From contig JAHLEZ010000023.1 in assembly GCA_020726505.1 (NCBI GenBank), positions 783,720-847,719 of the forward strand: 64,000 bases of DNA. Direction: 5' to 3'. Below are positions 1 to 64,000 of this stretch, piece after piece. Below the pieces are notes generated by a model. That model ran no database searches and was not told the origin of the DNA. It saw only the letters and a program-made list of their open reading frames with translations. A program made the translations under genes and the position numbers. How positions within the stretch are numbered: the stretch's first letter is position 1; the number at the start of each line of letters is the position of its first letter. This DNA comes from Leptodontidium sp. MPI-SDFR-AT-0119. Taxonomy: Eukaryota; Ascomycota; Leotiomycetes; Helotiales; Leptodontidiaceae.

Positions 1-111
1 CTTTAATAACTTTAAGAGTAAAATATCTTAAGTTAAAGCTTACTTCTAGTGTATTATTAGTGAAGTTAAGACTATTATCTTTTAATATATAAATCTTAAT
101 TATATTAAAAC

Positions 112-325
112 TGTCGGTATATACTCGTTTGTAAGGGGGTGGTATTAAAAAGGTAGCACGTAGCACGAAAACCTGTGGTTTGTATGTTTTATTATACCCT
201 TTATTTTATATGAAGGTTTAAAGAAGGAGCTCGAGGGAGAGCTCCCTTATATACTAGCTAAGAGGTCACGTGGTGCATGTGGCACACGTGACCCCGGCAT
301 TCAGGCTTAACTATATATCCCGACA
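112..325. repeat. TRIM1 left LTR
   Basis: 214 bp. It contains an inverted repeat GGTCACGTG...CACGTGACC (about 266-295) with two CACGTG boxes. Around 224-308 the sequence has escaped the C-to-T decay seen elsewhere in the LTR. Confidence 0.9.
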
Positions 326-969
326 CTAGTAATTCTTACTTTCTTGTCATCGAAAGCTATAGTTAAGCTTATATAAGATTAAGAATAATAAAATTCTCCT
401 TTTTAAACCTTTTATTAATTTAACTACTTTAAATAAGGGGTCTATACGAGGTCTATACAAAGTTAAAACACCCTTAAATAATTATTCTTTTAAACCTTCC
501 TTCCCCTTTTAATTTACTTGTCTTAAACGCTAAATATTATTAGTTATAACGTACGTATAATTATCTTATTATAAGAAGAAGGGGGTAGTCGTTCGTAAAA
601 AAGGGAAAAAGTATTCGTTATTGTCTTAAAAGAAGTCGGTCTTTTATTATATTATTAAATTAACGGCTTTATATAAAAGAAAAAAGGGGCTCCTCACGGC
701 TTTTAAAGACTTAATTAAGAGCTTAGAAAGAGGTCTTCGCTAGCTGTTCTTATTACTTCGTATAATAATTTATAGCCTTACTTTATTTCCTTACTTTAAA
801 CTTAAAATGCTATTAATTATAAATCTAACGTCTTAAATCCTTTAATAGTGTTTTATCTTAAGCTTTAAGGCCGGTTCTAGGAAAAGGACACTATATAGTA
901 AGGAAAGGGGAGGGGGGGGGGGGCTTTATAAGCTAGTTATATAAAAGGTGACGGCTTTATATAAGAAGA

Positions 970-1245
970 GGAAGAAGTCGAGTACTTAGCGAAGAGCCTC
1001 GTAAAAGGAGGAGTGTTATTTATATTATATAAGAGGTGGCGTCTTATATAAAGGGTATAAAGCTCAGCGAAGAGCTCGCAGAGGGAGGAATATTATTTAT
1101 ATTATACGAGGGGTAACGTCTTATATAAAGGGTATAAAGCTTAGTAAAAAGCTTATAAAGGGAGGAGTATTATTTATATTATATAAAGGGTAGCGTCTTA
1201 TATAAAAAATATAAAGCTTAGTAAAGAGCTTGTAAAAGGAAGAGT
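970..1245. repeat. Decayed tandem repeat inside TRIM1
   Basis: About three successive units are recognisable by AGCTCAGCGAAGAGCTCG or its decayed form AGCTTAGTAAAAAGCTTA, each followed by GGGAGGAGTATTATTTATA. They are the mutated counterpart of the clean 78-bp array at 38848-39222. CGTACG in the clean array reads TATATA here. Confidence 0.85.
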
Positions 1246-1714
1246 AATGTTTATATTTACGTTTCGTGAATTTTTAAATCGTACGAATTATCTTCTTTTA
1301 TTAGTCGTTAACGTAAGGTTTAATTAGTTTGCCTCTTTAGTTTATCTTTATAATTGTCGTTATATAAAAGGGTTAAGCAGTAATAAAATACGAGTTTATA
1401 CTCGTACGAGCTCCTTTTTAAGCTTAAAACGTCTTTTATATAACCTTCGTAATATTTTACTTGTAGTATAAAGTATATACCCGCGAGTACGTATTTTATA
1501 CCTTTTAAGTATTTAATAAAGTCGTTTATAAGTCTTTTATTATTATAAAGAGGAGGGCGGTTTCGTATAAAAGCGTGAGGTTATTATAAGGTATAATTTA
1601 AGTACTAGAGGCGAGTACTCTTTATATAAAGCTCTTAAATTAACAGTCGGCGACGGCGAGTATAACCTTGTCTTTAAAAGTCTTAAATACAAGTATTAAG
1701 AACACATTTATAAA

Positions 1715-1928
1715 TGTCGGTATATATTTGTTTATAAAGGGGTAGTATTAAAAAGGTAATACGTAACACAAAAACTTATAGTTTATATACTTTATTATGC
1801 CCTTTATTTTATACGAAGGTTTAAAGAAGGAGCTCGAGGGAGAGCTCCCTTATATACTAGCTAAGAGGTCACGTGGTGCATGTGGCACACGTGACCCCGG
1901 CATTCAGGCATGACTATATATCCCGACA
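1715..1928. repeat. TRIM1 right LTR
   Basis: 214 bp, the same ends and length as the left LTR and the same preserved CACGTG inverted repeat in its 3' half. Differences from the left copy are nearly all transitions. Confidence 0.9.
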
Positions 1929-3839
1929 AAAACCTTTAATATAGTAGCCGATATATTAAAGGCGCTAGACTAGTGATTCTTCGACTATAACTAAGTCTAA
2001 GCCGCTAAGAGACTTTATAATTAACTTACTATAAGGAGTATAACGTATAATGACTTTTAGATTAAATTTACGTTATATATAGTTATAAGCAAGATCACTC
2101 GCGCTTACTAGTTCGAGGACGTATATAAGAAGATATCTTTAACTCTTAAACACATAATCTATATTAAGAAGTATAAAATAGACGGCAATTACACTGCTTT
2201 TAACGAGTTCTTAGCTATTACGGACTAAGAGAGCTAAAATATTACTTTAGAGGAAGCCGTCTCGACCCGTAAAGCTCAGCCTAACGTGGCCTTTAACACT
2301 AACGACTCGCGCGGCATCTTTAAGAAGGACAACTTACGCTCGACCTCACTTACCCCCGCTTCTTACGCGTGGAGACTACCGACTTTAAGACAGTCGTTAG
2401 ATGTCCGCTAGCGTACGCCCTCTCCTTCGCCTGTCTTACGCCGGCCTAAGTCACTTATACCTCCTCTTACACTTAAGGACGTCTCTTTTAACACTTGTCT
2501 TTATTATAATAAGACCGGCTATTAAGCTAGCGACTGTCTTAAGCGCTATAAAGACTAAGCTCTCAATAAGTCAATTTTTTAGTTAGTCGTTAGTAAAGAT
2601 TTAGAGACTAACGAGTTATTAAAAAACTCTTAAGCTATAATAAAGACTTATACTTTAATATAAGTCATAACTTATAAAAGGACTTAACTTTTGATTTCCG
2701 TGCTCTTATTAAAAGACGACAGTTCTTAATTAGTATTAAATTAAAAAAGAATAGATTCTTTATTAAAACACTTATATATATTAATAATAAAGCTAATATT
2801 TTTAGTATTATTAAAACCTCTTTTATATACTAACTCGCTAAGTAATTCGATATTTTTTTTATAGCCCTCCCTTAGTTAATTGTCTTAAATAGTTATAATA
2901 ATAGGAAAAGTAAGCTAATTAATAGAGCCGTCTTACTTACTTTAACAATTAACTGCCGGCGAATTAACTTCCCCTTTCTAATAACTAACTTAGGAAATAC
3001 TAACGTCTTAATAAGCCGGAAGTTCCTTAAGTATTACGACTTAAAGTAGTTATATATAAAAAACTATAATCGACTAAAATAACTAATAAATATACTTATT
3101 TAGCCGTACTTTAACTGATAAGTCTTTATTAATATTAACTATTCTAATAAGTTAATTATTAAGTCTTATTAACTTAATACGGAATAAAGGGATGCCCTTA
3201 TAAATATAAATAATTACTACTAAAAGTAAGCTAAGATTACGGCACTCGACGATTCCCTTAATTTAAAAGTCCTTATACGACTTACCGCTAGCGTCTCGCC
3301 GACTCGACCCTCGAGCTTCGCTAGAGAGGTTAAAGAGCGCCTATAAGTTATAGAAGATTAATTAAACTCTTTAATATCCCGTGATTTAAAATTATTACTT
3401 AAAAATAAGAAAGCCTATAAAGCCTCCCTAGCGAATTATTAGTTAAAGGCACTTATTATAAAGATTTTCCTTATATTAATAACGGCGATGTCTATAACGT
3501 ATTTTTAACTTAAAGAAACTAAAAAGAATAAAGTAAAAACCTTTATAATATTAATATATAAGATTAATTAAGAGCTAATTTAACGTCGGCAAGTGGCCTT
3601 AAACTAATTGAGTGTCAAGCTAGTATTGATAAACAGAGACTTGACTCTAAAAGAGGCTTTAGAGGCTAAGTACGCGTAAAATAACAAACTAATAAGTAAG
3701 AAGTTTTTTTTATAGAATATTAAGAGTATACTCCTCTCTTCTCCCGGCGAGCCTCTGACAAGTTACTAGCGTATTATTAAGACGTAAACTATTAGATCGA
3801 GCTTATTAAGAAGAACGACTTGTCCTTTAAACCTTTTTA

Positions 3840-6081
3840 ATATATAACTAAAGAATAGTTATTAGAGATTAAGTAATATATTATTAATAACTTATATAAA
3901 GGTTTTATTAAGCCCTTTAGTACATTATATATAGCCCCTATTCTCTTTATTAAGAAAGCCGACGGCAGTCTCTAGTTATACGTCGACTACTAGAAGTTAA
4001 ATACCTTATTAAAGAAGAACTTATACTTAATCCCTTTAATTAATAAAATAATAATACGTATTTATAAGGCAAAAGTCTTCACAAAGCTTAATATTTAGTA
4101 AGTTTTTTATTATATTTATATGTCCCTTAAAAGCAAAGACTATACGACTTTCTATACTTAATATAATATATATAAGTATAAGGTCCTCCCTTTTAGGCTT
4201 ATAAATAGTCCAGCGACTTTTTAGTAATTTATTAATAATATTCTTATAGAATACTTTAACGACTTCTATATAACTTGTATAAACGACATCCTCATTTACT
4301 TATTAACTCCCGAAGAACACGAGGTTTATATTAAGAAAGTAATAGTAATATTATAAGTACATAGACTTTAAGCCGATATTAAAAAGTCTAAGTTTAATAT
4401 ATAAAAGATAAAGTTCTTAGGATTTATTATTAGAGTTAATAACGTAAAAGTAGACTTAGAGAAGATTAGTGTAATTAAGGACTAATAATACACTAATAAT
4501 ATATAAAGTATATAAAGTTATTTTAACTTTTATAACTTTTATTATTATTTTATTAAAGACTATAGTCGCATTACACGACCCCTTATATTACTTATTAAAA
4601 AGGACGTTCCCTTAGTTTTTAATAACGCCTATAAGAACACTTAAAAGACTTTCTAAGAAGCCTTTTAGTTTACGTTAGTTCTTTGTTATTATGACTTTAT
4701 TAAGTAAACGCGACTAAAGACAGACTCTTTTAATAAAGTTATTACTAAGATTTTATCTTAACTTTAAAAAGACGACACCTTTTACCCTGTAAAATACTTT
4801 TTTAAGACTATAATAAACCCTAAGCTTAATTACTTAATTTATAATAAAGAAATATTAGCGATTTTCTAGTTATTTAAGTAATATTACTTAGAGCTCTTAA
4901 GTGCCTAGAAAAATGTCTTTATTTATATAGACTACTAAGCCCTAAAGTACTTTATAACTACTAAGGACTTTACGGCTAAGTAGGCTTAATAAGCTGAGTT
5001 CTTTATAGACTTTTATTTTATAATTATATATTATACTAAGAGGACTAATACGTTAGCCGATACCTTGTCTCGATAAGATTAAGACTTCACGGCTATAGAG
5101 GCACGTAAGCGAGTTATCCGTAATTAATAGTTAATTCTAAAGAACAAAATTAACTTATAAGTCGCTAGTAACCTCTAACTCTCTGCCGTCGACTTTATAA
5201 ACCCTTATATCGAGGTCATAAAGATAATACCCTTAACACTTATAGAGGCTATAATCCCAGATCACGATACTAAGCCACGTGACAAACTAGAGCCAGAACC
5301 TGAGCCTAATATAAGAGTTTTAGTCGACCTAGAGATCTCTACGCCGGAAGAGCTTGATCTTAACTCTATAATAGCCTATAACATCACAGAATACGATATT
5401 ATTAATTAAGTACTCTTAATTAATAAGCCGTCGCCCTCGCTAGAGCCTCTCTAATAAAAAGCTAAGGAATAATTACTAAATTACGAGCTAATAAATAACA
5501 AGTTACTTTTTTAGGGACGTTTATAAGTGCCCTTAGAACCGCCGGAGCTTCGCACGACACTTATTTATTATATACACTCTTAACCTTTAGTAATACACGC
5601 GGGGATTAAAAAGATAAAGGCATTATTAAGTCGTAAATATTATTAAAACAGCCTTATTACGGACATAGCTTAATATATAGTAAACTGTAATTACTCTTAA
5701 TAAAAAGCCCGTAAGGATAAGACCTCTAGTTTCTTATACCCCTTACTAATCCCTACTTAGTTATATTAACACTTAATAATAGATTTTACTAAACTTTTAA
5801 TTAATAAAAAGGGCTATAACTTCGCTATAATTATTATTGACCGCTTATTTAAGAAACTGATCTTAATACCTTATAATAATATAATTACAGCTAAGGGCAT
5901 AGTTATTCTCTTCTTTATTTATTAGACTTAACACTTTAATATACTAGACTTTATTGTCTTAAACTAAGGACTTTAGTTCGTCTCCTCTTTTTAAAAAGAG
6001 TACTATTATATCCTCGGGACTAAAGTAAAGCTTATAACAGCGTATAACTTAAACGTCGACGACTAAATAGAAGTAACGAAC
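3840..6081 (+). pseudogene. G1 pol relic: reverse transcriptase, RNase H, N-terminal part of integrase
   Basis: Conceptual translation, ignoring stops, reads like a Ty3/gypsy polyprotein. The RT palm segment FTKLNI...YTTFYT..YKYKVLPF is at about 4075-4210. The normally YxDD box reads CINDILIY near 4275-4300, so one catalytic Asp is Asn. RNase H follows at 4.6-5.0 kb. Integrase with the zinc-binding start and core (SRKYY, DFTKL, NFAIIIIDRLFKK) covers about 5.5-6.08 kb. Numerous TAA and TAG codons rule out function. The integrase is cut at 6081 by Copia-B and resumes at 46014. Confidence 0.88.
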
Positions 6082-6355
6082 TATTAGTATTTAACTAAGG
6101 TTCGATACTTAATATTAAGGTGACAAAGAATACAACAAGTGAAGTCTAATTAAATATATTCCGTGTGTCCCTTTTGTACGAGAGGGACAACTACTTTAAA
6201 TACATTAAATACTTAACTCCGTAGTTTGTATAAGTATTACTCGTACAAAACTAAGAGGTAAGGTATAAAACTAAGTTTCATTAAGTTAAGAGAGACGACT
6301 ATTTTTAGAAGTTATTAGAGTAAGAGAATGCCCCTTAGTTAAGGCTATCTTAACA
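6082..6355 (-). repeat. Copia-B left (3') LTR
   Basis: 274 bp. It is collinear with the right LTR except for an extra 63 bp at 6168-6230. On the minus strand the adjacent internal bases include a purine-rich AAAAGAAGAG run that could be the polypurine tract. Confidence 0.88.
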
Positions 6356-6652
6356 CTAGTAACTCTTCTTTTGTCAGAAGAAAAAAAAAAAAACTGTCTT
6401 ACTTTCCTTTTTTTTCCTTTATATAAAGTGTGCGTAACTTAGTACATTATCTCTAGCTCCTCTTTTCCCTTTATACGAAGTACGTGCCTTATGTGACTTC
6501 GACTCGTTATATTAAATAGTAACTACTTTAAGAAGGAACGACTTCGTTCCTTCTTTATACGTCTCTTATTAGCTAACTATTAGCTTTTCTTACGTATAAA
6601 AGAGATTTTTTTAAATTCCCTTTTCTCTTCTTCTTCTCTTCTTTTTTAACTA

Positions 6653-6655
<3 letters not shown>

Positions 6656-6710
<55 letters not shown>
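6656..6710. repeat. (TAA)n microsatellite
   Basis: An uninterrupted run of about 18 TAA units, with one TAG near its left end, in the 3' part of Copia-B. Confidence 0.95.
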
Positions 6711-9238
6711 GTCCCTTTTCTCTTTTTTATATAATTCTCCTCTTCTTTAGATACTCTCTATATGACCTAAGATAGCCTCATACGAATCGGCGTCTCTTTT
6801 TTCCGCCTTACTTATAAAGTAATCTAATTCGTTGTTATTATATATTAACGAAAGGTCTTTTATAAGCTATAATACTATTACTACTACTATAACTAAGTGA
6901 GTACTCTCCTTCGTATAAAGTCTACCCCCTTAAGACTAACTTCGTATAACTACTATAATATTAGTGAAGTAGTATTAACGCTTACGTAGTCATATTATAT
7001 TATACTATATTATATAATATTAGTCTTTTCTCTTTATATAAACTGGCCCTTATTCTTAGGATATAACTTCTTGTACGAACCTTTAGTCCTTTTATTTAAG
7101 AACTAATATTATATAAGGCCCTTGTTCTCTTTAACGCCGTCAATACCGCGCTAGCTACTACTAACGCTAACGCCAAGCTTATACTCATTATTAGCGGGTA
7201 GTAATTAGGCCTGTTATATTATAATATATTATAATAAACAGTCTTAACTATACTAAGACGTGATGTCGCCTTTATATAAGGGCGCATTATACCCTAATAG
7301 CTTATAATATATTAGCCTTCGTATATTAATGCCCTCTTAATTTAATTAAGAGGTATTATTTAAGCTATTCCTTATATTAAATATTCCTAGCGTAATTTAA
7401 CGCTTTTCTTTAATTATACTTTAATTTAAGGTCATTTTAGGGATAACTGTAGTAACTATAAGTGGCGAGATTATACCGCTTGTTATAATCCCCCTCCTAA
7501 GGACTTATTATTTAAAGATAAAGGTTTAAGAAACGAGAGTAATAAAGTTTAAGCAGTTATTATATAAAGGGCACTATAAGGACTTATTATTAAACTTATA
7601 TAAAGGGGCTTAATAGAAAATGAGTCTAAAGATAATTATTTTATAATTTCGTACGTATGTTTTATATTCCCTTTTATTTATAAATACAATTCCTTTTTAT
7701 AATTAAGCTTCTAGGTATTATATAGAGGCTCCCTTTAAGTAAATAGACTTAAGCTCATCTTTAACCTTTACGTAATACTTAAGATAAGTATTTCGTATAA
7801 GAACTTGTACGAAAGAAACTAATAAAGATTTCCCTTAATTAATCTGTTATTAAATTATCGTTAGACAGTTAGTCGTTAAATAGTCGATTGTCGTATTAGA
7901 TATTATTTATTTAGTCGAGAAATACATACTTATTGTTTCGTATAATATTTAAATAAGTAATTAAAATGAAATAAAAACACGTATTTAATAAATAAAATCA
8001 TTGTATTATATAATATTATTCTTCTCTTAACTCTAATTTCTTTTCCCTTTTAACTTATCCTTTTACTTATACAATAATCTAATTATTATTAATTAGCTTT
8101 TTTAAGCTTTTGTTTAGGTTTGACTTCGTTATTACATCTGCTAGGTTATCTTAACTATTAATTTATTAGATTTTTATAAGTTTTCGTTATTTATACGATT
8201 AACGTAAAGTTATAATATTAATTATTAACCGCTTCTCTTTTATAGTACTAAGCTTTATAAGACATTTATATAACAAGAACGAGCCTATATAAACAACAAT
8301 TAGAATCGCTAATATCTCTAGTTATAATATAATAATATTAATTATATTCTTTATTATAATTATTATATTAATCTTATTAATTATATTATAAATCTTAGAA
8401 GTTAAGACACTTCGTGTTACTTATTTACTCTTTATACTACTTTAATAAAATAAATTTCTAAAAAGAAGAAACGAGTCTTAATCGTACGAATTAAAGTGGT
8501 CGTCTTTTATACCGAGAATTATTACGTATTTAAATTAAGAACTTAAGTCCTTATTATTCGCAAAAGATCCGTCGACAAAAATAAATAACTTTATATAATA
8601 TAAGTTTAAAAGAATATAATTTAATCTTCGTTTAATGTTTTAAATCTATTACTAAATACGCTTATTTAAGTTTTTTATATTAATATCTTTTAATTCTTAG
8701 AATTAAGCTGTAACTAATAAGTCGTACGAAACTTTAAGTTAATATAAAGTTATAATATATACCCCTTGAGCCTGTTATTCCTAATATTAGTTCGTATAAT
8801 TTAATACTTTTAAGTCAACTTTAGCTAACTTCTCGCCTTGCCCTTTTTAAAAGATTTAGACGAAGTCCTTTTAATTATATATAATATATTTATTAAACGC
8901 AAAGGGTAATTCGTATAATAAACAATCCTTCGGTTTTATAAAGAAACTAATAATCCCGAGTTCTTTCTCTTCCTTCTCTTAGAACTCGTTAATAATTAAG
9001 ATTAAAGTATTGTCCGTTTATATTTTAATTACTTTAAATAGTATTCTTAATTAAGTAATTAAAAGATATAAATTGTATAAAGACGTTTCTATATATAACT
9101 TAACCTTATAATATATATTATACGTCCCTTATAAGTGTGTTCTTAATTCCGGGATATTATATAATAACTTTCGTACGAGTATAATTATATTCGGCGAGTA
9201 ATTACTAGTAATTTACTTTAATAGTCTCGTATAAATCG

Positions 9239-9794
9239 TGTGACGACTGACGCTTATGGCAGTACGACCGGTAGGTGAATAGCTTTACCACCGGGCTAGC
9301 GGGCCCAAAAGGGTACATGAATTAGTTAGAGGCTAATTCAGTTATTCGACTATATTAGGGGTACAATCTTAGGTTGTAATATTACCCTACTTTTAAATCG
9401 GTTTCGTCCCCGAAACCGATAAGCGCCGCTACTACGTTTATTAAGTGACTACTAAGGTTTCTTTAACTTATATAGTTTTCTATAATTCTTTGTGGCCTCG
9501 CTTATTCTTAGTATAGTTAAGACAGTGCCTCTATATACTAAAGGGCTTATATTAACGTGGAATAAGTCTCAGACAGTGACCGAATTTCAGCCGTATCTCT
9601 TCACTAGTCTAACCGAATTCAGAAGGTAGCGACTATATTAATTAATTTATCTGTGACGACTAACGCTTATAACAGTACGACTAGTAAGTAAATAACTTTA
9701 TTATTAAGCCAGCGGGCCTAAAAGGGTATATGAATTAATTAGAGGCTAATTCAGCTATTCGACTATATCAAGGGTACAATCTTAGGTCGTAATA
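9239..9794 (-). mobile_element. TRIM2: 556-bp miniature LTR element
   Basis: Two 143-bp LTRs (9239-9381, 9652-9794) begin TGTGACGAC and end in GTAATA (decayed GTAACA). They enclose only 270 bp with no coding potential. The TSD AATCG is perfect (9234-9238 and 9795-9799). On the minus strand the LTR starts TATTACAACC after GTAGGGTAA, resembling the G1/G2 LTR start TGTTACGACC after GGAGGTAA, so a Ty3-type partner is likely. It interrupts the Copia-B RT. Its left LTR is GC-richer than its right LTR, so decay was uneven. Confidence 0.9.
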
Positions 9795-12399
9795 AATCGT
9801 ACGATTTAAAAACGTTATTAACTAGACATACGCCTAAGTAATATCCTGAATAAAGATCGATAACCCTTTTTATATAAGTAATAAATAGAGTATTAGAATT
9901 AGTCGCTAATTAATCTGTTAAATCGTTAGAGACTAAGTAAGGATTTATTCTTTTCTCGCGTCGTTATACACTTAAATCACGAGTCTAGATTTCTTGTATA
10001 GAGCTTTAGTTCTCTTCCCTTTGATTTTATTAATAAGCCGGGAATTAAAGATCCGTCCGCGATATTACTTTAAGTTATATTATACGAACTTAAATACGCC
10101 TTAAGTAATTAAGTTATTAATCTCCTTTTATTAAGATTCTTTAAATAAAAGACTAAGGCTAGTAATCTTCCTTATTACTTATATTATATAAGATAAGTCT
10201 AAGTCGTATTATTCTTTCCGAGTTAAGAAAACTTCTAGTAATTATACAAGTCCCTTCTCGAGTTTTTACTTTATCTTAAATAAAATTAAGATAACTAATT
10301 ATATTAAAGGAGACACTTAGTTTAATTATATATAGTTATTTAGGGCCTCGGCGATTTCTTCTATATAAAACGGCTTAATTATTGTCGTATAAAAAGAAGT
10401 CAGTCCCGAAGGCAATTAAATAATATACTCTTTTCTTGTGATTAATAATAACGAAAACAGGCTTATTTATCCCTTTTTCTCCTGTTATACTTTTATTAAA
10501 GATTATAATAAAAGTTATATAGTCTTAGTAATATTAAGGCTATTCTTAATACTCTAAGTATCTTTAATCTTTCGTGTAACTTAAATCTTTCATAATTCTG
10601 TTATTATTATCTGAACTACCCTTACTTTAGTAAGTATATTTGTAAATAGTAAGTCTTTGTACGAAAGTCTAAGATATACTCCGAAAATAAAAAGTATTAG
10701 AATTAGTTTGTTTAAACTAATTATATTATTTACGACTTTTATAATTATTTAAAGGACTACTTCTTTTACTAAGTTTTCGCTTCTTGTCTCGTCTTAAATA
10801 ATCTTATACGATCGGCGTAAAGGGGCGTAATATTACTTAATCTTTTTAATACTTTAATGTGCCTCGACTAAGACTTCCTTTATATTAACGTTTATTGTAC
10901 GAGTATTTGCTCTAAATTCTAATAATACGAAGTTCGTCCCGGTATCGTGTATAAAGTAATTTAGGAGTCTAAGGTAAGTATTAATTTAATACGTACGAAG
11001 TGTAATTTACGTTATCTTTATTAAATTATCCTTTAGGAATCGAGTGGTATTAAAGCCAGTTATTTTATTAATTACTTAAAGGACTACTACTCTTAAAAGA
11101 TATAAAATATTTATGATTATAGAGAAATTGAATTAAATATCGTCTTTTAAAAAGAATTTAAATTAACTTAAGTTCTTTATATAAAGTTAATACTATTTAT
11201 AAAACTTTAAGATCTTTTTAATCGTATAAAGGTTTATTTCCTTGTGTCTTACTCGCTAAAGAACGCGGTATAGTTTCTTAACTAAAGGATATTTAAAGTG
11301 TTAATAGAATTGTCTAAGTTTTGTTTTTATAAAGTATTAGTATATAAATGTGTTTTTTATTATGTAAATTATTATTTATAAATATCCTTATTTTTATACA
11401 ATCGGAATTCTCTTATCCCCTTAAATTATAATATTCTAAAGGTTATTTAATTATATATTAAGGGAGTTTATATCTTAAATATATAATAAGAACGGGGTAT
11501 TTGTTAGAATAATTTAGAACTTCACTTATTTAATAAGTATTTATATAAGTATTAATCCCTCTAATTCTATTACTCCTTTGCTAAATCGAATCGTATATGT
11601 TTAGTTACTTATATAATTAACTTCTAGTAACAAGTCAAGCTTTAAAAGTACTTAGACTTATTACTTTCTTATAGTAGAGATTTTAGTAATACTATTATTT
11701 AATATAATCCCTTAAAAGACTTCAAACGAATATTTGTTTTTAATAACGAATACCTCGCCTTCGTATAAATCTTTCGTTAAGTCTCGTTATAAAAAGGCGT
11801 GTTTTGTCGATTCGTTATTTAGAACTTAAATTATTTATTATCTGTCGACTTCCTTATACTTTATAAAGAATCCTTCTAACTTATTTTTGTCCTTTTATTT
11901 CTTTATATTCTTTAGTACTTCTTTTATTATTATATAATTAAATTCCCTTAGGAAATCTTCATACGAGCTTAAGAAAGCCTAAGTTACTTCCTTGGATCTA
12001 TTAAACTTAATTATTAAGTAATTCTTAACCTTCACTTACGCGGCTTTTTACTTTACTTTTAAATAATTTATTAACTAATAACCTTCCTTTTTACAAATAA
12101 TATATTTCTTGTTCGTACGATTATTAAAAGGGTTCCTTAGACGAAAAGTCCTCTTTTAGAATTAGTTTAGTACTATATAATCTAGAAATCGTTGTGCCTT
12201 CTTATAAAATTATCTCTTTATTAAGTTGTGATTATAATCGTACGAATAATTCTATAAGTAAGTATTAACTTCCCTTATTTATATAACTGTAGTAATTATA
12301 AACTGTAAGTCTATATATAGCCTTTCAAATGTTTGTGTAGGCTTATATAATACTAGACTATACTCTTTTACTTTACGATATATATTTAATACTTAATCG

Positions 12400-13908
12400 C
12401 GAAGATTATACTCTATTTAGTATTCCCTCGATAAGCCGCGTTATATTATATAAAGAGAATTAAATATAATTTCTAAGTATTTTAATTAAGACTTCTTTAA
12501 GTTCTTTATAATTATAGAGATTAATATAGTCTCTTTCTACTTAGACAAGTACTTTTATTAATTCTCTTTTGTCTTAAAGTGATTCTAAGTTATATAAATT
12601 ATTATAAAGAAATCGTACGAACGTCTTATAATTATATTATAATAGAAATCCGCTACTCGTCCTTTTAGTATAATCGAGAATACTAAGTAATATTAGTCAC
12701 TTGAGATTCTAATCTTTGTATAACAGTCGAAGAAGACTTAGAGGCAAATATCTAAGATATTATATTACTTTCCGCTATACTTCCGGCTCTTATTACTATA
12801 AACCTTTATTAAGTTTATTAATAACCGTGAGTTCAGGATAATTGTCTAAGACTTATATAATATAATTAGTTCTAGCAGGAGAGCTCTTAAGGTTAATAAA
12901 TTATCTTCGTATAAATGTTATCTCAGTGGTCGTTCGACGGTTTCGTAGGCTTAGTCTCGACTTAGAAGGTTATTGTCTAAGACTAAATATAATGTAAGAC
13001 TAAAACGTTTATATACTAAGTAATATTATTTAATTATTTAACCTTTGTCTAATAATAAAGACCTTATTAGATTTACGTACGAAGTCTAATTAAAACTAAC
13101 TATATTCTCGTTTAAAACGATATAAGGCAGAGGGCTTAAATATTGTCTAGACGTTTAAGGCTATTACTAAGTTATTTAAATTAGCTTTAAGAGTAAGTTC
13201 TCTGCCTCTTAAGTTTATATAATTAGAGAATCTCTAGAATTGTCTAAAATAATATGTCTTACTAGTAATTCGCTTTATATAATTAAAGTCAGAGTACCTT
13301 ACTAGTTTCTGTCTTACCCTTAGGATTTCTATTAAGTATAAGTCCTTTAATTTTAATTTGTCTACTTATATAGTTCCTCCTCTTTTAAAACATTTATTAA
13401 CGTTTAAGCGTACGAGATAGACCCCCTTTGCTCTTATACTTATACTCTGTGATTAAGGAAGTATATATAAAGATCTTTAATAGCTTCTTAAGATCTAATA
13501 ATAAATATATCTTTTGTTTATCTTTTAAAGCCTTCTTTAAATTCTTTTTAAAGTCTATAGTCTTAAAACTCTTTTTAGTAATATTATATAAGGGCTAAAG
13601 TAATATAATTATTAACTCACTTAAGCGTTTAATACTCGTCGTTTATAAGGTTAAAGGGTTTCTTTTATATTTCTATATTTAATAAGTGACCTTTAGTAAT
13701 AGAATTATTATATCCTTCTTTATATAAAGGTTAATGAAAGTTGTTAAGTCGTGTTTGCGTTTTATAAATCCTTAAATCGTACGAATCGTCTTCTTCTACT
13801 AGTCGCCGACGTAAGGTCTAATTAGTTTGCCTCTCTAGTTTATCTTTCTAATTGTCGTTATATAAAAGTATTACTTAACTATTCTGTAATTATTTAACTA
13901 CTAATTAG
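12400..13908. other. 5' internal region of Copia-B without recognisable coding
   Basis: AT-rich and stop-saturated on both strands. It would hold the gag N-terminus and leader on the minus strand. Bases 13740-13870 match the TRIM1 interior (about 1240-1380), including a retained TCGTACGA site, and mark the family link between the two. Confidence 0.55.
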
Positions 13909-14076
13909 TGTTAGTATTTAATTAAGGTTCAATACCTGATATTAAGGTGACAAAGAATATAACAAGTGAAGTCTAATTAAGTATATTCCGTGTGTAAGTA
14001 TTACTCGTACGAAACTAAGAGGCAAGGTATAAAACTAAGCTTCATTAGGCCAGGAGAGACGACTATCTTTAGAAGC
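13909..14076 (-). repeat. Copia-B right (5') LTR, left piece
   Basis: 168 bp; the remaining 43 bp are at 45971-46013. The split is exactly at element D, with GAAGC repeated on both sides (14072-14076 and 45966-45970). Confidence 0.88.
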
Positions 14077-14240
14077 TGTGAAAATAGGTGGGCCAATCAG
14101 AAGAGAGGAAGCGCAGTAGGTGAACACGTGATTAGAGACAAAGTAGATTGCTTGCTTACTTGAGAGAAGAGCCATAAGGGCTCTTCGGTAGTTATATACA
14201 TAATAATAGCTTCTCTAGAAGCTTCGACAACTACGTAATC

Positions 14241-14443
14241 TGTCGTGCAAGAGCACGCCTAGAGGCTCCACAGAGGCGAAATTGACGTATTATTAAGGTA
14301 TACGCAGTACTGTAATTAATCGTTATATTACTCTACTTTACGTGGAGCTTTTTAAGCTCCCTACTAAATATCTGTTAGTCGCGCTTTAGCCAGGTCGCCT
14401 TTAATAGGGCTCACTTAGCTAGCTTACTAGAGCCTACACGACA
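14241..14443 (-). repeat. Copia-A1 3' LTR
   Basis: 203 bp with TG/CA ends. It differs from its partner at 45629-45831 only by transitions. Confidence 0.93.
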
Positions 14444-14678
14444 CACCCCCTCGCCAAGGACAATAACAAGCTTAGCGAAGTAAATAAGTACTAAACAAAC
14501 ATAATAGACAATAAGAAATCGACATATAATATATAATTAATAATATAAAAGCGACAGATAATAAGGAAAAATAATAAGTAGTAACTAAAGTAAACATACT
14601 AAATAAGTAAGCGTGAATATATAAGTAAGTTCCCTCCCCTTATTATAACTTCCCTCTTTAAGCGTATTATACTTTAAA

Positions 14679-15504
14679 ATGGCTCGTGTTTCGTCCCGCT
14701 GAAAGGCTATTAAAGTTGCCCGCGCCGTTAACGCCGCCGTTACTCGTGTAATAAGAAGTATAAGTTTCTCTTATACTCTTTATTCTTTTTGAGAATAGTT
14801 TTAATATATTATAATAACTTGCGGCTCGCCCCTATACCCCCTCGCCCGCCCCCGCCCCCGCCTTAGCCACCCCTCACTGTCGCGCTGAGGTAAGTACTAA
14901 TAAGGAGGTTCCTTGCTTAATATACGTAAAAGCTGCCTTAAAGGGTACTCTCCCTGTTAATATTTACTAAAGCGTAATTAGCTTAGTATAATACTTACAG
15001 TGCCACAGTTAAAATTATAGTTATGCCGGTCCTGTTAAGCCTAGTGTTACGGTCGCCTTTGCGGCCTTTATAAAAGAGAAGCGCGGTTTTAACCGCACTC
15101 GTATAAGTTTCACTTTTGGCTCTTATACTTTTGAAGCTAACTAACTTTAAATAGTAGTTAAGACGTCTTTAGGCTTCGGTCTAAGAAGTAATTACTGTCC
15201 TTAATATATTCACTTTACCTTTATAAAACATACTTTAAGTATATTAACAAGCTCAGCCGCCGCCCTAGCTACCGCTTTAGCTATTATACTACTTAGTATA
15301 TTCACTTTGTCTTTATAAACAGGCTTTAAACGTTCTAACTTTAGCTTAGCCGCCGCCGCCGCTACCCCAGCCCTAGCCACCCCTCGCCTAATTCTCCCAC
15401 TTATACGTAGTATTAGTACTAGTGTTATCGCTAGTGATGTGGCTGCCCGCCGCCGCCGTATTAAGGAGTTATTAATAGAGCTAATAGACTTATTAGTAGT
15501 TTAA
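14679..15504 (+). pseudogene. Antisense accessory gene of Copia-A1 (decayed copy)
   Basis: This gene lies between the copia pol end and the 3' LTR on the strand opposite to pol. The first exon opens with ATG (14679) and encodes MARVSSR, a stop, then KAIKVARAVNAAVTR, followed by GTAATA as splice donor (14748). The middle exon parallels 18764-19060 of Copia-A2 and keeps the Cys and SYAGP signature, but has several RIP stops. The acceptor that reads TAG in A2 reads TAA here. The C-terminal exon ends with an Arg-rich RRRRIKELLIELIDLLVV at 15504. It is homologous to the genes at 18578-19424 and 42068-42980. The function is unknown. Confidence 0.72.
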
Positions 15505-15699
15505 TTCGTGACTTAATAGCGGCTTAAGAACGTGGCCCTTTAAAGTATAATTTACGACTTTATAAGTAACTTAAGAACGGGCCCTTATGTACTTGTTTTT
15601 GCGTTAATTTAGTTATAGTTTAGGTTTATTTAGTTTAGTTTAGGTTAGTTTAATTGTGGCTTCAGCCGGAATAGAATTCCTATCCTTTAATAACTTAAA

Positions 15700-18149
15700 A
15701 AGATTATATTTAAAGTAATTATACTACCTTAAAAATTACAAAGGAAAACAAAAGAGTGTATTTTGCCGTAAAGTATAAGCTTTAATTAAGCTCTTTTACT
15801 AACGCCTTAACATCTTGTAAGTTAAGTAATACTAAGAAAGTCTTAAACTTCTAGCGTGGAAGGTTTTTAGTAAAGCTATTAGCGTACATCTCACTACTAG
15901 GTAAATACGTAACCTTAAAACTGCCTTTTTAGTACTCTTAACGTAATTATATATTCTAAATATTAACGTGCTTGAGCTTAGTCGATATACGTTAGTTTTC
16001 TTTAATTATAAGCCTAATCGTTTATTAATTGTCGTAAAAGATATTTTAAGGGCACCTTATATTAAGGTACATTTCTTTAAAGAGCCTTTACAGTGCTATA
16101 ACCTCCTTTATAGTTCGCTCTACTCTTAAGAGCTTAGCTTTTATAGTCGAGGTAATAACTATGTCTTACTTAAATACTTTTTATAATATAATACCCCTAA
16201 ATAAAAGAATAATAAGCCTTTATAAAGAACGCTTAGTTTTTAAATTATTTACGAAAGAGGCATTAAATATTATTATAAGTTGCATTTCGCGTTATTAATA
16301 ATTATAAACGATCCCTAAGAAGCGTGTATTAAATAAGTAACGTATTATTTAATTAATAGCTTATAAGTGCTTTTAACTTAAGTTCGTTAAGAATTGCGAT
16401 AGTTGTGAAGCTATAAAAGCTACGTCCGGTCTAATTATAATAGTTATATATAAGACGGATCCGACCTTTTCTTAGTACTCTTTGATTTGTGCCTTCGTCG
16501 CTTTACTTGTGTTTTTAACTAAGTCGTAGTATAGTAGAGGGGTACTTAGGTAGTTGCTATTTATTAAGCTGAATTTCCGGGCTACCTTTTTTATATACGT
16601 GTCGTAAACTAACGTGACTATTCTCGTATATTTGTCTTGTATAATTTATACCCCTAAAAATTACTCTACGTCACTTATTATAACTAACTCGTAGGCTTTA
16701 TTAAGGCTATTAGTGATTTTGGCCGCTATAGTGAAGTTTAATTTATAATATAACACTTATATGTCGTTTACGTAAAAGGCTATAAATACTGTGTGCTTAT
16801 TATTTATAAATATATAAGGCTCTTTTATAAGTGGCTCTAGACTAAGGCTTTTAAGTATAACTGAGAAGTCGTTATATTATAAGGCTAAGGAGTCGCGTAG
16901 GCTATATAGGGCTCTGTCGATTTTTACAACTATGCTAGGCTACTTGAAACTGTTAAGAAGGTAATAATAGACAAGTGTACTTCGTTTGTCTCGTTTTATA
17001 TTAATAAAAGCGTTTACGACGTCGTACTACTTAACTTCTAAGTTAAATTAGGCTACTAGGGCTATCGTAACACGAAAAGACCTCGCCGCTAATATAAAAG
17101 CGTATATAGAAAATATAGTAGTATCCTCTTATAAGTTACTCTTAGTAACGATACGCGATTTAGTACGTATAAGTTGTTTAGTTAAGTTAACTTTATAAGT
17201 AAACACTTATTTTAATAATATAGGCGTCGTTTTAGCGTCTACTTTAAGTATAATATACTAGTATTTCTTAGCCTAGAAGTTCTTTATCTCCTTACGTGCG
17301 TCCTCTTAGAAGTGTTCTCTTTACGGGTGTTAGTTTAAGTTTTATTAATACTTTAATATTATTAAAAGCTTTACTTAATATAGTTATATTGTTTTACAGC
17401 TTATAGTTTCTTGTGTTTTAATTGTTTCGCCACTGACTATAATTATAAAGACAATATATATAGTTTTATAGTCTTTATTATTTTCTCGTGTTACGTCTTT
17501 ATTCTAAAACGTCGTAATAAAAGATATAATTTACGTATAATTCTTATCTTTTTAGTTTATAAACTTAACGCTTAAGAGCTCCCTTGTCGTAAAGGAGTAT
17601 ACTCCCGGCTTAATCTTTAATCGTCTATTTAATTATATTGTCTCTCTAACTCGCCTTCTCCGCTGAGCTCGAGTGATAAAGTATAATTAACTTTAGTTAA
17701 GTGCTTATAATACTTCGTCTAAGATCTCTTAAGACATAGTTTCTTTTAATAGGGGTTATATTATTGTCTCTAATAGTGTGTTTTCTAAGAGTAATTATTA
17801 TTCTTCCTTTAGCTCGTCGTCGTAATCCTCCTTAGACGAAGTGTTTTCGTGTTATAATACACTTCTTAGACTTATATTAGTTACTTTAAGTTAGTTTAGT
17901 AATTAACTCTAATTATCTTGTGCTTTACTTTAAATTATAACTTAAAGTATTAATTTGCGCGTACCTTTAATTTAGCGTAGTTATTTCGCACTTAAAGTAT
18001 TCCTCTTAGGCTCGATATATTCGTTTCGTTATGTTTAGCTTTGAGTCTGTCTTAGTGTGCTTAGGCTTTTTGTTATTATTAAAACTATTATGTCGTCTTT
18101 ATTAAGCTATATATCGTCTTTTAACGTGTTAATTTGTGAATTTAATAGT
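15700..18149 (-). pseudogene. Copia-A1 RNase H and reverse transcriptase relic
   Basis: The minus-strand translation parallels Copia-A2 19.6-22.0 kb. The YVDDI box reads YVNDI at 16774-16760, so the first catalytic Asp is already Asn (G-to-A). TAA/TAG codons are frequent. The frame is cut at 18149 by Copia-A2 and resumes at 25656. Confidence 0.88.
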
Positions 18150-18345
18150 TGTCGTGCAAGAGCACGCCTAGAGGCTCCACAGAGGCGAAATTGACGTATT
18201 ATTGAGGTATGCGCAGTCCTGTAATTGATTGTTCTATCTCTACGTATGGTCTATTTAAGCTCCCTGAATATGGAGGTCGCGGGCGCTTTAGCCATATTGC
18301 CTTTGATTAGGCTCGCTTAGCCGGCTTACTATAACCTACACGACA
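18150..18345 (-). repeat. Copia-A2 3' LTR
   Basis: 196 bp, TGTCGTGCAAG to CCTACACGACA, followed by the CACCCCC complement of the polypurine tract. Confidence 0.95.
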
Positions 18346-18577
18346 CACCCCCTTACCAAGGACAATACTAAGCTTTGGCGAAGTAAACAAGTGCTTAATA
18401 AATATAATAAATAATAGGAAATCGATATATAATATATAACTAATAATATAAAAGCGATAAATAGTAAGGGAAAATAATAAGTAGTAGCTAAAGTAAATAT
18501 ATTAAACGTCTAAACGAGAGTATATAGACAACTACTCCCTTATTGTAACTTCCTTTTATAAGTATACTAAATTTAAA

Positions 18578-19424
18578 ATAAGTCGTGTCTTTACTATTAA
18601 GTTAACCGCCCGCGCCTTTCGGCGCTTTAACCTCGCCGTTACTCGTGTAATAAAGAAGATACGTTTCCCTCGTATTTTATTAATTTGAGATTAGTTTTAA
18701 CGTTATTTAAGTTAAAAAGTTAAGAAGTTAAGTGAGTTAAAGTATACTAACTAGCTATAATAGTCTGCCGCCGCTTCTCGCCGCCGTACCCCCTCTCTTG
18801 CGCCCCCTCCTGCCGCCCCTGCCACCCCCTCTCGTCGCCGCGCTGAGGCAGGTACTAATAAGGAGGTCCCTTGCTTAGTATACGTTAAAGTTACCTTAAA
18901 AGGTGACTTCCCTGTCAGTATTTGTCAAGATGCCGCTAGCTCGGCTCGGTGCCTTCGGTGTTATAGTTAAAATCATAGTTACGCCGGTCCTATTAGGCCT
19001 ACTATTGCGGTGGCTTTTGTTACCTTTTTGGAGGAGAAGCGTAGTACTTCGCGTACCCGCGTAAGTTTAACTTTAGTTCTTATGTTTTTAAGTTTAATTA
19101 ACTCTAAGTAATAGTTAAAATCCCTTTAGGCCACGGTCTGTGAGGCTCTTACTACTCCTAGTATATTTATTCTGTCTTTATAATAGCTTTAAAGAGACTG
19201 ACTTTAGTTGTCTAGCCGCTGCCGCTCCCGCCCCCGCCGCTGCCCCTGCCCCCGCCCCCCGCCTAATCCTCCTACCTGTTCGGGTTAGTGCTGGTGTTAG
19301 TGCTGGTGCTGTTAGTGCTGGTGCTGGTGCTGCTGCTACTGCTGATGGTGCTAGTGGTGTGGCCGCCCGCCGCCGCCGTATTAAGGAGTTACTAGTAGAG
19401 CTAGTAGACTTATTAGTAGTTTAG
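18578..19424 (+). pseudogene. Antisense accessory gene of Copia-A2 (best preserved copy)
   Basis: Exon 1 is 18578-18646 (ATG decayed to ATA; 23 codons, basic). Intron 1 is 18647-18763, with donor GTAATA, branch-like ACTAAC and acceptor TAG. Exon 2 is 18764-19060, exactly 99 codons. It starts with a Pro/Ala/Arg-rich stretch, continues with VPCLVYVKVTLKGDFPVSIC, then ARCLRCYS, one stop (18968-18970) and NHSYAGPIRP. A textbook donor GTAAGT follows at 19061. The C-terminal exon runs to 19424: an Ala/Pro-rich part, then RRRRIKELLVELVDLLVV. Exact limits of the introns in 19061-19208 are uncertain. The Cys/His spacing suggests metal binding (inference). The gene runs opposite to pol, so its introns cannot be spliced from the retroelement's own RNA. 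Confidence 0.75.
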
Positions 19425-19549
19425 TTCGCGACTTAATAGCGGCTTAAGAACGTGCCCCTTTAGAGTTATAGTTTACTACCTTATAAGTAGCTTAAAAACA
19501 GGCCCTTATATACTTACTTTACGTTAGTTTAGTTGTGGCTTCGGCCGGA

Positions 19550-22500
19550 ATAGAATTCCTGCCCTCTAATAACTTAAAAAGAACGTGCTTAACGTGACTA
19601 TATTACCTTAAAAAATATAAAGGAAAATAAAAGAGTGTGTTTTATAATAAAGTGCAAGCTTTAATTAAGCTCTTTTATTAACGCCTTAGTATCTTATAAG
19701 TTAAGTAATATAACAAAAGTCTTAAACTTTTAACGTGGGAGGTTTTTAGTAAGGCTATTAGCGTATATCTCACTTGTGGGCAAGTATATAACTTTAAAAC
19801 TGCCTTTTTAGTACTCTTAATATAGTTATATATTTTAAATATTAACGTGCCTAAGCTTAGTCAATATGCGCTAGTTCTCTCTAACTATAAGCCTAATTGT
19901 CTATTAGTTATTATAAAAGATGTTCTAGGGGCACTTTATATTAAGGTGTATTTCTCTAAAGAGCCTCTATAGTACTATAACCTCCTTTATAGTTCGCTTT
20001 ACCCTTAAGAGCTTAGCTTTTATAATCGAGGTAGTGACTGTGTCTTACTTAAATACTTTTTAAAGTATAGCACCCTTAAACAAAAGAATAATAAGCCCTT
20101 ATAAAGAACGCTTAGTTTCCAAATTATTTATAAAAGAGGTATTAGACGCTATTATAAGCTACGTTTTACGCTATTAACAGCTATAAACGATCCCTAAGAA
20201 GCGTGTACTAAACAAGTAACGTATTATCTAATTAATAGCCTATAAGTGCTTCTAGCTTAAGTTCGTTAAGAATTGCGACAGTTATAAAACTATAAAAGCT
20301 ACGTCCGGTCTAATTATGACAGCCGTGTACAAGACGGATCCGACCTTTTCTTAGTATTCCTTGATTTGTGCCTTCGTCGCTTTGCCGGTGTTTTTGACTA
20401 GGTCGTAGTACGGCAGAGGGGTGCTCGGGCAGTTGCCATTTATTAAGCTAAATTTCTGGGCTACTTTCTTTATATACGTGTCGTGGATTAACGTGACAGT
20501 TTTCACATATCTGTCCCGTATAATTCGTACCCCTAGAAACCACTCTACGTCTCTTATTACAGTTAGCTTGTAAGCTTTATTAAGGCTATTAGTGATTTTA
20601 GCCGCTGTAGCGAGGTTTAACTTGTGGTATAATACTTATATGTCGTCTACGTAAAAGGCCACAAATACTGTGCGCTTGTTATTTATAAATATACAGGGCT
20701 CTTTTATAAGTGGCTCTAAATTAAGGCTTTTAAGTATAGCTGAGAAGTCGCTATACTATAGGGCTGGGGAATCGCGTAGGCTATATAGGGCTCTATTAAT
20801 CTCTATAATTATACCGGGCTACTTAAAACTATTAAGAAGGTAATAATAAACGGGTGTACTTCGTTTGTCTCGTTTTATATTAATAAAAGCGTTCACGACG
20901 TCGTATTACTTAACTTCTAAGTCAAATTAGGTTGCTAGGGCCATTGTAACACGAAAAGACCTCGCCGCTAGTGTGGAGGCGTACGTGGAGAATATAGTGG
21001 CATCTTCTTATAGGTTACCCTTAGTAATAATACGCGATTTAGTGCGTATAAGCTGTCTAGCTGAGTTAACTTTGTAAGTAAACACTTATTTCAGTAGTAT
21101 AGGCGTCGTTTTAGCGTCTGCCTTAGGCATAATATACTAGTATTTTCTAGCCTAGAGGTTCTTTATCTCTTTATATGCGTCCTCTCGGAAGCGTTCTCCT
21201 TACGAGTGCTAGTTTAAGTTTTACTAATACTTTAGTACTATCGGAAGCTTTGCCTAATATAGTTGTGTTATTTTAGAGCTTATAGTTTCCTGTGCTTTAA
21301 TTGTTTCGCCGCTAATTATAGTTACAAAGACAATATATATAGTTCTATAGTCTTTATTATCTTCTCGCGTTATATCTTTATTCTAAAACGTCGTAATAAA
21401 GGATATAATTTGCGTATAATTCTTGTCTTTTTAGTCCATAGACTCGGCGCTTAGGAGTTCCCTTATTATAAAGGAGTATACTCCCGGCCTAATCTTTAAC
21501 CGTCTATTTAATTATATTATCTCTCTAGCTCGCCTTTTCCGCTAAGCTCGAGTGACAAGGTGCAGTTGACTTTAGTTAAGTGCTTATAATACTTTGTCTA
21601 AGGTCTCTTAAGACATAGTTTCTTTTAATAAGGGTTGTGTTATTGTCTTTAACGGTGTGTTTTCTAAGAGTAGTTATTATTCTTCCTCTAACTCGTCGTC
21701 GTAATCCTCCTTAGACAAGGTGTTTTCGTGCTGCAGTGCACTTCCTGGGCCTGCACTAGTTGCTTTAGTTTAGCGCAGTAGTTAACTCTGGCTGTCTTAT
21801 ACTCTATTTTAAATTATAACTTAAGGTATTAATTTACGCGCACCTTTAATTTGGCGTAATTGTTTCGCACTTAGAGTACCCCTCTTAGGCTCGATATGTT
21901 CGTTTCGTTGTGTTTAGCTTTGAGTCTGTCTTGGTGTGCTTAGGCTTTTTATTATTATTAAAACTACTATGTTGTCCTTGTTAAGCTATATGTCGTCTTC
22001 TAACGTGTTAATTTGTGAATCTAACGGTATTATCTCATTTTAGTGCTCTCGTGGAACAGGTAGTCCCGCCTTAGTAATTGCGTGTAAGACTACTTCCGTA
22101 GAAACTTCGTCGACTTTTATTAAGTTAAATAATAGCTTATTTAATTTAATACTGTTTTTCGCCTTTATATATTTGTCCCTTACGTGTTCGATGGCTAACT
22201 CGGCGTCTTAAGCGGCCTTAGGCTCTATAAGTATATTAACGACTTATTTAAGTATTAGTAGTAGTTAGCTAACTATTACTTACTTACTATAAAACTGTGC
22301 CTTATTAAAAATAACGTTTCGGGTACGTATTACACGCTTTAGTAGGGGTATTTAGATCCTATATATATTAGTTATATAGTAATTAATTAAGTAACCGACG
22401 TGCCCCCTTAGGTTAACCTTAAAGCCTCTCTTGTCACGGAGAGCTTGTCGGTCTTTAATTATCGCGTAGGCTTTGGCGCTATATATAAAAGTATTACTCT

Positions 22501-25330
22501 AGTTAGGTCTTAAATTAACTAATAACCTCTTTATTATATGTGGATTATACTACTAAAAATACTGCCTAAACCATACTTCTAGGACTTCGTTTGGCGACCG
22601 CATAGCTCTCTTAGCTAATGGCGACATATTATATAAGTATATAGCCGTTAAAACAGCCTCTGGCTATAACTTAAATAGTAGATTAGCGCCTGTTATTATT
22701 TTTAAGGCCTTAGTAATTAGCTCCCCACTAGCTCTTTCTACACCTCTATTTGGCTTATACGTGTAAACAGGAGTAGGCTCTAGGTCGATGCTATTATTTA
22801 ACGCCTATTAGTCGTACTAAGTCTAGTATCTTGTGTTAATTACAGACGTGTCGTTATCGGACCTGACTTTATATATAGCTAGATTGTATTAGTGTCTAGT
22901 CTATACCTTAAATACTTTAAGCACTCTTATAATTAACTCGTTGGCTTTGCTCGTGAGTGTAAATGTGAAAAGCTTTCTACTGTATTCGTCCTTAATTAAT
23001 AATAGCTAGTATATGTTATTATAGCCTATAGGGTAGTTAAACAGGTCCTATGCGACTCTAAAGAAAGGTCTCGGGGACTTATTGTCTGACTCTCTACGCG
23101 ATAGTCGTTAATTTAAGTGTGTCGCAGTATAACTTTTGTATTATATATTAGCGATTCTATTAATTTAGACATTGCGGGTATACTTTATAAGAGCTTCTAG
23201 GGCCATTTTGCCGAAGTGACCAGCCCGTAAGTGCCACATTTGTATTATATCGCTACGGGGCCGTAAGAACCGGCGGGTTAACTAAAAGGTATACTTCTTA
23301 AGAGGGTACAGTCGTTTACTAATCGTCAAGTATATCATTATAGTAGGAGATTTACGTGTCTTTATGAATATATATAATTATAAAGAGCGCGAGTAGTTAT
23401 TAACAAGCTTATATTTAAATACTATAAGGTTCTACTTACATTATAAGGTTCTCACTATATAACTCTCTTTAGCACTACTTACGCGTAAAGTCGTGTCAAT
23501 ACTATTATACCACACCCCCGACTGTACAAGGAGGCTCTCTAAGATAATATTAATATTAAACCCCTCTATAATAGCCACATTAAATAGCGTCAAGTCCTTA
23601 GTATATAGTCTAGCAGGTCCATATATAGCGTTTTTAAAGATGCGTGTACTTCTTCTAATAATTAGTAAGTTTGAGGTGCCTGTGTTAACTGATTCTCTTG
23701 TAATGCGTTTAAAGTTATTAAGGACTAGTTTATTAATACTATTAACTAAGTGAGTTACGCCGTAGTTATTAATAAGAGTGTTATTTAATAGAGGGTAACG
23801 TTAGAATTCTATAGTATTATATATACTAGCGTTAAGAGTGTCGTCTTAGATTATATTATTAAGGAGGTTTAAGTTAAGTATAGCTACGTTAATACTTCTT
23901 GTCCCTTCTCACGTAGCTTTGCCTTTGTCTTTGTTTCTTATAAGTGTAGCGGCATCGGCTGTTTTAGCGTTAGTAGTAGGTTTAGAGGTGCTAGTGTTGT
24001 TAGCTCTAGTAATTTTAGTTACTATAACGTACTTTTAACCTTCTTTAGTTATAGCGGCCTTAAGCTCCCTAAAGTCTATAGTCTCTAACTTCTTGCGGGT
24101 TATAGTTATTTCGTTAGCGTTTAGTATATACTTTATGCCTTTAGTAGTCGTTTTATTAATTATATAACGTAATCTCTAGCACTTAAGCGGCTTAAAGAAG
24201 TGCTTATTATTTATACTATATAAGCATAAGTTACCTTAGCCGCGAGAGCGAGATTTGCTAGAGCTTACGCCCGACGCACTATCGTCTATTCCTTTAAGGG
24301 TTAAGTATTAACTACTACCCCCTCCTTAACGCTTAAGCTTCCTAAACATAGTATGCTCTTAGTCTATGCCTAGGAACACTTATATATAGTCGTTAAGAGT
24401 AAAACTATACTCCTTTCTAAGTTAGTTATCGCGTATAACTATACTAAGGATAAGATTTACTTAATTAAGGTACATGTGAGCTCCTATAACACGTAACTAC
24501 TTCTTTAGAGCCACAGTACCTTTGACTTCAGGTATATTATACGCTTTAGCATTCCTATAAGCCTTTAAGAAGTCCTTTATTTATTAATTAACGTTGACTT
24601 TTCCCTTATATACTTCCTTTAAAACCTTATTATATTCCGTGACTACCGTTATAAGGACCGACGATTCTAATAATATTATGTCACGCTGAAGTGTGTTAAT
24701 TAACGTTTATAAGCTTAAGTCGCTCTTGCCGGTTAGTTCCCTAATTGTAGAGTCTAAAAGTGAATCGTCTACTGTTTTAGAGAGCCAGTTATATAAAGTT
24801 ATATACTTGTTGTTTTGGCTCGTTTATTTAGTAAACGTGTATTAGTACTCCCTGGCTTATACTACGTAAATCTGCTGCACCTTTATAATTATCGGGTATA
24901 GAGGTGGACTAGCTTCTTCTAGACTTATCCCTCTTATTAAGGCATTTGTCGATATAGCTAGGGCAGGTGTAGCCTACGCGTTGTCGGAGGACTTAGGCGT
25001 TAAAGACGGTTGTGGGTTTGCTGCTTTCTAAGCTGTAATATTAACGTAATACTGGCTTAATTGAGTCTTTGTAACCTCTTGCGTAGTACTTTTAAGTATT
25101 AAAGCCTTAGGTTAGTGGTTTAGGATATAGCCTGTCGTAAGAGCGCTAGGGTCTATTATATTTAGTGCACTTATAAAGTTAGTATAAAATGTCAAGCGTA
25201 AGTGTTATGTCGCTTAATCCTTCCGCGCCTTTAAATTGTAGTCCGTAAGTAGCCTTGAAAGTGACATTATTAGTTTTGGGTATATATATAATGATTTCGA
25301 GGAGGTTTTAGTGATTTAAGGGTTATTAAC
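19550..25330 (-). pseudogene. Copia-A2 gag-pol relic
   Basis: Copia order on the minus strand: gag with a knuckle (NLCLYSINNKHFFKPLKC near 24240-24175), protease near 23.78-23.5 kb (NNYGVTHLVN in place of D-x-G-A-THLVN), the GAG-pre-integrase segment MWHLRAGHFGKMALEAL near 23245-23190, integrase, then RT. The YVDDI box is at 20653-20639 (intact) and is followed by VLYHKLNLATAAKI. RNase H lies toward 19.6 kb. TAA and TAG codons, mostly at former CAA/CAG/TGG positions, interrupt all domains. Confidence 0.9.
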
Positions 25331-25454
25331 AGGCTTTTAAGTATTACTAAAACGTGTATAAGGCAGCGGTGAGAAAGCCTTTATATGCCTCTGTAGAGCC
25401 ACGTCGGCGCGTGTATGCGACTAGGAAGCTTTAATAGCTTACGGGGCTTATAAC

Positions 25455-25650
25455 TGTCGTGTAAGAGTACGCTTAGAGGCTCTATAGAGGCGAAATTGAC
25501 GTATTATTGAGGTATACGTAGTCCTGTAATTGATTGTTCTATCTCTACGTATGGTCTATTCAAGCTCCCTGAATATGGAGGTCGCGGGCGCTTTAGCCAT
25601 ATTGCCTTTGATTGGGCTCGCTTAGCCGGCCTACTATAACCTGCACGACA
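25455..25650 (-). repeat. Copia-A2 5' LTR
   Basis: 196 bp. It differs from the other LTR by about a dozen transitions and no indels. ACGGGGCTTATAAC at 25441-25454 is the candidate primer-binding site. Confidence 0.95.
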
Positions 25651-25655
25651 ATAGT

Positions 25656-28210
25656 ATTATCTCATTTTAGTACTCTCGTAAAACAGGTAGTCCCGCCTTA
25701 GTAATTACGTGTAAGACTACTTTTATAAAAACTTCGTCGACTTTTATTAAGTTAGACAATAGCTTGTTTAATTCAGTATTATTTTTCGCCTTTATATACT
25801 CGTCCCTTACGTGTTTAATAACTAACTCGGCGTCTTAAGTAGCCTTAGGCTTTATAAATATATTAACGACTTATTTAAGTATTAGTAATAGTTAGCCGAC
25901 TACTACTTACTTACTATAAAACTATACCTTATTAAAAATAACGTTTCGGGTACGTATTACACGCTTTAGTAAGGGTATTTAGATTTTATATATATTAGTT
26001 ATATAATAGCTAACTAAGTAACCGACGTGCCCTCTTAAGTTGACTTTAAAGCCTCTCTTGTTATAAAGAGCTTGTCGGTCTTTAATTATCGCGTAAGCTT
26101 TAGCGCTATACGCAAAAGTATTACTTTAGTCAAGTCTTAAATTAACTAGTAACCTCTTTATTATATATAAATCGTACTACTGAAAATACTGCTTAAACTA
26201 TACTTCTAAGACTTCGTTTAGCGACCGTATAACTCTTCTCGTTAATGGCGACATATTATATAAGTATACAGCCGTTAAAACAGCTTCCGACTATAACTTA
26301 AATAATAAATTAGCGCCCGTTATCATTTTTAGGGCCTTAGTAATTAACTCTCTACTAGCTCTCTTAGCACCTTTATTTAGCTCATGCGTGTACACAAGGG
26401 TTAACTCTAGCTCTATGCTAAGGTCTAGCGCCTATTAGTCGTACTTAGTCTAGTACTGTGTATTAATTATAGACGTGTCGTTGTCAGACCTAATTTTATA
26501 TATAACTAGGCCGTATTAACGTCTAGACTATGCCTTAAACGACTTAAGCACGTTTATAACGGCCTCTTACGTCTTATTAGTACTTATAAACGTAAAAAAC
26601 TTACCGTTATATTCGTCCTTAATCGCTAATAGCTAGTATGTCTTATCGTAGCCTATAGGGTAGTCAAATAAGTCCTATGCGACTTTAAAGAACAGTCTTA
26701 GCGACTTATTATTTAACTCTCTACGTAATAGTCGTTAGTTTAAGTATATTACGGCGTAGCTTTTGCATTTAACGTTAGTTATTCTGTCGATTTGAACATT
26801 ATAAGCATACTTTACAAGAGCTTCCAAGGCTGATTTGCTAAGGTGACTAACACGTAAGTGTTATATTTTTATTATATCGCTACGGGGCTATAAGAACCGG
26901 CGGGTTAATTAAAAGGTATACTTCTTGAGAGGGTATAGTCGTCTACTAAGTATTAAGTACATTATTATAGTAAGAGATTTACGTGTCTTTATAAATATAT
27001 ATAGTTATAAAGAGCGTGAGTAGTTATTAATAGGCTTATATTGTGGGAGGGACGAACCCTAATCCACACAACAAGAGGGTAGTATGTAGCGAGCCACCGG
27101 AGGAGATTCTAGGCTCTATAAATAACAGATCAATTAAATCTAAAGATATCACATATTTAGAGAGTACGAATCGGCAAAGGAGGGGAGGGAAAAGGTTCTA
27201 ATAAATAGAATATATTTAGTGTTACGTTCTTGACGTTTTATAGTCAAGTGTTAGCTCCTTATATATACAAAGGACCAGCCCAGTCATGTGACAAAAGAAA
27301 TCAGCGGCTGTCCCCGCCACAATATTTAAATATTATAAGGTTCCACCTACGCTATAAGGTTTTTACTATATAGCTCTCTTTAGCACTTCTTACGCACAAA
27401 GTCGTGTTAGTATTATTATATTATACCCTTAACTGTACAAGGAGGCTCTCTAAGATAATATTAACGTTAAACCCCTTTATAATAGTTATATTAGATAGTG
27501 TCAAGTCCCTTGTAAACGGTCCGGCAAGTCTATATATAGCGTTCTCGAAGACACGTGTACCCCTGCTAATAATAGGCAGGCTTAAGGTGCCCGCGTTAAT
27601 TGATTCTTTTATAATGCGTTTAAAGCTGCCGGGGACTAGTTTATTAATACTATTAACTAAGTAAGTCGCGCCGTAGTTATCGACTAAAGTATTATTTAAT
27701 AAAGGGTAACGTTAGAACTCTATAGTATTATAAATGCCAGCGTTAAGAGTGTCGTCTTAGATTATGTCGTTAAGGAGGTTTAAGTTAAGTATAATTACGT
27801 TAATACTCCCTGTCCCTTCTTATATAGCTTTGCCTTTGTCTTTGTTTCCTGTAAATATAGCGGTATCGGCTGTTTTAGTATTAATAGTAAGTTTAAAAGT
27901 ATTAATATTATTAACTCTAGTGATTTTAACTACTACAACGTACTTTTAACCTTCTTTAGTTATAGCGGCCTTAAGCTCCCTGAAGTCTATAGTCTTTAAC
28001 TTCTTATAAGTTATAATTACCTCGTTAACGTTTAATATATACTTTATGCCTTTAGTAGTCGTTCCGTTAACTATATAACGTAGTCTCTAATACTTAAGCG
28101 GCTCAAAGAAGTACTTGTTATTTATGCCGTATAAGTATAAGTTACTTTGGCCGCGAGAGCGAGATCTATTAGAGCTTACGCCCGACGCACTATCGTCTAT
28201 TCCTCTAAGG
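25656..28210 (-). pseudogene. Copia-A1 integrase, protease and gag knuckle relic
   Basis: This continues A1 after removal of A2 and is interrupted by solo LTR E at 27042-27321. The minus strand shows the GAG-pre-integrase box near 26900-26800, the protease region near 27.5-27.7 kb and a CCHC-type knuckle near 28140-28090. The knuckle reads LYLYGINNKYFFEPLKY, with Cys replaced by Tyr. It stops at 28210 where G2 inserted and resumes at 44474. Confidence 0.85.
27042..27321. repeat. Solo LTR E inside Copia-A1
   Basis: 280 bp from TGTGGGAGGGACG to CCCCGCCACA, with ATAT on both sides; the uninterrupted A2 sequence at about 23410 confirms the insertion. It looks unmutated and GC-rich against RIP-decayed flanks, and contains a TATAAATA box. 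There is no internal region and no second copy in the window. A TSD of 4 bp (ATAT) or 5 bp (ATATT) cannot be told apart here. Confidence 0.85.
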
Positions 28211-28212
28211 TA

Positions 28213-28514
28213 TATTACGGCTGGCCAAAGGTTGATACGGCGAGTTGACTTAAGCTTTGTATTTAGGCCTAAGGCTACGCTCAAAATCGAGAAAAAAAGA
28301 CAAGGAAGAAAAGAAAGCTCTCTGTAAGGGGGAGCTCGAGTATAAATATATAAAGGACCCTCCTAATAGGGCCTAGCGTAGTCGAGTGCCATTCACGTTA
28401 ATACGTCACAGGCTCGCCACTTAATCTTCTTTATCAGGCTTAACACCGTTGTATAGCCAGCGATACTACGAGCTAGTGTCAGTTAAAATATAAGGCGTAT
28501 CGTAGGTCGTAACA
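28213..28514 (-). repeat. G2 3' LTR
   Basis: 302 bp, TATTACGGCTGG (decayed TGTTACGG) to GGTCGTAACA. Confidence 0.92.
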
Positions 28515-28559
28515 TTACCCCCCCCCTCCTAAAAAACTATATCTACGTAGTTATAGTTA

Positions 28560-31500
28560 TAACTGTGTCGTCCTCGAGGTCGTTATAGTCGTTAATACTA
28601 GCGTTATAAGCCTCTAGTTACTTAAAGAGAACTCTTAGCGGGCCTTTAGCCTTTTAATACTTTAAATAGAACCTTTTAATTATATATAGAGCTATTATAG
28701 CGTCTAAGTATAAGTATTACTTTAAGTCTTTGTCAGCGCTTAATTACTTAATATAATAAAATAACTTATTTCGCATAATTTTAAAATTAAGAATACTTTT
28801 AATTTCCCACTTATTTTACTTAAGTAATAGTGTTAAGCGGCCATTAGGGCCAGCTTTCGTTATGAAGCCTAAGGCTTCTAAGGCATGAACCAAACTGCCT
28901 CTAGGGTAATATAAGAGGACTTGCCTAGTTGTATTTTAGAAAAAAATTAAAGACTTTTTCCACCTTACTTTAAAGACCTAGGGCCCGAAGGGCTTAGCCT
29001 TTGGTGCTCTGCACTTTATTCTAGAGCTTTTGTTTATACTCTCTTTACAATAGTTAAATAAGTACCGGCGTAACTTTAACTTGTCCCGGCAAGGGGTTAT
29101 TAACGTACTTATAAAGCGAGTGCGAATAAAAGACAAGGTAAATTAACTAGTCCTTTAATAACTTAACTCTTTAACTCTCTCCTTCCTTAACGATTACTTT
29201 AACTAGGCTATACTACTTATTAAATAGCTTCTTTAAGGGTCGGTCGACGTTTTAGTTCTAAGTGTCGACTAATACTAGATCACTAACGTCCTAATCGACG
29301 GCGCGTCGCCCACGGTTCGCTAGTCGTTTTATTTTCTTTTATTAGTCTTTTAAAGACAATTATACGACTTTTATAACCTCCTTTATTTGTAAGACTACTT
29401 ATAAAGCTTTCTCGCGATTAAGTTTTTTTATTATTATAACCGGCGGCTTTAAGTTAACTAAGTCCTAAGAAGTCTTTAGTTTAACGCCGTTAAATAATTA
29501 AAAAGGAAATAGGCGGCTTAAGGACTTGTGTAGTAACGTTAGTTAAGTAATATTTATAATTAATAAGAAGTCGTTCTAATTGTCTTAGTAATAGTAATAG
29601 AAAGGACAAAGCCGCTATTTAATATATTAGTTTATTACTTCCGTTTAGCCGTCGACGTTCGGGTTATATATTGTAATTAGCTTTACCTTAGTCCCGAGGA
29701 TATAATAATACTCTTTTTAAAAGGAGGAAACAAACTAAGGCCTTTAGTCCAAGATAATAAAGTCTAATATACTAAAGTATCGAGTTTAATAGACGAGGAA
29801 GAGGATAGCTATGCCTTTCGCCGTAATTATATTATTATAAAGTATTAAGACTAGCTTTTTAGATAGGCGGTCGACAATAACTATAACAAAGTTGTAGCCG
29901 TGCTTGTCTAGTAGTAACTTTATAAAGTCTATTATAAGGTATTAGTACAGCCAAGTAGGGATTAATAGGGGGTATAAAAAACTAAGAGTCTTATTCTTAC
30001 GAGCCTTTTGTCAAGAGTAACTATAGTTTGCCACGTATCGAGCTATGTCCGTAATAAGGCTATTTTAATAGTATTTCCGACTTAATAATACCTTTATTTT
30101 TTTAATTCTCGTATATATTACTAAAGGTTAAGAATATATATAGCGAATAAGTGTCGTGCGAAGCTCTAGTAATTTTAAGGGCACTTTTAGGCGGCCTTAG
30201 AAAAGTAACTTGTCGTTTATTAACTTGTAATTTAACGACTACTCCCTAGCTTTTTATTAGAGAGGCTTTAGTAAGGGAGACGACTTATTAGCCAGGAGTA
30301 CTTAATTAATAATATTATATTCCGCGATATTATAGGCTATTATAAAGTTAAAGTCTAGCTCCTCCGTAGTAAGCGTCTCTAAGTCGATTAGTATTCCTGT
30401 ATTAGGCTCGGGCTCCGGCTCTAGCTTTAGTTCTGGCTTGTCACGTGTCTTAATATCGTGATCCGGGATTATAGCCTCTATAGGTGCTAAGGGTATCGTT
30501 TTTACGACATTAATATAAGCGTCTATAAGATCGACGGCAAAGAGTTAAAGGTCGCTAGCGACTCGCGGGTTAATTTTATTAGTCGGAATTAGCTATTAGC
30601 TGCGGATAGCCCGCTTACGTGCCTCCGTAGCCGTGAGGTCTTAATCCCGTCGAGACAAGGCATTAGCTAAAGTATTAGTCGTCCCAATATAGTATATAAT
30701 CGTAAAATAGAAATTTATAAAGAACTTAGCTTATTAAGCCTACTTAGCCGTAAAGTCCTTAGTAGTTATAAAGTACTTTAGGGCTTAGTAGTTTATATAA
30801 ATAAAGACATTTTTCTAGGCACTTAAGAGCTCCGGGCGATACTACTTAAATAACCGGAAAATCGCTAGTATTTCTTTGTCGTAGATTAAGTAATTAAGCT
30901 TAAGGTCCGTTATAGTCTTAAAGAAGTATTTTATAAAGTAAAAGGTGCCGTCTTCTTATAATTAAAATAAAATCCTAGCGACGACTTTATTAAAAGAGTT
31001 AGTCTTTAGCCGTGTTTATTTAGTAAGGTCGTAATAATAAAGAACCGGCGTAAACTAGAGGGCTTCCTAGAGAGTCTCTTAGGCGTTCTTATAAGCGTTA
31101 TCGAAGACGAAGGAAACGTCCTTTCCGGTGAGTATTATAAAAGGTCGTATAATACGACTGTAGTCCTTAATAAACCGGCGGTAGAAGTTATAAAAACTAA
31201 AGTAGCTTTATATACCCCGTATATTATCGGCGTACCGCTAGTCCTTAATTATACTGATTTTTTCTAGGTCTACCTCCACGCCATTAACGCTAATAATAGA
31301 TCCTAAAAACCTCGTCTTTTATATACTAAACTCGGACTTTTTAATATTAACCTAAAGTCTATGTGCTTATAATATTACTATAACCTTCTTAACGTAGACC
31401 TCATATTCCTCCGGAGTAGACAAATGTATAAGGATATTATTTATATAAGCCGCGCAAAAGTCGTCGAAGTACTTTATAAGGATATTATTAATAAAACGCT

Positions 31501-34202
31501 AGAAAGTCGCCGGACTATTAATAAGGCTAAAGGGAAGGACTTTATACTTATACGTGCCGTATTAAGTATAAAAGGTCGTATAGTTTTCGCTCTTAAGGGA
31601 CATACGGATGCGGTAAAAAGCTTACTAAATATTAAGCTTTATAAAGACTTTCGCCTTATAAATACGCGCTATTATTTTATCAATTAGAGGGATTAAGTAT
31701 AAGTCCTTCTTTAATAGGGCATTTAGCTTTTAGTAGTCGACATATAGCCGGAGACTACCGTTAGCTTTCTTAGCGAAGAGAATAAAGGCCGTATATAATA
31801 CGCTAGAGGGCTTAATAAAACCTTTATATAAGTTGTCGATAATATACCGCTTAGTCTCTAATAGTTATTTTTTAGTCATACGCTAGAGAGGTTTAAAGGA
31901 CAAGTCGTTTTCCTTAATAAGCTTAATCTAGTAGTCTACGCCTTAGTAATACGCTAGTAACTCGTCGGAGGCTCGCCGGGAGAAGAGAGGAGTATACTCT
32001 TAATACTTTATAAAGAGCTTCTTGCCGACTAACTCGTCGTCTTGCGCGTACTTAGCCTCTAAGGCCTCTTTTAGAGATAAGTCTCTATTTATTAATATAA
32101 GCTTAACACTTAATTAGTCTAAGGCCTCTCGCCGGCGACAAGTTAACTCTTAATTAATCTTATATATTGACGCCACGAAGGTCTCCACTTTACTCTTCTT
32201 AACTCTCTTAAGTCGGAGGTACGTAATAGATATTACTACTGCTAATATAAGGGAGATCTTTATAGTAAGCGCCCTTAGCTAATAATTCGCTAAGGAAGCT
32301 TTATAGGCTCTTTTGTCTTTAAGTAATAATCCCGGATCACGGGATATTAAGGGGTTTAATTAATCCTTTATAACTTATAAGTACTCTTTAACCTCCCTAG
32401 TAAAGCTTAAGGGTCGGGTCGGCGAGCCGCTAGTTATAAGTTATATAGAGACCTTTGACTTAAGGGAATCGTCGAGTGCCGCAATCTTGGCTTGCCTCCG
32501 GCGGTAATTATCCGTATTTATAAGGGCATCCCTTTGTTTTATATTGAGTTAATAAGACTTAACGATTAACTTATTAGAATAGTTAATATTAATAAAGACT
32601 TACTAGTTAAAATACGGCTAAATAAGTATATTTAATAGCTATTTTAGTCAATTACGGTTCTTTATATACGACTACTTTAAGTCGTAATACTCAAGGAACT
32701 TCCGACTAATTAGGACGTCAGTGTTTCCTAAGTCAGTTACTAAAAAAGGGAAGTTAATTCGCCGGCGGTTAATTGTTAAAGTAAATAAGACGGCCGTGTC
32801 GATTAGCTTGCTTTTCCTACTATTATAACTAATTAAGACGATTAACTGAGGGAGGGATATAAAGGAAATATTAAGTTGCTTAATAAGTTAGTATATAAAA
32901 GAGGTTTTAATAACACTGAAAATATTAACTCTACTATTAATATATACAAGTGTCTTAATAAAGAATTTATTCCTTCTTAATTTAATACTAATTAAGAATT
33001 ATTGTCTTCTAATAAAAGCACGGAAATTAAATATTAAGTCCTTTTATAAGTTATAACTTATATTAAGGTGTAAGTCTTTATTACGGCCTAAGAGTTTTTT
33101 AATAACTCGTTAGTCTTTAAATCCTCGCTAATAATTAACTAGGAAATCGACTTGTCGAGAGCTTAGTCTCTACGGCGCTTAAGGCAGTCGCTAACCTAAT
33201 AGCTAGTCTTATTATAATAAAGATAAGTGTTAGAAGAGACGTCTTTAAGTATAAGAGGAAGTACAGGGGACTTAGGTCGGCGTAAGACGGGCGAAGGAGA
33301 GGGCGTACGCTGGCGGACATCTAATAACTGTCTTAGAGTCAGTGGTCTCTAGGCGTAAGTAATAAGAGTAAGTGAAGTCGAACGCCCGCTGTCCTACTTT
33401 AAGATGCCGCGCGAGTCGCTAGTACTAATATTATTAAAGGAGACTCGAGGGGCTTCGCGGATAATAATAGTAATACGTTTATTAACTCGTCCGGCAGCGA
33501 TATTCCGTAACTCGCGATCTAAGACGGCTAAGAACTCGTTAAGAGCCGTATAATCTCTAGTGAATTTATACTTTTTAGTTTAAATATTATACTTAAACTT
33601 ATTCGAGACTTTCTTATATACGTCGTCGAACTAGCGGTTTAATAAGATTTTTTTAATAACCGTATATATTATAAACTTTATATAAAACTTATTATACGTT
33701 ATATTACTTATTTATAGTTAATTATACTTAAGCTTAACTACTTACACTTAGTTATAATTAAAGAAACGCTAATTTAAAGCCTTTAAGACGTCGGCGGCTT
33801 TATTAAAGTCTTTAGCGAAGTCGGGGTTTATTTATTAAAGGATAATAGTCTTGGCCTCTCCCTTTATATACTCGAAGTAGGCATAGACCTGTGATTCGTT
33901 AGTAAAGAAGTTACTTAAGTACTTTTAAATAAAGAGTTTTATATTTATTTTTTAAGCGTTATATTTAATTTCGCCCTTATAGTCGCTAAAAGGAGTATAA
34001 GGGTACTTAACCTTATTAGGCTTAACGGCAGGGATAATAAAATTTAGCTTAAGGAGGTAGTAGTCGGCGGTAGGCTAGAGGTCCGCCGTAAAAGCACGGG
34101 TTAACCGGTCGTAAGGAGGAAAAGGAGTACGAGTCTCTTAACGCGGGTTATTAGTAATATATTAAGTAAGGGCCTATGTGACGGCAGCGGCGATAATAAA
34201 GC
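28560..34202 (-). pseudogene. G2 gag-pol relic with chromodomain
   Basis: Minus strand, C- to N-terminus with rising coordinate: chromodomain (about 28.6-28.85 kb), integrase (to about 30.3 kb), RNase H, and RT (about 31.0-32.0 kb). The YIDDILIYS box reads YINNILIH near 31460-31425, so both catalytic Asp are Asn. Then come protease and gag. A CCHC knuckle relic (YLYYNKTSY...SDCLKRR) is near 33250-33170, and gag continues to 34202, then from 43439 beyond Copia-C. A plus-strand frame at 31424-31687 is only the mirror of the RT. Confidence 0.9.
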
Positions 34203-34387
34203 TGTCGTGCAGGCACGGGCTGATGCTCGGTTAGCTGTGCGCTACGGTAAATATGGTTTCTGCCATGTTATACCGCTTTCAAGAGAACAACGTGTTCCCC
34301 TGATTTCCTTATATATTCTAGACAATAATTAATTACTTTAATTCTCCCTACGTTAATCGCAAGGCTCTACTTTACTTTTGTACCACA
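34203..34387 (+). repeat. Copia-C 5' LTR
   Basis: 185 bp. It differs from the 3' LTR by transitions only, with more of the ancestral C and G kept in this copy. Confidence 0.95.
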
Positions 34388-37300
34388 GTTATAAGCCCCG
34401 TGACGAAGCTATTAAGTTAGTATTCTTTCTTTTATACTCTACAGATTTAAATAGAGCTATTAACGTAAGATTAGTAAGTGACAAACAACGTCGGCGTTTT
34501 TTACCTATTAACAAGTATAGTTTATACCGCCATTTTCCCTTTAACCTCCCTAGAAAAGGGTAAATCGAGCACTTATACTTAATATTCTCTTCTCTTCTTT
34601 AAAAAATCTATCGAACCCTCGAGAGAGCAACCCTCTCCTTGCTATAATAAACTCAACTTTAGTCTCCTCTTCTAATAATCGAACGCCGCTTAATTACGAC
34701 AGGCAAACTTAGACCTTATAGTATTAAGCCTTTAAATCCTTTTATATCTTTTATAAGGTATAAACTTCAATTAATTTAAAGCTACTAGTCGCTCTAAATA
34801 TCCTTAAAAACGAGCCTTAAGCACAAACGATCGACTAAGTAAAGGCACAATAAGACAAGGAGGCTCTCGATTTTAACTTTAAGGAGCAAGTAAAGTAAGA
34901 TAAAAATCAACGAGCACCCAAACTCAAAGGACCTAAACTAAATATAACACCTCTTATACTATTTAACGTTACTATAGTTGCTCTAATATATACTGCCCTA
35001 ATAAGGGAGTATACTATAAAACACGCACAATAGTCAGAAAAGGCTCGGGCCTATAAAGTAATATACAAGTGGATTTAAGAGACGGTTAATCCTTCGATTT
35101 ACCAGAGTGCTGTTCGAGAGTATAAGATTAAGGAGGAATAAAGAGTAAAAGAGTAACCCGATAAGATAACGGACGAATTAAACGACCCACGATCTTAAAC
35201 TTTATAAATGCTCCTTAAGGTATTAAAGAAAGACTACGCTCTTTTAGAAACAAGTAATATTACTAAAGCTCAAGCCAAATACAAAGAGAAGCTCGAAATC
35301 GTCAAAACAAGACGAGTTAATCCTAAGGTGTAAATTTAAGAGTAACAATTAGCCTACTAATATACTCTATTATACGACATTCCGGACGTTAAAGGCCCCT
35401 TAGCAATTATCAACTTTATCAAGGCAGTGCAAGAGAAGCTCGCACCTAAATAAGCTCGCGAACGACTGTCTAAGGTCTTTAGAGATAATATTCTTAAAGT
35501 TATTCACAAGTGCACGTTACTTTAATACGTTAACTAATTATCGGCGCTTAACGAAGAGTCTCTTACGGCTACTAAGAGGAACAAGACAATTAGATTATAC
35601 ACTACACTTAAAGAGAAATCAAATGCTCTAAGAGTACTACTAGTACTAAGGACCCCTTTGCCAAATACCTCGCTTAATACCTGCCCTTATAAGGTGAGCT
35701 CTCACCGACACAAAGCGATCGAGTATTATAGACTTCGATATTACTACGACGGCTTAACTGGGGACAAACTACGTAACCTACCGTTTACAGAGGAAATTAA
35801 GAAAACCCGAATTAAGCTTAAAAAGGAGTTTCTTAACCTTAAACAAGTAATCGGCAAGAAAGGGTAAAGATAAGTAGTAATAAAGGAAATTGCCAAGGAA
35901 ATAACCTCTGAAAATTCCTCGTCTTCCCTAATAACCTTAATAAAGGCCTTAAAGTTACCGAGGTACCCCGGTAGTGTTAATACTTGTGTAATTAGTCCGG
36001 AGTTACTCGACGAGGCTCTTGCTACCTCTAAAATCTATGTTACTATTAATATAAATCGACACCCGCTCTTAGAGAACACCTTACTCGATAACGGCGCTAC
36101 TACTCATTTAGTTAACTTAGTTACTCTGTTAAAGCCTAGGACCTTTATTAAATTAACTAACGACGACTATATTAAAGCCGGAACGTCGAGCCTTATAATT
36201 AAGGGCCGAGGTACTCGTGTCTTTAAGAGTGCTCTTTATAGCCCTAATAGACTAAACACTGAGGACTTAAGGCTTTTTAACGTCGCTGTCGTTAAAGGAT
36301 TTAATATTAATATTATTTTAGAAGCTCGTTTATTAAAGGCTAGACTTTAGTATAATAGGTTAGACTGTACGTTACGCGTGGGATTAGCTGAAAAGAGTAT
36401 TATATTAAAGCAATTAAAGCGACAGTTTAACTTAGCTTTCTTTAAATACAAGCCTTTTAATTACTCTTCGGCCTCCTTAACTACTCACAACTCTCTAATT
36501 CGCCCAACTTATACCTTTTTAATATTCCCCACGCTTTAAAAGAGTATCCGGCAAGGCTTTTAATTAAGTCGACGATATTTAAAACCGCGGTTAAATAACG
36601 CTAGGTTATAACACTTACGGGTAGGGCACCTAAGGAAGGAAGCGTTAAAGAATTTAGTCAAAAATGCGCGCAACGTCGAGATCTTAGGCACTACTCAAAT
36701 TAAGTATAAAAAGTACTCTCTAACTATCGCGCAACAAGTTATTAGTCGAAGACCTTCGGAGAGAACAGCTACCCGGCCTTTTTATCGCATTTCTTAGGAC
36801 TTATTCGACTTCCTTATTAAATTTAATAAGAACAATTAGCTCTTGTTAGTTAAAGACTAATATAATAGGAAATTCTATAAATAGCTCTTAAAAAACAAAG
36901 GGTTAATTGCCGTTTTAAGAGCTCTTAAACCGTTTAAGGCGTGGACGAGACGTTAATTCGGACTCTTGATTTATAAAATACGCTAAGACAACGATACCTT
37001 AGTTATAGGAATTAATAGATTAACCGAGTATGAAAAGTAATATATAGAGAATAGTATTAATATTAAGGGTACCCCTTTGTATATATACTAACTTAATAGG
37101 GGAGCTAAGCGTGTAGGTAAGGAAATCATCGAAAAGTCTATTAAGATACGCCTTTTAGTAAACCTACTAAAAGAACTTTAGACAGAAGTAGCTATGGCGG
37201 CAATTACTCTTTATAATATAAGTCCGGCTACTTAGAAAGGCTTTAAGAGTCTAAATAAGATCTTTTATGCCTAGTTTAGGCAATATTTTTAGTACTACGA

Positions 37301-38185
37301 CCCTAAGCTTATTTAAAAGCTCACAACCGATATACGACCTAACTAAAGTAATATATAGGCATACGGCTATAGAGCCTACCTTATAATGAAGGACCGAGAG
37401 GCTCTTTAATAAAAGAAAGCATTTAAAGTCAACCTAAGAGCGCACCTTAAATACCTAGTAAGATACGTCTCGTCTAATATATACAGGGTCTGAGTACCTT
37501 AATTACAGCGTGTAATAGTGACTCGGAACGTTACTTTTAACGAATCCCTCTTTTATTCGGGCTCTCTAAACGTAAAGAGAGCGGTCGGCCAGCCGCGCTT
37601 AATATTAAGAGATCTTACTAAAATACTAAAAGAAGAGGAGGGACCCTAGGACGCTAGAACCGATATAATTAATCGACTGAGCGCACTTAATATACTAGAA
37701 TTAATAATAAGTACTACTTTAGAAAAGGAACAACTAAGCCAAGTAATAAGTTCTATAAAGACTATTAAGTTTATAACCTTGGGGGTACTATAGCCTTCGA
37801 TTAAGCTTTTAACTACGGGGGTAAAGTAATTAATACTACCCTTAAAAAAGTCAGGATTAATAGAACTCGTTAGTAAAAACTCGGGGGTAAAACAACTAAA
37901 GAAAAGTACTAGACTTCTTACTTATAAGCACCTTAATTAGGTCTTAAAACGAGTCGACAAATCAAGACAGTTAGTGTCTTAGAGCACAACTAAGAGAAAT
38001 GTCTTATGTAGCGCACCAAACTTTAAGAGAAATATAAGAGCTAAGCGCTAATTAATATTATAAGTTATTATATACTCTTAAGGGCTATACGACCAAGAGC
38101 GCGGTCTTAAGCGTCGGGGAGCACCTACTTAAGGTGCCGGCCCTAAGTAATCGGAAGCTCCGCCTTAAATAATAAAGTATAAGGA
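34388..38185 (+). pseudogene. Copia-C gag, protease and integrase relic
   Basis: Gag occupies about 34.4-35.9 kb without a clear knuckle. Protease is at about 36.05-36.35 kb: LLDNGATTHLVN, with DNGA in place of the usual D-S/N-G-A box. The GAG-pre-integrase segment (HLRKEALKNLVKNA) is near 36.62-36.66 kb and the integrase core runs to about 37.5 kb. In-frame TAA/TAG codons break it up. The frames at 34378-34563 and 35658-35867 are open fragments of this polyprotein or chance frames, not genes. Confidence 0.85.
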
Positions 38186-38190
38186 ACATC

Positions 38191-38335
38191 TGTCGGGAGA
38201 CTAGGCTCAGGTAAAGTGGTACAGCTCAAAATGATCATAAAAATGCCTCTTGAATTGTACGAAGGGAGGGAAGGTTGGCCAGGCCAACCGACCTCCCTTA
38301 TATGCTCGGTAAGCGAGCACGTGATTGTTCCGACA
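38191..38335. repeat. TRIM3 left LTR
   Basis: 145 bp. It contains the palindromic GGTTGGCCAGGCCAACC (38273-38289). It is identical to the right LTR. Confidence 0.97.
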
Positions 38336-38540
38336 CTGGCAATCTTTCTCTTGTCATTAGATTATACGGAACAATCAATCCACCAGCTTAGCCCTTCTTT
38401 ACGGCTTCGTACGAATAAATCAAGGAAAAAAACAAGCCCGCATATGCCTTCCTCAAGTGAAGCGTCCTCTTCCCAAGTATAGCCTTTATCCTAAGTAAAG
38501 CGTTCTTCCCTCAGATATGAAACGAGCCCGAGTTATCGAG

Positions 38541-38608
38541 ACAGTAAAGGTGTCAGCTCCGCGACAGTAAAGGTGTCAGCTCCGCGACAGTAAAGGTGTC
38601 AGCTCCGT
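38541..38608. repeat. 23-bp tandem repeat in TRIM3
   Basis: Three consecutive copies of a unit containing GACAGTAAAGGTGTCAGCTC; related degenerate AAGGTGCCAGCTC units follow to about 38755 and again at 39245-39310. Confidence 0.9.
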
Positions 38609-38847
38609 ACGACACTTGGCCAAGTGTCGCAGTTGTTTCAGCAGTAAGGTGCTAGCTTTATGCGATCGGGAGGGAGTATTATCGCAATTGTCGTGGCAGA
38701 AAGGTGCCAGCTCGTACGACTTAGAAGAAGTCGTAATTGTCGTGGTAGTAAGGTACCAGCTCCGTAAGCTGGTCGTACGAAGGGTGACGGCTTCGTACGA
38801 GAAGAAGGAGAAGTCGAGTACTCAGCGAAGAGCTCGAGAGAGGAGGA

Positions 38848-39222
38848 GGGTTGTTTGTATCGTACGAGGGGTGGCGTCTCGTACGGAGGGTGCAGAGCTC
38901 AGCGAAGAGCTCGCAAAGGGAGGAGTGTTGTTTTGTATTGTACGAGGGGTGGCGTCTCGTACGGAGGGTGCAGAGCTCAGCGAAGAGCTCGCAAAGGGAG
39001 GAGTGTTGTTTTGTATTGTACGAGGGGTGGCGTCTCGTACGGAGGGTGCAGAGCTCAGCGAAGAGCTCGCAAAGGGAGGAGTGTTGTTTTGTATTGTACG
39101 AGGGGTGGCGTCTCGTACGGAGGGTGCAGAGCTCAGCGAAGAGCTCGCAAAGGGAGGAGTGTTGTTTGTATCGTACGAGGGGTGGCGTCTCGTACGGAGG
39201 GTGCAGAGCTCGTACGACTTAA
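38848..39222. repeat. 78-bp tandem repeat array in TRIM3
   Basis: Nearly five units of 78 bp. Each has TCGTACGAGGGGTGGCGTC, TCGTACGGAGGGTGCAGAGC and GCGAAGAGCTCGC. The three middle copies appear identical. Because 78 is a multiple of three, all three plus-strand frames stay open, giving overlapping frames 38616-39272, 38851-39222 and 38855-39331. These are best read as a by-product of the array, not as genes. Confidence 0.93.
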
Positions 39223-39652
39223 AAGAAGTCGTAATTGTCGTGGTAGTAAGGTACCAGCTCCGTACGACGTAGAGGAAGTCGCAATTGTCGTAGTAGTAAG
39301 GTACCAGCTTATTCGTCCAAAGATTTCCTAGTCCGTATGACTTCTTCGCGAAGAAGGAGATCTCGATAAAAGACGTGATGGACGTAGGTTCAGGAGCCGT
39401 ACTCTCGATACAGCGGTTCGACTAGTGAGTCTGTACTTCCCCAAAACCCTCGAATATCCTAAGGTATACTTCGCACGAGGCCGATTTCTCCACGAAGGAT
39501 AAGCGCCAGACTCATACGAATTATCTCCTAAAATACCCCTTAGCATAAGTTCGTACGAAGCCGATTTCTCCACGAAGGATAAGCGCCAGATTCGTACGAC
39601 CTATCTCTTCTAGATACCTAGTTAATGTATAGCCATATTGACTATTCATGAA

Positions 39653-39797
39653 TGTCGGGAGACTAGGCTCAGGTAAAGTGGTACAGCTCAAAATGATCAT
39701 AAAAATGCCTCTTGAATTGTACGAAGGGAGGGAAGGTTGGCCAGGCCAACCGACCTCCCTTATATGCTCGGTAAGCGAGCACGTGATTGTTCCGACA
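39653..39797. repeat. TRIM3 right LTR
   Basis: 145 bp, identical to the left LTR; followed by the TSD ACATC at 39798-39802. Confidence 0.97.
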
Positions 39798-39802
39798 ACA
39801 TC

Positions 39803-41900
39803 TTAATTCGTTAGATTTAAAAGAAGAATCAAGTATAAAGTAACACTTACTACTTCCGGCCCTAACTAATAACAACCTACTTAAACCTTTACAAAAGAAG
39901 AAGGTAAAAGATTAAGCAACTAGCGACGGTCGAAAGACTTGAGTTAGTAACAAGATAACGAAACCGAATCGAAGCGTTTACACAGCAACTATTAGAGAGT
40001 TAATTACGGAATCGTTAAACCCGTCGAGCAACCGTGAATATTTAAAGGACTTTCTAGAGACCTTTTGGCCTAGTCAAGAACTAGTATAAAGAGACGGGAA
40101 AGACTTAAGCGCAGTCTACGTTATTATCTTAGCGTTTATTCTTAAAAATGTCAAAATTCGATAACTAGTTAATCTCCCACGAATACACTAATCCCAATTA
40201 CCAAAGGACCTATTAAATTAAAAAGACCTCAAGGATTACCCTTTAAGAGAGCACTTCTAAGCCGACGCAATCAAGGAAATCACTAACTTAAAGTCGCGCA
40301 ACTACTAGAGAGTCGTCAAATAAAGCTTCGCCACTAAACAACTAATACTATTAAAATAAGTATTTCACGCTAAGGTCGATTCTTCAGGGTATTTAACTAA
40401 GTGTCGCTCGCGAGTTATTATTAAAAGGGATTTACAACCTAAAACGTCAATTCTCTTAACATACGCGGCCACCTTAGCTACTCGTTCTTTCAAGACAGCC
40501 ATAGTAATAGCAGCTCAATTTAATTTAAAGATAATCCAATTTAATATTGTTAACGCCTTTATTAACGCCAAACGAAGCGAATTGAGTGCTCGCGTACGCT
40601 GCTACTTACTAAACGGATTTAAGCAAGACGATATGGTAGTAAAGGTTGATCGTGCACTCTATAGACTTAGAGATTCGCTAGCACTATAATATAAAGACTT
40701 TACTAGAACTCTATTAAAGCTAAAGTTAATCCCTTATAAGGAAGAGCCTTGTATCTTTATAAACGAGTAACGTTCGGTCTTTGTCATCTTTTATATTAAT
40801 AATATTCAAGTGTTATACCACGCTTTAGCCCTTAAAGACGCTTAACCTATTATTAACGGCTTAAATACGACATACGAGCTTACTAGAGGAGAACTAATAG
40901 AGTGGTTTTTAAGTGTTCGCGTTATTAGAGATTGTTAAGTAAAGACTATTTCTTTAGTACATAACACTTATATTTAAAAAGTTACTTTACGATTTAACTT
41001 AATAAATAAAAATTGCCTAAGTACTTTACTACTTTAAGTTAAGCTACTAAAGAATTAAGGGCAAGTAACCCCGGTTTAAATTAAGAAGTATTAAGAGAAA
41101 GTTAACTTAGTACTTTATATAACAATTATATTACGCGCAAACGTTACGTTTATAGCTTTAAGACTTTTTCACTTCTTGACTAACCTCTCTTTAGAGCACC
41201 TTGCGGCAGTCAATTAGACTATTCGTTACCTTTTCGGAACCTGATTTTTAGCAATTATCTATAGTTATAAGCTACGCGACTCTTAGCTTATTATAGCTTT
41301 AAATACTTTATTTATAGACGATCTCAATACTAGGCGATCTTCTAATAGTTATATTATAATACTTTTTAGAAGTTTAATCTTGTAAAGAGCGGCCTTACAA
41401 GATACAGTTACTACTTCGACTATACAGGCTAAGCTTTTAAGCGTTAAGCGCACGGCTAAGGAGATTATGGCTTTGTAGCGTTTCTTTCGAGAGCTATGTT
41501 TTAAGTTAGGAGAAATTTAAAAGATCTTTTATAATAATTAATAAATAATATAGTTAATCGTTAAGGAAAATTAGCGTATCTCTACTAAGTTACGCCACGT
41601 TAATATTTAAAATATATAATTGCGCCAGGAGTTTTAAAAGGGCACTTTTTTAGTCAAATATTTACTTACGGGTTATATGCTCGCTAATAAACTTATAAAA
41701 AACCTCTCTCGACAGAAATTTAAGAATTTTATTACTTTTATTAACTTAGTAGATATTCGTGCTTAATTAAAGTAACTCACTATAGAGCCCTCGCTTTAAA
41801 GCAAGTCTTTATACACGTTTTTTACTTTTCTTTTATTATAAGGGTATTTTCTTATATATTTGTTATTCCTTTATAAATTCTCTTACTATTTTATTTACTT
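39803..41900 (+). pseudogene. Copia-C reverse transcriptase and RNase H relic
   Basis: This continues the polyprotein after TRIM3. The RT shows NAKRSELSARVRC..LNGFKQ, KVDRALYRLRDS, YKDFTRTLLKL and FYINNIQVLY (40789-40815), where the YVDDI catalytic pair has become Asn-Asn. RNase H follows to about 41.75 kb. Stops are scattered, so no product is expected. Confidence 0.88.
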
Positions 41901-42067
41901 AGAGAGTAATTAAGCTTAAGGGTAAAATTCACGGCATTTAGAAGATTTAATTGCTCTTAATAGTTGTTTAATTCCACGGCAAAAAAGTAACGTAAGAAAG
42001 TAGTTATAAGGGGACACTTAGTTATTTAGAGGTTCTTAAGCCTCACCGAATACAAAAAACGAGCAAC

Positions 42068-42980
42068 TTATATAATTAAAAGGCCTAAAACCTCCCGAAC
42101 TAAGTCACTTAACGCACTAGTAATTACCTTAATAAGCTCCTTAACTCGAGCAGCTTGAGCCTCCTGCTCTAGTGTGAGAGTAACTCTAGGAGGCTTATTA
42201 ATTACTATAGCCCAAAAAGTAGCAAAACCAGGAGTAACACTAACGACGAACGCACTAACTTTACTAGTAGCTATAGTAAGAGTAGTAGTAATAGGAGAAG
42301 CTAGAGTTACTCCCCGAGGAGTCTCCTTACTACCCTCTGACTCTGAAGAGGTCTTAACGTAGAGAGCAGCCGTGGCTGTACCTAAAGCACGACTAATAGA
42401 ACTAGTTACTTTACTAGTAGCTCTACTAGTAACAACTTGACCTTTAAGGGCCGCAAAAACAGGAGCTCTTAAGCGCTCTAATTCCTAAAAAGTCAGTAAT
42501 TATACGTTAAAAAAAAACAACTAAGGAATTTACCTTCTTACCTGCGTTATTTAAGAGCGCAACACGGTATACTAAGAAAGGAGCCTAGGCAGTAACGGGA
42601 GCAACTTTATAAGAGTGGCCCGAGGCGCACGCAAAGTAACGAGCACCCCGACTAACTATATCAAAGCACTCTCTAGTACTCTTAGTTTAGAGGGCGCTAT
42701 TAATACAGCCCAAATAAATAACCAAACGCTCAGCTCCCTTAATACGAGGAGCGCAAGCACGAGCCGGAGCCCGAGTAACCGCAGTAGCTCTCTTTAGAAC
42801 AGGAGCAGCCTTTGGAGCCTTCTTAGCCTCCTTCTTCTTTTTCGCCTACTATAATTAGCAATGTTTAAATTAATACATAGCTTTAAGATCGACGATTAAC
42901 TTAACTTAATTCAAATAACTTACAACGGCGGACAGACGATTAGCCTTAACGGTAATAGCAGATCGCCGTGAGACACCTAT
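42068..42980 (-). pseudogene. Antisense accessory gene of Copia-C
   Basis: Three exons on the strand opposite to pol. Exon 1: 42980-42924, 19 codons, start ATG decayed to ATA, then GVSRRSAITVKANRLSAV. Intron 1: 42923-42846, GTAAGT donor, TGCTAAT branch, TAG. Exon 2: 42845-42534, 104 codons: a KKKKEAKKAPKAAP basic stretch, RLVIYLGC, ECFDIVSRGARYFACASG, HSYKVAPV. Intron 2: 42533-42485, GTAAAT donor, TACTGAC branch, TTTTTAG. Exon 3: 42484-42068, 139 codons, ending with QAARVKELIK and a helical tail. Phases match, giving about 261 residues with only two or so internal stops. The frames on the plus strand at 42174-42362 and 42615-42797 mirror it. Homologous to 18578-19424. Unknown function. Confidence 0.75.
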
Positions 42981-43248
42981 AGTACCGGTTGATTAATTTA
43001 TTAATTAATTAATTAATTATTAATTAGTTAATTAATTAGTAGATCGAAAAGAGTCGATTTATATAATACAAAGTAGTTATAAGATCAAGAATTAAGTAGG
43101 GGCTGCGCCACTTTAAATAAAAGGGTTATTTGCCTAACTTAGTAGTACAAGAATAGTTATAGCCTAAGTATTCAGTTTAGGTTTACTCTTGCTTAGCGTA
43201 GCCAACTACAATACTAGTAGCTTACTATTGTCACTTGGCTAGGGGGTG

Positions 43249-43433
43249 TGTCGTGCAGGCACGGGCTGATGCTTAGTTAGCTATACGCTACGCTAGATAT
43301 AGTTTCTACTATATTATACCGCTTTTAGGAGAATAACGTGTTCCCCTAATTTCCTCATGTATTCTAGACAACAATTAATCACTTCAATTCTCCCTACGTT
43401 AATCGCAAGGCTCTACTCCACTTCTATACCACA
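43249..43433 (+). repeat. Copia-C 3' LTR
   Basis: 185 bp, same ends as the 5' LTR; the element's right TSD copy follows at 43434-43438. Confidence 0.95.
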
Positions 43434-43438
43434 AAAGC

Positions 43439-44164
43439 TTATAGAGTCCTTAATTAATTAATCTACTTTAACTTATTAAGTGGGGGTAAGGCCTTTTATG
43501 TCAGTAGGCTCCGGCGACGCGTTAAAGAAGCTCTAGGGTTTGTCCTCCGAGTCTAAGTCGAATCCGTTAAAGCTCTCTAACTCTTCCGAAAGAGTCTCGA
43601 CTAAAGGAATAAAGGTAGTGTCAGTAAAGCCTAGCCGTATAAGGGCGCTCCTTTCTTTAGAGCTTTACCGACGAGGGGGGGAAGTCGGGAGTAGTAATAG
43701 GGCAGGGTAAAGAGGTGTTTAAGGTTATTAATTAATATATTAATTAAATATATATTCGAAACAGGGCGCGCGTTAAATTACGACAAAGTAAGTTAATCGC
43801 GAGAGAATATTTAGCTTTCTCTAGGACAGTTTACTACTAAGGTAGAGAGGTACTTATCTGTCGAATAGGCTAAGGTATTAAGGCTCGTTATTAGCTTGTT
43901 ATCCCCTTAGGTGCCACTAGGAACTCCCTCCTGAAGGCCCTGTAAGACTCTCTGTACCAAGCCCTTAAGAAGCGAGAAATAGTGTGTTGTTCAGGCTAGA
44001 ACACGCTATTCGATCACTAATGGTCCCGCTATACTATTTTGGGCGTAGCGGCACGTGCCCATAAGGAGGGCGCTTATGGCACCTAAGGGGATAAGGGCAG
44101 GTTAATAAGGCGTAAGATTAAGTGAGATATAACGCTTTATAATAAAGGGGTATAAGTCTTTTTT
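43439..44164 (-). pseudogene. G2 gag N-terminus and leader relic
   Basis: This is the part of G2 right of Copia-C, collinear with the G1 gag end. It contains gag N-terminal sequence on the minus strand with stops, then the leader up to the 5' LTR. No separate gene is seen. Confidence 0.75.
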
Positions 44165-44166
44165 TA

Positions 44167-44468
44167 TATTACGGCTGACTAAAGGTTAATACGGCGAGTT
44201 AACTTAAGCTTTATATTTAAGCCTAAGGCTACGCTTAGAATCGAGAAGAAAAGACAAAGAGGAAAGGAGAACTCTCCGTAAGGGGGAGCTCGAGTATAAA
44301 TATATAAAAGACCCTTTTAATAAGGCTTAGCGTAGTCGAGTGTTATTTACGTTAATATGTCGCAGGCTCGCCACTTAGTCTTCCCTATCGGGCTTAGCGC
44401 CGTCGCATAGCCAGCGATGCTACGAGCCAGTGTCGGTTAGAATGCGAGGCGCATCGTGGGTCGTAACA
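44167..44468 (-). repeat. G2 5' LTR
   Basis: 302 bp, same ends as the partner. It retains more GC in its right half than in its left half. Confidence 0.92.
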
Positions 44469-44473
44469 TAAGG

Positions 44474-45628
44474 GTTAAGTATTAACTACCACCCCCTCCT
44501 TAACGCCTAGGCTTCCTGAACATAGTGTACTCTTAGTCTATGCTTAAGAGCACTTATATATAGTCGTTAAGAGTAAAACTATACTCTTTTCTAAGTTAGT
44601 CGTCACGTATAACTCTACTAAGAATAAAGTCTGCCTAATTAAGGTATATATAAGCTCCCACAGCACGTAACTACTTTTTTAAAGCCACAGTACCCTTAAC
44701 TTTAAGTATGTCGTACGCTTTAGTATTCCTATAAGCCTTTAAGAAGTCCTTTATTTACTAGTTAACGTTAACTTTTCCTTTATGTGCCTCCTTTAAAACC
44801 TTATTATATTCCGTGACTACCGTTATAAAGACCGACGATTTTAATAGTACTATGTCGCGCTAAAGTGTGCTAACTAACGTTTATAAGCTTAAGTCGCTCT
44901 TGCCGGCCAGTTCCTTAATTATAGAGTCCAAAAGCGAATCGTCCACTGTTTTAAAGAGCTAGTTATATAGAGCTATGTACTTATTATTTTAGCTCGTCTA
45001 TTTAGTAAGCGTGTACTAGTACTCCCTGGCTTATGTTACGTAAATCTACTACACCTTTATAATTGTCGGGTATAAAGGTAGACTAGCTTCTTCTAGACTT
45101 GTCCCTCCTATTAAGGCATCTGTTAATATAACTAGGGCAAGTATAGCCCACACGTTGTCGGACGACTCAGGCGTTAAAGACGGTTATAGGTTTACTGCTT
45201 TTTAAGTTATAATATTAGCGTAATACTGACTTAACTAAGTCTTTATAACCTCTTACGTAGTACTTTCAAGCGTTAGAGCCTTAAGTCAGTGGTTTAAGAT
45301 ATAGCCTGTCGTAGGAGCGCTAGGGTCTACTATATTTAATGCACTTATAAAGCTAATATAAAATGTCAAGCGCAAGTGCTATGTCGCCTAATCCTTCCGC
45401 GCCTTTAAATTATAGTCTATAGGTAGCCTTAGAAGTGACATTGTCAGTTTTAAGTATATATATGATAATTTCGAAGAGGTTTTAGTGATTTAAGAGTTGT
45501 TAACGGGCTTTTAAGTATTACTAGTACGTGTGTAAGGCAGCGGTAAGAAAGCCTTTATATGCCTCTGTGGAGCCACGTCGGCGCGTGTATGCGACTAAGA
45601 AGCTTTAATAGCTTACGGGGCTTATAAC
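44474..45628 (-). pseudogene. Copia-A1 gag relic and leader
   Basis: Collinear with Copia-A2 24.29-25.45 kb, this is the N-terminal gag on the minus strand. Stops interrupt it throughout. The candidate primer-binding site is at its right edge, next to the 5' LTR. Confidence 0.85.
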
Positions 45629-45831
45629 TGTCGTGTAAGAGCACGCCTAGAGGCTCTATAAAGGCGAAATTAACGTATTATTGAGGTATACGCAGTACTG
45701 TAATTAATCGTTGTATTACTCTACTCTACGTGGAGCTTTTTAAGCTCCCTACTAAATATCTGCTGGTCGCGCTTTGGCCAGGTCGCCTTTGATAGGGCTC
45801 GCTTAGCTGGCCTACCAGAGCCTACACGACA
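45629..45831 (-). repeat. Copia-A1 5' LTR
   Basis: 203 bp. Immediately inside it (45615-45628) is ACGGGGCTTATAAC, a candidate primer-binding site complementary to a tRNA anticodon arm, present at the same place in Copia-A2. Confidence 0.92.
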
Positions 45832-46013
45832 TAATCGATTACGTGGCTCTTACGGACTACGTAATCGAATACGAGAGTAATTTCCGGGCCGCGTAAGCAG
45901 TGGAGATTACTTCGGCTGTTCTCCAGCGTAGAATCGGCACGAGTTACCGAAGTCAAAATCTAACAGAAGCTGTCAGAGTAAGAGAATGCCCCTTAGCTAA
46001 GGCTATCTCAACA

Positions 46014-46909
46014 CGAACTAATATATTAAGTAGTGGCTTTGCCCCTTTTATTATTATTACTAAGATAATTAAAGCGACTTCTTATTAATTATAAATATTA
46101 CTTAACTAACGTTATTATATAAGTCCTTAGGCCGTCTATTTTCTTTTTAGTTATTTAATAGCGTTAAGCCAAGGACTTCTTAAGACTTAGTTAACTTAGA
46201 GCCTCTAGCTACGGCGATAGAGAAACTTAATCGCGAGGAAGCTTTATAAATAATATTATAAATAAAAGAGGTTATAAAAGTCGTATAATTATCCCTTAAG
46301 AATTAGTAAGAGAAAATAAAACAATTAGTAAACCGCGGGTAACGCGCCGTCGACTAAGACGTTAATAACTTAGTATTAATTAATACTTAAAACTAAAACG
46401 TTAACCGACCTTTAAGGAAACTATTTAATAAGTAATATAGCCTTATTAAAGTAATCACTAAGAAAGGAGAGAATTAGAGAGTTAAATTACTAGAGGACTA
46501 GTTAATTTACCCCGTCTTTTACTTACACTCGCTCTATAAGTACGTTAATAACCCCTTGCTAGGACAAGCTAAAGTTATACTAGTACTTATTTAACTACTG
46601 CCTAAGTAAGATAAGTAGGAAATTAAAGGCATCTTAGGCTTTAAAGTTATGCGGAATAAGTTATTTTATTATATTAAGTGGCTAGGCACTAACGAAGACT
46701 TAAAGTAATACTTATACTTAAACGTTATAATAACTTTATATATAATTAAGAGGTTCTACTTAAAGTATCTTAACGCTAAAGGCCCCCCGAGAGCTCTCTC
46801 TAAGTGGTTAGAGGCTTATAACGCGGGTATTAATAACTATAACGACCTCGAGGACGACACAGTTATAGTTATAATTACGTAGACGTAGTTTTTTAAGAGG
46901 GGGAGGTAA
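46014..46909 (+). pseudogene. G1 pol relic: end of integrase and chromodomain
   Basis: This block continues the integrase interrupted at 6081. At about 46615-46860 the translation matches a chromodomain: a start like EGILGFKV, then NKLFYYIKWLG, an acidic NEDLK box, and a PPRALSKW tail. In known chromoviruses this module binds modified histones and steers integration to heterochromatin, which fits a subtelomeric target. A purine-rich run (46894-46909) lies directly before the LTR and is the likely polypurine tract. Stops are scattered through the frame. Confidence 0.85.
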
Positions 46910-47211
46910 TATTACGACTTATAATACGCCTTATATTCTAACCGACACGGGCTTGTAATATCGCTAGCTATACGACGGCGCTAAGCCCGATAAAGAAGAC
47001 TAAGTAATAAGCCTGTGATATATTAATATAAATAGTACTCGACTACGCTAGGCCTTATTAAAAGGGTCCTTTATATATATATACTTAAGCCCTCTTTTAT
47101 AAAAAGCTTTCCTTTCCTCCTTGTCTTTTCTTCTCGATTTTAAGCGTAACTTTAAGTTTAAATATAAAGTTAAAGTCTACTCGCCGTATTAACCTTTTGC
47201 CAGCCGTAACA
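46910..47211 (+). repeat. G1 3' LTR
   Basis: This is a 302-bp LTR in plus orientation. It begins TATTACGAC (decayed TGTTACGAC) and ends GCCGTAACA. It is homologous to the G2 LTRs and to the solo LTR at 47675-47976 in reverse complement. Its right neighbour is the subtelomeric repeat into which G1 inserted. Confidence 0.9.
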
Positions 47212-48334
47212 AAGGGGGCTAATATAACGTGAAATATAAGGAGGCTAGTAGTTATCTTTATTATCGTCGTCTAATAGTTTATTAAGATCTAAAGTATTTT
47301 ATGCCTTACTTTGTTTTTATTTAACTTAGGGGCAGGAGTTTTTTTAATTAAGGGATAAAGGGGTATATCCCCTTTTTAAAAAGTTATAGATTTAAGGGCG
47401 GATTTACGTAATAGAGGCTCGTTAATTATAAGTCACTATTATTAAAGAGATAGCTTTAATTATTAATTCTTTATATAGCTTTTTATAAGTTACTCTTTTA
47501 AAATGCGAAGTCGGTTTTCTTATAGTATTTCTCTTATATATGTCCTTATAAGCTTTATACTACTTCTTAGTATGTATTAACTCGTCGCTTAACTAAAGTC
47601 GACACTAAGTGTATTAGTAAAAGTATTAACTCTAAGAGTATTAGTATTAAGAGAGTTAATTAAGGGGATAAAAGTGTTACGGCTGGCTGAAGGTTAATAC
47701 GGCGAGTTGACTTAAGCTTTATATTTAGACTTAAGGCTACGCTTAGAATCGAGAAGAAAAAACAAGGAGGAAAAGAAAGCTCTCTATAAGGGAGGGCTCG
47801 AGTATATATATATAAAGGACTCTCTTAATAAGGCCTAGCGTAATCGAGTGCTATTTACGTTAATATGTCGCAGGCTCGCCACTTAGTCTTCCCTATCGGG
47901 CTTAGCGCCGTCGCATAGCCAGCGATGCTACGAGCCCGTGTCAGTTAGAATACGAGGCGCATCGTAGGTCGTAACAAAAAGAAGAGGCGGACGACATATT
48001 AACGTCGTTTATAGTAGGTTATTTTACTAAAGGAGAGACGACTTTTAGTTTAACTTAGCGGGTTAAAGGGAAAGCTCTAGTAAAAAGAAGTTATCGACTT
48101 CGTCGTATAAAGGCAGAAGTCAAGGAGGAAAATGAGGGTAATAATAGCGAAGTAGATATTAATTTCACTATTAATAGAGGTTTTAATACTACTATTTATT
48201 AAGTTATAAGGCTTAATATAAGCCTTTCTTGTATTTGAGCTTTTAGGTCGTAACTATTTATAAGAGAATTAAGGGGAAGAGGATGTTTACTATCTTTTTA
48301 AACAAGTTAAAAAGAGTTATAAATAATATAACGC
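47212..48334 (+). repeat. Subtelomeric repeat, left (inverted) arm
   Basis: In reverse complement this matches 62814-63617 over its whole length once solo LTR 47675-47976 is removed (about 816 versus 804 bp). The most coding-like part is 47977-48205, read on the plus strand (KEEADDILTSF, FTKGETTFSLT, RLRRIKAEVKEENEG), shared with the right arm. The family is not recognised. G1 inserted at its left end. It is RIP-decayed, with a sharp switch to normal base composition at 48335. Confidence 0.85.
47675..47976 (-). repeat. Solo LTR of the G1/G2 chromovirus family
   Basis: 302 bp, TGTTACGGCTGG to GGTCGTAACA, with a perfect TSD AAAAG (47670-47674, 47977-47981). No internal sequence. The right subtelomeric arm lacks it at the matching site, which confirms the insertion. 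Confidence 0.95.
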
Positions 48335-48529
48335 CCAATAGGCACGAAGCGCAGGCGCCCTCTTTAGAAGCGCTCTTTCCGCTATCGTAGACCTCTCTCC
48401 GAGGCCCATCGCCAATACCTGAAGTCACGCTCCCCTATTAACCAGTGTTTAAGAGTCGCTACGAGCTCGAGTGGCAAAGGCAGATTGCCTTTACTACCGT
48501 CTTTTATGTCACAAAGTATAAATACAAAA
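48335..48529. other. Boundary and upstream sequence of the Myb-like pseudogene
   Basis: GC-richer sequence between the subtelomeric repeat and the first ATG of the pseudogene. A minus-strand frame (48382-48597) has no recognisable motif and is taken as chance. Nothing else is seen. Confidence 0.6.
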
Positions 48530-49165
48530 ATGTCGCTTAGCGACTCAACCCTTAGTCTATTATCTAGAGCTCCCTCACCGACACTAACCGAGATCACGTT
48601 CCGCCCACACTCCGCACACTGCTACGCCTTCACGGCGACGATCTAGGACGGTTATGACAGGCGAGGAGTCTCTCTCGCCCAGTTAGCTCGACTTATCGCG
48701 AGCACCGGCCACGTGGGGAAGATTAACGACTTCACTATTAAGCCAATTAAGCAACATTTGTACCTCTTAAGTGGCTTCAACCGGCATATATCCTCAGCGA
48801 TTACCACGGAGGCAAATCATGTCCACGTCGATGTGTCGCGTACCCGACACCAGGATGGCAAAACCGTTAATACTAGGGCCTTTATATCGCGGGGGAGTAA
48901 GCCCCCAAGTAGCGATGAGAGTGGATTAAGCGACAGCGATCCTGAACTCGGCAGCGATGGTGACAGTGACGGATGTTCGAGCGAGGACGAGCTGAGCCGT
49001 TCAGGCACGAGGATAAATGTCCCATGGGATATTATAAACGAGTAGCGCTTGCTGGCGTACAAGAAGGAGCGCAAGTCGTGGAAGTGGATCTTCCGCCAGT
49101 TCTTAGGCAGGACTCAGGCTGTAGTACGCACACGTTTGACTATCATACAGGCCAAAAGCGAGTAG
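48530..49165 (+). pseudogene. Myb/SANT-like DNA-binding protein, two nonsense codons
   Basis: One frame of 212 codons runs from ATG 48530 to TAG 49163-49165 with only two internal stops, TAG at codon 39 (48644) and codon 172 (49043). N-terminal segments RRGVSLAQLARLI and TGHVGKINDFTIKPI are followed by an acidic Ser/Asp-rich linker (residues about 130-160). The C-terminus is a Myb-like helix-turn-helix: RLLAYKKERKSWKWIFRQFLGRT, then AVVRTRLT. This architecture is common in fungal Myb-type proteins of unknown role. Both TAG codons can come from CAG or CGG by C-to-T/G-to-A change. It is the island gene closest to the left repeats, so RIP leakage is a plausible cause. Confidence 0.75.
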
Positions 49166-49399
49166 GCTTCTTCGCGCAAGTGGATAGGCGGCTCTTAGTG
49201 CAAACTTGTCCGTTAATATCTGTCGAGATAAACCGAGTAATCCGGAAACATTGCAGTAGAAGTATTGATCCCTTGAGATCTAATTCCTTTTATTCCACCA
49301 AAATCCGTCTGTATTCTAATACAAAGACCTCCTATTCCAAGCTCTGCCCACCTCCTATTTCAGTCCCCTAAACCATCTCCTACTTTCCAGGCAACGAGC
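49166..49399. other. Intergenic region, convergent 3' ends
   Basis: Separates the plus-strand Myb-like relic from the minus-strand 2EXR gene. A continuing plus-strand frame to 49371 has no recognisable content. Confidence 0.6.
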
Positions 49400-50107
49400 C
49401 TATGGAAGATTCAAATCAAGTCGTGGCAAAGGCATCTGAAACTGCTTGATATCCTCTATCCTCTCCTCTCTATCCTCATCATCCTCGCCATGCACCACCC
49501 TCGTCATAGAATCGAGGTCCCTCGTTCCTCCACCGGTCTCCCTCCAGTCCTGGTACGTCCCTAACGTCTGTTGATCAACCCACTCCCCCGTTGCCCTGGA
49601 TATGATCCTCACATTCGACTTGGGACACGATCCGAAGTATCCTTCTTCGATGTACTGCGTGAAGTATAGCAGGTCCTTGACCACCAGGAGATCGACACGA
49701 GCGAGCTTCGAAAAGTCGTCGAAAGTTTTTCTATGATGATTCCACCAATCTTCTTCTTCATAATCTGTGACGTCCAAAAGCTCGATTCTCAAATGCCTGA
49801 TGTCGTTGATGGGGAGGCCCATATGACCCCAGAGCATTTCACTGATAATGTGGATGACATCGTGATCAAAGTTTGCCCAGATGTATCGTGACCCAGACAA
49901 AGAGACGAACGACTTTTGGTAGCTGCAAAGCTCACGAGATTCTCGGGATGCTCTCGTTACAGCTGGTGGTGGGGTAGGTGACCAGCAGCCTGGCCTACTC
50001 GACGAGCTGGATCCGTTGACCTTGACGACTCGATCTTCTGTTGCGAGTGCCCAGATCTGCGCGCGAAGTTCAGGGATGAGCCGTGGGAAAGGGTGGAAGG
50101 TAGCCAT
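49400..50107 (-). CDS. 2EXR domain protein
   Basis: An intact single-exon frame of 235 codons. The N-terminus FHPFPRLIPELRAQIWALA is the first helix of the fungal 2EXR (F-box-like) domain. RVVKV, SPTPPPAVTRASRESRE, and an ExR-type segment further on (SRYIWANFDHDVIHI) complete the domain over residues about 4-105. The acidic C-terminus (HGEDDEDREERIEDI) is low complexity. 2EXR proteins are expanded in plant-associated and saprotrophic ascomycetes; their biochemical role is not settled. Base composition and codon use look normal, with no RIP stops. The start at MATFHPFP is chosen because the domain begins directly after it. Confidence 0.88.
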   Translation of the reverse strand: MATFHPFPRLIPELRAQIWALATEDRVVKVNGSSSSSRPGCWSPTPPPAVTRASRESRELCSYQKSFVSLSGSRYIWANFDHDVIHIISEMLWGHMGLPINDIRHLRIELLDVTDYEEEDWWNHHRKTFDDFSKLARVDLLVVKDLLYFTQYIEEGYFGSCPKSNVRIISRATGEWVDQQTLGTYQDWRETGGGTRDLDSMTRVVHGEDDEDREERIEDIKQFQMPLPRLDLNLP

Positions 50108-50662
50108 GATTGAGTCGGTGCTTTCGACGATGAACGGAGTGACGTTGAAGTCAAGAAGAGAGCGATAGTTGGTTCTTTAGTCTCTCGTTTAGATCTCGTT
50201 TAAATAGAGTTTGATTCTTCGAGCTAGGTCTTAAGAAGCAGGAAGTAGCGGCTGCGCAGCTGCGAAGGGAAGGTGTGCAAAGATTTCCATTTATTTTTAG
50301 AGCATAAGAAATTGGATGACGTCACGTTTCCAATTCTAATCTTGTTTAATTCACTTGGCAACAGCTTGTGATCTTTCGAAGTATTCAGAGGTTATTATTT
50401 TACGCACATGCGACGGGTACCTGAAGCTCTCGTTGCTGATCAGTTGATGGGTCGCATTCCTACAAAGGCATAGATATTTACATTGTAATGTACAGCTCGA
50501 GCACTCAAAGGCCCGTAGACATTGAAATTTGATACTTTGTGACCGAGACCAAAACGGAAGAAGCTTGAGCAGCAGCGCTATATGTACAAGATGTGTTCAT
50601 TCACAACTCAGAGGATCAGATCCCCATGTTGAATTGTCCAACATTCCCGTATTCTACCTCCT
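50108..50662. other. Intergenic region between the 2EXR gene and the chitinase 3' end
   Basis: Both neighbours are on the minus strand, so this is the 2EXR promoter side and the chitinase 3' flank. Short frames here are not supported. No repeat was seen. Confidence 0.6.
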
Positions 50663-53600
50663 TCAACTTTTACCACAAGCGAGTCCCTTTCCTTTCAGCG
50701 AGGTGATTCTGTCCAAATCCTTTTTGATAGGACCTAGCTTGTTCACTTCCGCGTCCTTCATTCCTCGCCTGATACTCGCGACTTCCTTGAATGGCCGCAG
50801 ATTCACTCCTCCCAGCAACATGCCAAAGATATTTATCAATGCATTATCAGGATCATCGACCACCGAATAAATACCCACAGCGATGTTTCCAAGTTCTCCA
50901 GCAACGTTGATGATAGTGCGCAGCACGGTAGCGCCTAATGAGCCCGCCGTCTGACCTACTATCGGTATGAACATCAGGAAGGCAGTGACGAAGTTCAAGA
51001 TCATGCTTTTGCGCTCAGCTTCTATGAGTTTATTAGCGGTTTCGACGACTGAATTCATGTTGGCGATAGCGAATTGCATTATGAGGGCAGGCAAAGAACC
51101 CGAATCCACGATGTCAGCGCGCGAAACCGAAAAGAGATCAGCATCCTTGTTCTCACTCTCCATGCGAGTCGTGAGGGCTCGCATCTCCTTGTACTTCTCG
51201 CCGATGACGCCTTTAGGATTGGGAATCTTAATATTGCTTGCCATTGGGTAGTTACTGTTGGGGGTCAAGAAGTCAGAGCTTGTTCTGTGCTGTTCATAAG
51301 GGGCAGATGTGACAAAACAAAAGAATAGTGTATCGATTTGGGTCACTTACCGCCAATATATGTTGAGTCTTTTCATGCAGTCCTTGACATCACTGCCTGC
51401 TGTTTGACATCCGCTGTGAAGCATAACCGTTCGATCGCCCCATGTTATCCAACTTTTGTCAATGCCGAATTTGTCTGCGATGTCCTTGAAGAAGCCATCT
51501 TCGTTCAACAGTTTGTAGGTTATGCTGGGCTGCGAGGCAAAAGTTGGGGTATAGTCGTAGTCAAGTGTAGTTGGGCAATCGACCTTGACATTGACCTTCC
51601 CACCCTTGCAGGGGGAGCCGCCGACTTGTACGCAATCTGGGCCACAACCCATGAAACCACAAGCGGATTTGCAGCAATTTTGCCTTTCCTCCGTACATTC
51701 AAAGAAGCCAGACTTTTGAGCGCCACCCACTGGAATGATTGCAAAGTCAGTTATGCATGCTCCGTGTAATGTGAAACTCTGCTATGAATTGAAGCAAAGT
51801 GCATGATAGGTATTACTTACTGTACTTGTAGATCTGCAATGGCACTTGAGTCTCCATTGCGTCCTCGTAGACGGCGAATTTCTTGTCGTAGCCACCTTTG
51901 ATGAGACTGTCGTACGAGTTCAAGGCATCTCCCAGAATGGCGACCTCGGCGGCTACAAGGTAATTGTCCATACATTCAGCAGGTATCTTAGAGGTATCTT
52001 TTTCCAGCTGATCCAGCGAGCGATATTTGGCCGTGCATTGGGTCTTGTCGTGAAATTTGATGGTTTCTCCGTAGGTGCCATAGAGAGGGTCGTCTTCCAT
52101 AGTCCCGTCGTCTTCGTCATCAGTGTATGCTTGCAGATCCACAGCCCTGCACGCAGTAGAGGGTTAGCAACCGCGAGCACCAAGATGTCTAAGGAATAGG
52201 ATGGGACGTGTCTCAGGAAGATCCTGAGAAGAAAATGGGCTCCCCAACACGTACCAGTCTGTTGTTCCTGCGAAGTTATACTTCGCATATAGCGTTTCGC
52301 GGCTGGCTTTGGTAGAATCTTTCATGTAAGAAACCCATTCCGTGCCACCGCCATATACGACAATGTCAGAATCTTCCACAACATATTGCTGAACGCCGCC
52401 CTCGTCAATGATTTCCTGGATTTCTGCATTCGATATGTACCCAGCTGTATCCGTACACTCACCCTTTGCAGCGTTCGAAAGTCTAGCGCTGCCGGTGAAA
52501 AGACATTGAGGGCCAGTGCATCCAGCCTGTGCCATCTTGAAGGAACGACCATAACTTGAAACACCAACGACTACTTTGTTTGATGCCACTCCGGCCTTCG
52601 TGATCATGGACAGTGCATTTGTTGTCTCGGTGAGGTTGACATGGGATCTCAAACAGTTTCCAGTTGGGCAGCCTGGAGATGTCCACTTGTTGCCGTAATC
52701 CCATTGGCCGTGGAGATCGTATGTCATGTAGACAATGTAATCCAGAGCTGATCCCATGAGCGCAATTGGAAAGGCCTTGAGATACCAGTACGAGGCCGGC
52801 GCGGCGAACGAGACTACCTTTCCCGATCCCACTTTCGATTTTAGCTCGACCAGCGTGTTGTAGTAGTCCATACCTTCAATCGGATCTCCCGCGGGTATTC
52901 CCGGAATATCAGGGGCCCCTGGATATTCCCAATCAACATCGACCCCGTCCAAGCCATGTGTAGAGACAAAAGCCACCACATTCGATATGAAAGTGCCTCT
53001 GTTGCTTGCCTTGGTTGCCTCTTTCAAGATCCGGAATGTGCCTGGCTCAGTACTGAATGCCCAACCTCCGAATGAGATGATCCTCTTGATCCCTGTCATC
53101 GCTTTGAATCTATCAAATTCGTCTTGAGCACCGCTGATATCAATCTTGAAGTCGGTCGTGATGTTGGCGAATGCGAAGTGGACATGCGTGTAGACGGATG
53201 TATCAATGCTATCGACATGCATATGTAAACATGGCCTATTCCAGTTCCAGCTTTCGAAGTAGGCGATCTTGATCTTCGACGCAGGCTTGCCGCTTGAAAT
53301 GATGTCCATGCCGCAGTTGGCAATGCAGCCGTTTGTGCCTTTCGCGGACGTTCCAGGCGCGCCGGTTTCAGACTTTGAAATGAGGCAAAAGTCGGCAGTA
53401 GTCCCACACTGGCCCCAAATATTGCAGCAGACCTTGAGTGGGCAAGCATTCAATTCTGTCAAATTGGTGCCAGATGATGGTTTTTGAGTTCCGGGGACTG
53501 TGGGACCACAGACTGCATTCGCAACAGGAGCTGGCATAGGGGCACTTCCTGTACTCAGGCACATATTGACACCAACCCAGAGGATGTTGCAGCCGTTCCA

Positions 53601-55070
53601 GCCCCAAGTGTTTTTATTGAATTCCTCCAATTTTGCAGTGGTGAGGCCGTTGGAAGCTGCAATTTTTGAGCAACTATCATCTGCTTTGGTTTGGTACACG
53701 AAGCATGATCCATCCGAGTTTGGTTTTGGTTTGATATCCGGCAAAGTGCCTTTTCCACAGCACACAATACCGCCTGGAGCCAAAGTCGAGCATAACGTTG
53801 GGTCTTTGTTGAATTCTGTGAATTGAGCTGCAGTAATGCCGCATTTGGATGCGAGTGCACCACAAGAGTCTCCGGATTCGATTTTGCGTGTTTGACAGGT
53901 CCCATCCGAGTTGGGAGGGGGAGAAGTTGAAGGTAAGGTTCCTGACGAGCAACATACGACCTCGCCGACAGTGAGGGTGTTGCAAAAGTTCGTGCGAGTA
54001 TTGTATTTAGTTAGGTCAGTCTGAGAAATCCCGCATCGTGCTGCGACTGCGAAACAACCATCGTTGGCTATCACTTTCGCCGTTTTGCACTCGGCTCGGG
54101 CAGCGAGTAGACCTCGAAAAGACTGGAATTCAGATGACCTCTTGACAGGTTCGGTACTGTTGCTTGTCCGGTTGACAGCGACAGTGGTATCTGGGACATT
54201 GAACTTCAGATTCACCAGAGTTCCTGCTTCATCAACTCCAGTTGCGCATTTGCCGTCATTCCAGGCTTTGACAGCGTCCTGTACGAAGGCAAGATCTCCA
54301 GACAAGCTCGCTACGATGCCGATCGCATAGTCAGACCCGCGGCCCCCAGTGTTGCAGAGCTGGGCGACGAAGGACTCTGGGACACCACCCTTTTGCACAT
54401 ACGTTTGAAAGCTGCTGAGAAGTTGAGCTGTGACGCTTTGCTGGTGGACTTCTTTGCCGGAATAAAGGCCAACCACAGATCCCCCGGAGTAGGCGAAAGA
54501 AACGGTATTGTTGTCGCAGGAAATAGGTATGGATGACACGTAACTGTTGATTTGATTGATGGCAGCGAGTACGCCAGTTGAGGAGCGGCCAGTAGGGCCT
54601 CTCGTGGAGATCTTCACAGGAACGTTGACCTGGGCATGGTTTGGGGTTGAGCAGATGGAAGCGGTACCCAGGTCTTGGCCGACATTTCTGGCAACACCAT
54701 AGTCTGCCGTGCATGCTCTGATCGCAGTTTTATCGTTTTTGCTTTCAAGATCTTGTGCCACTGCAAACTCCAGCAACATGGTGTCATTGCAAAGCGCTAG
54801 ACGAGCAGCATCCGGATAGACGAACCATTCTTTCTTGGAGGCCAAATCGGTACACGTAGACGGACATGCTTCGAGCAGATAATCAGGCGTTCTGTCATTG
54901 GCAAGTTTGAAGTCTTTCAGGGCCGTTTCGACGTTGGGCTTGTCGGTGGGATCAATTAACTGTCTTGAGCTGACATGATCCAATCCAACATTGGTATTCG
55001 ACGCGACAGCGCCCACAGCGAGGGTGAAGAAGACGTATCCAACAGCTTCCCGCTGAAGAGAGAAAATCAT
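50663..55070 (-). CDS. Large secreted LysM/GH18 chitinase, killer-toxin alpha/beta-like
   Basis: Four exons: 55070-52255, 52146-51821, 51729-51351 and 51254-50663. Donors are GTACGT, GTAAGT, GTAAGT and all acceptors AG. Phases agree, giving 1370 residues. Signal peptide about 1-24; N-terminal region to about 310 with a Lys-Arg site (310-311); three LysM-like Cys-rich repeats (about 328-375, 391-440, 455-505); hevein-type chitin-binding domain (about 530-585); GH18 catalytic domain from about 598. It has SFGGW and the DxxDxDxE motif with D708, D711, D713 and E715 (proton donor). The C-terminal third is acidic, then Cys-rich, then holds a hydrophobic segment (LNFVTAFLMFIPIVGQ). Known fungal subgroup-C chitinases share this plan and resemble the alpha/beta subunit of yeast killer toxins. 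Catalytic residues are intact. A role in attacking or remodelling chitin walls is inferred. Confidence 0.93.
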
Positions 55071-55578
55071 GATAGACCAAAGACAAGAGAAAAAGTGACG
55101 AAGAAAGCTCTAAGAGAACCTCAGATCGAAAAGAACAGCATATGAAGAAAGATGAAAGGTCAATAGGAACGGCAAGGTCTGACACTTGCTCCGATCTCCT
55201 TGCTCTTTCAAGAGCTCCTTGGGCAGCATCACGCCAGATTGGAATCATGGTTCTCTCGCCCATGTCGGTCTTGATGCGCAGATGAATTTCGCGTCAGTCT
55301 GGCCCGGCCTTACTATTGCTTGGCGTATGAATGTAGCAGGAGGTAGGTTAGCCAAGTATTGATGCAATGTTGAAGCCGTGGAAGATGGAGCCGGTGGACC
55401 CTGATAAAGTGTGATTGTTGAAAGAAACATTCCTTTCCCTGTCGTCGGAAGAAACTCTCGCTTGCATTAGACCGTACCTGCATGTACCTCGGTACCTCCC
55501 GAATCAGGTCTAATTTCAAAACGGGCCGCCTCTGCCACCCACACCCGCCCCCTGCCAATGACCTCCGACGCTACTGTA
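55071..55578. other. Upstream region of the chitinase gene
   Basis: Contains the probable chitinase promoter (minus strand). Minus-strand frames at 54952-55558 have no recognisable domain. No clear TATA box or known operator could be assigned. Confidence 0.5.
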
Positions 55579-55735
55579 CGGAAGGGGGTTCCAAGTGGGT
55601 CTCGTCCACTGTGGTCAGTGGCAAGGTACTGTTAACCATAGAATAACGTCGAATACTCTAATTCTCCCCACAAATTTCTATAAGTAGCGAAAGAAAATAC
55701 CAGGATGAGACCCACTTGAAACCCCACCCCCTTCG
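55579..55735. mobile_element. MITE candidate 1 (TA target site)
   Basis: 157 bp flanked by TA on both sides (55577-55578, 55736-55737). The ends form an imperfect terminal inverted repeat of about 30 bp: left CGGAAGGGGGTTCCAAGTGG, right (reverse complement) CGAAGGGGGTGGGGTTTCAAGTGG, both continuing GTCTCRTCC. No coding. The TA duplication suggests mobilisation by a Tc1/mariner-superfamily transposase (inference). Confidence 0.7.
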
Positions 55736-55881
55736 TACTTCCTTCCAGGTTGCGATGCATCTCGCCTAAATCCTTGCTCTGAACTTCGACGCAGATGCAG
55801 AGGTCAAGAGACTTGCTCAATTGAGTAAGTAGGTAACACAGGATTCAGCAGATACCAAGGATTCCAGACCAATACGAAGTA

Positions 55882-56080
55882 TCCCCTTAAGTGCGACAAG
55901 CGCACTCTTCCAGGCTATGCCGCCTGAAGCGAGATGCTGATCAGCACTAGTTTACAGGGCAATTAGCGCTTTCGCCATCCTGAATATTTGTGAGGCTCGC
56001 TTATTAGTGATCGTCCAGCAACTACTTACAGTGTTTGCTACAGGGTCTATAGGCTGCGCAACGAGTCGCACTTAAGGGGA
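55882..56080. mobile_element. MITE candidate 2 (pogo/Fot-like, TA target site)
   Basis: 199 bp between TA dinucleotides (55880-55881, 56081-56082), with a perfect 16-bp terminal inverted repeat TCCCCTTAAGTGCGAC. No coding. End structure and TA target fit a Tc1/mariner (pogo/Fot-type) miniature element. It differs in sequence from candidate 1. Confidence 0.75.
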
Positions 56081-56423
56081 TACCTCCTTGCCATAGATTA
56101 TGAACAGGCGCGAAAGGCGAAATTGGCCGTGGAAGCTGCTTCAGCCTTGAATGATCAGATTGAACGTACGGGATACAGTCGCACCGTATTCCAGGCCAGC
56201 AGTCATGTCCCAAAGGTTCGCATTAGGAATTCACAAATGATCAAAAACCCGAATTCTAAGAGTTCAGGAAGGCCAAGTGCAATCTACTGATCCAACACAG
56301 CATGCCTTTTCTAATTACAGATAGCGACGGGTTTGAAGACTCTTGATTATGGGACAATGTACATCAATCAAGAAAGCAGCAATGCCAGCCAAAGCAACAT
56401 TCGACTTCCACTTCTTTTCCTTC
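56081..56423. other. 3' flank of the secreted protein gene
   Basis: No gene or further repeat seen. Confidence 0.5.
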
Positions 56424-57495
56424 TCATATTCCACATGCAGAGTAGCCAGCCTGTACCGCTCTGAAATCCTCCATGACCTGCAAATGTTCTTTAGCTACTT
56501 TCGAGGCATCGCCTGAATCGTAGTAGCCATTGTAGAATTTGTTGAAAGCCTCAGGCGTATTGACTTCCTTAGTCTTGACCCAATCAACTATGTCTCCAAC
56601 AAAGCCTGGCTCAGTGCGCATTCTTAGATCAAACCCGTTGTCTGCGGCAGCACTTTTGACATATGGTGCGTGGTTGATCTCTCGTTCGATGATGGCACTC
56701 CTTAAAGACTCCTTCAAATTTGTCAAAGTGGTCGCGTGGGCAGCCTTCTGAGCTGCAGACAAGCCGGTGATTGTAGTTGCGGAATGCTGACCAACGGCGC
56801 TTAACATCAAGTTGTAGTTTTCTCCCACGGCTGGGGTATTGAAGACTCTCCAGGGACGATATGCAACAGATCGGGCAGGGTTGAATTCCTTCTCGGAGAC
56901 CGTATTTCCGTGCGGGATTGACATCCACTCGGCCGCCAAGCGGGGGTTTGGATTGAGATTTTTTTGGTCGTTGAGATTTGGATTATTGACATCAGTTGGC
57001 AAGAGCCACGTCTTCTTGGGGTCGTATGGCTTGCCATCTGGCTTGCCGTCGATATGTCCCATGAATTCCCAGAAGTAGCAAGATTTGTCCGGTCTGCTAC
57101 CTTTGCAAGGCTCTGAGGGGTTGTCTAACAATACTTCAGGTACAACGGGTTTGCCTATTGTGGACAGTATGATTAGCTCAAACTCTTATCAAGTACATCA
57201 GCCTTAAGAGGGGCCACAATCTGGATGTGAATAGCTTTGGGAGAGAGTAGGGTTGGAACCTGTTGAGCATACCTTTTTTTAACTTCGGAACCTTGTCGGG
57301 GCACTTCTGGAATTCAAGCTTCACCGTGTCGTCCCATTTTCTGCATCTGATACCGATTTTGCGTTGCGCTTCGGGGAGTTCGAGATCCAGCTGGTAAGCA
57401 TTCCAGAGCCAAACACGCTCAAACCCGTTACGAACACCCTTCGAAGCGACCAAAGATATGAAGAATGCGAAGAAAAAGAGCGTTGGAAGCTGCAT
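56424..57495 (-). CDS. Putative secreted protein, unrecognised family
   Basis: Two exons, 57495-57273 and 57154-56424, with a 118-nt intron (GTATGC donor, AG acceptor) that keeps phase; 317 residues. The start MQLPTLFFFAFF is preferred over an upstream in-frame ATG at 57522 because it begins a clean signal peptide (cleavage near residue 18-20, before KGVRNGF). The mature part is soluble, with few Cys (IRCRKW, EFQKCPDK, EPCKGSR, KSCYFWEF, YSACGI) and a Lys/Pro/Asn-rich middle. A helical C-terminal half carries SAAQKAAHATTL and WVKTKEVNTPEAFNKFY. It lies between the chitinase and the LysM-WSC gene, in a secreted-protein cluster. A link to chitin is inferred from position only. No domain was recognised. 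Confidence 0.8.
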
Positions 57496-58470
57496 GATGA
57501 CCCAAGCAAGTAACACTGACAAGTGGCATTGAGAGTGAAAATTTTCGGATTAGAACAAACACAAGAAGGTAACGGTCGATAGATGGGACCGAGGGAACTT
57601 GTCTCGAGACTAGATGGTGAGGACTCGGAGAGTAACAGGGTATCTCACGAGCCCATGTCGGCCGAATGCCAGGATTCAATACAGGACTTTCTAGACCCTC
57701 CAAAACTTCCATGCTTCGACTTGCCCATCCGATATTGGCTAAGAATCTCACAAGCCAACAGCTAGGATCAGACGCCAGATTTGAGCCAAGTATACAGGGC
57801 CTTCTGCATCATGTGCATACACGAGCCAACAGAACATCGAGCTATGCCTTTCATGTCTTCTTCCTCCGTATCTTCAACCATCGCAATAGCCGAAGATTCC
57901 GCCAGAACGCAAAAAGTTTTCATGTTTTTGACCAGGGTTCAGCTGTGCCTTACAGAGCCAAGAATGTCCTCAATTCTTTCGGGAGGCTGAAATGGGGGCT
58001 TCGCTTACTGTAGATAGATTAGATGTACTGGTCCGTCAGATAACCTTATATTGGGTGGCCCATCCTCGGCGATCCCATTGGGAAGGTGGATCGAAGTTTG
58101 CCCCTGTCGAAGTTTGTCTCGCTTGCGGTAATTAAAATGGCATGTTTCCCCCCTTTCTTTAAGAGAGGCCAAGCTTAGAGCAACATCGCCGCAAGGTCCG
58201 CCACGGGCATCAATTGCGATTCAGGAAGGTGGAATTGATTGCTTCCTGATTTTCATGCCGAGAATTCTTTTACATTCAGGGGTACTCAATTGCACCTGTC
58301 TCTATGCGGTTCCGCGTGTGGATGTGCGCATCTCCAGACGAGGCTTGGTCCTGTCAACAGATTCAACACTGGTTCCCGTCTCGTTCTACAGATGTCTCTT
58401 TCCTGAGATATCTCTTTCTCCCTTTCGGCCCTACCATCGAGCATCTCGCATTTCTCTCCAAAGCCTCAAG
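57496..58470. other. Divergent intergenic region
   Basis: About 975 bp between the minus-strand secreted protein gene and the plus-strand LysM-WSC gene; it must carry both promoters. Plus-strand frames at 57666-58013 and 57781-57990 lack recognisable content. No repeat was seen. Confidence 0.55.
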
Positions 58471-59895
58471 ATGCAGGTCCTGCTGTCATTGATCACAGTG
58501 TGGATTCATCTCTCCTCAAAGGTCCTCGCACAAAGCTACCCATACTACTTGACCACCATAAAAGGATGCAGCGCTTGGTTTGACAATTCGGGTGACTATA
58601 CCTGTACTGAGATCAGAGATGTATTGCACATAACGCCTGCAAACTTCACACGTTGGAATCCCTCTATCACACTTGGCTGCGGCAACTGGGAGCTTTACAC
58701 TTCGTACTGTACATGGGTAGAATCTGAAGCTCCAGTTCTGCCGATAATTACCACAACAACTTCAGCCGCTCCAACTGCGACGACAAAGCCAACTCCTCCT
58801 TGGTGGAAGCCTGTGGGATGTTGGCCCGTTGGGGCAGCCGACTTTCCCAGTCTCGACAAGAGCGTCAGCGCCATATCCAGTATTACACCCTCCAAATGTG
58901 GCGATGCTTGCTACAATATAGCAGATACCGACTATCGATTCGCGGGAATTGCAGCCGGAAGTCAATGTTGGTGTGGCGAATTTGTACGCAATGATATGAC
59001 GGACAGCATTCAGAACAACTGCAACATCACTTGCGCCGGGGACTCGTCCGAAGTTTGTGGAGGGACCAAGTTCATCAGCATTTACGAAGCCATGTTCTCT
59101 GCCAAACCCAATGTCACAAGTACTAGCACTAGCACCAGCACCAGCACTAGTGTCATCAGCAGCACCAGCAAAATCCCCAGCACAACCAGTACAACCAGTT
59201 CCAAGACGTCCTCATCTACCCTTCCCCCAACTTCGACAGCTCGGCCCATCAGCAAAGACGGAAAGTGTGGAGCGGGATCATCAGTCGGAGCGACCTGTGC
59301 TGGAAGCACTTTTGGCTCGTGCTGTAGTGCTAAATTCAACTGCGGGAGCTCAGACTTTCATTGTGCTGTGAAAAGAGACTGCCAATCTGCATTCGGTGTG
59401 TGTAGTCCGGTGTCTACAGACGGCAAATGTGGATTTGCATCGTCTACTGGAGCCTCGTGCTTTGGTAGTTCGTTTGGGGATTGTTGTTCGGCTAAAGGGA
59501 ACTGTGGTAGCTCTGACTTTCACTGTGCAGTCAAGCGAGAGTGTCAACTTGGTTTCGGCACATGTAACGCAGTATCGACCGACGGGAAATGTGGAGCGGC
59601 ATCCGCTACCCCAGCGTCCTGTTTCGGTAGTACCTTTGGGGAATGTTGTTCGGTCAAAGGAAATTGTGGTGGCTCAGATGCTTTCTGTGGGGTCGATAAT
59701 CTGTGTCAGCTTGGGTTTGGAGTTTGCAACCCGAAAAGTACGGATGGTAAGTGTGGAGCCGCTTCAAGTGTCAATGCATCCTGTAAAGGAAGCACCTTCG
59801 GAAGTTGTTGCTCTGTGAAGGGGAATTGCGGTGCCTCAGATGCTTTCTGCTTGGCCAGCAATCTATGCCAGCCTCAATTCGGAACCTGTACTTAG
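58471..59895 (+). CDS. Secreted LysM - WSC - four hevein-like repeats protein
   Basis: An intact 474-residue frame starting at MQVLLSLITVW; the open frame extends to 58255, but only this ATG gives a signal peptide (cleavage after KVLAQ). A LysM-like domain is at about 24-95 (YYLTTIKGCSAWF, HITPANFTRWNPSI). A WSC domain (about 113-205) has VGCWPVGAADF, CGDACYN, CWCGE and CGGTKFISIY. A Ser/Thr-rich linker (about 210-265) follows. Then come four roughly 50-residue Cys-rich units of the type DGKCG...CxGSxFGxCCSxKGNCG...FGxC, resembling type-1 chitin-binding (hevein) domains. All three modules bind wall glycans in known proteins. The product is probably an extracellular or wall-linked chitin-binding protein that could shield or target chitin. 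No introns or RIP stops. Confidence 0.9.
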   Translation: MQVLLSLITVWIHLSSKVLAQSYPYYLTTIKGCSAWFDNSGDYTCTEIRDVLHITPANFTRWNPSITLGCGNWELYTSYCTWVESEAPVLPIITTTTSAAPTATTKPTPPWWKPVGCWPVGAADFPSLDKSVSAISSITPSKCGDACYNIADTDYRFAGIAAGSQCWCGEFVRNDMTDSIQNNCNITCAGDSSEVCGGTKFISIYEAMFSAKPNVTSTSTSTSTSTSVISSTSKIPSTTSTTSSKTSSSTLPPTSTARPISKDGKCGAGSSVGATCAGSTFGSCCSAKFNCGSSDFHCAVKRDCQSAFGVCSPVSTDGKCGFASSTGASCFGSSFGDCCSAKGNCGSSDFHCAVKRECQLGFGTCNAVSTDGKCGAASATPASCFGSTFGECCSVKGNCGGSDAFCGVDNLCQLGFGVCNPKSTDGKCGAASSVNASCKGSTFGSCCSVKGNCGASDAFCLASNLCQPQFGTCT

Positions 59896-59896
59896 A

Positions 59897-60451
59897 TTAT
59901 TGTTTCAGTCTGGTGTATATATATATCATCCAACGACATACGAACCATGAAACAGTATTCGGTGAACACACCCAGCACCAAGTAGGAAACTCTTTACTCG
60001 TTCGCAACATTGCTCTACCAAGTTGCCTTCTTCCATATTCCGTTGTCACGGTAACACGAAGCGTTCGGGTGTAATGACCGCACAACACTTTGATTCTCAT
60101 GCCAAATAACCGCTTCTCTATCCTATCCTCGCATACTTTAGACTCCGCGTTCCGGATATCTGCTTCAGTGAATTCGATCATGACTGTTCTCATCATATGC
60201 ATGATTGGGTTTGGAGTATCCTGCTGGAAACGAGTCCATCGTGGGGGGTCATCAAGCTCGCGCATGTAGAGCTGTAACCTGCTTTTCAGTTCATCGCACC
60301 TGTCCCTATTGTCCCAAGGAACTTATGTACGACTCCACTCTGGATCCCCGTCTTGGAAGATATCTGTGAGTAGATAACCATAGTGCGCGCGGGACCGAGC
60401 CACCACCTCAACGTCGGGGTAGCTACCATGAACTGCTCCTCGAATGATCAT
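59897..60451 (-). pseudogene. Broken unrecognised gene, one nonsense codon
   Basis: Frame of 184 codons from ATG 60451 (MIIRGAVHGSYPDVEVV) with a single stop, TAA at codon 43 (60325-60323), after FQDGDPEWSRT. Downstream the frame continues as coding-like protein (VPWDNRDRCDELKSRLQLYM, then HMMRTVMIEFTEADI, KIKVLCGHYTRTLRV). The TAA may be a CAA changed by C-to-T. The last 45 or so residues look less ordered and may lie beyond the true end or intron. The right end coincides with the point where the HET relic begins. No family was recognised. Confidence 0.55.
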
Positions 60452-61620
60452 ATCTGGGCTTGTAGCATCGAGAAGTCAAGCAGCGCTGAACTCAGTGAAG
60501 CATTAACTAGATGTTCAATTGGTATCAAGATGCGAAGGTCTGCATCGCCTACCTTGAGGATTTGACGCATACAAGAAGTAACCTTGAGAACCGCATGTCC
60601 CGTTGCAAATGGTTCACCCGCGGTTGGTGTCTCCAGGAATTAATCGCACCTCGTAATGTTCGGTTCTACAGCTGTCGCTTGGATTATATCGGAAGCAAGA
60701 TCGACTCGATTTTGCTGGGTCCTGTTTCCCGCATTTCTGGGATGGACAGGAGAACTTTGGCCGATGCCAGTATTCTGCCTACATTTTCGGTTGCCAAAAG
60801 AATGTCATGGGCCGCGAGCAGAGAGACGACGAAGCCAGAGGATCTCGCGTACTGCTTGATGGGAATTTTCGATGTCAACATGCCCCTTCTGTATGGCGAA
60901 GGTCCCAAAGCCTTTCTTCGTTTGCAGGAAGAAATCATCAAGCGATCTAACGATCTGTCGATCTTTGCTTGGGGTCATCAAGATGTAACTTCTTCGTACA
61001 CTGGGGAAGTGGCCCGCCTTGATGAAGGGCTGTATGACCGCCGCTCATCAGCTACACAAAATGCTTCCTGCGGTCTGCTAGCAGAATCGGCAGAAGATTT
61101 TGCTAGTTGTGGCGGATTAGTTCTTCGTACTGCAGTTGCTCGGCGGAATATTGCATTTTCGATGACGAATAATGGGATTCATTTTTCGCAGATGAAGCTG
61201 AGGGTGGACTTTGACAACGGCTGCTTTGTCCTCCCCCTGCTCTGCTTCCAAGAAGAGTCACCCTTAGATGGCGTATACTTGGCGCTGAAAAAGATCGGCC
61301 CAGATCTGTTTATGAGATTGAAAAATTGTCGTTGGGATGAGCTGTTCCTCTGGCATGACAAAGTCAGTGGCTACGTAGTCTCAAAGATGACTCCTGAGAC
61401 TCTGGCCTTCGCAGAGACTTGCCATGTCGAAAGTGTCCAGTTGAGCAGTCCTCAATGCTCCAATGTGGTGCTCCACAGTGCGATTGCAGACATATCTCCG
61501 AGAGATACATGGGATCCTTCAAATGTGAGATTCTTGAGAGACGACGATCAGCTGTTTTCTGGACATGTCGAATTTGATGGGGCTTTACTATGTCGGGCTT
61601 TACATCCATCCACCACCTAG
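60448..61620 (+). pseudogene. HET domain protein, N-terminally truncated and frameshifted
   Basis: The main frame 60511-61620 (369 codons) has HET landmarks: MFNWYQDAKVCIAYLEDL, WFTRGWCLQELIAP, AKRMSWAASRETT, DLAYCLMGIFDV, LLYGEGPKAFLRLQEEII and FAWG. Known HET proteins trigger cell death on fusion of incompatible hyphae. The segment just before (IWACSIEKSSSAELSEALT, 60448-60507) matches the HET continuation but is in another frame, so a 1-nt shift lies near 60505-60511. The first part of the domain is missing, replaced by an unrelated minus-strand gene. The frame ends at TAG 61618, but coding-like sequence continues in the same frame (HWSNIRLVWWEGQSH). Confidence 0.85.
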
Positions 61621-61749
61621 CACTGGAGCAATATTCGACTTGTTTGGTGGGAAGGACAGTCTCATACTCGTGAGACTGTGTAGATCAACTTCGACTGGGC
61701 TGATGACCTGGGAAGAGACTCCGATCCGAGAGCACTACTAGAATCTGAA

Positions 61750-62466
61750 GTGAGCAGTATCCAAAGTGGCACCGAGGTCATTGAAGCTCAAGTTAACCTT
61801 GCTGTTGGAGCACAGATCTACACCATCCTCGGACATTATCATCGAATTATCAGCTTCAAGGGCGGCAATGCCTTTGAAGGCCTCCGTCTTGAGTATGCCA
61901 CGAATGGATCAGTGGCCCAGTATCTCAAGCTTCACGACCTATCCATGTTACAGAAGCTTAGCTAGTCACTGTAAGCTGCTGAAGGCACTGCTTACATTCA
62001 CTCGTCAAGCGTCCTCTATTGCGATATCATTATTAACAACTTACTTCTCGACAATGACCTCAATATTAAAGTGGCCGACTTCCAGGGAAGGTATTTGGCG
62101 CCTGATGGAAGCGTGCTCCTTGATAGACGATCGTCGGAGAACGTGAAATCATTAATGCCTCGTTCCGATCCTAACTACGCGGACAAGAAGACGGATATTT
62201 TTGCCCTAGATTTTGCGATTCATTACATTATAGAAGGCAACGAACTATTTCTAGAACTAAACTCTTTAGATAACGACAATAAATCAGAAATCACAAGACG
62301 TTATACTTTTAATTGTTTTCCTTTTTTAAACACTTATTGTGACGATTGTCGCTGCCCAGAGCCTCATTTCCACCGGCTCCACTTAGTACTGCCTGATCGG
62401 GACGTACCGAGATTACTATCCCATGAACTGGCATCTCGCGTAACGTCTTTTAGCGCCAAAATGTGA
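61750..62466 (+). pseudogene. Protein-kinase-like relic, two nonsense codons
   Basis: One frame of 238 codons interrupted only by TAG (61963-61965) and TAA (61972-61974), both explicable as CAG and CAA after C-to-T. N-lobe and hinge: LAVGAQIYTILGHYHRII and LEYATNGSVAQYL. Catalytic loop: YCDIIINNLLLD, in place of H-x-D-x-x-x-x-N. Metal loop: KVADFQGRYLAPDG, in place of DFG. Activation and F-helix region: DPNYADKKTDIFALDFAIHYII. This pattern fits a small fungal-specific kinase or pseudokinase family. The glycine loop is not visible. It is in the same frame as the HET relic upstream. Confidence 0.75.
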
Positions 62467-62664
62467 GGTGGTCGCATCAAACGCAATTCGATCGTCAAAT
62501 AAAATCTAATTTAATAAAAAGATATGAATCCTTCGAAATAATATTTCGTACTTTTAAGAATACTATCCAGAAGTTATCGTGGCTGAGTTGTGTGGTTGCG
62601 CAAAAGAGGCCTCCTTTCAAACGACGCTAAAAGGCGTTTGTGCCAGTTCATGGGATAGTACTAA
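62413..62664. repeat. Imperfect inverted repeat at the end of the kinase relic
   Basis: Left arm about 62413-62466, right arm about 62610-62664. TACTATCCCATGAACTGGCA on the left reads TGCCAGTTCATGGGATAGTA on the right, and the outer similarity continues through CGTCTTTTAGCGCC. The spacer is about 150 bp. Either a foldback element or an inverted duplication of the gene end. Confidence 0.75.
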
Positions 62665-62813
62665 GTATATTAATCTCTTGTATATAAACTTCTTCTTTCT
62701 TTACTTTCTTTCTTTTATAGTTATAAATTCTAAGTTAATACTTAGTATTATTATATATCTTCTATATTAATATATAAGGCGCTAGTTACACGTGATTGCC
62801 GTCTTTTTAGGGC
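62467..62813. other. AT-rich transition between gene island and subtelomeric repeat
   Basis: Base composition falls within this stretch. It holds the right arm of the inverted repeat above and then AT-rich sequence. A plus-strand frame 62579-62770 is low complexity and not supported as a gene. Confidence 0.6.
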
Positions 62814-63617
62814 AAGCGTTATATTATTTATAACTCTTTTCTTTACGTTTAAGAAGACAGTAAATATCCCTCGCCCCTTAATTCTCCTATAAGTAGTTAC
62901 GACTTAAAAGCTTAAATACAGGAAAAGCTTATATTAAGCCTTATAGCTTAACAAATAGTAGTATTAAAACCCTTACTAATAGTGAAGTTAACATTTACTT
63001 CGCTACTATTACCCTTATTCTCCTCCCTGACTTCTGCCTTTATATAACAAAGTCGGAATCTTCTCTTCGCCGGACCTCTCCCTTTAACTCGACAAGTTAA
63101 GCCAAAGGTCGTCCCTCCCTTAATAAAGCAATCTACTATAGACGACACTAATATGTCGTCTGCCTCTTCTTTTGTCCCCTTACTTAACTCTCTTAATACT
63201 AATACTCTTAAAGTTAATACACTTAATGTCGGCCTTAGCCAAACAACGAGTTAGTATATACTAAGAAGTAGTATAAAGCTTATAAGAACATACATAAGAG
63301 AGACATTATAAGAAACCTAACTTTATATTTTAAAAAAGTAATTTATAAAAAGTCACTTAGAGACTTAGCGGTTAAAGCTGTCTCTCTAATAATAGCGGCC
63401 TCCCCCTAACGAGCCTCTATTACGTAAATTAGTCCTTAGATTTGTGACTTTTTAAGAAGAAGATATACCCCTTTATCCTTTAATTAAAAAGACTCCTGCC
63501 CCCGAGCTAAATAAAGGCAAAGGTAAAGTATAAAGTGCTCCTGACCTTAGTAGACTACTAGACGACAATAGTAAAGACAACTACCGACTACCTTGTATCT
63601 CTCGCTGCCGCTCTCCT
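62814..63617 (-). repeat. Subtelomeric repeat, right arm
   Basis: In reverse complement this matches the left arm 47212-48334 without the solo LTR. The minus strand carries the better reading of the shared protein relic (62948-63148 and upstream): TDDILVSSIVDCFIKGGTTFGL, RVKGRGPAKRRFRLCYIKAEVR, then an acidic stretch. The first ATG of that open part is not trusted because the frame continues upstream. It is less decayed than the left arm (GKGRGPAK-type Arg codons kept). Family unknown. Confidence 0.8.
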
Positions 63618-63874
63618 TTTTTTTTTTTAAGATGTCTTAGATGTTTATAGCCTCACGAATCGAGAAGATCTTTAACTTAAATAATAAGCTTTTAGACGGC
63701 ATTAATTATAGTCCACGTCTATAAGAAGTTTAAGTCTAGAACGCCTTACGTTAGTACGACTAATACTTCGTCGATAATAACTACTAGAAGGACTAGCTAT
63801 TAATATAAATAAAAGGAATAACTCGCACGTTTTTAAAACTCTCCTTTTTATCCCTAACACTTAACAACGACAGA
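63618..63874. other. Telomere-proximal unique sequence
   Basis: AT-rich. It is probably the continuation of the subtelomeric repeat, because the left arm is cut off by G1 at this point. On the minus strand MPSKSLLFKLKIFSIREAINI is a short open piece. CCCTAA occurs once at 63851-63856, in reverse orientation to the telomere. Confidence 0.5.
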
Positions 63875-64000
63875 GGGTTAGGGTTAGGGTTAGGGTTAGG
63901 GTTAGGGTTAGGGTTAGGGTTAGGGTTAGGGTTAGGGTTAGGGTTAGGGTTAGGGTTAGGGTTAGGGTTAGGGTTAGGGTTAGGTTAGGGTTAGGTTAGA
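63875..64000 (+). repeat. Telomere, (TTAGGG)n
   Basis: About 20 tandem TTAGGG units to the window end, the G-rich strand toward the right terminus as expected for a chromosome end. Two 5-bp TTAGG variants occur near 63981 and 63993; the last bases end in TTAGA, which could be true variation or end-of-read error. Confidence 0.98.

What the first reader, a model, noticed from the sequence alone, without database searches (positions are those of the whole stretch)
14679..42980. Spliced antisense gene carried by two different copia families
Copia-A1 (14679-15504), Copia-A2 (18578-19424) and Copia-C (42068-42980) each carry, between RNase H and the 3' LTR, a gene on the strand opposite to pol. Seen in sequence: good donors (GTAAGT, GTAATA, GTAAAT), branch-like ACTAAC, GCTAAT and CTGAC, AG acceptors, and phases that keep the frame in C (19+104+139 codons) and in A2 exons 1-2. 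Proteins share a short basic first exon, an Ala/Pro/Lys/Arg-rich stretch, a Cys cluster followed by HSY, and an R-rich (I/V)KEL tail. Introns on the antisense strand survive retrotransposition because they are never removed from the genomic RNA, which argues for genuine antisense transcription. An accessory protein of this kind could regulate or silence the element, bind RNA, or aid targeting. I know of no described fungal copia family with such a gene.
Basis: partly seen in the sequence, partly recalled or inferred. Interest (0 to 1): 0.92.

Follow-up and report, generated by a model that had tools for sequence, protein, structure and literature searches.

The report
Spliced antisense gene in fungal retrotransposons
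Several families of copy-and-paste DNA elements in this fungus-like genome carry, on the strand opposite to their own genes, a small intron-containing gene for a basic cysteine-bearing protein that natural selection has preserved, so these elements probably make an accessory protein of unknown task.

Summary
In window copies A1, A2 and C an intron-containing gene lies between RNase H and the 3' LTR, on the strand opposite to pol. All three window copies are broken by RIP, but natural un-RIPed copies exist in the same 77-Mb genome. One (L056/L057) has four exons encoding 206 aa: a basic first exon, a CxxC-x13-C-x8-CxxC-x4-HxC block, an Ala/Pro-rich linker and an Arg-rich C-terminal stretch.

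The protein has been under selection. Between two un-RIPed alleles exon 2 has dN/dS 0.17; exon indels are mostly multiples of three; no codon of the frame is a fixed stop. Such genes sit at the same place and orientation in at least four copia families (A, C, D, E). Of 150 scored RNase H hits, 115 have one within 2.5 kb, antisense. One young copia family checked lacks it.

New beyond the finding: A1 and A2 carry old, divergent alleles of this gene on nearly identical pol, with mosaics, so it moves as a cassette.

Antisense accessory genes are known (Grande, Retand, Botrytis Boty brtn, HTLV HBZ). This is a new variant: fungal, copia, multi-intron, with a zinc-ligand-like motif. Function is inferred (probably a nuclear regulator); no RNA data were available.

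The parts
14679..15504 (+). Antisense gene of copia A1 (RIPed, broken): exons 14679-14759, 14818-15102, 15158-15203, 15257-15295, 15350-15504; last two exons placed by eye
   Evidence: Alignment with un-RIPed L093 and low-RIP L004/L007; 606 nt, frame kept, 6 internal stops
18578..19424 (+). Antisense gene of copia A2 (RIPed, broken): exons 18578-18658, 18764-19060, 19115-19160, 19216-19424
   Evidence: Maps onto the intact four-exon gene of L056/L057; 633 nt, frame kept, 2 internal stops
42068..42980 (-). Antisense gene of copia C (RIPed, broken): exons 42980-42924, 42845-42534, 42484-42068
   Evidence: 786 nt, frame kept, 2 internal stops
14883..15002 (+). Approximate extent of the Cys/His block of A1 in exon 2 (by eye)
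14618..14624 (+). TATATAA motif before the A1 antisense gene (promoter role inferred)
18521..18527 (+). TATATAG motif 57 nt before the A2 antisense gene; TATATA in 29 of 29 aligned copies, but A/T bases are not RIP targets (leader mean 0.92)
43058..43065 (-). TATATAAA motif before the C antisense gene (promoter role inferred)
14241..14443 (-). 3' LTR of copia A1 (5' LTR at 45629-45831), TSD TAATC
18150..18345 (-). 3' LTR of copia A2 (5' LTR at 25455-25650), TSD ATAGT; A2 is nested in A1
43249..43433 (+). 3' LTR of copia C (5' LTR at 34203-34387), TSD AAAGC

Best explanation
It is an accessory gene of a group of Ty1/copia elements, on the strand opposite to gag-pol, spliced, coding for a small very basic protein with a Cys/His block. 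Shown by sequence: gene structure in un-RIPed copies, frame and phase, antisense position in many copies of four families, purifying selection on exon 2, and exchange of the gene between elements. Inferred: antisense transcription from an internal promoter near the 3' LTR, splicing in the cell, metal binding, nuclear location. Most likely mechanism: the protein enters the nucleus by its basic segments, binds nucleic acid with the basic arm and Cys/His block, pairs with itself by the C-terminal stretch, and regulates in trans the expression or copy number of its own group of elements, much as HBZ acts for HTLV-1. I put about 0.93 on a selected, spliced, protein-coding gene and about 0.45 on the nuclear regulatory role; the confidence below is for the whole statement.
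For: Intact natural copies L056/L057, identical over the 835-bp gene with introns, in different flanks. Un-RIPed A1-type L093 against L057: exon 2 dN/dS 0.169 over 95 codons, Cys block 0.195, bootstrap 0.066-0.445, none of up to 2000 at or above 1; all six Cys and the His kept. Stop codons: 0 fixed in the antisense frame of A2 and C; 91 in 28 A2 copies at 7 sites and 160 in 30 C copies at 13 sites, all at places where other copies are open. Exon indels in multiples of three: A2 32 of 40 against 2 of 17 outside; C 7 of 7 against 3 of 14. 115 of 150 scored RNase H hits have such a gene within 2.5 kb, antisense. Protein pI 11.5. Nuclear location of the antisense product is reported for Grande gene23 (PMC7264820).
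Against: No RNA evidence. Exon 1 dN/dS is 1.0. Transversions within A2 show no third-position excess (1 of 206 against 7 of 412), and in C introns are no more variable than codon positions 1+2 (3 of 127 against 16 of 522). Triplet repeats in A2 exons 2 and 4 can by themselves favour indels of three. One other reading frame of A2 (minus strand, spliced exons) also has no fixed stop. No domain match, so every functional step is inference.
Confidence: 0.45

Rival explanations
1. The protein is a cofactor of the life cycle: it travels with the pre-integration complex and aids nuclear import or target choice, rather than regulating expression.
For: Very basic protein kept with the element; PMC7264820 discusses such a role for plant antisense ORFs.
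Against: A young un-RIPed copia family in the same genome has no such gene in the one copy examined (L077), so copia movement does not need it in general. Its separate antisense unit suggests separate expression (inference).
Confidence: 0.2
2. The protein counters host defence (silencing, heterochromatin or RIP), and host pressure drives its divergent alleles.
For: Old divergent alleles on near-identical pol and rapidly changing exon 1.
Against: Most copies are heavily RIPed anyway; exon 2 is under purifying, not diversifying, selection.
Confidence: 0.15
3. The antisense RNA itself is the product (dsRNA or interference with gag-pol), and the open frame is incidental.
For: Convergent arrangement close to pol: 237 nt from antisense stop to pol stop in L057. 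Antisense regulatory RNAs of retroelements are discussed in PMC7264820.
Against: dN/dS 0.17 in exon 2, no fixed stops, indels in threes, conserved ligand spacing between families.
Confidence: 0.06
4. A host gene captured once, or a chance reading made by RIP and Ala/Pro-rich composition.
For: Low-complexity codons make open frames common: the reverse complement of the spliced exons is also open in one frame in L056.
Against: Splice signals, selection and recurrence in four families. 49 of 57 A-query hits pair with one of the 150 scored copia RNase H hits.
Confidence: 0.03

Closest known systems
brtn of Boty-like LTR retrotransposons, Botrytis cinerea (Zhao et al. 2011, Virology 417:248; seen only as a citation and in passages of PMC8365987, PMC4227169, PMC5987419 and in PMC7264820)
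   Same: Fungal LTR retrotransposon with an additional antisense gene.
   Different: Boty is described with gag, RT, IN and chromodomain (PMC4227169 passage), not copia. I could not read the brtn paper or compare sequences, so homology is untested.
Plant antisense aORFs: maize Grande gene23, Silene Retand ORF4 (TRP28), rice RIRE2, PvRetro13 (PMC7264820 parts 1-2 of 3; PMC11963269 passages)
   Same: Between pol and 3' LTR, antisense, in most copies; own promoter and nuclear protein reported for Grande; DNA binding suggested for TRP28.
   Different: Plant elements, gypsy type for Retand; no Pfam match to TRP28 or any other domain here; several introns here, while the word intron does not occur in the held text of PMC11963269.
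HTLV-1 HBZ (recalled; named in PMC11963269 passages)
   Same: Antisense gene near the 3' end of an LTR element, nuclear regulatory product, spliced (splicing recalled).
   Different: bZIP protein of a retrovirus (recalled); no sequence relation claimed.
Ty1 p22 restriction factor (PMC4599808, search listing only)
   Same: Element-encoded copy-number control in a copia element, the kind of role proposed here.
   Different: Sense strand, made from Gag; not an antisense gene.
Fungal Zn(II)2Cys6 cluster (pattern recalled)
   Same: Two CxxC halves, six Cys in the A type.
   Different: First spacer 12-13 instead of 6, a His before the last Cys, and no Pfam match.

Membership tests
Ty1/copia retrotransposon (the element that carries the gene) | Copia-type reverse transcriptase (Pfam RVT_2) | tested here: met
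   L057 pol fragment matches PF07727 RVT_2, E 7e-23
Ty1/copia retrotransposon (the element that carries the gene) | LTRs TG...CA with 5-bp target duplication | tested here: met
   A1, A2 and C in the window
[quoted passage not shown]
   Window copies; 115 of 150 scored RNase H hits antisense, 1 same strand, 34 no hit
Antisense aORF between pol and 3' LTR (aORF-3R) | Present in most copies with conserved coding | tested here: met
   only 150 of 394 RNase H candidates were scored
Antisense aORF between pol and 3' LTR (aORF-3R) | Antisense transcription | not testable with these tools
   No RNA data held
brtn family (Boty) | Sequence homology to BRTN | not tested
Zn(II)2Cys6 cluster | CX2CX6CX5-12CX2CX6-8C spacing (recalled) and a Pfam match | tested here: not met
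   First spacer 12-13; no match to it in Pfam at E up to 1

The most novel reading that the evidence does not exclude
A retrotransposon-encoded, spliced antisense zinc-cluster regulator that is exchanged as an allelic cassette between otherwise near-identical elements, so that groups of elements recognise and control self against related copies: a modular identity system within a copia clade.
Probability: 0.25. Interest if true: 0.88.

Novelty: new variant of a known kind. Interest (0 to 1): 0.72.

Why it matters
Antisense accessory genes of LTR retrotransposons are known but their function is not. Here is a case with clear selection, several introns, a recognisable metal-ligand pattern, such genes in four copia families of one genome, a co-resident family without one, and natural intact alleles that differ strongly while pol hardly differs. 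That makes the role of such genes directly testable. It also shows that introns can persist in a retroelement when they lie on the strand that is not the genomic RNA.

Tried and rejected
Within-family codon test on A2: too few shared transversions (8 of 618 exon columns) and no third-position excess; the pol control in the same alignment did show one (p 0.008). Purine/pyrimidine agreement between families: positions 1 and 2 exceed position 3 after chance correction in all 6 pairs of A1, A2, C and D; the 4 pairs with E rest on a poor alignment and are mixed. A stand-alone, possibly domesticated copy (L068): rejected, because its last exon is out of frame and its right flank matches other repeats. 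Relatives in viral contigs: none. A sense-strand gene in the same place: the unspliced pol-strand frames hold stops. Known domain: none in Pfam, nothing of note in the PDB. Structure prediction was not run: loci from the genome search are not on that tool's list of allowed sources, and the window's own Cys blocks are broken. Literature: searches listed no fungal copia element with an antisense gene, judged from titles, abstract starts and the passages I opened; the library lacks most subscription journals.

Rows dropped: L069, L070 and L072 repeat L020, L034 and L019, and L037 is close to L034, so all four were left out of the C counts; L071 and L027 were also left out of the C indel count; L056 (same gene as L057) was left out of the A2 counts; L068 was left out of the codon test and the RIP spectrum but is in the stop and indel counts; L092, a weak E hit, was left out of the E set; L079 was fetched on the wrong side of pol and not used.
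Full report
Setting. The window lies in G000:C16, a 77-Mb genome of 69 contigs without a name; I take it for a filamentous fungus from its RIP-type mutation and intron style (inference). The three copia elements are bounded by LTR pairs and 5-bp duplications: A1 14241-45831, A2 18150-25650 (inside A1), C 34203-43433. They are heavily RIPed: in 27 A2-type copies compared with un-RIPed L057, C-to-T occurs at 0.68 of CpA and G-to-A at 0.62 of TpG, against 0.20 or less in other contexts.

The gene. Own-genome searches gave 57 places for the A-type exon 2, 113 for the C-type exon 2 and 54 for an E-type exon; some places are pieces of one copy. L056 and L057 are natural copies without RIP (TA/AT 1.07), identical over the 835-bp gene, introns included, in different left flanks. 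Their gene has exons of 81, 297, 46 and 197 nt and introns of 105, 54 and 55 nt and gives 206 aa. The introns begin GTACGT, GTAAGT and GTATGT, end in AG, and each holds CTRAC 17-18 nt from its end. Read through, the introns hold stops. An un-RIPed A1-type copy, L093, has an exon 1 of 27 codons, GTAAGT, an intron of 57 nt and a stop-free exon 2 of 95 codons; its intron lacks CTRAC. Intron length thus differs between alleles while phase is kept.

Selection. (a) L093 against L057: exon 2 dN/dS 0.169 over 95 codons; Cys block 0.195 over 68 codons, bootstrap 0.066-0.445; exon 1 1.016. (b) Stops: 91 in 28 A2 copies at 7 sites, 160 in 30 C copies at 13 sites, with open codons in other copies at every site. 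Codon sites that are stops in at least 95% of copies: 0 in the antisense frame of both families; 0-5 (A2) and 3-12 (C) in the other five frames. (c) Indels in multiples of three: A2 exons 32 of 40, outside 2 of 17 (p 2e-6); C exons 7 of 7, outside 3 of 14 (p 0.001); triplet repeats in A2 exons may inflate this. (d) C transversions shared by two or more of 30 copies: 16 of 261 third positions against 16 of 522 first and second (p 0.035); in one copy only, 19 of 261 against 15 of 522 (p 0.005); introns 3 of 127, leader 14 of 151, spacer 5 of 175. (e) A2 gave no such signal.

Families. L073-L075, found with the A query, belong to a family D with copia RT/RNase H on the opposite strand. An A-type RNase H query scored 150 of 394 candidates. 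Of the 150, 106 have an A- or C-query hit within 2.5 kb downstream, all antisense; E-query hits add 9 antisense and 1 same-strand hit and leave 34 with none. Eight of the 34 are stop-free hits at 45-46% identity in frames of 966-1504 aa. The 3' stretch of one of these eight (L077) shows no such gene by eye or with four HMMs. In 13 E copies each of seven ligand positions reads Cys or Tyr (five) or His or Tyr (two), with Cys or His in 1 to 8 copies, as RIP of Cys and His codons would give; in E the third ligand appears to be His. Profile comparison, each against 20 shuffles: A-D 91% probability, C-E 86%, A-E score 23.0 against a shuffled maximum of 15.8, A-C 17.9 against 17.4, C-D and D-E within the shuffled range. 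So A with D and C with E are supported by sequence; the link between these pairs rests on A-E, ligand spacing, position and orientation, and on a first intron in phase 0 after a short basic exon in A1, A2 and C (D by eye). One common ancestor is likely, not proven.

Protein. Basic exon 1; CxxC-x12/13-C-x8/9-CxxC-x3/4-HxC in A and C; Ala/Pro-rich linker; Arg-rich hydrophobic C-terminus; pI 11.5 and 20.4 kDa for the L056 product. Weak Pfam and PDB matches only, below cut-off.

Cassette exchange. By transversions, which RIP does not make, A1-type L007 and A2-type L057 differ at 2 of 400 and 1 of 450 sites in two pol stretches, 8 of 234 in the spacer and 7 of 232 in the leader, but 17 of 81 in exon 1, 20 of 285 in exon 2 and 32 of 191 in exon 4 (repetitive, alignment uncertain). 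L005, L006 and L008 join an A1-type gene to an A2-type spacer; L067 has an A2-type exon 1 and exon 4 around a mixed exon 2 (exon 2 against pol p 5e-10). The gene alleles look much older than the pol they ride on. Template switching in reverse transcription would do this (inference).

Mechanism. The gene is convergent with pol and does not overlap it in L057, where it ends at 2314 and the pol stop reaches 2551. A TATATA motif lies 57 nt before the start in the A2 type (29 of 29 aligned copies), and similar ones before A1 and C. I infer an internal antisense promoter, as reported for Grande gene23 (PMC7264820). A very basic protein with a Cys/His block, kept by selection and absent from the one other copia family examined, fits a nuclear trans-acting regulator best. 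Cofactor and anti-silencing roles stay open.

Known kinds. [quoted passage not shown] passages of PMC8365987, PMC4227169, PMC5987419, and of PMC11963269). Seven answered searches listed none for a fungal copia element, weak evidence of absence because only open-licence papers are held. Relatives in other fungi could not be sought.

Noticed in passing
38191-39797: A young-looking 1.6-kb non-autonomous LTR-like element inside copia C: identical 145-bp terminal direct repeats (TGTCGGGA...TTCCGACA), 5-bp duplication ACATC, 78-bp tandem repeats inside.
   Followed up: partly
L056 against L057, about 2590-2700 (locus coordinates): Two copies otherwise identical through the gene and the adjacent pol differ in a short patch at the pol end, which in L056 resembles the A1-type sequence: a sign of template switching or conversion.
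   Followed up: partly
L065: An A2-like antisense gene with a different exon 1 joined to a strongly diverged pol-side flank (45 of 400 and 123 of 376 transversions against L057).
   Followed up: no
34388-34399; 25443-25454; 45617-45628: The stretch beside the 5' LTR of A1, A2 and C reads GTTATAAGCCCC in element sense; possibly a RIPed primer-binding site for a half tRNA (guess from memory, untested).
   Followed up: no
2293-6086 and 29625-33428: Two inverted, about 80% alike stretches, another repeat family, not identified.
   Followed up: no
48000-62000: G+C-rich gene island: LysM + glycosyl hydrolase 18 frame 52164-55109 (-), WSC + chitin-binding frame 58132-59895 (+), 2EXR frame 49400-50176 (-).
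   Followed up: no
G000:C19:391822-392286 and seven like hits: A young, un-RIPed copia family with stop-free frames up to 1504 aa; the one 3' stretch examined (L077) has no antisense gene: a natural control.
   Followed up: partly
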